Assembly (NCBI GenBank): GCA_030323885.1
Contig: CM059192.1
Coordinates: 62,923,593-62,987,592, forward strand
DNA length: 64,000 nt
Reading direction: 5' to 3'
Origin: Branchipolynoe longqiensis
Taxonomy: Eukaryota > Annelida > Polychaeta > Phyllodocida > Polynoidae
The position numbers and the translations under genes are program-made. Under the pieces are notes generated by a model. It ran no database searches. It worked only from the letters and a program-made list of their open reading frames with translations, and was not told the DNA's origin. Numbering within the stretch: the stretch's first letter is position 1; each line of letters opens with the position of its first letter. Shown in pieces: positions 1-64,000 of the stretch.

Positions 1-215
1 TTCTAGTCCCACACTCTGGACGAGTAAACCTTTACTACTTGGAAGTTTCTAGTCCCACACTCTGGACGAGTAAGCCTTTACTAGTTGGAAGTTTCTAGTC
101 CCACACTCTGGACGAGTAAGCCTTTACTAGTTGGAAGTTTCTAGTCCCATCCTCTGGACGAGTAAGCCTTTACTAGTTAGAAGTTTCTAGTCCCACACTC
201 TGGACTAGTAAGCCT
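1..215. repeat. 46-bp minisatellite
   Basis: About four and a half head-to-tail copies of a 46-bp unit containing the words tctagtcccacactctgg and gagtaagcctttactag. Copies differ by single bases. The array runs off the left edge of the window, so its full length is unknown. Confidence 0.95.
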
Positions 216-1245
216 ACTTACAGCTGTCCAAAAGGTAACAGTCCATGTAGTTCCGGAATCCACAGAAACTGCTCTCCTCTGAAACGAGTGATAGTAGACA
301 GACTATATACCCACTCGTGATCACAAACCCTGCAAGTTAACAAGCAGCTGGTAGCCACAGTCGACTACTAGTAACTGAGTTATAGTTAGAGTCATGTGCC
401 ACTTTTATTCACACTGTTGTAGAAGCATTGAGCATGTGGCGAAATTACATCAATCTGTATTCACTGCGTTTGCCAGTGTGATCGTTCTGTCCAAGCCGCA
501 TTTCGGTCAATCTAACTGTATGTTGGATGTTAAAACAGTTAAATCAGCTGCAGACATGTCATTTAAAATTTACCAGCATGCTTCATTAAAAGTTTTCATT
601 TGCTTCCTGTAGTTAGTCCCTGTGTTATTGGAGATTGCTTGTAGCTAGGATATGGTATACAGGGGCATAGCTAGGCGTATGTGCGTATGCAAAAACGTCC
701 ACATCGTTTTGTCAAAAAAATATAAAAAATAAAGAGAGAGAGAGAGAGAGAGAGGAGGCATGTAGTAGTCCGGAGTGTCGAAAACTCAAGTCTAAAATGT
801 GTAAAATCTGCCAGCTTAAGCTTAAGCGGCCCCCTAAACCCCCTGCCAAGATTAGGAGTACACATCATTAAAGGTCTAGCTAATAGATGTTCTATGATTC
901 TGATTCTGTAGGTTTTATTTATCTATTTATTTACAACGCTTCGATGGATTAGACCGGAACAAATAGTGACAAGTCGATAGTGACCTGAGACCCGGAAATT
1001 TGCCAAATGTGCCAGTTTAAACATGATGAAAATGACAAATTCAATTGCAGGATAACTCTATTAATGTCTATACAAAATGATGCTCATCTGATTTGCTTTG
1101 CAAAACAAGGTCAGTCCAAGCACAAATCATGTGACAGTGACGTCACTGGTCAACATGTCTATATATAGATTTGCATGATTTATAAATAATTATCATATTC
1201 TTATTAACAGGATATTGTCATGGTTTACGGAGGGTCTACTGTAGC
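216..1245. other. no gene recognised
   Basis: No open frame with recognisable family features and no splice-bounded domain was seen on either strand. The only local structure is a (GA)n microsatellite near 737-754. Confidence 0.6.
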
Positions 1246-1247
1246 CA

Positions 1248-1880
1248 AGAGTGCTTGTTGGCTGATATAATTGGACCAGTCACCGACAGACTGACATGTT
1301 TAATTGGTGCACTTTGTGGTACAGTCTAACTGACAGCATTAACACAATTATAGCCGACAGTGCTTGTTGGCTGATATAATTGGACCAGTCACCGACACAC
1401 TGACATGTTGAATTGGTGCACTTTGTGGTACAGTCTAACTGACAGCATTAACACAATTATAGCCGACAGTGCTTGTTGGCTGATATAATTGGACCTGTCA
1501 CCGACAGACTGACATGTTGAATTGGTGCACTTTGTGGTACAGTCTAACTGACAGTGTTAACACTATTTTTATAGCCGACAGTGCTTGTTGGCTGATATAA
1601 TTGGACCAGTCACCGGCATGCGAGATGTGACATACTGACAATCTTACAAGGTGTACGTTGTCACATAGCCCAACTGACACCAAATGTTATAGCTGAGGCC
1701 CGTCCTGATCTAACCTTAGATGTTGCTAGGACATAAAACAACAACAAACAAACAAAAATAGCTGAGAACAGTTGTTGGCTGATATAATTGGACCTACCAG
1801 TCACTGGCATGTGGGGTGCGACACACTGACAAGCCGACAAGGCGCGCTTAGTCGCGCAGTCCAACTGACACCGCTGTCGG
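1248..1880. repeat. 109-bp tandem array
   Basis: Four clear copies and a diverged fifth of a unit of about 109 bp, marked by tgcttgttggctgatataat and by cagtctaactgacag. Copy starts fall near 1248, 1357, 1465, 1578 and 1768. The last two copies are separated by a SINE tail at about 1690-1765, so the array is older than that insertion. Confidence 0.9.
1690..1765 (+). mobile_element. SINE 3' tail fragment
   Basis: This is the 3' end of the tRNA-derived SINE family seen elsewhere in the window: gtcctgatctaaccttagat, then gttgctaggac, then an A-rich (CAAA)-type tail. The tRNA-like head is missing. It interrupts the 109-bp array. Confidence 0.7.
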
Positions 1881-2105
1881 TCGTAGCTGGCCGACGTCTG
1901 CATAGATATCGCCCTACAGTCGCCCCAAGGCTTGGGCAGCCGTGTCACCTGCAACAGGGGGAGTGCAGTGTTAGGGCTCGGTATTGATTGATGAAATGCA
2001 GAGCCCACAACGAAAAATGCTGTAGTAATAGAGCAACAGTAGTTGTAATAATAATAATTGAAAGGTGGTATACCAAATTATTGATGAGATATTCACCCCT
2101 ATTCA

Positions 2106-2138
2106 CCAGGTTGGAGAGCTTACCTCGTTTTAACTATG
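2106..2138 (+). repeat. terminal-repeat tip shared with the 21.0/28.1-kb inverted repeat
   Basis: The 17-mer CAGGTTGGAGAGCTTAC occurs here, at 21043 in the same orientation and at 28129 in the opposite orientation, where it forms the tips of a long inverted repeat. Here it directly abuts the truncated 3' end of the Polinton integrase. It may be a transposon end, or an insertion that cut the integrase short. Confidence 0.6.
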
Positions 2139-2863
2139 GTTTGTTTATCACTTATTTTATATATATTGTAAAATACTTTTTCTTGATTTGTTGTCGTTAT
2201 TTCAGTCGGTGTCATCTTCAAAGTGCTATGAATTGTGTTGTTGTATGAATGCACCATGGCTTGAAGAATATCTATATACTTGTAAGTTCCATTATGGGTA
2301 AAATATCGCCATAATTTTTCTTTCAATGTTCGATTTAAGCATTCTACAATACTTGCCTTAATTTCATAATTTTCGCTTGTAAAATAAATAATGAGTATTT
2401 CAGCTTTTAGTATATTTTGGAATATACAACCTAAGAATTCTGTACCTTTATCAGATTGAATTCGTTTCGGTTTGTTGCCTTTGTCAAATTTAGTTTTGAA
2501 AGCAGTAGTCACATTTTCATTGCTTTTGGTTTTGATTGGAATTGCCCAAGTATACTTGGAAAATACATCAATAACGCCTTTGTTGTATTTTGCCAATTTG
2601 TGCATGTCCATTAAGTCGATTTGCCATTGTTTGTTTATGCCTCCTACGATCACTCCATTTCATTGAAATTTACGTACAACAGGTTTGTGTTTTGTATAGG
2701 CCTCTAATGATTGTAGTGCTTCATCAACAATATTTTTGGTTTGTTTGTGAAAATGTTGTTTAAAAGGTTTACTACTGCTTGTAAAACTTCCGGGTTCCAT
2801 TGGATTTGTATAAACATTTATAATTCTATCACGAATACTGGTACGTTGTTTTAATTTACCCAT
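2120..2863 (-). pseudogene. Polinton/Maverick retroviral-type integrase (broken)
   Basis: An integrase joins element ends to host DNA. The core shows a D,D,E triad: Asp in WQIDLMDM, Asp in IQSDKGTEF and Glu in ECLNRTLKEKLW. The YNNTIHSTLKMTP segment is typical of Polinton integrases. The upstream part (2660-2863) is in the same frame and holds the N-terminal region ending in HKPVVRKF, so a single stop near 2660 splits the gene. The C-terminal tail is missing: the frame ends at about 2120, inside a repeat tip. Its start overlaps the end of the next upstream gene. It lies with other Polinton genes on the same strand. The family call is firm, and the copy is inactive. Confidence 0.85.
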
Positions 2864-3804
2864 TTTGGTAAATTAGGTCTACTTCTCTTAGCAATTCTGG
2901 TGGATGGTGATGACAGCGACGACGATGATGATATCGGAGATTCTACTCTAGGTGAAGGTAACGAGGATAACGCCTGTTGAGGTTCAATTGTTTGATGATA
3001 AAGCGTATTTTTGACCAAATTAAAATCGGGATCAATTTGCGCAATCAGTTGTTGTAGTTGTATAGCGACAGGTGGTCTCGTTGGTCTTGTTTTCCTAAAA
3101 GCATTCACATCATTAAGCAAAGTGATAATATTGCTTCCGATTGGTGCAGGACTTCCTTCTATACTGACAATGTTTCCATTTGTATTCCATTTAATACTTC
3201 CGCTTTTTTCCAAAGCTGCAACAAAACGTCTTGTTTTTGAACGACTAATTTTTGGTATATTTATCCATAAGTTTCATCATAAAAAATGACTGAGGCGTTG
3301 GTTTTTCTTGTGCCAGTTTTGGCTCAGTGCTGGTTTCTTGTTATCAATTAACAATTGAATTTTGTTCAATTCCATTTTATGTTGTTGAAGTCTTTCCTCT
3401 GGTACTATATTTTCATCATATAACCCTTCGTCTAAACATTGATATGAATCCTGGAGAACTTGTAATAAAGCAGCGTGAGGGTTTAAACTGTTTATGGCTT
3501 TCTCCTTGTATTTAGCCCAGTTAGCATTTTGATGCTGGTGATTATTTACCTTGACCTTGTTCAATGTAGGTTTTAATCCAGGTTGCTGAACCAAGCGTGG
3601 ATCGATCAATGGTAAACGTTTATAACCCATGGTGATTAATTGACAACTGACTTTTAGCACACAAATAAAGTGTTTTTGTATCAAATCTTGATGTTGAATA
3701 GACTTAAGACAGTTGGTATAAGAGCTGCTAATAAACCCGGTAAAAATGAAAGTCCTCCTTTTTGGTTTACAATTAGTTTCTTTTGCTCTTCTTTTTCTTT
3801 GCAA
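2851..3804 (-). pseudogene. Polinton conserved protein of unknown function (two frames)
   Basis: Two minus-strand frames (3277-3804 and 2851-3213) look like consecutive parts of one gene separated by a frameshift near 3213-3280. The first part contains ENIVPEERLQQHKMEL; the second has the pattern GSNIITLLNDVNAFRKTRP followed by a Ser-rich linker and a basic end. From general knowledge of Polintons this pattern recurs in proteins encoded between the ATPase and the integrase. No catalytic motif is visible and I assign no function. The 3' end overlaps the integrase start by about 13 bp, as expected in a compact virus-like element. Confidence 0.6.
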
Positions 3805-4010
3805 TTTTGCATATTATTTTGACGTGTGGCTCCAATTTCTTTTTTAATTTGTCGTCAACTGGAATATTATTGTTCAATAGGTTTTGACACAATTCACTTA
3901 TGGCTCCCATGACACCATCATTACTAGATATAATAAGATGTCAACACGTTTCCTCCGGTACTTTGCTCATATGTGATAATGTCTTGTTATACCTTTGAAA
4001 AGCATATTTC
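3805..4010 (-). pseudogene. remnant of a small Polinton gene
   Basis: Read on the minus strand, this stretch gives a short recognisable segment (GVMGAISELCQNLL) followed by a Lys-rich tail that runs toward 3790. Stops and frame changes break it on both sides. The segment resembles a small conserved Polinton protein whose role I do not know. Position between the ATPase and the preceding entry fits a compact gene block. Little more can be supported. Confidence 0.4.
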
Positions 4011-4153
4011 ACCATGATCCTTCTTTTCCTTAGTTTGCCACGAAAACAAGTTGATTTGTTGGTGATGGTATAGATGATCTAACTCTGAACTGATGAGGTG
4101 TTTCTTGCTTGAAGTCTGCTACAATATATAAATGAGGTTCTGTTGTTTCTCTG

Positions 4154-4687
4154 TTATATACTTCGGTTATTAAATGTTTTTTTTTTCTTTAAAACCTGGT
4201 GTGATATTGGCATTATTTGAGCCATGTTTCTTGGATTTTTAAACATGACTAAATAACTTGCATTTGTTGAGATAGTTCGGGAAGGTGGAGTATTTTCAAA
4301 AATGTTTTGCGTTATGTAAATTATTGAAACAAACCAATGGTAGGATCCTTTGGTAAATATATCACAAAGTACCTCTTTATCAGTTTCCTTCATTAGATCG
4401 TCCTCTGTGCAAAGTATGTGTAGTTTATCATCATTCTCGGTTGCTTCCAATTCTTCTTTTGAGGGTAATCCTTGTTTAAATTGAATTTTTGTATTCATAT
4501 TTTCAAATGCTGATTGCCATTGTCCATAGTAGTAAAGCACTTTGTCTACATGTGGAATTATTAACTCGTCAGCATTGTCAATCAATGTACTTACTAAGTG
4601 TGTTTTTCCTGAATTGGAAGGACCAGCTATTATCATAGAGAATGGGCCTTGCAACCATGGATCAAAATCCACTAACAAATGTTCCAT
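4154..4687 (-). pseudogene. Polinton genome-packaging ATPase (A32/HerA-FtsK type), truncated
   Basis: The N-terminus has a Walker A motif in IIAGPSNSGKTHLV, about 20 residues from the start, after a short LLVDFDPWLQGPF lead. The hydrophobic VSIIYITQNIF segment at about residue 120 is the usual Walker B/sensor region of this family, and a late TNASYLVMFKNPRN segment also fits. In virus-like elements this ATPase drives DNA into capsids. The frame ends in a Lys-rich, probably frameshifted tail (about 4154-4190), so the C-terminus is lost; 177 residues is short for the family. It is the first gene of the minus-strand Polinton block. Polymerase, capsid and protease genes were not found, so this is a partial element. 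Confidence 0.85.
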
Positions 4688-4689
4688 TT

Positions 4690-5104
4690 TGACCAGCTAC
4701 TTGAGATATACTAAGATGCCTTACCAAAAAGCGATGTTCTTATATAAAAGCCATAAGACTAAATTATTTTTTAAATATTTATATATTTTTTTAATAATGC
4801 AAAGGTGAACATGGTATATGCACAACAAACTAAATACATCAACACATGTGAGTTGAAAAGATAACAAATCAAGTTACTAAATAGACTAATACACACACAA
4901 TCTACTAAAGGCGAACATGGCATAAGTATAACAAACTAAATACATTAACACTCCTGAGTTAAAAGATACAAGATTAAAGATCACAAATCTAATTACTACT
5001 ACTATTACTAATATAACTGCTATCTATTAGCTACTTATGCTAAAAATAAACTAGATATAGTTTTACCTCGGTTTTCATTAAGTACTCTGATGTAACTTGG
5101 ACAT
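4690..5104. repeat. AT-rich spacer with a two-copy 110-bp repeat
   Basis: No gene. Two diverged direct copies of about 110 bp start near 4802 and 4911; both contain gaacatgg followed by aacaaactaaatacat and later agttaaaag/agttgaaaag. The rest is AT-rich. Confidence 0.6.
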
Positions 5105-5470
5105 AAAAAATTGTTCATATTGGTTGGCAATATGGGTAATTCGGGACCGAGTAGGAGCTGACCATCCCTTCCCAACCCTCCCTTTCCTCCCTTCCCCCAC
5201 TCCCTCATCAGACTCGCCTCTATCCCACAGCCTCCCCCCCCTTTCCTCCAGGTGGCAGCACTTCCGCTGCCGGGAGCCCCCCCCCCCATCTATCTCCAGC
5301 CACTCCTCCAGGTGGCGGCACCCACGCCTGCGCTGGTGCTGCTGCCGGCACCCAGCACCCCTGTGACCACTTCCGCCTCCCCACCCCCTACAGCCGCACT
5401 TCTCAACCAGACGCCGGACCACCACCACCTCCAACTGTTTCCTACGCCACTGGCCACCCTCCACTCACGA
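5105..5470 (+). repeat. left terminal (A1-type) repeat of Ngaro copy 1
   Basis: The first 35 bp match the start of the A2 repeat of copy 2 with few changes. The rest is C/T-rich on the plus strand with short C runs. In Ngaro-type elements this region acts as 5' leader and promoter; no TATA box is obvious here. Confidence 0.6.
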
Positions 5471-5477
5471 CACCACG

Positions 5478-6712
5478 ATGCCGCCACAGAAGACAGCACG
5501 ACGGTCTGTAGCGGCTAAGTCACACCAGCATAGCGCCGACACCGACACCGCAGACACCACGGGCACACCTCGTGCCGCCGCCCGCCGTGGACACCCCCGG
5601 TCAGTCGTTACTAAGAAAATCACCATTATTGCCCCGAACGACTCGGACGCCGGTAGTGACGGTGAGTCGGCGGTGGCACAGATGGCCCTACTGCGCCAGT
5701 CGGTCACTGACTGAATCAGCAGACACAGTTTGCCAAAGACATGAGAAGCCGACTAACAGCGCTAGAGTCGGCCAAACAAATGAAATGGACAACGACAAGC
5801 CCAAAGGACGACCGACCTGTCGCGAAACGGGGGAGACGCCACCACACAGAATCACCCAAATCGCCACCATCGCCACGTGGCCGCCCACCACGACATGCCA
5901 CACCAGACTACACACGGAACAAGCGACGCAACGGCAAGCACCGCCAGAAACGATCACCATCGGACAACCGCGGAAGCCACAGAAGGAGCAGACACAGGTG
6001 CTGTACACTTTCGACCTGCGTGCGCCAAAGGGAAGTCATCGACACCATTATCGAATCCAACAATGGCGCCAAGCACAGCAAGCGAGGTAGGAATCATTTC
6101 TTGCCCCACACATATGTCATAAGAGATGAGAGGAAGGGGAAAGTCGCTCTAGGTGAAAGTAATTGGCATGAATACATGGCGGCACTCTCCAGGATGCGAA
6201 AAGACCCACGCATGCCGCAGTCCTGGATCGGCCCAATACTCGACCATCAGGACGAGATATTCGACATGGCTGCCGACTGGCAGTGGGACACCTGCCTAGT
6301 CTGGTCGGAGAAGGTGTTCGCAATGATTGATGACGGACGACTGCCAAGGGGATGGAAGGATGACCAGGCCATCAAAGATGTCCAACGGGGAGCCTGCCTA
6401 TCGGGCATAAGAAAGGAAGAACAGAAACGGACAGCCAATGCCAGCCACACCACAAGACCCAACACATATCGGCCGGACGACCAGTCGGCCGCACACTCAG
6501 CACCCTACAAGCTCCCCGAGTTCAACACCGAAACTGATGGCTGGCCGTGCCACAGGTGGAACTGGGGCACAGACTGTGGTTTCACCAGTTCCCACCGAAC
6601 TGGGAGCGAACGATTCGCCCATGTGTGCGCCTGGTGTGCAAACAAATATAGGAAATCAAACCCCCACCGTGAGCAAGAATGCAATAACAAGAAGAGGCAG
6701 GTCGAAAAGTAG
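5478..6712 (+). pseudogene. Gag-like protein of Ngaro copy 1 (one frameshift)
   Basis: A first frame (5478-5714) starts MPPQKTARR and ends at a stop; a second frame (to 6712) continues after a small indel at about 5710. The start is basic and Pro/Arg/Ser-rich. The middle (about 6085-6400) contains FLPHTYVIRDERKGKV and WHEYMAALSRM, which recur in copy 2 (FVICGEQKGKV, WYEYISALHRM) and so define the Gag core. A Cys/His cluster at about 6548-6680 (CHRWNWGTDCGF, HVCAWCANK, HREQEC) looks zinc-binding and probably contacts RNA. Gag would assemble the particle in which copying occurs. Only the local frameshift breaks it. Confidence 0.7.
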
Positions 6713-8005
6713 CACAAGAGGACGAAGAAAATCCCAAAGCGGATTTTCGGTAGTCGGCCGGGGTCAGGCTGAGCATAGCGACACCCCAGAACAACCAGAC
6801 CAGAACCGAACCACTCCGTTAAGGTTGATCAGTGCAACAGGGTACAGAGTAAACCTCCACACGGAATGGTGCCTGGATCCCACCATGACCACCCGTAACG
6901 GCAAAACCACGGCACTGCCCGCGGAAGCCCGCACCGTTCCCGCCAAAGGTGCACCATGTGGGGACGCGGAACCCCCCCGCATCTCCCGCCAAAACCCCAA
7001 CACATGGGGATGCAGTGCCGCCAGCATCTCCCACCAAATCACCACCACATGGAGACGCTCACCCCACCCCCACCACCCCCACCCCACCACAGCCGGACAC
7101 GGGCAGAGAGGCGAGCAGCTCCCCGCCCCAACTACCAACCACCCCTAACGACCGCCGAGAACATTACACTGCACACCGAGCCTCAGAACGCACCGCCACC
7201 CCAGATGGTAATGACCACACTAATGGCCATTACGAAGACGTGCATCACGGCGCCGCACCACACAACCCATGCCGCAACGGCCGTTACAAACTCCAAATGA
7301 CCCGGACCGACCCAGCCATCGACACCGGGGAGGAACCCCCCCACCCATACCCCATCACAAACAACACCGCACAACATGCACCGCACACCAACACCCACCA
7401 CCCCCTCCCTACTCCCGCCACCCACCCCTTCCCACACCCCCAATGCCCACGCATAAGCCCGACACACCCGCACCTATAGCTACCCAGCATTGACTGACGT
7501 CACACTAAGCGGCACACCCGACACAACACAGAACGACGCCGACAGCCACCACCCACCATCGGCCACAACCAATGACACCGACAACCCCCACCCAATGCCC
7601 ACCCCGACACGCGACATTGACAATCGCCCTCCCCCACCCAGCCAACACACGCACATCCACAACCATGCAACCACACCCGCCAACCAAACAAACAACCACA
7701 CCACACCCACATCCGTGGTCGTACGCTACGACCCAGCAGGTGCAGCCGTTGCTTGCATCCAACCCATCTGAGGACACGACACAAATGGACGACAAGCAGA
7801 CACTGTCCAACAAGATGCTGAACCACCGGATGCCCTCCTAACATACCACGATCATGCACACGCAGCCGAGGACATTGACGACATCAACGACGACAATGGC
7901 AGACTGGCACCACCCCCATACAATCCTCCACACACACCTATATCATGTAAAAATACACTCATCAAAATATGGCCTACATCACTCCCGCTCATATGGAACA
8001 ATGAC
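6713..8005 (+). other. low-complexity N-terminal part of Ngaro ORF2 (copy 1)
   Basis: All plus-strand frames are rich in Pro, Thr, His and Asn and are interrupted by frame changes. Copy 2 has a similar tract in the same position between Gag and reverse transcriptase, so it is part of the element rather than an intergenic gap. No protease motif was recognised. Confidence 0.55.
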
Positions 8006-9120
8006 ATGTACCAATACATCTATGACGAGGTCAGGAGCACCGGTCTCCCCAACCATATAGTTGCAAGGATTCCGGTACCATCAGACCTGCGTATCGACCG
8101 TTGGAGGGTGCTCCCGCAAGGCTACCATGATGACCAACTCCTGGACTTCCTCGAGTTTGGGTGGCCGGCGGATTACACCGCCGACGATCCGCCGGTCCCC
8201 TCAAGCGACAACCACTGCGAGGACCCCACCAACTTCGAGTGGGTATGCCGTTACGTACGCAGCGAAGCCAGCTGCGGCGTCCTCCTTGGCCCATTCCCTG
8301 CACCCTCGTTCCGCCCCTGGGCACAAACTAGCCCGATGATGACCCGCGCAAAGAAGAAAACCGAAGAGCGCCGGGTCATTGTCGACCTCAGCTACCCCAG
8401 GGGCGCAAGCGTTAACTCAGGAATAAGGAAGGGGTACTACCAAGGAAGGCCGGTAACCTACACACTACCAAACATCACTAACCTCACAGACGTAGTAACT
8501 CGACTTGGGCGAGGAGCGTATCTCTGGACGATCGACCTCGCCAGGGCTTACAGACAGCTCCGGTCATGCCCCTTGTCCGTGCCGCTATTCGGCATCACCT
8601 TGGACGGGAGCACATACTTCGACACTGCCCCACCGTTCGGATGCCGGACCTCCTCGATGGCCTGCGCCCGCACCACCAACATGGTGGTATACCTCCTGTG
8701 GCAAAAAGGTCATTATGTATTATGCTACCTTGACGACTTCATCGGGGTGGTGGCCTCCGAGGAGGAAGCGGTGAGGGCGTACATCGACGCCACCGAACTC
8801 GCGGCCGACCTGGGCCTGCCCCTCTCACCACACAAATGCGTACCCCCAATGCAGAAGATCGAATGGCTGGGCTTCACCGTCGACACCATCGACATGACTG
8901 TCCGCATCCCTCAAGAGAAGCTGACCGAGGTCGTCGAGGATTGCACCGCCTGGACAGCGCAGCCCCGGGCATCCAGGAAGGACCTCCAGCACCTGGTCGG
9001 ACGCCTGCAACATATTGCCAAGTGGGTCCGGCCGGCGCGGAGGTTCATGAACCACATCCTCGACGCGCTGAGGAACGCCCCTCATACCGGAAGACACCCC
9101 TCATACTGGAAGACACCCAG
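8006..9120 (+). pseudogene. Ngaro/DIRS-type reverse transcriptase, copy 1
   Basis: This domain copies the element RNA into DNA. The frame shows [16 protein letters not shown], catalytic motif A in WTIDLARAYRQLR, motif B in PFGCRTSSMA and motif C in CYLDDFIGVV, then the connection region VGRLQHIAKWVRPARRFMN. This set is typical of tyrosine-recombinase retrotransposons. The catalytic aspartates are present and the domain looks intact. At about 9080-9117 a 19-bp tandem duplication (ctcatac[c/t]ggaagacaccc, two copies) shifts the frame, so RNase H continues in another frame. The open frame persists to 9232 only as out-of-frame sequence. Confidence 0.85.
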
Positions 9121-9682
9121 TCACAGGCAACATGCTCATGGACATCGCCTGGTTTCTCTCGTACGCCCACGCCAGCAACGGGGTCGTCCTACTTCGTCCC
9201 CCGTCCCTCCACGGATGGGTAATCGAGTGTGACTCATCCCTCAAGGTGGGCGGGGCACACTCCCCGTACGGGTATATATCAGAGACCTACACCAATGACC
9301 TCCTTCAAGAGCATCACACCATACATCAGCTCGCGGCCATAAACCTCGTCGTGGCCCTCCATGCTCTCGGCCCCCCGAACACTCAGGACTACTCAATCCT
9401 GGTAAACATGGACAACTAGGCCTCCCAGAACGTCCTCTCCTCTGACGCGGGAAGGGACCCCGTCCTCTGCGCCTGTGCCAGAGCCGTCTGGAGATACGCT
9501 GCCTTGAACTCCTGCGAGGTCCACGTCCTCCACAAACCTGGTCCCGAAATTGCATTCACGGATGCTCTCAGCAGAGCCCCCTTCGACGACCTAGCACGCC
9601 GGAAGGCCGACCGGTTCGTTGAGGACATGGACCTCACACGGATAAGGGTCCGCCATGACGACTCCCTCCTCTCCAACACCTA
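9121..9682 (+). pseudogene. RNase H domain of Ngaro copy 1
   Basis: The frame reads WVIECDSSLKVGGAHSPYG (first catalytic Asp), then HTIHQLAAINLVVALHAL (Glu replaced by Ala-Ala-Ile context, as seen in some relatives), then ILVNMDN. A TAG stop at 9417-9419 follows, where copy 2 has Gln (NTDNQVSQLV), so it is a CAG-to-TAG change. The same frame continues past the stop through VLHKPGPEIAFTDALSRAP, the usual end of the domain, to a stop near 9680. It removes template RNA during copying. It sits directly after the reverse transcriptase. Confidence 0.8.
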
Positions 9683-9689
9683 GCCTGGG

Positions 9690-9800
9690 GCGATTGTAAC
9701 TTTGCCTCTCTCTCCCCAGGCACACACGAGGAGCATGAGGACATCGCCCAACTCTTCCAGGCCGGCCTGGCAGCTGGGACCTGGAGAAACAAATGAACCC
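9690..9800 (+). pseudogene. truncated start of the Ngaro tyrosine recombinase (copy 1)
   Basis: About 25 codons (around AQLFQAGLAAGTWRNK) align by eye with copy 2 (ALFTARLATKTWRNK) at 18735-18780. After TWRNK the frame meets a stop and similarity ends. The catalytic part (R...HxxR...Y) is absent. Confidence 0.6.
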
Positions 9801-9859
9801 AGACGGCTGCATACCATCGACACGCCCGGAACAGGTCGTACAACCCCCTATCACCAACA

Positions 9860-10326
9860 CAGCTGGACTATTTCAGTTTAAACACATGCAGTTTGGATTA
9901 ACTAATGCACCAGCTGTTTTCCAAAGAATGATGATTGTTATCTTCTCAGAATTTTTAGGAAAGTGTTGTTTGATTTATTTAGATGATATTATAATTTATT
10001 CACCGGATGAGGAAAGTCATCAACAAGATGTAGCAAACATTTTGGCCATCTTGCAGGATAAGTGTATGACTATTAAGGAATCTAAATTTGAATTTGGAGT
10101 AGCTGAAGTAAAACTCTTAGGTTACGTTGTATGTGAAGCAGGGTTAAAACCGGATCCTGACAAAATTGTTGCAATTAGGGATATGGCTTCTCCGAATAGT
10201 AAAAAAGAAGTAAGACATTTGCTAGCGTCGGCCGGATATTATCGACAATTAATTCCTAATTATGCTAATGTCATAGCTCCTATTACTTATTTAACTAGTA
10301 ATAAATGCTTGGACAGTAGAATGTGA
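9860..10326 (+). pseudogene. Ty3/gypsy reverse transcriptase (5' truncated)
   Basis: The fragment starts at GLFQFKHMQFGLTNAPAVFQ, which is motif B. The catalytic motif C follows as CLIYLDDIIIYSPDEE. The thumb-side segment LLGYVVCEAGLKPDPDK and the connection SPNSKKEVRHLLASAGYYR are standard for gypsy elements. The fingers and motif A, with the first catalytic Asp, are missing upstream. A stop at about 10324 interrupts the frame where RNase H should follow. Confidence 0.85.
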
Positions 10327-10909
10327 AAATGCTTGGAATGAGTTGAAAAGTCTATCATTAGAATGTGTCCTTCTAAAATTTCCTGATCCTTTTAAGCCTT
10401 ATAAGCTGTATACAGATGCTACTGAGTACAGTTTAGGTGCTGTCCTGTTACATGAAGATGAAAATGGGATAGATAGGCCTGTACATTTAATAAGTACTAG
10501 ATTGTCTTCTGCTCAGCGTAATTATCCTACGATACAGAAAGAAGCATTTGCTATAATTTATGCATTAGTTAAACTATGACGTTACTTATATTGTGCTGAA
10601 TTGACTATTTACACAGACCATGCTCCACTATAATGTTTTTTCACTAAAGAAATCCGTAATACACATATTCAATGTTGGTGGGCAGTATTAGTGGCGGAAT
10701 TTTCAGCACCAATTGTCTACATGAAAGGGGTAGATAATGTATGGGCTGATATGTTGTCTAGGTTAAGACCTAATACAGAGGCTAAAGAACCAGTGGAAAT
10801 GTTTGCATTTGATTCTAGATTGCAAGAACAGGCAATTCCATTTGAGCACTATAAACTGCCATTTGATGAAGTGGTGAATGAACAGAAAAAATGCCGGAAT
10901 ATACATTAG
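10327..10909 (+). pseudogene. Ty3/gypsy RNase H
   Basis: Visible motifs are LYTDATEYSLGAVLLHE (first catalytic Asp), RNYPTIQKEAFAII (catalytic Glu) and IYTDHAPL (third Asp). The tail VDNVWADMLSRLRP is the usual end of the domain. A TGA at about 10577 and a TAA at about 10633 interrupt it. The frame then runs to 10909 through a linker toward integrase. Confidence 0.8.
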
Positions 10910-10959
10910 GGATGAATGAAGAAAATAATTATTTGCTAATGGATAGTCTTCTATATTAA

Positions 10960-12324
10960 ATGATTACTCCTTCACGTAAAGATACATATCCTCGACTAGT
11001 CTTGCTGAAGAGATACAGGAATTCTGTAATTAAAATAGCTCATACTGAGGTAGGTCATATGGCTATGTCTAAAACCCTGAAATGACTGCAGGAACACTTT
11101 CATTGACCTAGTATAGCTGCAGATGTCCACAAAGTAATTGCCAATTGTGCTAATTGTGTAGTTAACTGTAGCACATGCAGACGTGCATATCCACAGTCGA
11201 TGCCATTACCGGTTGCATCTGGAATCGCAATTGCTGCAGATCTTTCTGGTCCTTTCCCAGTTAGTACTAGTGGAAATATATATTTACTGTCTATAATTGA
11301 TCATTGTAGTGGTTCGGTAGAATATAAGTCATTGCCAGACAAATCATCGAAGGGGCTCATGATTATATATTCAATGATTATATTCCTTACCATTCAATTC
11401 CTTGTGTGTTTATTTCAGATAATGGATTAGAATTTAAGAATAGAATGATTATGGATCATTTTAAAGAACTTGGAGTAGAGGTAAGGCATACTACACCGTA
11501 TTATCCACATTCTAATGGAATGGTGGAACGTTACCATAAAACACTAAAAAGCATTTTGAGGAAGTTGGTAAATTCTCGTGCTAGTCTATGGGAAAGTTCT
11601 TTACCTCACGTATCGCACTGTACCTTCTGCTAGTACAGGTTTTTCGCCTTTCTTTCTAATTTATGGTAGACATCCATGTACGGAACATAGTTCTTTAGTC
11701 TATCGTTCTACAGGTACGAGGGATTCAAACTTAGCTTATCGAATAGATGATTTGTCTATTGCTTTAAATAAGGCAGTTGATAATCAATGGAAAAGTCGAA
11801 AATACAATATTTCTCGTATGGATAAAAAGGAGAATGCAATTAAATTAAATCCGGGTGATAAAGTTGTTTTATTAGTGAATGAATCTGGACCTTTGGAGAG
11901 GAAGTATGATCCAGGATACATAGTAGTTAGATCACGGGGTTCAGTAGTAACCATGGTTGGGCCTAAAAACGATCGAAAAATTGTTAGTCGGGAAAAGCTT
12001 CAAATAGTTGATTCTAAAATTAGTTGGGATGATTTGGCACTTAGATTAACTTGTATGGAGAGGTTAAAAGGTAGAGGACAACCTTTGCCATTCAATCCTA
12101 TTATTTCTGGCCAGGACAAGCAAACTAATGTATTTTTGGTGAATAAAACAAAACTAAAACCTAAAATAATACATTCTCAGGATATTGTTAGTGGAGCTTT
12201 TACGCGCCAGCAGGCCTGTAGAAAAGAACCGCTAACTGGTAGTTGTAATTCACGAGACAGGAGACCGAACGTTATAGTGTCAATTTTTATTTATTTCTTC
12301 TATTGCGTTAAGTTACGTTATTAG
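10960..12324 (+). pseudogene. Ty3/gypsy integrase
   Basis: A zinc-binding HHCC region lies at about 11035-11190 (HTEVGHMAM, then CANC...CSTC) with two internal TGA codons. The DDE core has Asp in AADLSGPFPVS (about 11240), Asp in FISDNGLEFK (about 11415) and Glu in GMVERYHKTLK (about 11525). Frameshifts fall near 11400 and 11620. The C-terminal part (11640-12324) contains GFSPFFLIYGRHPC and a later GDKVVLLVNESGPLERKY segment, the GPY/F-like region. The three catalytic residues survive, but the gene cannot be read through. Confidence 0.85.
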
Positions 12325-12437
12325 TGGTTAGTGGTTCGGATTGTTCAGTGTTCTGGGTTTTTCAAGTGTTCTGTCAGGTACCCGACCTTCCACCCCCCAC
12401 CCCCCTTCTTTCAGTTGCCAGCTGTTCTTTTGCACCC

Positions 12438-12470
<33 letters not shown>

Positions 12471-14850
12471 ATGGCCTTATGAGAAAGTCGTCGTTCTCCC
12501 TCCCCGAGAATTACCCATGTTACACGCAACATGTACAATTTATCACAACAAAGAACGCTGCGGAAGGATCAACGAAGACATGGACGGCGGAGTGCTTCGG
12601 CTCGGCCAGAAAGAAAAATTCTTTGTTCTGTGCCACTAATTGGGAATGATTGTGCCATACCTACTTAACCATTGTGCTAATGCAAAGCATGAACTAAAAA
12701 TAGTGCAAGTCAACAGCTTTAAAACTGATAGACAGGGTTTGCGAGGTTTAGTCATAAGAAATGTTTATATTCCTAACTAAACTTGCACCAGAGTTTGCAC
12801 GTAGTGACGTAAGTTGCACCACTAATAAACATTGCTAATTCTATAGAATTCCTGACATGTTGGAGATGGGATAGACTCCACAGTAGCATTGCTATAGTAA
12901 GATTATTGACACTTTTGCTTACTGATGCTTCCGCTTACATTTCAGGATGGAAGATTTGTATAAAATGGAGAAAATGATATAAACATGGTAGGATTTGTAT
13001 AGACATTGTCGTGTACATCCATATACCAAATAATCTTGTTATTCTATCGTGACATAGACGGAAAAATGTACACCGGTGGTGAACGTGATGTCACACTAAC
13101 AAATAACAGATGAATTCTTTTCACATTGACTTTCTAATTATCTAGGTTAATTGTTTGTAGCCAGAGCAGGTGCAGGTGTGCACTTGGCGTATTATGTAAT
13201 GTGGCAGATGCGAGGTCGTACTCAGCTGATCAAGCTGAAACATGTTTATCTACTGGAAAACCTCTGAACTGTCACACCATTGACGGAAATGCTCTGGGTT
13301 TGTTGAAACTGTACACCATAGAGCTCTGTTGAAACTTACGAGCTCTGGATTCGTTTTTAGGGTAGACTAAGCAGGTGGATAAGTGAAACTCTGGATGTGG
13401 AGATGAATGCAAGAAATCAAAGATGTTGCATGCTAGTGCTTGAGACACAGCATTGAGGATGCATTGACTTTTCTAGTTCCAAAAATCTTACTTGATGGAT
13501 CCGTGGAGGACCAAAACCGCATTACACAGCACCTTGATTCTTGTACTACCGTAATAATCATAGTAATTTCTCAAATCCTGAAAATTTATTCCAGACTACT
13601 AATCTATGTACTCTTTTCGTACTCACCGTACACACGGGGAAAAAAGGGAATGCGAATCGGTAGTGGATAACATTTTAGCGAGTATATGGTAAAGTGGATA
13701 AATAATCAGGTGCGGGCGTCTATTTCTTATCGGATGTCGACGGCCATGCGCGCGAAGCGACTAAACGTTTTTATTCAGGCTTGACTGAAGCTGCATTTAC
13801 AGATAATTCGCAGTTATGTTACGCATGCGATTATTTTTGTCTGAATGACAAAAGATCGGCGTGGGCATGACATCATCGGCCGGAACTATTATAGAGTTCC
13901 ATACATATGTTTATATTGTTGAGATGCATAACTAAATACCTATGATACTTAGAAACATGAAATAAAATAACTATGATATCTAGATAATCTATTCTATATT
14001 ACTGTGTGTATTACAAAATATAAAAATAAATATAAAATTATGAAATAATACTAATTAAGTTAACTTTTTAGAACACTTTCCTTTTCTATAAAGACTTATG
14101 CTATATATTGATATTACTTAATAAATATAATAATAATATAATATATATTATAATCCTTTTAATTTATTTAATGAGAATAAATATAAAAATATAAAATATA
14201 TTTTTGAAGGATTTTACAGATTAAACATATGCAGAGAGTAGTACCAGTAGATCGGAGTAAACCAATCGACTGTCTGTTTCCCTATGATCTGGGCCAGTAA
14301 CTGATCATTCTGTATCCCTATGATCCGGGACAGACATAGTAGCGTTCGTTGTTGGATTGAAATGATCGAACATATAGGTACTCTTGTCGAAGTTCATATC
14401 TGGACAGAAAATCTTCAAGAATACTCTTAGGGCATGAAGAAGTCTTCATCATTTTCACAAAAGCGAGTGTTCATTGGGAGCACCGCTGAAATGATCAGAA
14501 AGATTCTTCCTTTTCTTTTCCTATTGTTCGCTAGGCGATACCATAACATTCTTTCCACTGCTTTCAGGCAGATATGATGCCTGGGGAGGCATAGGTAATG
14601 CCTAGGGCATTGAATGAACTTAATCATTTTTACGAAGCGACTGTTCTTTGGGAGGTCAGCTGAGATGATTATAGGGATTTCCTTCTTTTTTTTTTTTTAC
14701 ATATTTATTTAACTTTACAAGAGCGAGACTAGGGACAGCTCAGCTAAAAGGTGAGATGATATACAATTGTTTGAGATGATATACACATTTTTTTGAGCGG
14801 ATATACAATTTGTTGAGATGATATATACTTTTGTTGAGATGATATGATAT
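12325..14850. other. intergenic/intronic DNA, no gene recognised
   Basis: No domain or splice-bounded exon was seen. A poly-C run of about 30 bp lies at 12441-12470. From 13900 to 14220 the sequence is strongly AT-rich. From 14745 to 14850 short degenerate repeats of gagatgatat/gatatgat precede the start of Ngaro copy 2. Confidence 0.5.
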
Positions 14851-14853
14851 GAT

Positions 14854-15689
14854 ATGATGGAGCCGTGTCGGAGCCGTGATGACAGGGAACGACAGAGGAC
14901 CAGAGGAAGCCGAGGCAGGAGGCACTACCAGTCGTCCGAGGACGACCGAAGGCACAAGGAAGTGGTCGATGAAATACTGAACCAGGGCATCAACTTCAAC
15001 AAGCTACGCATCAGTAGGAAGCCTCTTCTTCCTCACACCTTTGTAATCTGCGGGGAGCAAAAAGGGAAGGTAGGAAGGAAGACTACCTGGTATGAGTATA
15101 TATCCGCGCTGCACAGGATGGCAAAGGACTCGACCGTCCCTCGCAGCTGGGTCGAGCCCCTAGCCGAGCATGTAGAACACGTTGTAGAAATGGCCGGGGA
15201 ATGGGACTGGGAGACCTGTCTTGAGTAGTCCTAACAAGTTTGTAACAGGCTCCCCCGGGCATGGAGAGACCCAACGGCAATTAAAGACATTCAGCGGGAC
15301 GCCTGCCTGACGGGATGTAGAAGCCTCCACGCCCAAAAGCGCATGACGTCATGCAGATGACTGCAAAGGTCGCCTCAGCACTGCACGGACGACGAATACC
15401 ACCACAAAACCGAGTTGGCCTCCACCTCGGCCTACCAGCAATATAAGTGGCCGGAGTTTAGCTACGAAACGGATGGCCGTCCATGCCACCGCTGGAACAC
15501 CGGCCAAGACTGCGGCTTCTCCAGCTCACAATGGTCAGGGGCGGGGTGCTGTGCGCTCATGTTGGCATGGTGCGCCAACAAATAGCTGACAGCTCCGGTC
15601 GCGCAAACCCCCACAAAGAGACTGAGTGCACTAACAAGAGACAGCTAGAAAAACGGTCCCAGGGGGCTACGGCAGAGAGCAGTACTTAG
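14854..15689 (+). pseudogene. Gag-like protein of Ngaro copy 2
   Basis: The open frame 14854-15228 begins with a basic Arg-rich stretch and contains LPHTFVICGEQKGKV and WYEYISALHRMAKDS, matching copy 1. A TAG at 15226-15228 then interrupts it (ETCLE-stop; copy 1 reads DTCLVWSEKV). Downstream, in broken frames, the Cys/His cluster reappears at about 15483-15620 (CHRWNTGQDCGFSSS, AWCANK). It is the same gene as the copy 1 Gag and more decayed. Confidence 0.7.
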
Positions 15690-17100
15690 AAATCGGATTT
15701 TTGCTAAACGGACTGCCCAGGGCCTTTAAAACAGACAGAAACCACAAAAGTTCCATGATCCCCAAACCCCAACCAGAACGACCCACCGCACGGGCGAAAC
15801 CACACACGGTGATCAGAAGTCGGTAGAACGGCACCCCCGGGCGCCGACCCCCCGGCCAGAACGGACAGCAGCGCATGGACCAACGCTACGTCCTACGACA
15901 AACAAGCAGAGGCCGCCGTCAGAATGCGGCACCCAGCCCCCAGACACCGCCGCCTCACAAGTCACCCCAGCCCACAAGCAACTCAGGTTACAAGGAGGCT
16001 GCGGCTCGCCGGCCGATATAACCGCCGCACCAAACGACGCCGAGACAAACACCTCCACCGACAATGGCCGGAAGCGACCTGCATCCCCAGCGGCGACCCG
16101 TCAGATGTCGCCACCCCGGAAGTCGCCGCCCACCACCGCCCCCCCCCCCCCCCCCCCCCCCCAACACAAAGAGGCAACGACTCGCTAGCACCTAACACCA
16201 ACTCAACCCACCAGACCAAAGGAGACGGCTACTCGCCAGCCAGCGTAACCGTCTCACCGCACGACGCCTGGGGAGCCACCTCAGAAGTCGCCACCGCCCA
16301 CAGTGTACTCACATCACAAGGAGGCGGTGGCTCCCCGGCCCACGTAACCGCCACACCACACGACACCAAGGCAGACGCCCCCACCGACAATGACAGGAAG
16401 CGACTGGCGGGTAGGGCGACAACCCCTCAGATGACGCCGCCCCAGGAGTCGCCGCCCACTGCCGCCCCCCTCCCCACAACAACAGGGGACGGAGACTCCC
16501 AAGCAGCTCACACCCACTCAACACACTCAACACACTCAACCCACTCAACAAAGGAGGCAACCACTCCCCAGCCGGTGAAACCGCCACACCACACGACACC
16601 AGTGCAGCAGCCTCAGAAGCCGCCGCCTCAGAAGTTGCCACCGGCCACAACCGACTCCGCACACAAGGAGCCGTTGGTCTGCCGACTGACGTAACACCCC
16701 CCCCCCCCCCCCCCCCCCCAGCAACACATCACCAAACCGGCCACCGGCGTCGATGATGAGCGGAAACGACTGGCAAAAAACGGCGGCGACCCCTCAGATG
16801 TCATCGCATCCGGGGCCGACGCCCACCACCACTCGCCACAAACACAGCAACGAACCAACGCACCACGCTAAAGGAGACGGGCGCCCCACGAGAACCCCCT
16901 CTGCCAGCGCCTCCCGCGACTTCAAAACCACCTCGGCCGACTCCAAAATATCAACCGGCCAGCACCCAGCCTGCAGATTTACACCCATCGGCAGCCAGTA
17001 CCTGGTGAACACACTAGCGACACCCAGGAGCACAGCCACCGGATGCCCTACTCACCAGCGATCAACGTGCCCTCCCCGCAGAAGACATAGATGAGGCCAC
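15690..17100 (+). other. low-complexity linker of Ngaro copy 2 with internal repeats
   Basis: The linker is rich in Pro, Thr, His and Ala. Degenerate direct repeats at about 16000-16700 share words such as caccgacaatg, gaagcgactgg and gaagtcgcc. Poly-C runs lie at 16139-16161 and 16696-16719, and ccactcaacacactcaac is repeated near 16510-16550. It corresponds to the linker of copy 1 but has been reshaped by internal duplication. Confidence 0.6.
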
Positions 17101-17109
17101 ATCACACCC

Positions 17110-18105
17110 AGACACCGAACCAGCCCCACCATATGACCCGCCACACACACCGATCACATACCGGCAGACTCTTCTTCGGATCTGGCCGACAGCAGTGGCC
17201 GATGCGTGAGCAAATAAAAACTAACTCGCCATCTACATCAGGGTACGAGCCACCGGGCTGCCCAACCACATGTCGGCAAGGTACCGGTCCCATCAGCCCT
17301 AAACATACCGATGTGGCGCAATCAGCTGGAAGGATACCATGAAGCGCACTTGGTGGACTTCCTGGAGTATGGATGGCCCGCCGACTAGACGGCTGACGAC
17401 CCCCCTATCCCAGTCACCTCCAACCACACGGAAGACCCAGAACACCTGCAGTGGATCCGGAAGTTTGTCCGCAAGGAGGTGGAGCACGGGGCCCTCCTCG
17501 GACGGTTTGCCAGGCCACCCTTCACCCCATGGGCCCAGACCAGCCCCATGATGACCCGTCCTAAGAGGAACACCAACGAGAGGCTGGTCATCGTGGATTT
17601 CAGCTATCCCAGGGGTGCCAGCGTCAATGCAGGCATATTCCTTGGGCATCACCATAGACTCGAAGGTCTACTTTGACATCACGCCGGCAATCGGGTGCAG
17701 GACCTCATCAATGGCGGGCGCCTGGACGACCAACGCCGTAGTATACCTCCTGCGCCAACAGGGCCACTTCGCCCTATGCTACCTCGACGACTTCGTCGGG
17801 GTAGCGGTAACCAAGAAGGCCACCGATGCCGCATATACAGACATGATACAAATCATGGCAAGCCTGGGTCTGGCTCTCTCACCCACCAAATGCACCCTGC
17901 CAACCCACCGCCTCGAATGGCTTGGATACGAAGTATGCACTCGATAAATGACGGCCCGGTTCCCGGAGGATAAGCTCTCTGATATTCTCGCAGAGTGCAA
18001 GGAGGTCGCCGGCACCCCCAAAATCACCAGGACCACATTACAGCGCGTCATCGGATGTCTACAACACGTAGCCAGATGTGTGGCACCTGCCCGAAGGTTC
18101 ATGAA
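17110..18105 (+). pseudogene. Ngaro reverse transcriptase, copy 2, with motif A deleted
   Basis: Similarity to copy 1 is clear (QTSPMMTRPKRNTNERLVIVD; SYPRGASVNAGI; IGCRTSSMAGA; CYLDDFVGVAV). About 170 bp present in copy 1 between GASVNSGI and FGITLDGSTYF are absent here at about 17637. The missing part carries motif A with the first catalytic Asp, so this copy could not be active even without its stops (for example TGA near 17945). Confidence 0.8.
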
Positions 18106-18718
18106 CCGAATATTGGCTACACTGCGCTATACACAGCGCACCGGAAGACATCCCGACCTGGCCCGTGACCTAGTGTGGTTCTCCGACTATGCAAGAAGGA
18201 CGAATGGGGTCGTCCTCCTGAAGCCTCCAGCCAAGGAGCGCTGGGTGATATGGCAACTCCTCCCTCCTGGCTGGGGGGGCCCACTCAGAAGCGGCTATTT
18301 TTCCGAGGAGTACCCTGTCGAATACCTGACAAGAGACCACCATATAAACTGGTTGGAAGCCATCAACCTGGTCTGGGAGTCCAGGCGCTCGCCCCCTCTC
18401 AGGCCCGAGGACTATATAATCTGGGTCAACACGGACAACCAGGTCTCCCAGTTGGTGCTCGCCTCCGTCACAGGTAGAGACCCAGTCCTGTGCCCCTGCG
18501 CCAGAGAACTATGGCGGTGTGCAGCCCTGAACTCTAATGAAATAGAGGTGGTGCACAAGCCTGGCAAGGACCTGGTCCTTGCCGACGCACTCAGCAGGGC
18601 ACCCTTAAACAACGCCGCACACGAAAGGGCGTGCCTAATCTGCCAGCGACTTGCCCTGACCCACATCCGAGTGCGCCACAATAATTTGCTTCTCTCTTCC
18701 CAGGCCTCCCGGCGATGA
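18106..18718 (+). pseudogene. RNase H domain of Ngaro copy 2
   Basis: The long frame 17948-18718 continues from the reverse transcriptase thumb (CLQHVARCVAPARRFMN) into RNase H: VWFSDYARRTNGVVLLKPP, HHINWLEAINLVW, IWVNTDNQVSQLV and VHKPGKDLVLADALSRAP. The first catalytic Asp region (WVIWQLLPPGWGG; copy 1 WVIECDSSLKVGG) is scrambled by a local frame slip at about 18250-18280. This is the best-preserved frame of the copy. Confidence 0.75.
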
Positions 18719-19666
18719 CCAACGCTGGATCACTGCACTCTTCACCGCCAGACTTGCGACGAAGACTTGGCGGAACAAGTCGTGCCAGGTGGCGTGGTGC
18801 CTGCAACACTTGCGTGACCTCCGCTACGACCCCTGCCACCCATCACAGTACCACGTGATGGCCTTCGTCGCTGCCCTCACTGATGACCTCAGGTCCCCCT
18901 CAGCCATCCTCAAGTATCTCAGTGGGGCCTGGACATGGGTGCGTCTCATGGGTGGTGCGCAGCAAGGCTTCGACACGTAGCTGGTCTCTGTGGTGAAGCG
19001 CAGGGTGGGCCAGTCGTCCACGCACATCCCCCGACAAGCACCACCGATCACCCCTATACTACTAGACCAAGTGACCCAGATACTTCCGGTCTGCAGGCCC
19101 CGGAGGAAGGGTCCTATCCACTGCCGTCCTCATTGGCTACTTCACCTTGCTCAGACAAGGAAACCTCCTCCTTGAGCGGACATACTATAAGAGGCACCTA
19201 TGTGGTCGATACGGGAAGGCTACTGATCGTCCACGTCTGCTCAACAAAAACCACAAGATCCACCTCGGACGCCTTCTCCATCATCGTCCGACCGGTGCAC
19301 GGGACCCAGGTCTGCCCCATTCTAGCCTGGCGGAGGTACAAGAACGCCACCCCTATGAGCCCGGATGCTCCCGCGTTCCTCCTTCCAGATGGATGCCCCC
19401 TCACGGCGGTTGTCCTCACAACAGCACTGAGGGCCGCCCTTGCCACTGGACAACAGCCCGACCCCGACTCCTTTACATTACATAGCCTCCGGCCGGCAGG
19501 CGCACACTCCTGTGTCAAGGCGGGTGCCCAAATCGACGATCTACGGCAGCTGGGCAATTGGCAGTCGTCTGCCATCTACACCTACGTTCCCCAGGCCGCC
19601 TTCTCCGTGGCGACACAGGCCCTCTTATCTCACTTGGTTGAGGGCCTGGGTCGACAAACAAATTAA
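18712..19666 (+). pseudogene. tyrosine recombinase of Ngaro copy 2
   Basis: The recombinase inserts circular DNA copies by site-specific recombination. The N-terminal SAM-like part (TWRNKSCQVAWCLQHLRDL) is followed by a TAG near 18980. The first catalytic Arg lies in FTLLRQGNLLLE at about 19138-19175. After a frameshift, HSLRPAGAHSCVKAG at about 19480-19520 gives the HxxR pair, and LGNWQSSAIYTYVPQ at about 19550-19590 holds the nucleophilic Tyr. All catalytic residues can be found, but no single frame contains them. Confidence 0.85.
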
Positions 19667-19773
19667 CCGACAAACATTCAACTCGTGACATTCTTTAATC
19701 AGTGAACCCTGCAACCATATATGTTTATTGAATAAAAAATCCATTCAATGAGCTGCTTGTTCACGTTGTGAAT
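19636..19773 (+). repeat. B1 repeat of Ngaro copy 2
   Basis: The 138 bp start ggttgagggcctgggtcgac and end gcttgttcacgttgtgaatt. They are repeated at 20053-20192 with few changes. B1 overlaps the last codons and stop of the recombinase gene and contains an aataaa polyadenylation hexamer near 19730. Confidence 0.85.
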
Positions 19774-20050
19774 TGTTCATGTTGGTTTGCCAACATGGGT
19801 AATTTGCACGTGAACAAGGAGTCTCCGCGGTGGCGCCACCTGGGTTTGATCCCTTACCCACCACACCCCTACGGGGTTTCCCGAGAACCAGGTCTCTCAT
19901 GAGACCTCTGACGTCACCACCGCCTATCGTCGGGCCCCGAGTTCCTTCAAACCTCACTACGACCCCAGCAGCCAGACAACCAACACCCCAGCCTCACTCA
20001 GCTGCCCACCCATCCCCTCAACCGGACCAACAATCTCAGGTGGGGGGGGG
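19771..20050 (+). repeat. A2 repeat of Ngaro copy 2
   Basis: It lies between the two B repeats and begins attgttcatgttggtttgcc, which matches the left end of copy 1 (about 5109). It ends in a G run at 20041-20054. Confidence 0.75.
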
Positions 20051-20052
20051 GG

Positions 20053-20192
20053 GGTTGAGGGCCTGGGTCGACGACCAAATTAACCGACGAACATTCAACT
20101 CGGGACATTCTTTATTCAGTGAACTCTGCAACCATATATGTATATTGAATAAAAAATTCCATTCAATGAGCTGCTTGTTCGCGTTGTGAATT
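20053..20192 (+). repeat. B2 repeat of Ngaro copy 2 (element end)
   Basis: A second copy of the 140-bp B repeat, including aataaa near 20148. Similarity to B1 stops at gttgtgaatt, which should be the right end of the element. No target duplication is expected for this class. Confidence 0.8.
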
Positions 20193-20517
20193 AGATGGCG
20201 CGCTCAAATTGTAATTCTGATAAGTCCGGCAAGTGGCGAAATGAGTGAGAATAGTGTATATAGTCTACCTGCAGATAAATGAGCATATGATCTGATGTGT
20301 ACCTGCAGATAAATAAAGCACTTCCAGTCTGGGCGGCCATGTTGATGCTGTGTTTTTAAGTCTCTTAGTCAATAACATTAAGAACCCTAGTGCAATCTGG
20401 GAAGGAAATCTATGCAACACCAACGGTGATACTGATTCATATAGATCCAGTAAGGATTTGAGGTGAAAAATACAGATTGCCTCAAAAAGATTGTGGCAGG
20501 TGTGTAGGCTTACTCAC
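20193..20517. other. intron sequence, nothing recognised
   Basis: No gene or element was recognised. A short direct repeat, tacctgcagataaat, occurs at about 20267 and 20301. Confidence 0.5.
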
Positions 20518-20616
20518 ATTGGTGACTTCAAGCTTGATGGAGTAGCTGAAGCCGGGTGCCAGGTTGAAGCCCAGCTCAGTGACCGGGGGCAACACCTGAG
20601 GGCGATGCAGCTGCGC
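20518..20616 (-). CDS. ENaC/ASIC exon: [10 protein letters not shown] segment
   Basis: The exon is bounded on the minus strand by acceptor gtcttacag and donor gtgagtaag; 99 bp, phase 0-0. It reads [20 protein letters not shown], then [13 protein letters not shown]. In ASIC/ENaC channels the equivalent stretch (IH...PP...GF..APGF) follows the palm strands and precedes the thumb cysteines. It continues the frame of the exon at 28513-28595 exactly. The next exons (thumb, TM2) were not found to the left and are probably outside the window. Confidence 0.85.
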
Positions 20617-23600
20617 CTGTAAGACACGTTCTATGAAGTCTGAATGACGCGAAGCCTCAACTGTCACACCAGTAGGGGCTTCATTCTAGTCAGGCACACG
20701 TTTCTTTTTTTAAAAATATTCTTTATTTTCTTTACAGGGTTCGTGATATTTATTGGCAAACAGTTAAAATAGCCTCACTGACTTTGTTTTATATCTGCAC
20801 TGGAGGAATTAATACCATTTTAATTGAGATGTCATATTCAATGGCGCCTGCATATATAGATTTATTTCCTTTCGTAATAAGTATATTATAATATATATAA
20901 TATACTATAGATATAATATATATGTGTGTCAACAAGAAATATATAGAAGTGGCTTATTTGGATACATAAAATGTGTATATATTTACTATGATATATTAAA
21001 ATAGATATAATTTACATAAAACAACATATTATATATCTTATCAGGTTGGAGAGCTTACCTCGTTTTAGCTACGGTTGTCATTTGACCACTGAGTTCATTT
21101 CCAAGGTCAAATTTTATATAAGATTAATATTTTATATAAGATTAATGTGCAATTTGACAGTTTGGGCTCTGATACACTGAGTTTTGGGATGTTCCCATAT
21201 TGGAATATATCACTAGAAAGCAACAAATGATATCTAATTCTTGAATATTTCCAGGCCATTTAGTTGGGACCGGATTGAGTAAATTAGCCATGAATATTAG
21301 GAAATAACTCAGTAGTTACAACATATGGCTACATGTCAGAACTGCCAATGATAGTATTGTGTTGGTATAGCAGTAAATCCCAAACAATAGGGCACCTCCA
21401 GTCAACCATGGGGATCTATACTGGTCTTTGGCCCACTCATATACTTCCACTTGCCACTTGGGGAGGAGGTCCTGTGGGGACTGTTGTACATCATTTAGAT
21501 ATATTTTTTGCATACCAGTATATATATGCATAATAAATAATTCACTGTGATTATGCATCTGATTCATAATCACTACAAAGATGGTTTGTCTTGCAGGTAC
21601 AACATTAAGAAAAACCTACCTTAAATATTATTGTATTTGATTTAGTTTATTGTTGGTTATCATTTTTTATTTCTATTCATATTATTTAAGGGGAGGCCGG
21701 TGCCGGAAGTCCTGGTGCCAGGAGATGTATTCTTTATATACCAGTTTTTTACCACTATATGTATGCGTAATATATAATTCACTGCGAATATACCAAAGCA
21801 TAATCACCACAAATATGATATATGAATGTGTATGTATGTGTGTATGTATGTATATGTATGTATATACCCATGTATATATGCCAGCATATATGCGGGTGTA
21901 GGATTCACACTGTGCTTCCCCCCACGGCTAGCATGGGAACTCGTTGGCTGATTCGTGGATGCCCCACTGGGAGGCGCTGCCTTAACCATATACCTGTCGC
22001 AGCCCACGGGTCGCGCAAGTCCTGTCCAGCCCGGCACTGCAGCCAATACTTCAATTAAAGGAGATATGGGCAGTGGTTGTCACCGCTCGGCTTTGGGGGC
22101 TCCTTTGGCAGGACAAGTGTGTTGTCTTCATCACTGACCATAACACTATGAGGGCGGCCCTCTCCACCGGGCGGTGTGTCAATAAACAAATTATGACTTG
22201 GGTCAAGGAACTTTTTTGGACTTCGGTGAACTATAATTTTGAAATAAAATCTTTTGACATAAGGAGTAAGCAGAATGTGACATGCGATGCCTTAAGCAGA
22301 TGGGAGGACTATTCTAGCAGAGACCGAATATCTTGTGTCGACCCCGCAGGGCTAATGTGCACATATTTTTAGGTGACACTTTTCCTTTGTTACAGGTCTA
22401 GCGCAGCTGGAGGTGCAAGATGTGTGGCCATTATTATTCGGAAAATTCAAGGTCGACCAGGTCAATGCAGGTGTGAAAATTCCTCGCATTTATCGAGGAG
22501 TTCCATGGCTTTCTCTCACCTACCCCTGTCAATCTTTGCAGGTTGTCATTTATGTTGTCTGGCTATCCCGCACTTTAAAGTACTCGTCCATAGCAAATTA
22601 TGTTAGTGCCCTAAATTTTTTTCTGAAGGCTGAGGGCAGTCCTCCAATCGATTTCTCTTCCCACCAAATCAAGACCGTCATGGGTGGGGGCTAAGCGGGT
22701 TTTGGGGTGTGCTGTGAAAAGGGCGGCCCCATTGCTACCAGGTGAGCTAGTGAGGATGTTTGCCTTATTATCACAGCGTGAGGGGCATGTGTGCGCCCGT
22801 GCAACCATCTTAACTGGGTTCAGAGCCCTATTGCGTAAGTGTCAGCTGATTGAGTCTGCCTCAGTTCTTAGGTGAGCAGACTTAGAGTTTTTTAGGGGAT
22901 GGTTCTGTCAATATGTAATTCTAAAACTATCCAATTTTCTGAAAGGGAGGTGTTGATCCCTGTCGCCCAGGTCCCAAATACTGCACTCTGTGCCGTCTAT
23001 TGGGTTTAAAAGCTCTTTAGTCAGGTCAAGGTGGCTCGCGATGCCGCAGCTTTTCAAATCCCTGCGGTGGATGGGGGCTTCAGACCTCTCGATTACCATA
23101 CATTACAGACAACTATAAAGCTATTCTTGGTCGAGGCGGGTCTGCACCTGAGCAAGTTCTCCTGCCATTCTCTCTGGAGGGGTGGTTCTACCTACAGCGC
23201 AAACCACCTGAGGTCGCGGCAGGCCTCCTCCCTGAGGATGATGGCGGCGGCTCCGTAGCAGCTGTGCAGGGCTGCGAGGATGTGGCCCATGAACTTCCTC
23301 GCGGGAAGAACGTAGCTGCCCACGTGGTTGAGCCGGCGGAGGATGCTCTGGAGCTCACGGCGCCCGAGGGTGGGATGGGTGATCCGGGCCTCGCAGTCGG
23401 CGAGGTCGGGTGCGATCCTGATCGTGATCGCATCGCTGTTGAGGGTGAAGCCGAGCCAGGAGAGGCGGACCGCCGGAGGGTGACACTTCCCGGCGGCGAC
23501 CTCCAGCCTCTGGATTACTGTACATTACAGACAACTATAAAGCTATTCTCGGCCGAGGCGAGTCTGCACTTAAGCAAGTTCTCCTGCCGTCCTGAGGTCA

Positions 23601-26600
23601 CGGCGGGCCTTCTCCCTGAGGGTGATGGTGGCGGCTCCATAGCAGCTGCGCAGGGCCGCGAGGAGGCGGCCCATGAACTTCCTCGCTGGAAGAACGCAGC
23701 TGCCCACGTGCTTGAGCCGGACGAGGATGCTCTGGAGCTCACGGCGCCAGATGCCAGATGGGTGATCCGGGCCTCGCAGTCGGTGACGAGATCTGCGACC
23801 TTGTCGGGTGCGATCCTGATCGTCATCCCCTCGCTGTCGAGCATGAAGCCGAGCCACGAGAGAAGGACCGCCAGAGGGTGACACTTCCTGGCGGCGACCT
23901 CCAGCCCGAGGGCGCCGACGAGGGCGATGAAGCCGTCTAAGGCCTGGCGGGCCCCAGGTAGGAGCGCTTGCACCAGACAAAGTCATCACCGTAGATGAGG
24001 GTGTGGAAGCCCTCGTGCCGGAGGATCCAGGTGATGGCCATGGTGACCCGGACGCAGGCAGCGCCTGAGTAGCAGCAGCCGAAGGGGAGGGCGAGTTCCA
24101 CATACGTCGCCCCGTCCAGGGTGATGCCGTAGAGAGGGCATCAGAGCAGGTCGGCCCAGAGCTGGCGGTAGGCCCGGGAGATGTCAGCCGTCCAGGTGTA
24201 GGCCCCGGTCCCCTCCAGGAGGAGGAGGCCGCCAACGTTGGCGATGCAGGGGAGCCTGTAGGTGTGTTGCTTCCCGAGGTACTCCCGACGGGGGATGCTG
24301 GCGTTGACACTGCCTCCGGGAGGGTAGGAGAGGTCGACGATGACCCGCCTCTTTCCAGGGTCGGAATTGGGGCGAGTCATCATCGGGGTGTGAAGGGGGG
24401 GACGTGGAAGGGACTGGCGACTGCGCCATGGGCGAGCTCGCACCAGACGAAGTCCCGGAGGTGCACCTCATGCTGCTGGTGGTTTGTGTATATGGGATGG
24501 GGAGGGGTGCTGGCGAGTAGTTGGCCGGGAAACTGAACTCCAGGATGTCGACCAGATCAGGGTTGCGGTATCCCTGGAACCGGTCTCGCCAGGTGGTGAT
24601 GTGTAGGCCTGAAGGAAGGGGGATGCGGTGAGCACCATTGCCTCGATGATTCCGGCGAGGCGTTCCAGGGCCGTGGAGGCGTCGGTCGCAGAGGCGAGGG
24701 CGGGTGCAGCAGCTGGAGGTGCCGGAGGCAGCGGGCCAGGGGGGAGCGACATCGCCTCCATGATGCCGGCGAGGCACTTGAAAGAGCGCGCTGTACCCTG
24801 CATGCTGGTCTCCAGCGAGGTGATTCACTGTGCCGCCTCGGAGGAGCGTCTCGAGGTGGAGGAGGTCGTAGAGGCGTAGCCCGGGGCGGAGGCGCCGACG
24901 GATCTCCGGGTTCCGCGATGGCCGGCTGGGCGGCCTCATCCGTGTGCGACTGATGGCATTCTGTAGGACTGTAGGCCGGCAATGCTGTAGGCGTGTAGGC
25001 CGTCGATAGGCAAATTGTGCAGGATAGTGTAGAGTAGGCCAAACAAGAAATATGGCAGGGGAGCGCTACTGGAGGCGGCTGGAGGCAGAGTGGCTGGAGG
25101 CAGCAGCAGGCCCGGTGTAGCAGGAAATCGCAAACCCTGTAAATCGCAAACCCCCACTTGTGATTTCCTAGGAAATCACATATCCCCCCTGGAGATCTCA
25201 AACCCTCCATGTTCATGATACACCACTCCGTACCAGGTTTAAGGGCGGTGTTAGGTACCGATTAGGCCCAAATCTATTCAATGCTATCATATTTAATAGA
25301 ATTACATACTCAAAAAGTGAAATTTGATCAAATTAACCCTAAAATCGAAGTGATATTAACGCCGCCGCTACAGGGGGGGTTTGTGATTTCCTAGTAAATC
25401 GCAAACCCCGGGATGTGCAATTTCCAGGGGTTTGCGATTTACTGCCACACCGATTTATAAGGCCGGGACACGGGAGAGTCATTACCTAATCCAACGGTCA
25501 ACGGCCGCGGCAGGAAGGAGGAGGGGGAGTACTCAGCCTCCGCCGGGAATCAAACGCAATGCAAACATTACGACCAAGTCTGAGAGTGACACAGACTCCA
25601 TATGGATTAACTTAGCAGTGACAAATGGAGGACCACTCTGAGATATGTGATGCAATCATCTCTAAATACAATATGTATTTATATGCATATATATATAGTC
25701 ATGCATATATGTCTGCATATGTATTTATGTATACATATATGTATATTTTGTTTGTTTGTTGTTGTTTTACGTCCTAGCAACATCTAAGGTCATATCAGGA
25801 CGGGTACCGACTTGTGACAGTACGCACTCATGGCAACTTTATAGTGCTGTCCGATTGGGAAACCTGGCCACCGGCACCATGACCTGATATCCCCATCAGT
25901 CACATTATCCTGACACTGAGCACACCAGTCCTTGCCCTATCCTGATAATGCCGAGTACCTGGCTAGGAAGTGACAAGTATCAATTTTTAAGTCATTGGTT
26001 TGACTCGACCAGGGTTCGAACCCACGACCCCACGATCTACCAGGAGATGGGCGCTCTAACTCATTCGGCCATCCAGTCTGGGCTATATGTATATATGTCT
26101 GCATATATATGTATATATATGTATGTGCATATATATATATGTATATGTATGTATATATGTATATGTATGTATATATGTATATGTATGTATGTGTATATGT
26201 GTGTATGTATGTATATGTATGTACATGTATGTATATGGATGGATATGTATGCATGTGTATGTGTGTGCATGTGTATGCATGTGTATGCATGTGCATGCAT
26301 CTGTATGCATGTGCATGCATGTGTATACATGTGTATTCATGTGTATGCATGTGTATGTGTATGTATGTATATGTATGTATATGGATGGATATGTATGCAT
26401 GTGTATGTGTGTGCATGTGTATGTATGTATGCATGTGTATGCATATGCATGCATGTGCATGCATGTGCATACATGTGTATTCATGTGTATGCATGTGTAT
26501 GTGTATGTATGTATATGTATGCATAGGTATGTAGGTGTATGTATGTATATGTATGTGTGTATATATGTATGGTTAGGTATATGTATAATATTTATCCATA

Positions 26601-29600
26601 TACATTCATATACATCCATATACATCCATATCCATTCATATACATCCATATACATACATATATATACATACATACACACACATACATACCCATTCATATA
26701 TCATATTTGTGGTGATTATGCTTCTGTATAATCACAGTGAATTATATATTATGCATACATATAGTGGTAAAAAACTGGTATATAAAGAATACATCTCCCG
26801 GCACCACTTCTGGCACCGGCCTTCCCTTAAATAATATGAATAGAAATAAAAAGTGATAACCAACAATAAAATAAATCAAATACAATAATATTTAATGGGG
26901 CTGTCACACTACGACGTAACGACGTCAACGTAGGGAGAACGTGAAGAACGTTGAACTTCTCGGCGTAGTATGCAAATTTGGGCACAAGTTGAACGTGGAT
27001 GCAGCGTAGTGGACGAGAGCGTAACGTCAGTAAAGCGTAGTGATACCGTCATTCAACGAGAGAGGACAACGTAATGACGCTGACGAAACGTTATGAACGT
27101 TATTCCATCGCCAGAACTATGTTGCTTTACGTTACCTTACGTTACTTACATCATTAAACGTTGGCGAAACGCTGAACATACATTCTCCTGACGTTCTCCT
27201 GACTTTCCCATTACGCCGCTTGGACGTTTCCACCGGCTTTAATGTGGGTCAACAAGTGGAACATAGTGGAACGTAGTGAGGAACGTTTGACTAATGTCTG
27301 TTTAACGTCATTGACGTTCGCCGAACGTGTACAGAACGTATGGCAAACATAAACCCTTACGTTCGCATCACATCGAAAGTTTTGAACAGGTTCAAAACAT
27401 TGATGCGCGCCGACGTAACACGACGTAACATGACGTAGCTCGACGTCAGTCTAACGTCATTATGACGTCATAATAACGTAACCCAATGTACGACAACGTA
27501 ATGACCAAATGTGATCACGTCAGGCTTACGTTAGCTCGTTATGTCATAGTGTGACAGGGGTATAAGGTAGGTTTTTCTTAATGTTGTACCAGCAAAACAA
27601 GCCATCTTTGTAGTGATTATGCATCAGATGCATAATCACAGTGAATTATTTATTATGCATATATACATTGGTATGCAAAAAATATATCTAAATGATGTAC
27701 AACAGGACCTCCTCCCCAAGTGGCAAGTGGAAGTATATGAGTGGCCCAAAGACCAGTATATACCCCCATGGTTGACTGGAGGTGGCCTATTGTTTGGGAT
27801 TTACTGCTATACCAACACAGTACTATCATGGGCAGTTCTAGCCTGTAGCCATATGTTGTAACAACTGAATTATTTCCTAATATTCACTGCTAATTTACTC
27901 GATCCGGTCCCACCTAAATGGCATGGAAATATTCATCATATTAGATATAATTGTTTGCTTTCTAGTGATGTATTCCAATATGAAAACATTCCAACACTCA
28001 GTGTGCCACCACCATATTTGTGAACCTGCGCACTAATCCTATATAAAATCCGACCTTGGTAATTGAACCGGGGTCGAATGAGGTATTTAACCATCATAGC
28101 GCAATCGATGTAAGCTCTCCAACCTGCTTATATCTAAATAATAGTATCTATATAGAAATATATATTATAATATCTATATTATAATATCTATATTATAATG
28201 TATATATTATAATAGCTATATTATAATATATATATTATAATATCTATGTTATAATATCTATATTATAATGTCTATATTATATTATCTATATTATAATATT
28301 TATATTATAAATATAATATCTATAGTATGATATATATTATAAATATAATATCTATGGTATATATATTATATTATATCAAATAAAAGTAGACATATTATAT
28401 ATCCTTAAAATACACGTTTGAGGTCTTAATATATTTCACTTCAATACTTAAATAACACAGCACATAATAATAATAATAGCAACAATGATGATAATAATAT
28501 GTGACACAATACCTTAACTCCCTTTGCTTGGTGAATACCTGTCATGTATTCATACGATTCTATATTCAGTGTTAGCTTCAGTCCGTAGTTAGATCCTGAG
28601 AACAAAAGAAAGCACACCATAAAATGATGGAACAACCTCCTCGACAGAACATAATATATATTTCTTGACTGTCGTTAACGTTGTTATTTTCTGTGACTGG
28701 AAAAACAAACGAAGAAATACACACGAATGATGCTAGCTGGCAGCGAGTATACATGTACACCCTGTTTAGCGCTGATGATAAGCTACTAACAACGAATATA
28801 TATATATGATGAATCATGTATTATTTTGAATATAAATGTACAGAAAATAACCTATCACTTATACCTCTGTTACCACCTTACCAAACTGTACCAGTGGCGC
28901 CCCCCCCCCCCACCTCTCCACCCGCTGCGCTAGACCTGTGTCAGTCGCAGCGGAGGAATTGTATATAGCCGGGACTGGATAAAACTGAGAGGTCATCATT
29001 GTTTCCATCCCATAATATCATTATAGAGCATACACCTATAACACAATGGTGCGTGTTGCCGATAACATGAGTAATTCACCACGTTGGCGACCGTGCTAGT
29101 GTGCCAGGATAATTTCCCTGGCGCGTTGCTAGTGCATTCTCGCCCACCGCCAATGCCGGTGTAGCATTCATGTCACTACTGGGATTTAGGCTTCGTGGTA
29201 AAGGAAAACACACCGATGGGCATTCACTACTGGAGCAGCACACAGTACTGAATCCAAGCATGATGATGATGATGATGATGATGATGGTAAAGGTAAACAA
29301 ACCGATGGGTGTTCACTACTGGAGCAGCACACAGTACTGAATCCAAACATGATGATGATAATAATGATGAAGGTAAAGGTAAACAAACTGATGGGTGTTC
29401 ACTACTGGAGCAGCAGACAGTACTGAATCCAAACATGATGATGATGATGATGATGGTAAAGGTAAACAAACCGATGGGAATTCACTACTGGAGCAGCACA
29501 CAGTACTGAATCCAAACATGATGATGATGATGATGATGGTAAAGGTAAACAAACCGATGGGCGTTCACTACTGGAGCAGCACACAGTACTGAATCCAAAC

Positions 29601-29959
29601 ATGATGATGATGATGATGATGATGGTAAAGGTAGACAAACCGATGGGCGTTCACTACTGGAGCAGCACACAGTACTGAATCCAAGCATCATGATGATGAT
29701 GATGATGATGATGGTAAAGGTAAACAAACCGATGGGTGTTCACTACTGGAGCAGCACACAGTACTGAATCCAAACATGATGATGATGATGATGGTAAAGG
29801 TGAACAAACTGATGGGCATTCACTACTGGAGCAGCACACAATACTGAATCCAAACATGATGATGATGATGATGATGATAATAATGATGATGATGGTAATG
29901 TTAAACAAACCGATGGGCGTTCACTACTGGAGCAGCACACAGTACTGAATCCAAGCATC

Positions 29960-29992
<33 letters not shown>

Positions 29993-30054
29993 GTAAAGGT
30001 AAACAAACCGATGGGTGTTCACTACTGGAGCAGCACACAGTACTGAATCCAAGC

Positions 30055-30095
<41 letters not shown>

Positions 30096-33000
30096 AATGA
30101 TGATGATGGTAAAGTTAAACAAACCGATGGGCGTTCACTACTGGAGCAGCACACAGTACTGAATCCAAACGGTTTAGGCATATCTTCTGTAAAAAAAAAC
30201 CTCCCACCCACCCACAGCTTGGCTGCAGAACGAAGGCACACTGCCATTGAGTTTCCCGGTACGTGCAGTGCAAAACGTTTATTTTATTCTAAATTAATAG
30301 AAATGCAGAACCCTAAGCATATAAATTTAATATAATCTGTTCATTGAATATGTTTTCTACATGTGTTCCAAGCGGCTTGTGTCTAGATGGTGTGGTTTTA
30401 GAGATATTTCACCGTTTCTGTATGAAGATTGCTCAGGGCCATTGACAATGCATTGAGTTTGTCGGTATGCGCAGTGCAAAACGTCTAACCCTAACCGTAT
30501 ACATTTAATATAATCTATTCGTTTAATATGTTTTCTATATGTGTTCCAAGCGGTTTGTGTCTAGGTGGTGTGGTTTTAGAGATGTTACACTTTTTCTGTA
30601 TGAAGATTGCTCACGGCCATTGACAATGCATTGAATTTGCTGGTACACGCAAGGCAAAACGTTTATTTTATTCAAAATTAATAGAAATGCAGAACCCTAA
30701 CCTTATAAATTTAATATAATCTATTCGGTGGATATGTTTTCTATATGTGTCCCAAGCGGTTTGTGTCTAGGTGGTGTGGTTTTAGAGATATTTCACTTTT
30801 TCTGTATGGAGATTGCTCACGGCCAATGACAACGCATTGAGTTTGCCGGTATGCGCGCCGGAAAACGTATATTTTATTCAAAATTAATAGAAATGCAGAA
30901 CCCTAACCGTATAAATTTAATATAATCTATTCGGTGGATTTGTTTTCTATATGTGTTCCAAGCGGTTTGTGTCTAGGTGGTGTGGTTTTAGAGATATTTC
31001 ACCTTTTCTTTAGGAAGATTGCTCACAGCCATTGACAATGCATTGAGTTTGCCGGTATTCGCAGTGCAAAATGATTATTTTATTCAAAATTAATAGAAAT
31101 GCAGAACCATAGCCTTATAAATTTAATATAATCTATTCATTGAATATGTTTTCTATATGTGTACTAGGCGGTTTGTGTCTAGGTGGTGTGGTTCTAGAGA
31201 TATTTCACTTGTTCTCTATGAAGATTCCTCATAGCCATTGAGTTTGCAGTGTGACAGTGTGTCGTCCTGCAGCCAAAATGCATGCGCACTGACCTAGATA
31301 CGTATGCTGATGTCATATAAAATAGGTCTATAAGCTGAGTGTCTGAGATGCTTCAAAGTTCTTTCTTGACCCTATGATAATCACCAGTAGACGTGTCAAC
31401 ATACTCATAGTCTTATGTAGTAGCTTACTAATATATGTGATATATAATTAATTATATGAGTATAAGATTGGGCGGATTAGGCTTGTGCTATTTTATTATA
31501 TTTATTATATTATTTATTCGCCATGCTATTTATTTGTGCAATTCTGTACCGATCTGCCATTTACTGCGGGCCTGTGTGGGTCCAGGATAGTTTGTCGCCT
31601 CCCCATGCCGGATCATATGCCATTCGGCCAGCGCAGCCGTCACATGAGCTCAAATTCAAAACTTTTACAGGTAGGGCTATCTATTGCTCGGCCAAGGGTC
31701 TCGGTTAAATAAACTAGGCTTCCCACCACTCCTCTTTCTGTTGTTCCTTACTAGGGCGTAGCCCACCTTTTATATGAAATATTAACAAGGGGCAGGGCCC
31801 CCCCTAGCACTGTGATGTATGGGTTAATAATTGTTGACCTGTAGAAAAATTGTCAACAATTTGTATCTTGAAAAATATTTAATAATAACTGTAATTGCAT
31901 GTTCGAGTTCGCCGGTATCAGGAGTTGACCTGACCGAAGATTACTTAAATAAAATATTATTAAAGAAACATTTTAATGTAGAAAATAACCTATGTGTAAT
32001 ACGATGATAACTGCAGCATAAACATAGGGTGGACTATGTAAAAAATATAGTGTTATTGTGAAAAATGTTCAGTGACAGAGGCGTATTTGCTATTTTGTCG
32101 GTGATAATCGATTATAATTGGGAGAATGCTGAACTGAGCTTAGATTGTACAAACAGAAGTTATATGTTGCACTATTCCTATATCCAACGTTGTGACTTAC
32201 TACATATTCAATGATACCAATACAAAACTACTCCCGAAGTCCCCACCCCACCCCACCACACCCCCACCCCTTACCCCCCCACCCCCACCCCCGTCTGTCA
32301 TTCCGAGGGAAACTTTGGTTCGCCTCCGGAAATGCGATGAAAGAAACTCACCCCTGAAGGAGATCACTTTGTCATTGGCCTTATTGAAAGTGTAGCAGAC
32401 ACCAAAGTCGGTGATTATCTGGGTGATGTCCTCAGCGCCGCACGGCAGGCTGTTGTAACTGCAACTGATTTAGGAAAACAAATATAACACGCTTTGCATT
32501 TCGCCATTCACCATGAGTCCAGTTATTTTGACTCAATCAATCAAGTGAACTTTACTTAGGTTGCCTCTTATTACTTTCATCCTTAAGTGGGGGGTGGATT
32601 TCAAACGCGTGCAATTGGTCTTATACCCCTGTCACACTACGACGTAATGAGCCAACGTAAGCCTGACGTGCTCACGTTTCGTCATTAGGTTGACGTATGT
32701 TGGGTTACGTTATGATGACGTCAGAATGACGTTAGACTGATGTCGAGCTACGTCACATTACGTCGTGTTACGTCGGTGCACGTCAAGGTTTTGAACCTGT
32801 TCAAAACTTTCGACGTAACTCAAACGTAAGGGTTTATGTTCGCCATACGTTCTGTACATGTTCGGCAAACGTCAGTGAGGTTAAACAGACGTTAGTCAAA
32901 CACTGCTCACTATGTTCCGCTGCGTTCCACTACGTTGACCCACATTAAAGCCGGTGGAAACATCCACGCGGCGTAATGGGAATGTCAGGAGAACGTACGC

Positions 33001-36000
33001 CAAACGTATGTTCAACATATGTTCAGTGTTTTGCCACCATGTCATGATGTAGGTAACATCAAGCAACATAAAGCAACATAGTTTTGGCAATGGAATAACG
33101 TTCATAACATTCCGTGAGCGTAATTACATTGTCCTCTCTCGTTGAATGACACTATCACTACGCTTTACCGACATTACGCTCTACTCAACTACACTGCATC
33201 TACGTTCAACTTGTGCCCAAATTTGCATACTACGCCGAGAAGTTCGACGTTTTTCACGTTCTCCGTATGCTGACGTCGTTACATCATAGTGTGGCAGGGC
33301 CTTTAGTCATTCCTAGGCTCCTTGCCCTATCTTCACAATATCAAGTGCCAGGCTAGGTAGCAACAAGTGTACATTGTAAAGTCATATGTGACGTGTTTTC
33401 CCCTTCCCCTCTCAGTTCTGATCATAGCATTGACTCAGCTGGATTTGGAATCCCATGACATGCCTGATACTGAGCCAATCCTATCCCTGAACTATAATTG
33501 TTACGTCCATATACCAGGCTAGGTAATGGCGATAAGTATTAATTTTCTAAATAATTAGCCTGAATCGGCGGGATTCAAAACCATGACCTGCCGAGGCGGA
33601 ATCCTCTATACAAATGCTCTACACAATATTGATGTTACATTCCATGTTTAATAAACCATATTCCTAAAACTGTTCATAATTATATAAAATAATCAAACCA
33701 TAACGATTTATAATGATATAAAACAGTCATATTGTTGACTAAAAGAAATGACTAGTCAGATTATATACTTGTATACAAAATTCAAACCTGTGAACAAAGT
33801 CTTCTTGCTGATGGGCCGCCATCCTGAAGAAACTGACCGTGCTGTTCCCTGTCAAGTAGAGTGGAAGCCATTAGATGCCACACATATACTCCTACCACAC
33901 TGAATCTATACACTGCTACCTTTATTTTGATTAATGACTCATATGATTGATGCTTGATTGATGGCGGTTTCACGCCTTGTTAGCAGCAAAAGTCATATTC
34001 ACCATGACAAGCGAGCAGATTTTATCGTGTCATTCTGTTTTCCCTAGAAACTGTTTGTTGTGGTTTACCTCCTAGCAACATCTAAGGTTAAATCAGGACG
34101 GGTACAGACTCGTGACAGTGTGCACTCATGGCGACGTTATTGTAGTTTCCCCACTGGGAAACCAGGCCACCATCATAATGACGCGATAGCCCACACAGTC
34201 AAATTATCCTGATAATGCGCTAACCAGCTTAGCATATGACAGAAGTCTTGAAAATGAGTTATTGTGAAAAGCGCAATTCTTTTTGCCAGATCTAGGCCTC
34301 GACGAACTCCAGTGTGGGAAAGAGTGCATGGGATGCCGCCCTAAAGAAAGTGATACATGTATAATGAAATATAGACTGTAGAGCATACTGACTAAATGAA
34401 ATGTAGACTGTGTAGAGCATAATGACTTAATGAAATATGGACTGTGTAGAGCATACTGACTAAATGAAATGTAGACTGTGTAGAGCATACTCACTTAATG
34501 AAATATAGACTGTGTGGAACATACTGACTTAATGAAATATAGACTGTGTAGAGCATACTGACTTAATGAAATATAGACTGTGTAGAGCATACTGACTTAA
34601 TGAAATGTAAACTGTGTAGAGCATACTGACTGAATGAAATATAGACTGTAGAGCATACTGACTTAATTAAATATAGACTGTGTAGAGCATACTGACTTAA
34701 TGAAATATAGACTGTGTAGAGCATACTGACTTAATGAAATGTAAACTGTGTAGAGTATACTGACTTAATGAAATATAGACTGTGTAGAGTATACTGACTT
34801 AATGAAATATAGACTGTAGAGCATACTGACTTAATGAAATACTGTGTAGGTTTTGTGCTGTGTAGAGTATACTGACTTAATGAAATATAGACTGTGTAGA
34901 GTTTGTGTGTGTTTGGTTGTGGTGGTTTTAGATACTACTTAATTAAATATAGACTGTAGAGCATACTGACTTAATGAAATGTAAACTGTGTAGAGTATAC
35001 TGACTTAATGAAATATAGACTGTGTAGAGTATACTGACTTAATGAAATATAGACTGTGTAGAGCATACTGACTTAATGAAATATAGACTGTGTAGAGCAT
35101 AATGACTAAATGAAATATAGACTGTGTAGAGCATACTGACTTACTGAAATGTAAACTGTGTAGAGTATACTGACTTAATGAAATATAGACTGTGTAGAGC
35201 ATACTCACTTAATGAAATATAGACTGTGTATAGCATACTCACTTAATGAAATATAGACTGTGTAGAGCATACTAACTTAATGAAATATAGACTGTGTAGA
35301 GTATACTGCCTTAATTAAATATAGACTGTGTAGAGTATACTGCCTTAATTAAATATAGACTGTGTAGAGTATACTGACTTAATGAAATATAGACTGTGTA
35401 GAGCATACTGACTTAATGAAATATAGACTGTAGAGCATACTGCCTTAATTAAATATAGACTGTGTAGAGTATACTGACTTAATGAAATATAGACTGTGTA
35501 GAGCATACTAACTTAATGAAATATAGACTGTAGAGCATAATGACTTAATGAAATGTCAATTGTGTAGGGCATACCGACTGAATGAAATATAGACTGTAGA
35601 TCATACTGACTTAATGAAATATAGACTGTGTAGAGCATACTGACTTAATGAAATATAGACTGTGTAGAGCATACTTACTTAATGAAATGTAGACTGCGTA
35701 GAGCATAATGACTTAATGAAATATAGACTGTGTAGAGCATACTGACTTAATGAAATATAGAATGTGTAGAGCATACTGACTTAATGAAATATAGACTGTG
35801 TAGAGCATAATTACTTAATGAAATGTAGACTGCGTAGAACATAATGACTTAATGAAATATAGACTGTGTAGAGCATACTGACTTAATGAAATATAGACTG
35901 TGTAGAGCATACTGACTTAATGCAATATAGACTGTAGAGCATACTGACTTAATGCAATATAGACTGTAGAGCATACTGACTGAAAAGGCACCACAGACTG

Positions 36001-39000
36001 ATTCAACATCATTGACTATACGCCGACTATATACTAAATACTAACTGGATAATTATTATATACCCTACAGTCAGTTTGTCAGAAATTGCATTGGCTGCCA
36101 ATAAAAGATATATCAAATTAAATATTTTACCAATCGCCTATAAAGCTATTAACGGTAAAGCAGCAAAATATCTGCACAAACTTCTGTCCCTGAAACAATG
36201 ATCACAAACTTTCTGATACAACGCTCAGATATGATTACATGTCCCTGTGTCTAGACTGACATCATATGGTAATTGTGCCTGGTGGCAGGTCCCACGTTGT
36301 GGAACAGGTCGCCAGAGGATAAATAACATACATAAAGCAGCATCTGTTGACAACTTGTAATCTGTCCTCACCACCTTAAGGTAGCTTTTAATGAAATAAT
36401 GGAAACTGACAATTTGTCTATCCTTCAATTATTGTAACCAAGTTGTAAATGTGTCATATCATGGTTTTACTGTACATCACGTTAGAATAGCTCCTGCTAG
36501 TAAGAGTGCTCTATTAAATTAGTATTACTACTAATACTATTATAATAATTATTATAACAAAAGTGATAATAACTATGATAATTATAGGTGGTATATATGC
36601 GTATATACTGGTGTAGGCACCCGCGGGCGTTGACAGAATATATAAATGAACTGGTCTATCTATTGGCGTTTCGAACGCGGCGGCAGCGCGGTGGTTCGGG
36701 CGATTTGTGCTAGGCGGTGCCACATGAGCCGTCCGGGTTAGTTAAGCATTATGCGCCCGCTACTCGCTAGATGGCGCCACCGGTAGCTGTATATAACCAC
36801 GGTACTCGATCGGCCCGGCGCCTTCCTGATACGCCACCCGGCCTGCGCGCCGATTCAACTCAACCGAGAGAAAAAATTTGTTGTTACTTATTCGGCGGTC
36901 ATGGCCAGCCAGGTACGGTAATTCTTAGGTAATAAACTGTATTATCCACAATCTGCTCTTTCTTGTCCTTAAGCGGTCCTACATATATTAATAATGACAA
37001 TAATAATAATTATTATCTTCGAGGACTGACCAAGTACAATAAGATTGATTACTGAATACAGTGGAACCCCGTTATAACGCCATCGTTGGGGTCCATGTAT
37101 CGTCGACGCAAAAAACAGCGGGTCATGTTAAATCTGGGTTCAGTTTAGTGAATTACCTTTGAATTAATGATGTTTGGGTGCAATGAATCATGGTGTTATA
37201 TCCGAATTGGCGATAAATGGAGTTGCGTTATAACGGGTTTCACTGTACATACACACTGTGCATACTGAATATGTGCCAAATACAACTAGCACGAGGAATA
37301 CTTATTGAATACTGCATACTAAATACATAATACACATACTTCCCCGAAGTACCAAACAAAGCCACATGAAGCCTGAGGCGCATAACTACAGCTGAAGGCT
37401 CCATGCCAGTGCTCAGAGACAAGTGTGCATACCATCTATGTCGACCACTGGGTAGCCCTTGTAGTCATGTTTCAGTGACTGTCTCGAGTAAAGCTGGGGC
37501 GGCTCTGAACTGTCGCTTTCGAGCAGATTGCCCAGCGCTGAAAGAAAGAATAAGTTGGTTGGCTGGTCTTTGGGGTTTTGCATCCTAGCAACAGCTATAG
37601 TCATATCAGGACGGGCGAGCACTGGCTTGTAACACTGCGCACTCATACCGACTTTATGATCAGGCCGCTGGTACCACGAACCGATATCCCACTCAGTCAC
37701 ATTATCCTGATACTGAGCTAACAAGTCCTTGTCCTATCCTAACAATGTCAAGTGTCAGGCTAGGTGGTGACAAGTATCAATTGTGTAAGTCATTGGTTTG
37801 ACTTGGCCGGGATTCGAACTCCCGACCTTCCGCACGGGAAGCCTGCGCTCTACCGATTGAGCCACCGCATCCGGTAAAGAAAAAGTGAAACACTATTGAA
37901 TAAAATACTTTAAAGGTGAACAGCTGAAGTATCTAGAGTAGTTTGTTCGGCTCATGTGAACATGGAAAGACCACATTGGAAACGACCGGCTTGTCGCCAT
38001 TTAAAGCTGCATATTCCTATTATAACATCAACATTTATACACCAAAACGCACATCTAGGATTTATTCTAGATATCCAACTTATACCCCTGTCACATTACA
38101 ACGTTTCTGCCGGCGTGCTGGCAACGCACACAATATTTGCAACCCGTCAAGAGACGTCCAACTTTTCGGCGTTTTGGGAGAAAACTGGACGGGTTAGTAG
38201 CATGGTATTAGCGCGCAGCCAACGAGGTTCGACGCGCGGCGGACGAAAGCACAACACTTTCGCGGCGGACCGACGCGCGCCGACGGCCGCCGACGTCTGC
38301 ATTCACACGTTGCTATGTACCGACGCGCCGGAAACGCGCCGGAAACGCCCCGGTAACGTACCGGTAACGTACCGGAGATGTACCGACGTTTCGCCCAAAA
38401 TTGCAACACGTCAGCACGCGTCGACCCTCGTTGGGCCGAAACGTCGTAATGTGACAGGGCCTTAAGATACTGATGTACTTATTAAGCAATAGTTGCTGTA
38501 TAGAAGGGAATATTAAGCATTAAGCATTAGTTGCCATATAGAAGGGAATACTAAGTATTAAGCATGTATTGCTGTATACAATGGAATATTAAGCATTAAG
38601 CTTATCTTGATGTATAGAGCGGAATACTAAGCATTAAGCTTGTATTGATGTATAGGACGGAATACTAAGCATTAAACATTAGTGGTGTATAGAAGGGAAT
38701 TCTAAGCATTAAACATGTGTTGCTGTATAGATGGGAATACTAAGCATTAAGCATTAGTTGTGTATAGAAGAGAATACTAAGCATTAAGGATTAGTTGCAT
38801 ATAGAAGGGAATACTAAGCATTAAGCATTAGTTGCTGTATAGAAGGGAATACTAAGCATTAAGCATTAGTTGTGTATAGAAGGGAATACTAAGCATTAAG
38901 CATTAGTTGTGTATAGAAGGGAATACTAAGCATTAAGCATTAGTTGCTGTATAGAAGGGAATACTAAGCATTAAGCATTAGTTGTGTATAGAAGGGAATA

Positions 39001-42000
39001 CTAAGCATTAAGCATTAGTTGTTGTATAGAAGGGAATACTGAGCATTAAGCATTAGTTGTGTATAGAAGGGAATACTAAGCATTAAGCATTAGTTGTGTA
39101 TAGAAGGGAATACTAAGCATTAAGCATTAGTTGTGTATAGAAGGGAATATTAAGCAGTAAGCATGTGTTGCTGTATAGAAGGGAATACTAGGCATTAAGC
39201 ATGTGTTGCTGTATTGGAGGGAATATTAAGCATTAAGCATTAGTTGTGTATAGAAGGGAATACTAAGCATTAAGCATTAGTTGTGTATAGAAGGGAATAC
39301 TAAGCATTAAGCTTGTGTTGCTGTATAGAAGGGAATACTAAGCATTAAGCTTGTCTTGATGTATAGAACGGAATATTAAGTCAATTTAATAGAACCTGAA
39401 TTTGTATGTGCTTATCAAAATTAATGTATCATGTCTTCACTTCAAATATATCCAATGTTAGCCATTTATAATAAAAACTACTTGAAACTAAAGTAAAGGC
39501 CCTGTCACACTATGACGTATGGCTGCGGCGTGTGCGTAACTTGTTGAAATAAATTGAAAATCAAAATAGGTCGGCGTAGACAAACTTTTTGCGCTGCGGG
39601 TGGTCCTAGCATGTATGAAGCATATGTGCAGCGTATGGCTGGCATATGGCTACCGCATCCCTGGCGTATAGCGACATATGTGGAGCGTATGACGACGTAT
39701 ACTCAGCGTGCTTGGAGGGGTTTTTATGGTTGAAGGTGACAGGTCTAGCGTATGAGTAACCTATGCCGACGTATGGCCACTGTATGGCTAGCGTAGCTGT
39801 GTATGAGTATCATGTGCACAAAGTATTCAAAACTTATGCGTAACGTGTGCAAAGCGTATGATGACGTATGCAATCATCTTTAGGCCACGTCCCAATCACG
39901 TGATCGGTCGCCGCCAGAGTATAAATACCCCGGAGTTTTGGGTTCCTCCACACACTGCCACCATGCCTAGAGGAACATCACTGCTACAGCTGCCTGCAAG
40001 GCTGCTCTCACTACTGGAGGACTAGGCCATCGGAGAGGCAGGAAGAAGCATATTCTGCCAGCTTCACCATCACCATCATCACCATTGCCGGTGTCATCAC
40101 CTGCCTCCTCACCACACCACTCTCCACCACACCACTCTGCATCGAGCCAGCTGGAAGAGATGGAGATCGAGGTGGAGATGCAGATGCAGAGCCAGATGCG
40201 GCCACGCTCCAGCTCTCCATCTCCTGCTTCTCGTGGGAGCTTGCATGCGTCATCAGTCACCAACACCACCTCGGATTCTGCGTCAGCCGGCTTCATCTCA
40301 GCCAAGAAAAAGAGGGTGAAGAAAAGCGATAACATCCCGTCATCTGGAACATGAAGATGACGGACTATCGCCAGTCCGACAGGAAGGGGAATAAGTGGGA
40401 GGACCAGGCGAAGCAGATGGGGAGGTCATCTATCCATCTGCAGGTGTGGTTCAAGTCGCTCCGGGACACCAACAAGAGGCTCCACAACAAGAAGAGCGGG
40501 GACAGACCGCCCAAGAGGGATCTGTGGATTATGCAGAAGTTTGGTTTCCTGTGGTCCGTTGTCAGGCACTGGCCGGAGCCCTGCAGAACTGTAAGTACAA
40601 AATCTGTTATCCTTCTGACTAGTGTGGGCTAGTGTGGGCGTTAGGATTCTCGTAAAACCCTTATTATTCTGGAGAAGTTGACAAACCGATATATGTTATT
40701 TATGTAATTATCTTGATAAATCAAGTTAATCGTTTAACGTTATATATTTGTTGTCTTTCTTTATTGTTGACTTGTGCTGTTGTTGACTTCATTTATGTAA
40801 TTAATCTTCAGAAATCAATTTAATCATTTAACATAATATATTTGTTGTTGTTCTTTATTGTTGACTTGTGTTGTTGTTTACGTCTTTTGTGGAAACATCG
40901 ATTTGCATTCATGTTACTTATGTTATTTTATGATTTTGTCTTGCAGGTGATGGCTGCCTTAGACGCTGTGCAGGGTGATCTCGATGCTGCCGAGAATGTC
41001 TGTGCAGATCTTGATCTTGATCTGGAGGACATTTCCGCCCCGCCACACCTCCCGCTCCAGTCCAAGAGCGGGGAAAGGGGAAGCGTGCAGCCCCAGATGA
41101 CATCAACCTCCTGGCTGCAATACAAAAGGGGTCCAATGAGTCTGGGGAGCCTCTGAAGGGCATGCAGCTGGCTCCTACAGTGGTGATTACGGATGTGTGC
41201 AACTTTCGCCAACTATGTGCGGGACTCGCTGATGATGATGGCGCTGGAGCGGTTCCTCAATACGCGGGCAGCGATTAACCGCATCTTGTTGCAGGGGTTG
41301 GAGTATGATTGCCAATGCGAGGCAGCTTTGCTTCCTCTGGCTCCTGTGGCTGATGCGGCTCCTGTGGCTGTGGCGCCTCCTGTGGCTGCACCGGTGGCTG
41401 TAGTGGCTCCTGTGGTTTGTGCGCCTAGGCCTGGCCTTTCTCTGAGTGAGTTGTACCAGCCTCAGCTCGAGCAGTGGACTCACCAGCCACCACCGGCATC
41501 ACCCTGGGCGTCGCAAACCCAGGACTATGTCCAGCAATATATGCTGCAGCCACAGAAGCTGCCTCCTCAGCCTCAGCTTTACCCTCAACCGCTGCCCATA
41601 CAGCCGCTCCAGATGCACCATCAGCCGGTCCAGCCTCTGCCTCAGCTGGTGCCACGTCCCTCCATGTCACTGGTGCAGCCACCTCCACTCCGGCAAATTG
41701 GTGTGGTAGGCCAGACCATACCTCCTCCAGGACCAGCTCCCCACCCAGCTGGTGCAACTCCTGTGAGTTTGCCCTGTGCGTTGACTCAAGTTGGGAGTGG
41801 GAGTAACTCCCACACCAGTGGCCCCCGGAACAGGCACTTTGTCAGAGTCGCCCAGCCAGACCTCTGATGGACTACTGAACTTGTCGGGGCTGTTGGTGAT
41901 CTTGGGGATCTCGGGAGTGTTGCAGGTTTTCAACTTGGACCTCTTCCCCTCATCAGCCCCATGTCACCAGCTGGGGCGGGCAACGGTGACAAGTGATTGT

Positions 42001-45000
42001 CAATATTTGTAAATATGTGTAAATATGTGTAAATATGTAGTAATAGGTTAGTAAAATGTTCTTATGTTGTAATGTTTATGTTTGTATGTTTATATGTATA
42101 TATGTATGTATGTCTCAATATGTCCTTCATAAATAAAAATTTTGTAAACTTGAATTTTTGTGTCCGCTTTCAATAATGGCATGTCATCATTTAATTGTTA
42201 TAAATTAAAGTAAAATTAATACATAAATAAACACTGAAAATAAAGAATAATTATTATTAATATTAAGGACACAAGTACATACCCTCTCTTACCATCTCTC
42301 CCTCTCTCTTCCCCTTTCTCTCTCCCTCTCTCTTTCCCTCTCACAATCTTTCTCTTTCCCCTTTCTCTCCCTGTTTCTTCCCCTTTCTCTCCCTCTCTCT
42401 TTCCCTTTCTCTCCCCCTCTCTCTTTCCCTCTCACTGACTTTATCTTTCCCCTTTCTCCTTGTCAACCCCCTCCTGCTGTACAGCTTCATCATGGTCGGT
42501 CGCAGGGCGAAGGCATCATCAGTGATTAGAAAATATGGCACATCCTGCTGGCCATCCACGATTGGTTTGGGGTCCGGAAAACCGATGGTGCCACCTTCAG
42601 TGCCCGCCTTCAGCTCTCAGTCGTTGTAGATCTGGGCATCAGATGCGGAGCCCATACCCCCCAAGATCTGCCCAGATGAACTTGTAGTCCAGGTCTACAA
42701 GTGCCAACAGTGCCAAAAGCCATTATAGTTGTAGTACAGTGACCTACTCTTTGGAGGGCACCGGCAGGCGATGTGCTTCCCACCAAGAGCGCCACAGGTA
42801 TGGGGGGAAGTTCCACTTCTCTAGGAATTGGTCGGCGATGGAACACCATTCTCGTGGAGTCATCGGACACATCATGACCTCGTCTAGGTACTCATCGATG
42901 AGGGCCTGACAGACTTCATGCAAGGCTTTGTGTGCTTTTTGGCAATCCTCGGTCCCACTCATGCCACAATCTCGTCGAACAACTGGGGAGGATTCCGCAT
43001 GAAGTTCACGAACGACGCAGTGTCCTCGGTGTGGAGCTCAGCGATCAGCTTGTGATACAAGCCAAACTGTGGCTGCCTCTCGATCCAGGGTCTGACCCAC
43101 GTTCTCCACTGCTGCCTCCTCCTTCTCCTCTCGACACGGGCCGCCTGAAGAGCCATGAGGTAGAGATCTAGCTCATGCTGATAAAGGGCAATTCGGTACT
43201 GATGCTGGAACTGTAGATGGAGTGCCTGGACATCCATCCTGTCTGAGCAGCCGAGCAGGTCTGCTGGAAGAAGCCTGGTGCTGCCTTTATATACCAACAG
43301 CCAACACGCAGGCCATACACTGGCCATATGCTCGCAATACACTAGGGGTATGCCAGCATATGCTAGGGGCATGCTCGCACACGTTTCCGGCATGTTAGGC
43401 ATATGCTATATACGCCAGAGATACGGGGAGGGGGGCTGGTTCATCGTATGACTAACGTGTTCCAACCTATCCCGACCTACCCCTAATGTGTGCATAACTT
43501 ACGCCGACGTAAGCCTAGCATAGGAGCGTATGAGAAATGTATGTTGAAAATTTTGAACATGCACAAAAAGTTGTTAGGGGCTCAACGTACGCCGACCTAT
43601 GATGACCTATGATACCCTATCCCGAGTGTACTCGACATATGCCCAATGTATACATAACGTATGATGCCGTATGCCGACGTGTTGGTCGAAAATCGCATAC
43701 GTCGGCATATGCTAAGGCCATACGTCGTAGTGTGACAGCCCTTAAGGTAGATTAACCTAATATATCTGCCTAAGAATTAAACGGTAGATATTGTGGCAAG
43801 TGAAGGCAGTTAGCACACCTGCCCCGGTGTGTCGGCATGCATACCTTGGTCCTTCTCGTCGTCTCCATTCAGGCAATCAGCAAAGCCATTGGAGACCAGG
43901 TTTCCCGAGATGCAGCGCCCGTCAGGACACAGGAAACCGGAGCAGGCTGGCAGCACAGATGGAGAGAAAGAGAGCGCGCGGTCAGACATGCGCACAGGGC
44001 CAGGGCGCCACTCAATAGTCACTTCAGGGACACCTAAGTGTTTTCTCTTCACATAATTCCACAAGGTTTGTCATTTAGAATCAGGATGTCAACATTATTA
44101 CTCCAAACCAAAGTAATGTAGATTCAAATGCAGCTTGAATCTATGCCCGCCTTAGAGTATTACTCCAAACCAAAGTAATGTAGATTCAAATGTAGCTTGA
44201 ATCTATGCCCGCCTTACAGTATTACTCCAAACCAAAGTAATGTAGATTCAAATGCAGCTTGAATCTACGCCCGCCTTACAGTATTACTCCAAACCAAAGT
44301 AATGTAGATTCAAATGCAGCTTGAATCTATGCCCGCCTTAGAGTATTACTCCAAACCAAAGTAATGTAGATTCAAATGCAGCTTGAATCTACGCCCGCCT
44401 TACAGTATTACTCCAAACCAAAGTAATGTAGATTCAAATGTAGCTTGAATCTATGCCCGCCTTACAGTATTACTCCAAACCAAAGTAATGTAGATTCAAA
44501 TGCAGCTTGAATCTACGCCCGCATTACAGTATTACTCCAAACCAAAGTAATGTAGATTCAAATGCAGCTTGAATCTATGCCCGCCTTAGATTATTACTCC
44601 AAACCAAAGTAATGTAGATTCAAATGCAGCTTGAATCTACGCCCGCCTTACAGTATTACTCCAAACCAAAGTAATGTAGATTCAAATGCATGCTAGTATC
44701 TATAAAATATGTCAAACACAAAACCCTCGCATTATGCACCTTGAATCTACGCCCGCATTAGATTTGTTATTTTGCGGTCAACAAACAATTACTATATATG
44801 TATCCTCTTAATGTGAAATTTAACCACATGATTGTCACTCGCCACCAAAAGGAAACCAAGAATTTCCTTGATAACTTCTCATCACCCGTCTTCCAAGAAC
44901 GATTGGCCTTCTTATTTATCCTCTTCCCCCAAAAAAAAGAAAAGAAAGAAAGGTGGCCTGTGATGAGGCGATAGTTATATGAATAATCAATAGTGCCCCA

Positions 45001-48000
45001 GTTGTTAACTGCAAATTGGCCACGATGAGGTGAAGGTCAAAACAATAATCAATAATGCCCTAGTTGTTAACTTACAAATGGCCCATGATGAGGTGAAGGT
45101 AAAAATAATAATCAATAATTGCTCTAGTTGTTAACTGCAAAGAATATGATCACATACCACAAACGTGGCACCAAAAAACTAACATAATTAAGGTTAGCAA
45201 CTAACAGTTAAAATGACAAGGCAACTATCAAATTGAGACTATTGCTGTTCAGCGATGAAAACAAGCCGCAATGCAGCTTTCTCATTATGGACAGGCTAAA
45301 TAAGTCATCCGAAGAAAAAAAACAACAACAACAACAAACTATCAAGCCCACCACAACCATGCGTAGATGAGACTTACTGCAATTCTGGACTTCATCAGAG
45401 TTATCTGAGCAATCATCGTAGCCATTGCACAGTAGTTTGTTGGCAATGCACCGCCCGTTCAAGCACCTGAATTCCTCCTGTAGGCAGACTGTGGGTGGGA
45501 GGACGTGATGGCATGCAGAATTAGGCGCCATGCCATCAGAGAGCAATCAAATAAAATCACTCGTCCGATGGTATTGAGTTTTTGTCATTTTCTGAGATAA
45601 ATATATTAGGTTGATCATTATAATCTACCTTACTTTAGTTTGAAGTAACTTTTATTTTAAATTGCTAACTTTGGAGATATTTCAAGTGCAACCCTGCACA
45701 ATTAATTTGGGCAAGCACACAAAAACTGTGACACTGTAGGCTTCTGTAGTAACAGGTTATATTCAATTGCCTCAGTATTCCTTTAACTGTGTGGTGACAA
45801 ATGCTTAATAAGTGCACCAGTATCTGATTTAGATATATATAATCAATTCTAGATAATTGCTTTGGTTTTGAAAATTTGATGTTTTCATCAGACTATGCAG
45901 CTTTAAGCTAAAGTGAAAGGAGACAAAGGCAAACATACTTTGCTTGTTGAGACAAGATCCATTTGTCAGTATGACGTCATCTATTGCTGTGTTGTAGGAG
46001 TTGTAGCCTTCTATCCTTCTGCCCTGTTTACTCACGAAGACGACTCTCTGGCGTCCCTGCAGATGGCGCAGCTCTACGACTGCTTCGTGCATCTTGTAGG
46101 GGCGGTTGCCCACCTGGTTCCACACGTAGCGACGTCTGCCGTACACATCCTGTCGTGGGATACACAGCGGGGACTTAGTGCACATGTACCTACACAGCGG
46201 GGATTTAGTGTCCATGTACCTACACAGCAGGGACTTAGTGCACATGTACCTACACAGCGGGGACTTAGTGCATATGTACCTACACAGCGGGGACTTAGTG
46301 CACATGTACCTACACAGTGGGGACTTAGTGCATATGCACCTACACAGCGGGGACTTAGTTCACATGTACCTACACAGCGGGGACTTAGTGCACATATACC
46401 TACACAGCGGTGACTTAGTGCACATGTACCTACACAGTGGGGACTTAGTGCACATGTACCTACCACAATGGTGGCGCCGTTTGCTACATTGATTGCAATA
46501 TATATACATCAATATATGCTAAAATCGGTTTATTTTTTCAAGCACCATATATACATATATACTGTACACGAATTATACGTGTATAATAACTCGGAATTCC
46601 ATAATCGCACCTAACCTCCACCCGCCAGTAATCGGGTGGTGGAGCCTCGGGCTAGTCATCTACTGCTCCGACTGTGGCGCTACCGCTTGCTTCTGCTCAT
46701 TAACTTAATTCACTTACCGCCGAAAATGTCGGGTTCGAATCTCACGATCAGTATAATGTGACTGAGTGGGATATCAGGTCATGGTGCTGGTGGTCTGGTC
46801 TCCCAGTGGGGCAGCACTATAAAGTTACCATAAATGCGCACTGTCACAAGTCGGTACCGTTCCTGATATGACCTTAGATTGTTCTTTTGGGGTTAAGGAA
46901 CGGATTGATTTTCCATTGTTTCTTATGTACAAATTAGTTTCGGTTTACGAACAACATTTAGGAACGAATTACGTTCGACAACCGAGGTTTCAGTGTAAAT
47001 GAGCACCACCAGACAAGTTACAGCGTTTGAAGGCAGGGGGCGACACAATCGGTCCAGTTACATCATAGATGAACAGTGTAATAACAGATCAGTATAGTAG
47101 ATGACTAATGACCGAGTTGACTGAAAGCGGTGACACACCTCACTGATAACGGTCAGGACGGGAGTGTCGCGCTCATCATACAGGAAGAAGCTGAACTGCA
47201 GGCACGACACCTCGCCAGGGTCCAAGTAGGGCGAGTACAGCTCGGCCGTCCCTGAGGTGTCGCCCCTCATGGCGACCATCATCGAGTCTGCGCAAAGAGA
47301 ACCAAGGTTAGCTCGACCCCTGTGTATGCAGTCTTGTCAGGTATCACTTCGTAGTTGGAGGGTGCGGGTGTGGGTGTTCATGGTACATTAGTTGTTAAAG
47401 AAGGGGCACTTTCCGTAGTTGGGGTGTGCGGGTGTGGGTGTTCATGGTACATTAGTTGTTAAAGAAGGGGCACTTTCCGTAGGTGGGGGGTGTGGGTGTG
47501 GGTGTTCATGGTACATTAGTTGATAAAGAAGGGGCACTTTCCGTAGTTGGGGTGTGCGGGTGTGGGTGTTCATGGTACATTAGTTGATAAAGAAGGGGCA
47601 CTTTCCGTAGTTGGGGTGTGCGGGTGTGGGTGTTCATGGTACATTAGTTGTTAAAGAAGGGGCACTTTCCGTAGTTGGGGTGTGCGGGTGTGGGTGTTCA
47701 TGGTACATTAGTTGATAAAGAAGGGGCACTTTCCATAGTTGGGGTGTGCAGGTGTTCATGCTACATTAGTTGATAAAGAAGGGGCACTTTCCGTAGTTGG
47801 GGTGTGCGGGTGTGGGTGTTCATGGTACATTAGTTGTTAAAGAAGGGGCACTTTCCGTAGTTGGGGTGTGCGGGTGTGGGTGTTCATGGTACATTAGTTG
47901 TTAAAGAAGGGGCACTTTCCGTAGTTGGGGTGTGCGGGTGTGGGTGTTCATGGTACATTAGTTGATAAAGAAGGGGCACTTTCCGTAGTTGGGGTGTGGC

Positions 48001-51000
48001 GTGTGGGTGTTCATGGTACATTAGTTGATAAAGAAGGGGCACTTTCCGTAGTTGGGTGTGCGGGTGTGGGTGTTCATGGTAAATTAGTTGTTAAAGAGGG
48101 GCACTTTCCGTAGTTGGATGTGGGGGGGTGGGTGCATGTTCATGGTACATTAGTTGATAAAGAAGGGGCACTTTCCGTAGTTGGGGTGTGCGGGTGTGGG
48201 TGTTCATGGTACATTAGTTGATAAAGAAGGGGCACTTTCCGTAGTTGGGGTGTGGGGTGTGGGTGTTCATGGTACATTAGTTGATAAAGAAGGGGCACTT
48301 TCCGTAGTTGGGGTGTGCGGGTGTGGGTGTTCATGGTACATTAGTTGATAAAGAAGGGGCACTTTCCGTAGTTGGGGTGTGCGGGTGTGGGTGTTCATGG
48401 TACATTAGGTGATAAAGAAGGGGCACTTTCTGTAGTTGGGGGGTGAGGGTGTGGGTGTTCATGGTACATTAGGTGATAAAGAAGGGGCACTTTCCGTAGT
48501 TGGGGTGTGCGGGTGTGGGTGTTCATGGTACATTAGTTGATAAAGAAGGGGCACTTTCAATGTTCATTGCACTGTCCTATCAATGCCGAGTGGCAGGTCA
48601 GGTAGTGACAAGTGGGCCTCTGTCTTTACGTCTTTGCTTTCGCTTGGCTGAGGATCGACACGGCGACATCGTCACATGGGAAGTGGACGCTTTGCCAAAT
48701 TGACCAGTGTTTGTTTTGGTTACAAATATATATTTAACTATGGTTTTTTTCACCATTATGGTTATGAGATGCACCTATCACGGGTTAATGTTAAACTAGA
48801 TGAAGGCGTACTGATCTGAGTCTAGTTTGATATAAATCAGCAACAGACAAATCGTGTAACTTTGATGGTGGGAAGACCTGCTTATTTATTTATTTATTTA
48901 TTTATGTATTTATTACACCACCCTAGTATTATGTTTATCAGTTAGAAATACCACACGTGTGATAGTTTCCTTTGAATTGAATATTTCACGTGAAAGTAAC
49001 AGGGCTCTCTCTAATGCATGTATTGTTATTGTTCCTTGTGCGAACTCTTTTGCCAGAGATTATGTTCACGTGCACGCGCAGTGGATACAAGCTATGGAAG
49101 CCCCTGTTCGAAACCACCAAGTTTGTCTATATTGGCATCCAGTTGATGAACTAGGAGAGAACACACACAAACCAAGATGGCAACCACTCGATGTTCTCTT
49201 TTAGACTTGAAGTGGATTATTCTACATGATTTAATCAATTCTTCACTCCACAATTAGTGGGCGGGCTATGATAGATAACTATTTGAACAATACATGTAGC
49301 ATATTAGGTTGCAAAGTGATGTGTTTATGTCCATAACCCAGCCTGCTGACACTTTGCCTATTGGGTCGTTTAGCAGCCCCGTCATGGAGACAGGGCTGCG
49401 GGCGTGTAACTAAGCGTACCCTGGCACCGGGGCACGTCGCAGTCCTCACGTTCCACGGCCGGGTCGGTTGTGTAGCACCACATGGCTCTCCTGACGATGT
49501 GGGGACTGCGGCAGTAGTTCTCCGCCAGCGACCGGTTCTTCTCCGGGAAGTCTTCGTCAAATAGCTCAAACATGTGTGGGTACTGCGCGTCCCACCTGAA
49601 CAATAGACGGACACAATCCAATCAGCCCCTGTATACCTGCCATGTATACATGCATGTTGTGTTATCAGCCCCTGTACACCTGCCATATATATATGCAGGC
49701 TCCGTTATCAGCCTCTGTACACCTGCCATATATACATGCAGGCTGTGATATAAGCCTCTGTACACCTGCCGTATATACATGTAGGCTGTGTTATCAGCCT
49801 CTGTACACCTGCCATATATACATGCAGGCTGTGTTATCAGCCTCTGTACACCTGCCATATATACATGCAGGCTGTGTTATCAGCCTCTGTACACCTGCCA
49901 TATATACACGCAGGCTGTGTTATCAGCCCCTATACACTTGCATATATACATCCAGGCTGCATTATCAGCCCCTATACACCTGTCATATATACATGCAGGC
50001 TGTGTTATCAGCCTCTGTACACCTGCCATATATACATGCAGGCTGTGTTATCAGCCTCTGTACACCTGCCATATATACACGCAGGCTGTATTATCAGCCC
50101 CTGTACACCTGCCATATATACATGCAGGCTGTGTTATCAGCCTCTGAACACCTGCCATATATACATGCAGGCTGCATTATCAGCCTCTGTACACCTCCCA
50201 AATATACATGCAAGCTGTGTTATCAGCCTCTGTACACCTGCCATATATACATGCAGGCTGTGTTATCAGCCCCTATACACTTGCATATATACATCCAGGC
50301 TGCATTTTCAGCCCCTATACACCTGTCATATATGCATGCAGGCTGTGTTATCAGTCCCTATACACCTGCCATATACACATGCAGGCTGCGTTATCAGCCT
50401 CTGTACACCTGCCATATATACATGCAGGTTGCATTATCAGCCCTTCTACACCTGCCATATATACATTAAGACTGCATTATCAGCCTCTGTACACCTAGCA
50501 TATATACATGCAGGCTGTGTTATCAGTCCCTATACACCCACCTGCCATATATACATCCAGGCTGCGTTATCAGCCCCTGGACACCTGCCATGTATACGTG
50601 CAGGCTGCGTTGTCAGTCCCTATACACCCACCTGCCATATATACATCCAGGCTGCGTTATCAGCCCCTGGACACCTGCCATGTATACATGCAGGCTGCGT
50701 TGTCAGTCAATGGGGCATTTGGGAGGCATTGTTTTTGGAAAATATCTTCAGAAGAATGCACGTGTCAGTGCTGAAGAAACTGGTCTTCAACTGGCAGTCA
50801 TGGACACAAATTATTTGAATGATGAATAGACAAGTGAAATAAGAATACATTGACTGATGGCGAATGATGTACTGACCTAATATGTAGTGAACTACTTTGA
50901 TTGATGACGGTGCTGTATAAGTGAGTAGTCGGCCACATAACTGGTTGCCCCATGTTGGTGCAAGTTGTCAGTTAGATAAAAGATTCACCGCTGTGTTCAG

Positions 51001-54000
51001 CTGGCAAAAATATCCATCACAGTGGATGGCCTCTCCTACATTTCCTACCATATGCTGATTAAAATCCATAAGCCACAATCCATTGTATCCATTTCCCCTC
51101 AATATATATTCTCCACAGTGTTCAAATCACATAATATCAGGCTCAGTGACACAAAATCAATTTGCAGTGATAAGAGTTCATGAAAAAAACCTGCCATGTT
51201 TGAATGAACTGTTTGAACAACCTGACTACCCTCAGCCAATCAAAATGTACCACCTGACTACATCAGCAAATCAAAATGTACCACCTGACTACCCTCAGTC
51301 AATCAAAATGTACCACCTGACTACATCAGCAAATCAAAATGACCTAGACTGGACTCTATCAAAATAGCTGACATGTGAATATGCCCATCCAAATTTTAAA
51401 CTTCACGCAACTATGAATATAATTGACTAAAAAACTCAAAAGGTAAAGGTAAATACATGCAGGTAGATGAAGAATATATTTAGCTTCTTTGATTGTGGAA
51501 TTAGGGTCTCATTTCATTTCCCCATTTTTTGCCAGCTTTTATATAGGGTTGGTTTTCACCCCTATACTGTATTACGGGGTGAATCTTTTATCTAATCGTC
51601 AGTTAGTTGTATTGGTTAGATTCAAATGTTCTGGAATGTGGTGCATAGATGGAGAAATGTGCGTAGCAGTGCAGCAGTTGTTGGGAGTGCATGTGCAGTG
51701 GGTTAGAGTTCAGGCAGTTTGGATGCACATAGCAGGGTAAGGGGGAAGTAGATGGTTCCGATGTTGGTGGGGAGATGCAGGGGGCGCGCAAGGGGCCGTG
51801 GGGGCATGGAGGGGATGAGCTCATCGACTGGTGAACTACTAGACATAATACAGTCGTATCTGTCTTCAGCGACTCTTGTGACCGACAAACCCTTGTCATT
51901 TACAAACAGTGTTCAATGTACACAGTTAATTTGAGAGATATTTTCAGTTGAAAACCTGGCAATTTTTGTTGTTGTACATTCGTTGATTAAGCAGGGTAAA
52001 TTTCAATCACATACGATTGGTCTTCCTCATTCCACTGCCCCTTGACCTATCCTAATAACGCTGAGCCCCAGGCTAGCTATCGACAAGTATCAATTGTTAA
52101 GTCATTAGCTAGGTAGCAACAAGTATACATTTTTAAGTAATGCATGTTGGCATGCACATCGAAATGCTGGAGCTCATAGTCATCAACAGTGACAGGTTCT
52201 ATTGACTTAACATTCCTTTCTGTACAGTACGACATGCTTAATGAGTGTTAATTCGCACGTGGAGGGTCAATGCGGGAAAGGGCATGAACAGTGCTTGATA
52301 GGGAGAGAATGGAAGTGTAATATCTGCCTAGTATTATGATGCTTAAAGAAACGTCATACACAGTATACGTAGGTAACGAGCAGGTTGGTGGCCAAGGACA
52401 GGAGTTCATGGCATGCTTATATTCATAAAGGCACAACACAGTTTGAAACTGATTGTATGTCTCAAGCTAAACAAAAGCATCAGCAGAGAAAAGATCATCT
52501 TCATCCACTAGACTCTGACAGCAGCTACACACACATGTCCAATGTGCCACCACACATTTCGAGCACAAATTGGACTTATCAGTCATGGATGAGTTCGTAA
52601 CAAATAATGAATTGATGTCATAGTCGCCACCGATGGACAACCAAGAAGAAGAAGTGGGTATTACACGGAGCGTACCATCAGAAGCGACAAAGTAACTTGG
52701 TAGCACGGGTGTTAGGTTGCAGCGCATATGTGTATAAGATGTGTACTCAGTCAATTTCATGAGTAGCTGTGTACCTTTGACACGTGCGTCCTGATTTGGT
52801 CTTGGACAGCAGACCTTTGTATGTGGTGCCCAGTGTTGCATTATGGAAGCAGAGGTCTGCTCCTGAGAACAGGGAAATGCATTAATAATGGAGTCACAAA
52901 CCTGAATAGAAAGCTCATATATACACTTGAGGCTGGGTATCAACTGTCAGCCTCCCCCCCCCCCCTGCAACCCATAAGCAGGGCTGGGAACAGATGCTTC
53001 GCTTCGCGTCAGTTATGTCTACTTCTGTTGATGTAATAAAGACTACTGCTATCTTTAGCTAGTTTTTTCTGTTGTTTTCTTGAATATTTATGCGACCTAT
53101 CATGGATATTTTCACATTAGACAGTTGGTTGATGTAAAGCCTGAGCCTACACTTTTGCCGACCCAAGGGATTTTTAACCTACCACACCAGATATACATGG
53201 AATGAGAGCAACTGGCCTTTGATGACGCTGTAAGTTATACACAGCGGTGGAAATCCAAATTGGCAGAGGTGATCTGTGTTCCCTGCATTTATAGCAACAT
53301 GGGGAATTTAACCACCAAACGTCAGATTAGGAGTCTGAGCTAGAGACAAGTCAGACACGCTAACCACTCCTGCACAGAGAACATAGCCAGTATCACAAGT
53401 GTCGCGTGGAGGTGATAGCATTTGTCCCCTTTGGAATTTTTCAAATGGATTATGTCCATAAGTCGCTTAATGCTCGTGATTACATACATACAGGCAATAT
53501 GCAATCTAGAGCAGGTTTCGAACCCATACCTCTGCCATTCCTGGGCTAGCGTCCTAACCATTAGACTATTGAGGCTCCCAAATGCAATCACCCTATCCAG
53601 GCCTACATGTCTATGTGGCTCCTTGTCTGAGCTGGTGAGAGGTTAGTGCAGCCTACTACACAAGTGCCGTCCTGATATGACCTTAGATGTTGCTAGGACG
53701 TCAAACAACAAGACAACAACAAACAAACTACAGAAGTATCAATGTAGTTAACAAATAGTTAGAAATTCATAAACCAATGAGCATTTCAGAAAATTTGTTT
53801 GGTTAAAATTGTTTAAATTGATACCTACAAACAAATTGATACCTACAAACAAATTATCCCAAAACCCACGTTGCCTGATAGTGAATTTGAAACCCTTTGC
53901 CCATACTTACTGATTTGTCCGGGGACATTAGACCGAATACATCACACAAGGCTGTTCTCAGTAGCCCTAAATTGCAATGCAGTTAATATTACTAGAATTT

Positions 54001-57000
54001 GAAATTTTGCTAATGACACATATTTTTAAAGCACATAGATTAGAATGGCCTGACAAAAGAAATCAGGAAAATATGTTATGAATTTTTCGGACTTTATTGG
54101 TGGTCTGTGCAAAATCCAAAATGGTCGCAAACTCTGACCATATCCCGAAAAATCCGGAATTCCGCATAAATCCGGCAGATTCTCATTTATAAAACATGTT
54201 ACAATTAAGTGACCAGGTCTTTGAGGCCATTGCCTTTGCCTATGTCCTTACTTGACGTAAGGAACACCAAGAAGTTGCCAGATGCCTTCGGGAAGGGGGA
54301 GCCCCTTCGCACCCATCTGTTGTGCTTGTCACCGGTGGATTTACTTGTGTAGCCACACTTGTAGTCGTAGTCGAACGAGCAGGACACGTGGCGAACCTCC
54401 GGCGCACCCTCTGTTCAGCAGAAACAGTACATGCGCGATATAGCGAATGGTAGACAGGAAGTGTGAACACTTATTTGTCTCTCTTTTTTTTTTGTACATT
54501 AGTTGTCCCAAGCAGGGGAAATCCCAGTCGACTGGTCTTCCCCACTCCACTGCTGGTCGATAGAAAGCCTGAGCTTACACTTTTACCGACCCAAGGGATT
54601 TTTAACCTCCCATACCACATAGACATGGTATGAGAGCAACCGGCCTTTGATGACGCTGTAAGTTATACACAGCGGTGGAAATCCAAATTGGCAGAGCTGG
54701 GGGCATGGGGAATCGAACCGCCAACCCTCAGATTAGGAGTCTGACCTAGAAAAAAGTCAGACACAGAGAACGCTGTATGTCACTTTTAGGTCACAGAACT
54801 ACATAGGCCCGAAGCACCTTGTGACAAGGCATTTATGCACACCGTGTAGCATATGTAGTTACTATGTTGTGGCTACTCCTACTACCCTGCAGCCGGACAC
54901 CTATTATCCCTGGCAACATTAATGATAACAACATCCACAATTACTGAGAAATCTGCGTGCTACTGGTTCGTTATGTCATGCACCACAAACAGTTATTCTT
55001 GTGTACTTCTTCCTATTAACATACAGCTAAACTTATAGCTTATATGATTATACTTATATGGTTATACTGACATGATTATACTCTACTTCTTCCTATTAAC
55101 ATACAGCTAAACTAATAGCTTATATGATTATACTTATATGGTTATACTTACATGATTATACTGTACTTTTTCCTAGTAACATGCCGCTAAACGTATAGCT
55201 TATATGATTATACTTATATGGTTATACTTAAATGATTATACTCTACTTCCTCCTATTAAAATACAACTAAATGCACAGCTTATATGATTATACTTATATG
55301 GTTATACTTACATGAGTATAATGTACTTATTCCTATTAACATACAGCTAAACTTATAGCTTATGTGATTATATTTATTTATATATATTGTGTGTGTGTGT
55401 GATGAATTTATTCACCTTGCTCATAACGGTTAAGGGTGTTAACACTTGTTTTCACTGATGGGCAGCACTAGTCCAATTCGATCCACATCTTTTGAATTTA
55501 GTTTAAGTAATAATTTTAGTTTACTTGCTTCTTGTTTATGGATTATATGATTATACTTACATGATTATACTGTACTTCCTACTATTAACATAACACTAAA
55601 CGCTTAGCTTATATGATTGTACTTATATGGCTATACCTATGTGATTATACTCATATGATTTTACAGTATGATTGAACTTATATGATTATAGGCATATGTA
55701 TATATATTAATGATTATACTTATATAAATATATACTTATATGATTATACTCATACGGTTATACGGTTATACTTATATCATTATACTGTACTCCCTCGTAA
55801 TAACATATAAACCTACAGCTAAGCTTATAGCTTCTCTGATTATACTTATATGGTTACACTTATATGATTATCAGCTGGTTATACTCATAAGTCATATGAT
55901 CATACTTGTATGCCTATACTTATACGAGCTTACTTATATGATTATGCTGATGTGATTATAATGACATGATTATACTTGAAAAAGAAAAGAAAAGAAAAGA
56001 AATTATGATGTGTTTATGACTGTTGGGTTCAGTGAGAAGTAGCTTTCTGCTGTCAACATAATAAGGTGGATCAGAAGTCACTCACTGCACAGGTTCACTT
56101 TGCAGTCTTGCCAGGCGGAGTTAGGCAGGCGGGTGTAGCAGTAAGGGCTACCCCAGTCGGGGTTACGGCAGTAGGCGCCAGCAGCCTCAACCGACGTGTC
56201 CGGCAACGCACTGTTCACCCTGGTAACCAAGGAAACCAAGCAATCAACGCATGCATCTCACCCCCCACACACACCTGCCACACACGTGTGTTAAAATTTG
56301 GGGCGTGCAGGTGAGGGCTACATCAGCACCGAAGTGATACAATCAGGAAGCATTACCAATGGCATTGTACGATGGAAATATTAGCCCAAACGCGAATCCA
56401 AAGAAATTAGATCAACATTGAAAGGTTAATTTGTTGTATATTCCCATATTTCTATTCATCGCTTCATAACCATTTCTTCACAAGAAAAGTGGAATTAGTG
56501 AGAATTAAAATTAGCTTCACATAAAACTCTTATTTTAATACACTTTTAGAATTACGGAGTTTTGCGCCTGAAGTCTTCATATCAAAGTTTCAACGGTCGG
56601 TCAGTCTTGTGTCACCGTATTAGCTAGATAAAGGATTCACCCTGAACCTGTAGTAGCCTACTGCGAGTACAGGGTGAATCTGTTATCTACGTATTAACAT
56701 GCATGGAAAGGCAAAGGCAAGCCTTACATATCAACTTATAATCATCTCTCTTTTTGTGTGTGTTTATCTCTGAATTTGTCCTTTTGTAAGGGCTGCAGTC
56801 CGAAATAAATAATTTAATTAAATTATCTTTTCCATGTATATTTCGCATGGATTGTGACACATTTGCTATGAGTATGCCTCATTTGACCAAACTGTGCATT
56901 TGGCCAAATATAATGAAATAAACAAACTTACGGCAGAGCAACTTTATCCCAGGGCAGGCAAGCAACACCTGTCTTGGTCTTGTTCTCAAAGCCCATGTAT

Positions 57001-60000
57001 TCGTATTCAAAGGTGTCCATGAAGCAATCTACAAAGGTTCAGACATGCAAATAATTGCACGTTATTTTACAACATGGCTAATTTTCAGAGAGGTAAGGAG
57101 TCGACCAAACAACTACCCGATGCCTATGACGAACTGACACTGGTGGTGCCACCTAGCGTTATTCTCTACATTGAAACGGCCATTGAAACACCCATCCACT
57201 GCCGCCACCTGGCGCTTTTATACGTCATAACCGCCTTCTGGTTGAAACCGTCACTCACCACCTGGCGCTGTTATACTCCTCCAGCATCTGATGTCATAAC
57301 CGCCTTCGGGTTCAAACCGTCACTCACCACCTGGCACTTTTATACACCTCCAGCATCTGATGTCATAACCGCATTCGGGTTCAAACTGTCACTTACCACC
57401 TGGCACTTTTATACTCCTCCAACATCTGATGTCATAACCGCCTTCGGGTTGAAACCGTCACTCACCACATGGCGCTTTCTTACTCCTCCAGCATCTGATG
57501 TCATAACCGCCTTCGGGTTCAAACCGTCACTCACCACCTGGCGCTTTTATACTCCTCCAGCATTTGATGTCATAACCGCCTTTGGGTTCAAACTGTCACT
57601 CACCACCTGCACACAAAGCCACGAGGTGAAACCATCGTGCAATGTTTGATGCCACCACCGACAACTAGACGAATATACGCAACACGGAGGGTTTAAACGT
57701 GAATAATTCTGGACTTTGACCGTCAAATTTAACTCTGATTTGACTTGTACTTGAGAGAGAAATAAAAGCACTGTTATACCCTGCTAGTCTTGCTGTGAAT
57801 TACATCTTATTTCAGGATGGCACATTGTGTGCATTGCTACAGAGCATCACAGCTAGACACACTTAGTCAATATAATAGCTACAGCAAGGGGTGCTAATTT
57901 GAATTCATTATATGATCCTGCGTGAGTCAATCTATTCTGCACAATGCTTTGGCACTGAAAAGTGATCAGGTCAGATCAATGTTGAATTAAAAAGACAAAT
58001 ATCTTACTCTGTAGATTACCTTATCTGCAACTTCTTTCTGTGTACAGGGTTCATACACATGTGAATTTATGAAATTCAAGCCTATTTCACGGCTTTTCAA
58101 TGCTGTTTTTGATAGGAATTCAAGACTATTTTCATTTGGATTGACACTTTCGGACTAATTTAGATCAGTGGGGACAGTTTAAGGGAATTCAAGCCTTTTC
58201 AAGACGAATTACCGAAAATAGGTCAAATTCTAGGCTTTTCAAGGCCTTGAAATGGGGCATATGCAGTTCAATCAATACCTTTCAAGACTTTCCAGGTCCC
58301 ATACGAACCCTGTGTTTAAATTCATTCTGAATTAATCAATTACAAAATTAATTTCAGAGTATTCCCTAAATGAAACATTTCTTAAAAGACATTCAGTAAA
58401 TGCCACATTTGTTAATTGTTCATGATATGGGTAATTTGCGACAGGCTGGAATGGGTACTCAGCCAACTCTTATGACACTGACACGCCGGCTATCAATTTA
58501 AAACTAAACCAAACAACCCTGCTGCTAACGTTAAATATTGACACCACCAGGCCTTACACATGTACGATACCACCACCTATCCGTTACGTTCACACTAAAT
58601 TACTATACAACTTATGCTGAAACCAGTGGTTTCATTCCTCTGGGCGCTGACGTCACAGCCAGCATTGAACCGCTCACTCACCGCCCAGACAGGAACCTGC
58701 GGAGACCAGCCTGATCACCAATTCTGTCGCCCCTCAACTAACAAACAGGCTACTCAAGCAGTAGGGTTGAGAGTGATGAGTTTGATTACCTATTGTTTGA
58801 TGACATTTGTTATTTTGATTGAATAAATGCAAATTATACCACTTCTGTCTCATCGTTAATTTTAAAGTTTCTTTAATAATTTAGAAGTCTTCTACAAATA
58901 GTAAGGGGGTTTAATCATATAATTGTTCACTTTGTTCCACAAGCACCATTTTTGGATCAGGGGGCGATATTGGCATCACCTACTTTTTTTTTTAGGGAAT
59001 CAAGATGGCCATCACGAGAGTCAGGCATTGCAATAACTTGAGAGCTAAAAGTAGTAGAACCATAAATGACACCACTTTTCAGGGGCTTTTGAGTATCGGG
59101 AATCCATTTCTGGTGTTATTTTGCCGATTCTAGGTAAGTGCATGGTGTTAGTCTCATATTTGAAAAATGTTTGGTTCACATTATGACTATTTCAAACCAG
59201 AAATCTATTTAGGCAGGAATGTACGGTAACAATATCTTGAGGCAAAGCATACAGAAAAACATGTATATTATGTTATCCTATTGATGATTAACATGATCTT
59301 ACTATATATTATACTGTAGGATTCAATACTAAAAAATGCATGTCATATAATGAAAATCTAGGCAAATATCACCATTCTAAGTAACTCTTCAATTATGTAC
59401 CAGTGGAAAAGTAATCCCATTCAAAGACATGAATAATACTTTGTTCAAGAAAAAACAATAACATGTCATTTCATAGAAGACATAAAACAACGATCTTTTG
59501 TATCTTCACATTCACATAGAATGTTTAAATGAATCGTTGAAATTGTTTTAAAATGATTGATATAAATAGCTTGTGTTTGCAAATGAAATAAGAATACAAT
59601 GATGTTTTATGGGCTCACTCAACTTGTATAATCAGAGAATGTCATCCAACAACAGAAGCATTCATCTACTATTCTCTAGCCATCAATTTCAGTGCTGTTC
59701 CCTGATTTGCATCTATGTCATATTGTTTAAGCAGCCATCCCTGCACTTGCACAGAGCCATGCAAGGAAGGCCGGCCCTGTAGTATTTACAATTTCCTCTG
59801 CATGCTTTGGCGCATCCACAGTGCAGGACGATAGAGCAATTCTTACTTGTGTCAGCCAGGGTTGTCCAGAAAGGAAGCCATTGCTTGCTGCATTGATCTG
59901 TTCCCATCCCCATTTATCAAATACAGGGATCACCTGGTGACAAGCGGTTGACTGCTTCCAGATGAAATTAGCTTGAAGCAAGGATCTCTTGACATGTTGC

Positions 60001-63000
60001 AATAGTGCTGCATGGGTCGGTGGTCTACTATCAAGCGAATGATGGCCATTTCAGAATAGATGGTGCCTAGCATCATTAACAGTTGCAGAACCACATGTCT
60101 TGCTGTACATGAGCACAGGAAATCTCTTGTTGCACTGCATATGGACATATTCCACTTTGAAAGAGTCTGGATCTTCAGTCAGCATGATTATTCTTTCTGT
60201 TAGGGCTGGTGCACTGTTTCTTGCAGTCCATTCCGATTTCTTACCACAACCGAGTTACTGAGAGGTTGTGCCTGTTAGGGCATGCAAGACGGGCATGCAA
60301 GAAGAGCTAACGATTTTGATGGACAAACCTGTGTGTGGATTATGTGGTCAGGGATATCTCTATATTATGTACCTGTACCAAAGCCAATCCAAAGATCTTA
60401 CAGTCTAAGCTGTTCAAAGAAAGCAGTGGCAAGAACAATGATGTCATTGTCAACAGTGCATACAAATGCTTTGTCATGACCCAGGGAAGAGGCATGAGTT
60501 AGATGCAATATAATATGTGTATCTGCTTCTGCGTGGTTGCAGGGGTGGAGTGCTGACTTATTAAATGGCTTGTTGGAGAGCACCATTTCAGATGCGGTGG
60601 TGATGAGGAGTTTTCTATTCATGTCCGTCTTGGCCAGCTTCTTTTTGTTTTCCACATTGTTCAGGTATGATTGCCAGTCCCGTTCTGACGCAATCTGGAC
60701 GAGCTAACATATATAATAGTATGGCATCTGGGTCGTCATATAGGTCAGAGGCTCCACCACTCCTTGAAGTAGTTTGTATGTCTGCTCGTGGGATTTAACT
60801 TTTTCAATGAGGCTGAATCTTCGACAGGATTTTTCAACTGTGAAGTTTCCCTTCAGGTACTCTGCATTCACTGCAGGATGCTTCACAGTGAGTTCGACCA
60901 TGTCTCTAATGTGAATCAGCAACCATCGGGCATAGTTAGTGTGGTCCAGAACAAACAACCGAGCACAAAGTTCATCACATACCTGGACATAGAGAAGGAA
61001 GTCACCCTCTCTCAATGAGCACACAAAGCGGCACACCAACAGTTCAAGTTCTATCACAAATGACCAATAGTTGAACATGTGAACATCAGTAGATTGCTGT
61101 TTGTTCCACCTCTCAAAAGACTCCGGAGGCCCCTGCTTGTTTGAGTACTGTGAGTATGTATCTCTCCTCAGCCCAGACAGAGAAAGCAGTGACAACTGAT
61201 GCGCGTATTGTGTGCCCTTGATATGTTGGTCATGAAGCGTAGATTGAGCAAGACCATATGATAGGACATCTGCTTGATTAGAGCAGAGTCCCAGCCAGAC
61301 CCTTGTAGCATCTTGACCATCATTAGCTGGCACTTGTCCTCAATATAGGTCCAGCTGCATAACAAACTTATCCTCGCCAAGACTCTCAGGAAACTGTCAT
61401 TGCAGCTGTTTACATGTGGCATAGAGAGGTTTGTCGCCACGAAGGATGGGGGTCTGACTAGCTTTGATAAACTCAGTATTTTCCTTGACTATCTCCATTG
61501 TATGTTTCATCATGGCTGGTGAGGGAGCCTTATCAGAAAACAAAGGAAGGATACCGATCACTGCTTATGCCTTCATGGATTCATCAGATCTGAGTTGTGA
61601 GTTGAATCCTGCCCACGTGACTACATCATTCTTGTCCAGTTCATCTGTTGTCAATACTTTCGCAACATGTAATATCCATGCTTCATCTTTGACTTCAGCA
61701 GCAGGGACTTGACGGTGTGTTGGTCGAACCTTTCCTTCACTGCTTCTGGAAACAAATATGTCTTTGTTCTTTATTTCAACAGGAGGTCCAATCACATAGT
61801 TATCAGGTAACGTCGGTTTTGAGTTGGTAGTATGATCAAGTTTATTGCTTGTCGACGAACAACACAGTTCTCCTTTGAGAGGTGATTAGTTGCAGTGATG
61901 CATGTTCCATGGAAATCAGAGCATGATAAGTTGCCCGTCTTGTTGCTGTCCAGGTTGTCTACGTCATGTGTCGGAAATTTGGTGATAGAACCACGCTGTC
62001 CTCAGCATGAGGCTTGCATATGGCGTGAGCCACCTGTCTCTTGACTTCCATCACACGGTCATAAGAGACATAATGCCCAAGGTGATGGGCAGTCTCTATT
62101 TGGTGCTTGAGTCTGGCATCTCCGTGCAGCTTGATACCATGGTAGAGGGGAAATGGTGTCTCACGCTCCTTACTGTGGCAGATTACGGTGTTGTCTGAGG
62201 AAGATGCATACTTGAATGTGTTGAATATCAGGAGCTGTGAAAGAGTGCAATTGACCTTTGCGCTAGTGTGCAGTGCAGCATCGCTGCCATATTGAATCAG
62301 GCTGGAATGTTGTATTGTGCCTGAAGAACAACATTCACAGAACTCAACACTGTTTCTTCTACAGGTGAACTGAGGCAAGTCAACGAAAAGGAACCATTGA
62401 ATGTATCTTGTTTTTGGAGGATTCGCTTCCTTAGTGCCATTGCGCTTGGATCAATAAGAAAGCCTCATCCTGGTCGATCTGCGCGGAATGATAGGTATGT
62501 GCCATCATGGCACCAACCAACTGAGTCCAATCAGTTTCAATATTAGTCTCAGTTGAAGACATGTTGATGGTATTACTTGGTATGAAAACCACAACTTATC
62601 TGCAGGCTTGTCAGTGCTTTAATGTGAAAATGTACTATGTGTAAGAAAAACACCATAATAAATATAATATACATATATTAGCTTCTATATGTTGTAATTA
62701 TCGACCATACATTGGTTGTGTTAAAATGGTGACTGGAATATGAAAGCATGTATGTCTTGTTTATGCTATGATTACTGTATGCCTTCTCTATCTGAAACAT
62801 CAACCTGCATATGAAGAGCGTGTATACTTATCAAAGCATTCAGATGCAATCATTTTCTTGCTATATATTGACAATGATTAATTGGATACCATAACAATAT
62901 GTAGTATCTGGTGATCCTAAGGATGTATTTTTGTTAAAAAATGTAAATAAATACGGGCTTATCACTTGACATTCACCTAGAATCGGCAAAATAACACCAT

Positions 63001-63787
63001 AAATGGACTCCCCATACACGAAAACCTCTGAAAAATGGTGTCATTTATGGTTCTACTACTTTTGGTTCTCAACTTATTGCAGCGCCTGACTCCGGATGGT
63101 GGCCATCTTGGATTTGTCCAATATGGCCGCCACAGCTTGAGTCCGGCTTGGCTCCCTCGAGAAATTGGTAAGTTCTGGTTATCTCTAACCCTCGTTCAAA
63201 AATGGTGCTTGTGGAACGATTTGAACAAGCCGGGTGTTTTTTTAGCTTAAGCCCCCTGACTAGTTGGAGAACGCCGATATACCAATTACAATTTCATATG
63301 CCAACAAAATTAGGAAAATACACAATATATTTGGGAAAGTACACATTTCTTTTCACTCGAGAACCCAAATAGGAAATTTGGGGTCAGCAGATCTGCTCTT
63401 CAAATTTGGGATATAAAACTAAGTCATTTTCTTTTACAGTACTAGCAAAAAATAATTATTCATATTTGTGCCACTGAGGTTTTCTCAATGATTGAAATGA
63501 GCTAGTTGAAAAGCTCAACCTGCAGAAGTAAGTGAGCTGCTCACCACAGACTGGGACGCTACAGAACTGCCAGGCACCTGAGGCGCTGTCGGTGTAGCAC
63601 CATGGCTCCTTCTTGAAGGCGCTTGGGTTCCGACAGAAATTCTCCGCCTGCACGATGCCTCCATCAGCCCGGAAGTCCTCGTCCTGGAAGTGGTGCATGC
63701 CGGTGTCCCAGCGCTGGCACGGCTGGCCGGACACGGTGACATTAAGGTCACCTCGGTACTCAGTACCGGGGATGGTGTACCGGCAAA
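20518..63787 (-). CDS. gene span: kringle-MAM-LDLa-ENaC/ASIC mosaic channel (partial, 14 exons)
   Basis: Fourteen minus-strand exons listed separately appear to form one gene. Thirteen have matching phases in series: 1-1, 1-2, 2-1, 1-1, then (skipping the half kringle at 49420) 1-0, 0-1, 1-1, 1-1, 1-1, 1-2, 2-1, 1-0, 0-0. The five 3' exons follow the ASIC/ENaC extracellular order: wrist/finger, the DFVH and CSYNSLPCG segment, [18 protein letters not shown], and [10 protein letters not shown]. The expected product is a plasma-membrane sodium-permeable channel subunit with adhesive or protein-binding modules outside the cell. Neither membrane helix lies in the recognised exons: TM1 should be upstream (right) and TM2 downstream (left). 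No trypsin domain was found, so a plasminogen-like protease is unlikely. One continuous transcript is inferred, not shown. Confidence 0.7.
20617..21042. other. AT-rich intron, nothing recognised
   Basis: Strongly AT-rich, especially 20870-21040, with runs of ata/tat. No element boundary was recognised before the inverted repeat at 21043. Confidence 0.5.
21043..21885 (+). repeat. left inverted arm
   Basis: The reverse complement matches 26695-28129. The 85-residue frame on the minus strand (21316-21573) and its twin at 27613-27861 are an effect of the arm similarity and need not be genes. A CAG tip is followed by a degenerate tRNA-like stretch. Confidence 0.8.
22040..23200 (+). pseudogene. 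DIRS-like RNase H and tyrosine recombinase relic
   Basis: RNase H (about 22045-22320) shows [15 protein letters not shown] and [13 protein letters not shown]. The recombinase N-terminus follows (about 22413-22690: [30 protein letters not shown]), then [20 protein letters not shown], and near 23160 the C-terminal [15 protein letters not shown], in which the usual HxLRRG Arg is replaced by Trp. Several frames are needed. The family differs from the two Ngaro copies. The catalytic Tyr region is missing because at about 23200 the sequence switches to antisense reverse transcriptase. The frame is dead. Confidence 0.75.
23060..23900. repeat. 430-bp tandem duplication spanning a recombinase/reverse-transcriptase junction
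   Basis: Two direct copies, about 23085-23490 and about 23510-23900, share cattacagacaactataaag (23100 and 23523), the following recombinase segment, the switch into antisense reverse transcriptase, and cggcgggcc/ctccctgagg words. Since both copies contain the junction, it formed before the duplication. The second copy lacks about 50 bp at the junction. Confidence 0.75.
23190..24940 (-). pseudogene. antisense Ngaro/DIRS-type reverse transcriptase relic
   Basis: On the minus strand, 24640-24540 reads [19 protein letters not shown], matching the start of the Ngaro domain. It is followed by [31 protein letters not shown] (motif A), [12 protein letters not shown] (motif B) and IYGDDFVW (motif C, YGDD rather than the YLDD of the other copies). 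The thumb-side segment [17 protein letters not shown] falls at about 23860. Frames change near 24140 and 23960. A second partial copy of the 3' portion lies at 23190-23500. Orientation is opposite to the recombinase relic on its left. Confidence 0.8.
24940..25138. other. GC-rich flank, nothing firm
   Basis: It may be the 5' linker of the antisense retrotransposon (Pro/Ala-rich in minus frames), but no motif confirms this. Confidence 0.35.
25139..25442. mobile_element. small inverted-repeat (MITE-like) element, 304 bp
   Basis: Ends are gtaaatcgcaaacccc and its reverse complement ggggtttgcgatttac. Subterminal gatttccta and aatcacaaacc words are also inverted, giving arms of about 60 bp. An extra partial unit (aaatcgcaaaccct) precedes the left end. 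No coding capacity. The target duplication is not clear. Confidence 0.65.
25748..26092 (-). mobile_element. tRNA-derived SINE, full length
   Basis: Read on the minus strand from 26092: a tRNA-like head with A-box-like tggccgaatgagttag and B-box gggttcgaaccc, then the body shared with other copies (gataatgtgac, gatatcaggtcatgg, acgggtaccgac region), ending gttgctaggacg and an A-rich (CAAA)-like tail at about 25748-25765. The head is a promoter relic and not a functional tRNA gene. Confidence 0.85.
26093..26700. repeat. ATGT/ATGC-rich microsatellite block
   Basis: Irregular runs of tatg, tgtg, gcat and cata. Long open frames of Met/Tyr/Cys/Val on both strands are by-products of the 4-bp period. 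Near 26590-26640 the motif becomes atacatccat. Confidence 0.9.
26695..28129 (-). repeat. right inverted arm (split by a MITE)
   Basis: Mirror of 21043-21885. The tip region read inward from 28129 has an A-box-like tgcgctatgatgg and a B-box-like ggttcaattacc about 30 bp later, so the terminus includes a pol III promoter-like, tRNA-derived stretch. Interrupted at 26896-27562. Confidence 0.8.
26896..27562. mobile_element. Harbinger-type MITE, 667 bp
   Basis: Ends are ggggctgtcacactacgacg and its inverted counterpart ending agtgtgacagggg. TAA is duplicated at both sides (26893-26895 and 27563-27565). The interior has no gene but is dense in aacgt/acgtt/gacgt words. The termini match the autonomous-size PIF/Harbinger element at 39497-43742. 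It is inserted inside the right arm of the 7.1-kb element. Confidence 0.85.
28135..28380. repeat. AT-rich tandem repeat (tatattataatatc)
   Basis: Degenerate tandem copies of about 14-16 bp. No coding value. Confidence 0.85.
28513..28595 (-). CDS. ENaC/ASIC exon: [10 protein letters not shown] segment
   Basis: 83 bp between acceptor tcttttgttctcag and donor gtattg; phase 1-0. It reads [20 protein letters not shown] and then HQAKGVK. In ASIC-like channels this is the G..GL...L......Y.......G.KV palm segment that comes after the CYTFN motif and before the GF.LAPGF motif. The exons on both sides supply exactly those parts in matching phase. The donor (gtattg) is weaker than consensus but usable. 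Confidence 0.8.
28600..29214. other. intron, nothing recognised
   Basis: There is a C run at 28905-28915. The sequence around 29100-29160 is GC-richer without a recognisable domain. Confidence 0.5.
29215..30170. repeat. minisatellite of about 86 bp with an internal (ATG)n
   Basis: About eleven head-to-tail units. Each has a constant part of about 60 bp (gtaaacaaaccgatgggcg, then tcactactggagcagcacac and agtactgaatccaaac) and a variable run of 4 to 15 atg triplets ending gatggtaaag. Units differ in length mainly through the triplet run. All frames are open on both strands because the array is low-complexity; no gene is implied. Confidence 0.95.
30240..31245. repeat. tandem array with a unit of about 205 bp
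   Basis: Five copies. Markers are gcaaaacgtttattttattc, aattaatagaaatgcagaac, gcggtttgtgtctaggtgg and tttagagatatttcac, with starts near 30258, 30459, 30639, 30845 and 31052. The second copy lacks about 20 bp. It follows the 86-bp array directly. Confidence 0.9.
31246..32190. other. intron, nothing firm
   Basis: No domain recognised. An aataaa-type signal lies near 31708, after a stretch that could be a degenerate LTR end (31560-31760), but no paired terminus was found. A C-rich run lies at 32240-32295. Confidence 0.4.
32352..32464 (-). CDS. ENaC/ASIC exon: FGVCYTFN segment
   Basis: 113 bp, acceptor ttttcctaaatcag, donor gtgagt; phase 2-1. It reads [16 protein letters not shown], then [20 protein letters not shown]. 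The FG.CYTFN signature, preceded by a two-cysteine C.YN..PCG segment, is diagnostic of the DEG/ENaC/ASIC superfamily. The split codons at both ends join correctly to the neighbouring ASC exons. This is the firmest evidence that the gene encodes an amiloride-sensitive-type sodium channel. Confidence 0.93.
32624..33302. mobile_element. Harbinger-type MITE, 679 bp (inverse-oriented relative of 26896-27562)
   Basis: The left end taccccTGTCACACTACGACG and the right end terminate in the shared tgtcac/gtgacag-type inverted tips (right copy reads gtggcagggc). TTA is duplicated at 32621-32623 and 33303-33305. The interior is related to the copy at 26896 in opposite orientation and is rich in acgt words. 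Confidence 0.85.
33306..33640 (-). mobile_element. degenerate SINE copy or copies
   Basis: Two body-like stretches occur (caggctaggtagcaacaagt near 33352; ccaggctaggtaatggcgat near 33512). A tRNA-like B-box relic (reverse complement of gggattcaaaacc) lies near 33570. This suggests one SINE copy inserted beside or inside another. No tail is intact. Confidence 0.55.
33788..33848 (-). CDS. ENaC/ASIC exon: [10 protein letters not shown] segment
   Basis: A 61-bp mini-exon, acceptor ctctacttgacag, donor gtttga; phase 1-2. With the split codon it reads [20 protein letters not shown]. In ASIC-type proteins a segment of this kind (..F...AGHD..D.....C) lies just before the C.Y....C region supplied by the next exon. 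It contains an N-glycosylation sequon (NST). The family call depends mostly on phase and context, since the exon is short and the donor is not strong. Confidence 0.7.
34050..34235 (-). mobile_element. SINE copy, head missing
   Basis: It shows cctagcaacatctaaggtta, tcaggacgggtac and the cactcatggcgac body words, with a tail-like tgtttgttgtgg start. It ends near 34235 without a tRNA-like head. Confidence 0.7.
34340..35985. repeat. 34-bp satellite, about 47 copies
   Basis: The unit gtgtagagcatactgactta plus atgaaatatagact is repeated for 1.6 kb. There is a frequent 32-bp variant lacking gt, and swaps of gcatac/gtatac. One interruption at 34830-34925 contains unrelated T/G-rich sequence. Confidence 0.97.
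36070..36420 (+). pseudogene. 3' end of a LINE (CR1/L2/Jockey-type) ORF2
   Basis: Plus-strand frames give [13 protein letters not shown] text (tgcattggctgccaataaaag), [17 protein letters not shown], then [19 protein letters not shown] and an AASVDNL-like end. This is the familiar C-terminus of non-LTR retrotransposon ORF2 proteins (LHWLP, then a Y-G-R-x-F and LWNxLP-like stretch). Stops and shifts are many. Only the last 100 or so codons remain, as expected from 5' truncation. Confidence 0.75.
36612..36983. mobile_element. probable solo LTR, 372 bp
   Basis: Starts TGTAGGCACC and ends GGTCCTACA, so termini are TGTAGG/CCTACA. It contains a TATA-like tgtatataacc near 36789 and aataaact near 36933, in the order expected of an LTR. 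GC content is much higher than the flanks. A clean 5-bp target duplication was not seen. Confidence 0.55.
37059..37245. mobile_element. Tc1/mariner-pogo-like MITE, 187 bp
   Basis: TIRs cagtggaaccccgttataacg and cgttataacgggtttcactg are flanked by TA on both sides. No coding capacity. Confidence 0.85.
37433..37537 (-). CDS. ENaC/ASIC exon: wrist/finger segment
   Basis: 105 bp, acceptor ttattctttctttcag, donor gtatgc; phase 1-1. It reads [20 protein letters not shown], then [14 protein letters not shown]. Sequence similarity to ASIC proteins is weak, but in the family a variable acidic stretch of this length lies between the first extracellular strand and the D(F/I)...C.Y segment. The phase fits both the LDLa exon upstream and the mini-exon downstream. 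The excellent polypyrimidine tract supports a real exon. Confidence 0.65.
37560..37878 (-). mobile_element. tRNA-derived SINE, near full length
   Basis: Minus strand: the head has A-box tggctcaatcggtagagcgc and B-box gagttcgaatccc at 37875-37810, followed by the shared body (gatactgtg... tgacaagtatcaa, cacattatcctgatactgag in plus orientation). It ends cctagcaacagc near 37580. Its head differs from the one at 26000-26092 although the body is shared. Confidence 0.85.
38083..38461. mobile_element. Harbinger-type MITE, 379 bp
   Basis: Left end taccccTGTCACATTACAACG, right end CGTCGTAATGTGACAGGGC. TTA is duplicated at 38080-38082 and 38462-38464. The interior is rich in cgacg and cgcgcc words and differs from the larger MITEs, although the tips agree. 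Confidence 0.85.
38478..39377. repeat. 37/38-bp satellite, about 24 copies
   Basis: Unit agaagggaatactaagcatt plus aagcattagttgtgtat. Variants carry tgctgtat or tgatgtat and cattaagcttgt. Head-to-tail over 0.9 kb, between two Harbinger-type elements. Confidence 0.97.
39963..41867 (+). pseudogene. Harbinger-associated Myb/SANT-like DNA-binding protein (at least two exons)
   Basis: In PIF/Harbinger elements a second protein with a Myb/SANT trihelix domain escorts the transposase to the TIRs. The domain is seen at 40351-40590: [20 protein letters not shown], then [22 protein letters not shown] and [18 protein letters not shown] Ser/Pro-rich N-terminal part precedes it in another frame (40085-40354), so a frameshift lies near 40350. 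A donor-like site (ctgcagaact|gtaagt, about 40590) and acceptor (gtcttgcag, about 40946) suggest an intron. The second exon (40947-41867) is acidic and then Pro/Gln-rich. aataaa near 42131 could end the message. Confidence 0.65.
42285..42465. repeat. CT-rich low-complexity tract inside the transposase 3' end
   Basis: Runs of ctctctct, tttccc and tctccctc. Read on the minus strand they form a Glu/Arg-rich artificial tail after the catalytic region. Confidence 0.85.
42344..43240 (-). pseudogene. PIF/Harbinger DDE transposase (deleted and mutated)
   Basis: N-terminus (43237 downward) starts [20 protein letters not shown] and continues to [20 protein letters not shown] and [17 protein letters not shown], typical of Harbinger transposases. 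At about 42960 the text jumps to [16 protein letters not shown] and [20 protein letters not shown], skipping the roughly 70 residues normally between. A frame change follows. In the other frame the first catalytic block reads [14 protein letters not shown], where active relatives have GALDGKH, so the first catalytic Asp is Gly. A later block [17 protein letters not shown] keeps its Asp. The 3' end is replaced by a CT-rich tract. Convergent with the Myb-like gene. Confidence 0.85.
43845..43946 (-). CDS. LDL-receptor class A exon
   Basis: 102 bp, acceptor catctgtgctgccag, donor gtatgc; phase 1-1. It reads [20 protein letters not shown], then [13 protein letters not shown]. The spacing C-x(4)-C-x(5)-C...D-C..GDDE is the LDLa pattern with the calcium-binding acidic end. 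One of the usual six cysteines (before NG) is replaced by Ser, so one disulfide would be incomplete. A symmetric phase-1 exon is the classic shuffled extracellular module. It joins directly in phase to the first ENaC exon. Confidence 0.9.
44097..44692. repeat. 62-bp minisatellite with a built-in palindrome
   Basis: Nearly ten copies, all very similar. Each unit contains tagattcaa, then 7 bp, then ttgaatcta, a perfect 9-bp inverted repeat, and cccgcctta. Low divergence suggests recent expansion or gene-conversion-like homogenisation. Confidence 0.96.
44700..45377. other. intron with a short tandem array
   Basis: Three diverged copies of about 60-63 bp at 44953-45143 (marker gatgaggtgaaggt followed by aataatcaataat and tagttgttaact). 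A further stray palindromic unit end lies at 44735-44760. No gene. Confidence 0.6.
45378..45488 (-). CDS. LDL-receptor class A exon
   Basis: 111 bp, acceptor acgtcctcccacccacag, donor gtaagt; phase 1-1. It reads [19 protein letters not shown], then [17 protein letters not shown]. All six cysteines and the DCSDNSDE calcium-binding motif are present, so this repeat should fold normally. Together with the exon at 43845 it forms a pair of LDLa modules between the MAM domain and the channel part. Splice sites are near consensus. Confidence 0.95.
45489..45938. other. intron, nothing recognised
   Basis: No repeat or domain was seen. Confidence 0.5.
45939..46149 (-). CDS. MAM domain exon, C-terminal part
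   Basis: 211 bp, acceptor tgtgtatcccacgacag, donor gtatgt; phase 0-1. It starts [15 protein letters not shown] and ends [20 protein letters not shown]. The closing AIDD(V/I)....GSC is the hallmark end of MAM domains (meprin, A5, mu protein-tyrosine-phosphatase), which mediate cell-surface protein contacts. The exon follows the 47139-47287 exon in phase 0. Its acceptor lies at the edge of a 30-bp minisatellite whose units keep the same reading frame open upstream. Confidence 0.92.
46150..46465. repeat. 30-bp minisatellite abutting an exon
   Basis: About ten copies of cacatgtacctacacagcgg plus ggacttagtg. On the minus strand each unit reads ten residues ([10 protein letters not shown]), so all frames keep step, and each carries a ctgtgtag|gt stretch that resembles a splice acceptor. 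The last, diverged unit supplies the real acceptor of the MAM exon. Confidence 0.95.
46640..46885 (+). mobile_element. SINE copy in plus orientation
   Basis: The head relic has B-box-like gggttcgaatctc near 46730. The body includes ataatgtgactgagtggg, atatcaggtcatgg and gtcggtaccg, and the copy ends tgatatgaccttagatt without an A-rich tail. Confidence 0.75.
46886..46998. mobile_element. Tigger/pogo-like transposon fragment
   Basis: The sequence ends tcgacaaccgaggtttcagtg, the inverse of a cactgaaacctcggttgtcg terminus common in pogo/Tigger-type elements. The left side (gttaaggaacgg) may be the other, worn terminus. It adjoins the SINE end. Confidence 0.5.
47139..47287 (-). CDS. MAM domain exon, middle part
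   Basis: 149 bp, acceptor ttctctttgcgcag, donor gtgtgt; phase 1-0. It reads [20 protein letters not shown], then [20 protein letters not shown] and TPVLTVISE. The A.L.SP.L......CL.F.(Y/F) pattern is the central strand-Cys region of MAM domains. It joins the 54252-54410 exon in phase 1 and the 45939-46149 exon in phase 0, giving a domain of about 170 residues, which is normal. Confidence 0.9.
47350..48558. repeat. 64-bp minisatellite, about 19 copies
   Basis: Unit ttggggtgtgcgggtgtggg, tgttcatggtacattagttg, ataaagaaggggcactttcc, gtag. Variants are gttgttaaag and short forms. It begins about 60 bp upstream of the MAM middle exon acceptor. Confidence 0.97.
48559..49419. other. intron, nothing firm
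   Basis: A fragment like the SINE body (ctatcaatgccgagtggcag...gtagtgacaagt) lies at about 48575-48615 and a (ttta)n run at 48880-48910. No gene. Confidence 0.5.
49420..49595 (-). CDS. kringle exon, second half, phase-incompatible with its neighbours
   Basis: 176 bp, acceptor gtctattgttcag, donor gtacgc; phase 2-1. It reads [20 protein letters not shown], then [19 protein letters not shown] and [10 protein letters not shown]. The N-YCR..........WCY.TD....ED C.VP.C arrangement is a kringle C-terminal half with four of the six cysteines. Phase-2 internal kringle introns are known. The exon lies between two MAM exons that fit each other in phase 1 without it. No partner with the first half was recognised between 49596 and 54251. 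It could be an alternative cassette, a leftover, or an assembly effect. Confidence 0.8.
49618..50712. repeat. 43-bp minisatellite, about 25 copies
   Basis: Unit cagcctctgtacacctgcca, tatatacatgcaggctgtgt, tat. Variants are cccctatacac, tccaggctgc and an insertion of ccca. Long Cys/Tyr-rich frames on the plus strand are by-products. It begins about 25 bp from the kringle exon acceptor. Confidence 0.97.
50713..50972. other. intron, nothing recognised
   Basis: No feature seen. Confidence 0.4.
50973..51594. mobile_element. possible 622-bp element with TAGATAAAAGATTCACC termini
   Basis: Ends are tagataaaagattcacc and ggtgaatcttttatcta. Flanking 9-mers gttgtcagt and atcgtcagt agree at 7 of 9. The termini match the 65-bp hairpin at 56625-56689. 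A short tandem repeat lies inside (51236-51345). No gene. Confidence 0.6.
51236..51345. repeat. short tandem repeat
   Basis: Four units of about 27 bp alternating caaaatgtaccacctgacta with catcagcaaat or ccctcagtcaat. Confidence 0.85.
51595..53120. other. intron, no gene recognised
   Basis: A SINE body fragment (ctatcctaataacgctgagc ... gacaagtatcaattgttaag) lies at about 52040-52110. A minus-strand frame of 158 codons at 52467-52943 has no recognisable family, skewed composition and no splice support. A C run lies at 52955-52966. Confidence 0.5.
53125..53372 (-). mobile_element. SINE of a second family, copy 1
   Basis: Shares gacccaagggatttttaacc, tgacgctgtaagttatacac and agcggtggaaatccaaattg with the copy at 54545-54765. 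The right end, read on minus, resembles a tRNA head (gttagcgtgtctgacttg...). Confidence 0.75.
53500..53582 (-). mobile_element. tRNA-like SINE head
   Basis: Minus strand: ggagcctcaatagtctaatg, gttaggacgctagcc, then gggttcgaaacc. A and B boxes are correctly spaced, but the cloverleaf is poor, so this is a SINE head rather than a tRNA gene. Confidence 0.6.
53640..53732 (+). mobile_element. SINE 3' tail fragment
   Basis: gtcctgatatgaccttagat, gttgctaggacgtc, then an A-rich caacaacaaacaaac tail; the same family as at 1690. Confidence 0.7.
53733..54251. other. intron, nothing recognised
   Basis: Short direct repeat gatacctacaaacaaatt at 53820-53850. No gene. Confidence 0.5.
54252..54410 (-). CDS. 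MAM domain exon, N-terminal part
   Basis: 159 bp, acceptor gtttctgctgaacag, donor gtaagg; phase 1-1. It reads [20 protein letters not shown] and then [20 protein letters not shown]. The C(S/D)F(D/E)...(C/L)CGY......D...W.R pattern opens MAM domains. Its 3' phase fits the MAM middle exon at 47139-47287 directly, skipping the half kringle at 49420. Being symmetric (1-1), this piece alone could also be skipped or moved without breaking the frame. Confidence 0.85.
54545..54765 (-). mobile_element. SINE of a second family, copy 2
   Basis: Same body words as 53125-53372. The head on the minus strand includes ggtcagactcctaatctgag and gcggttcgattcccc (B-box). Divergence between the copies is moderate. 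Confidence 0.8.
55010..55975. repeat. AT-rich tandem repeats (about 78-bp higher-order unit)
   Basis: The unit ttcctattaacatacagcta, aacttatagcttatatgatt, atacttatatggttatactt, acatgattatact is repeated in full at 55020-55370 and degenerates to 55975. Interrupted at 55380-55540 by unrelated sequence with a (gt)n run. Confidence 0.9.
56086..56219 (-). CDS. kringle exon, second half
   Basis: 134 bp, acceptor tttccttggttaccag, donor gtgagt; phase 2-1. It reads [20 protein letters not shown], then [12 protein letters not shown]. The YCRNPD....YCY.....W..C.V..C pattern is a canonical kringle C-terminal half (cysteines 3 to 6, the last split by the intron context). It follows the 56932-57028 exon in phase 2, as in plasminogen-type kringles. 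Confidence 0.92.
56625..56689. mobile_element. 65-bp hairpin MITE
   Basis: Arms tagataaaggattcaccctg and cagggtgaatctgttatcta with a 25-bp loop. Flanking 9-mers cgtattagc and cgtattaac agree at 8 of 9, consistent with a 9-bp target duplication. Confidence 0.75.
56932..57028 (-). CDS. kringle exon, first half
   Basis: 97 bp, acceptor tgtctgaacctttgtag, donor gtaagt; phase 1-2. It reads [20 protein letters not shown], then [12 protein letters not shown]. This matches the kringle opening C.......Y.G....T..G..C.PW. With 56086-56219 it makes one complete kringle of about 75 residues, a disulfide-stabilised extracellular binding module. It carries an N-glycosylation sequon (NKT). Confidence 0.9.
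57074..57649 (+). repeat. 69-bp minisatellite with an open 23-residue frame
   Basis: About six full copies of ctgatgtcataaccgccttc, gggttcaaaccgtcactcac, cacctggcgcttttatactc, ctccagcat, from about 57200 to 57620. As 69 is a multiple of three, one plus-strand frame stays open for 191 codons, starting near 57074. No splice or promoter support; antisense to the host gene. Confidence 0.9.
57650..58044. other. intron, nothing recognised
   Basis: No domain or repeat seen. Confidence 0.5.
58045..58312. mobile_element. hAT-like MITE, 268 bp
   Basis: Termini CAGGGTTCATAC and, inverted, GTATGGGAACCCTG-like (right end catacgaaccctg). The interior has many aattcaag/cttttcaa words typical of a common hAT-derived MITE type. 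An 8-bp target duplication is not evident. Confidence 0.65.
58414..58850 (+). repeat. possible non-autonomous Ngaro-type remnant
   Basis: The left part, taattgttcatgatatgggtaatttg, resembles the Ngaro A repeat. The right part (gggttgagagtgatgagttt ... ttgattgaataaatgc) resembles the start and the polyadenylation part of the B repeat. About 400 bp lie between, without coding capacity. Weak similarity only. Confidence 0.35.
58904..59155 (+). repeat. left TIR of the CXC/PIN element
   Basis: Matches the right TIR inverted; the strongest block is 59050-59150. It contains a T run and the word gatggcca, which the right arm also has. Confidence 0.85.
59713..62567 (-). pseudogene. CXC/PIN-like protein of unknown function (putative transposon protein)
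   Basis: Minus-strand frames from about 62567 to 59713 line up as one protein broken by stops and shifts. In order: a cysteine-containing N-terminal part (62378-61959); a conserved middle with [13 protein letters not shown] (about 61620), [21 protein letters not shown] (about 61400) and [12 protein letters not shown]; then [18 protein letters not shown] plus [19 protein letters not shown] (60398-60560), whose EAD and D-x-D spacing resembles a PIN/FEN1-like nuclease; and a C-terminal cluster [17 protein letters not shown] (about 59800) with CKCRDGC, like a CXC/tesmin zinc-binding region. I recall similar uncharacterised proteins in many invertebrate and fish genomes. The function is inferred only. 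Confidence 0.6.
62960..63257 (-). repeat. right TIR of the CXC/PIN element
   Basis: Inverted counterpart of 58904-59155, starting caccatttttgaacg and reaching cctagaatcggcaaaataac at its inner side. It includes two mentions of gatggccatcttgg-type sequence. Confidence 0.85.
63258..63544. other. intron, nothing recognised
   Basis: No feature seen. Confidence 0.5.
63545..63787 (-). CDS. complete kringle in a single exon
   Basis: 243 bp, acceptor gactggtgctgttcag, donor gtgagc; phase 1-1. It reads [40 protein letters not shown], then [20 protein letters not shown] and WQFCSVPVC. All six kringle cysteines and the FCRNP/WCYT signatures are present. Unlike the next kringle it has no internal intron, so the two did not arise by a simple recent exon duplication. 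It is the most upstream module visible; upstream exons (signal or TM1) must lie beyond 64000. Confidence 0.95.
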
Positions 63788-64000
63788 CTGAACAGCACCA
63801 GTCTCAGTGATTACTCATGGTTTATACAGCTATTCATCAACCAAATTTAAGGCCTTTTTAGGGTCTTTTCGGGAAAGAAATGAATTGTTTAAGGCCGAAT
63901 AAATTTAACATTATAATGATTATATGTATACATGTGAACGCTTTATGGTCTTACTTCACCAGGGTTCTGTATACTATTTTTATAAAGCAAAACAAGTATA

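Follow-up and report, generated by a model that had tools for sequence, protein, structure and literature searches.

A putative DEG/ENaC-family channel subunit with kringle, MAM and LDLa modules in its extracellular part, from the annelid Branchipolynoe longqiensis

Whether kringle, MAM and LDL-receptor class A (LDLa) modules and a DEG/ENaC-type channel domain, encoded one after another on the same strand, belong to a single protein is the question raised by this locus of Branchipolynoe longqiensis. The window, that is, the whole stretch of DNA analyzed, spans 64,000 nucleotides of contig CM059192.1 (assembly GCA_030323885.1, positions 62,923,593 to 62,987,592), and all positions given here refer to it. 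With a probability of roughly three in four, the exons are parts of one gene that runs off both ends of the window and would encode a DEG/ENaC-family cation channel subunit with a kringle/MAM/LDLa head, which would be gated by binding or anchored.

Sixteen minus-strand exons, from 63787 down to 1798, splice into 693 codons without a stop in one frame, and all 16 are preceded by AG and followed by GT. The spliced product shows the domain order kringle 1, kringle 2, MAM with kringle 3 inside, LDLa, LDLa, and the finger and upper thumb of the channel domain (ASC). Kringle 1 is contained entirely in a single exon (K1, 63545..63787), kringle 2 is divided into halves (K2a, 56932..57028, and K2b, 56086..56219), and kringle 3 likewise has a first and a second part (K3a, 52775..52862, and K3b, 49420..49595). 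The MAM is comprised of three exons, the first of which holds a third of the domain (MAMa, 54252..54410; MAMb, 47139..47287; MAMc, 45939..46149). The two LDLa repeats, LA1 (45378..45488) and LA2 (43845..43946), are followed by six channel exons: A1 (37433..37537), the start of the finger as found, A2 (33788..33848) and A3 (32352..32464), both belonging to the finger, A4 (28513..28595), A5 (20518..20616), and A6 (1798..1948), which contains the start of the thumb, LPKPWGDC..CQLDCATKRALSACQC..HMP. For 6 of the 16 exons (K1, K2a, K3b, A2, A5, and A6) the splice site was picked with the phase known, so their junctions are not independent tests.

The order of kringle, kringle, MAM, LDLa, LDLa and ASC exons on the minus strand, as given in the original prediction, is borne out by splicing and by Pfam. 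The agreement in phase claimed there also stands, with 693 stop-free codons; the count of thirteen exons does not, as 15 lie within the interval considered and A6 lies outside it. Both of the kringles named are present, but a third one, in frame inside the MAM, had been overlooked, and the five ASC pieces correspond to A1 to A5, with the sixth exon at 1948-1798 beyond that interval.

The exons have a GC content at third codon positions (GC3) of 0.71, whereas the window as a whole has a GC content of 0.44, and all 16 exons exceed their 200-base flanks in GC. The intron between A5 and A6 is 18.6 kb long and holds mobile elements. At 2120-4696 on the minus strand within this intron, an integrase core (rve) ORF lies near an ORF resembling an A32-like packaging ATPase (22.1 bits, just under the Pfam cut-off of 22.8), a pair which we take to be that of Polinton/Maverick elements. 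Three plus-strand ORFs, at 7772-9232, 9739-10326, and 17555-19666, show reverse transcriptase matches; the first and the last are, by eye, presumably DIRS-like, and ORF 18887-19666 has no Pfam match. A tandem array with a 109-base unit at 1242-1615 is similar, by eye, to the stretch where A6 ends and its intron begins. Intronic minisatellite arrays are found at 34362-35981 (unit of 34 bases), 38481-39380 (75), 47350-48558 (64), and 49621-50706 (43).

A domain search of the spliced product, proposed along with the original prediction, matched all four Pfam families: Kringle with 168.8 bits in three stretches, ASC with 124.6, LDLa with 64.7 in two stretches, and MAM with 46.4. The ASC match (PF00858) covers profile positions 128-321 of 455, against a curated cut-off of 23.6. 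When the minus-strand frames of 15001-64000 are searched unspliced with their stops masked, Kringle and LDLa are the only families above their cut-offs, and ASC and MAM are matched only after splicing. A PDZ_CPAF_rel match over A1-A2 scores 13.8-15.8 bits, below its cut-off of 27, and Rfam yields no match at gathering scores. Alignments show that the finger and upper-thumb cysteines of the DEG/ENaC family are retained.

Chance similarity of the channel exons was addressed with a profile built from four sequences of ASIC/ENaC subunits, run against 1986 six-frame ORFs of at least 20 residues. The top four ORFs are A6 (32.7 bits), A3 (21.0), A4 (15.6), and A5 (9.0), collinear with the channel along the strand, and the fifth scores 3.5 bits. 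Among 20 random sequences sharing the trinucleotide statistics of the window, no ORF exceeds 11.2 bits, and the ORFs ranked fourth stay at or below 5.1. Taken by itself, A5 is thus within the range of chance, whereas the four exons together are beyond it. A1 and A2 are absent from the best 60 of the 1986 ORFs, and A1 is weakly ASC-like apart from its end, the only part of it that the ASC profile matches. Chance exons are rejected by the profile ranking, the random-sequence controls, and the GC excess of the exons.

The modules themselves show a peculiarity in the MAM. Kringle 3 (49420-52862) is located in the phase-1 first intron of the MAM (45939-54410) and is itself bordered by phase 1 on both sides, so that the MAM frame is kept whether kringle 3 is included or skipped. 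Without kringle 3, the joined MAM exons match PF00629 over its full length (positions 1-157, 51.8 bits); with it, the match shrinks to positions 53-157 (46.4 bits). Kringle 3 is either an alternative exon or a kringle built into a loop of the MAM, and because a complete MAM requires that it be skipped, it is, of all the modules, the likeliest to be optional. Each of the three kringle stretches (PF00051) contains, by inspection, six cysteines. A recent tandem duplication is rejected as the origin of the kringles, which show 34-42% identity among each other and three different exon layouts. A direct repeat of 162 bases, 88% identical, flanks MAMa (53110-53271 and 54538-54699); a duplicated MAM exon was considered and rejected, as a single MAM stretch is matched.

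The critical junction for a single protein is the one between LA2 and A1. Here, two neighboring or nested genes on the same strand might meet, one that ends after 43845 and codes for a secreted or membrane-bound kringle/MAM/LDLa protein, and an ASC gene of its own, as 6.3 kb lie between the two exons and two minus-strand ORFs in this interval (42431-42219 and 40425-39970) contain TM-like hydrophobic 19-mers. The first of these ORFs is repeat-rich, and neither shows FPAxTxC or a profile match. The donor of LA2 leaves one base and the acceptor of A1 takes two, a frame match with a one-in-three chance. LA1 (PF00057) is complete, with six cysteines and, by eye, the usual acidic calcium ligands. 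LA2 is without cysteines 4 (a serine here) and 6 and has, by eye, only some of the acidic ligands. Cysteines 4 and 6 of LDLa repeats pair with each other; because of this pairing, and because A1 brings no cysteine, their joint absence from LA2 fits the LA2-A1 join. The minus-strand stretch 40343-40113 is open, phase-compatible with LA2-A1, and has good splice scores and a GC3 of 0.67, with a short tandem repeat inside; it has no ASC or Pfam match and could be an unrecognized extra exon at this junction.

A separate ASC gene would need an exon with the first transmembrane segment (TM1) and the palm strand FPAxTxC, and ASC profiles found no TM1 followed by FPAxTxC in the window, up to its upstream end at 64000. 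As positive controls, ENaC pieces that contain FPAVT reach 23.7-35.9 bits with profiles of two ASICs, and ASIC pieces reach 27.7-48.0 bits with profiles of two ENaC subunits. The best ORF of the window scores 7.4 and 8.9 bits with the two-sequence ASIC and ENaC profiles and 7.0 bits with all four sequences. With control scores of 9.2-16.4 bits, TM1 by itself gives a weak signal, so that an exon with TM1 only could escape detection; one containing FPAxTxC should be detected. Such an exon hidden between LA2 and A1 was also sought and rejected, since no profile match and, in motif scans, no FPAxTxC occurs there; the scans return one FPALT at 52279, outside this stretch and without the following cysteine. 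The second transmembrane segment (TM2), with its GxS selectivity motif, has no match above chance level in the window either, and the gene would run past the window end after A6.

If no FPAxTxC exon lies in the window, the first half of a functional channel would have to be encoded upstream of kringle 1, which would place the module exons inside the channel gene. TM1 should accordingly be sought upstream of kringle 1, and a single transcript would extend from TM1 upstream to TM2 downstream. Under the reading as two genes, a modular gene would have to sit on the same strand in an intron of the channel gene, with matching phase-1 borders, which makes that reading unlikely even though it agrees with the domain content of most protein matches described below.

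A protein search with the spliced model returned 11 proteins among 3032 candidates, 7 of which were rescanned for domains. According to their listed domains, one joins kringles and ASC, and the other 10, as expected for two separate genes, have kringles or LDLa and no channel domain. The one exception, P0008, is a partial protein prediction of 520 residues from the ostracod Cyprideis torosa. It shows an ASC match at profile positions 18-80 (TM1-FPAITIC), followed C-terminally by two kringles, the first of them incomplete. It would represent the half that is missing from the window, in the order predicted by the reading as one gene, and the occurrence of TM1 before kringles in a second animal speaks against two genes; it supports rather than proves the join. 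A transposase-like DDE_Tnp_4 piece lies between TM1 and the kringles (18.6 bits, below cut-off), and the TM1-kringle join of P0008 may be an artefact of gene prediction across a mobile element. Its first kringle has LFPEKNRT.AQNFCRNP in common with kringle 3, at an identity of 0.49. Plasminogen-like kringles from oyster reach a slightly higher identity to kringle 3 (0.52), and for this reason no orthology is claimed for the first kringle of P0008. An insertion of the modules after TM1 and before the finger, as put forward in the original prediction, is thus favored by the missing FPAxTxC exon, with its controls, and by the ostracod order TM1-FPAITIC-kringle.

The reading as one channel gene also has to be weighed against a channel copy that has lost its TM1 half and carries modules instead, which would be a young pseudogene or encode a protein that is secreted or does not form a channel. 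The ASC match begins only at profile position 128 of 455, and 5 of the 10 window ORFs tested are mobile-element genes, as would suit such a copy. A degenerating copy is at odds with the lack of any stop or frameshift across 16 exons and with a GC3 that is similarly high in the modules (0.72 without kringle 3, 0.73 in kringle 3) and in the channel exons (0.68). The partner of the finger cysteine in FGVCYTFN sits in FPAxTxC, and this finger cysteine is retained here, again contrary to a copy without the TM1 half. Such a copy is considered very improbable.

Within the one gene favored here, the modules might be present in some isoforms only, the main product being a plain channel with its TM1 exon spliced straight to A1. 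The module borders are all phase 1, and whole modules, singly or all together, can therefore be skipped with the frame kept; the MAM that is complete only with kringle 3 skipped points in the same direction. Conversely, all module exons are open and rich in GC3 like the channel exons, a kringle-bearing relative is predicted in the ostracod, and the intron upstream of the window would be required to have phase 1. A mainly plain channel is rather doubtful. This possibility overlaps with the main reading, and the probabilities of the readings are not meant to sum to 1.

For the preferred single chain, the insertion site of the head can be estimated from alignments. In the alignment with ASIC1a and P0012, a bivalve channel described below, A1 begins some 22 residues beyond FPAITIC. 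Its first residues fall elsewhere in another alignment, and the site is accurate only to within some residues. A1 would follow finger helix 1, which would put the head, about 490 residues of modules, into the slot between finger helices 1 and 2 or close to it. In the passages of Noreng et al. 2018 that concern GRIP (PMC6197857), this domain of ENaC is placed between finger helices alpha1 and alpha2 and described as a small domain of beta-strands with cleavage sites and inhibitory tracts. Loss of its protease-sensitive segments is proposed in the same passages to change the finger and thumb, perhaps coupled to gating. A passage of a further paper (PMC8791634) calls GRIP unique to ENaC.

In the proposed architecture, sequence upstream of the window would encode TM1 and the FPAxTxC palm strand, after which the chain would leave the channel core near finger helix 1. 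It would then run through kringle, kringle, MAM, LDLa and LDLa, with kringle 3 spliceable in frame into the MAM, re-enter the finger, and continue into the thumb and to TM2 beyond the window. The modules would occupy the outer rim, in the GRIP slot or close to it, and bind an extracellular or matrix protein. Binding or pull would be passed to the finger and thumb, so that the channel would be gated by, or anchored to, extracellular proteins, as deduced from the modules that it carries.

The kind of binding can be narrowed down to some extent. Lysine-binding kringles carry a DxD acidic pair before WCYT; by inspection for this motif, the lysine-binding pair is found in none of the three kringles. 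No furin-type R-x-K/R-R occurs in the 693 residues, which contain a single R-x-x-R (RWVR), located in the MAM, and a single RRR. Plasmin-like docking and furin activation are not indicated, because the acidic pair and R-x-K/R-R are absent, and plasmin-like docking or ENaC-style cleavage appears less likely than plain protein binding. In ASICs, the DE pair in HSQDEPPF is the acidic-pocket pair for proton sensing. Across A4-A5, HSQDEPPF is replaced by HRPQVLPP, and proton gating of the ASIC type would not be expected because the pair is absent.

A more far-reaching proposal, offered tentatively and regarded as possible rather than probable, is that kringle-headed DEG/ENaC channels form a class of their own, comprising at least the ostracod and the present animal, in which the alpha1-alpha2 slot holds a receptor head for direct gating or tethering by proteins and splicing of a kringle into the MAM switches binding. 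If this applies, the slot that in vertebrate ENaC is home to the protease-removed GRIP tract holds a multimodule receptor head. The route by which force or ligands reach the DEG/ENaC gate via the finger and thumb is still to be settled, and a large module-built head spliced in the finger would show that the slot accepts whole binding domains. Such a channel would unite the binding part of a receptor and a channel in one chain and would connect the shuffling of phase-1 module exons with the origin of a new receptor-channel. No description of a DEG/ENaC-family protein with kringles is found among the literature matches listed, in a coverage that takes in the minority of subscription journals, and the main text examined from the lancelet literature mentions neither a kringle nor a sodium channel. 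A predicted database protein with ASC and kringles already exists in P0008, unnamed.

Compared with known proteins, the predicted channel shares parts with several and its combination of modules with none of the 12 proteins matched, as no listed domains join ASC to MAM or LDLa. P0008 has the ASC part TM1-FPAITIC before kringles in common with it and is a fragment in which MAM, LDLa, finger and TM2 are not seen. Kringle 3 shares up to 52% identity with kringles of the plasminogen-like proteins of molluscs and fish, for which no channel domain is listed. Residues 430-693 alone matched none of 1129 candidates, and the final protein search yielded one protein of 486 candidates, P0012, a hypothetical channel of the bivalve Solemya velum. 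From A2 on, 62 of 163 residues are identical to P0012 (38%) over the finger and upper thumb, but in P0012 TM1 is joined directly to the finger without modules. At residues of about 395-860, between the thumb/palm part and TM2, P0012 shows a long insertion, helical by eye, which may be either another example of extensive extracellular sequence added to such a channel or an error of gene prediction.

The best solved relatives of the ASC part are ASIC2 (95.7 bits, over residues 37-201 of the ASC part) and ASIC1 (94.5 bits, over its residues 40-201). The sequences of ASIC1a and ASIC2a are identical at 56 and 55 of 163 positions, respectively, from A2 on (34%), with CYTFN, LGF.LAPGF, and the thumb start LP.PWG.C in common; the aligned ASIC sequences have no modules in the finger. 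Vertebrate ENaC, as far as the passages on GRIP describe it, belongs to the same family and likewise carries extra extracellular sequence, in its case between finger helices 1 and 2. The GRIP of those passages is small and bears cleavage sites, whereas the present chain, without R-x-K/R-R, would carry a far larger head built of kringle, MAM and LDLa modules.
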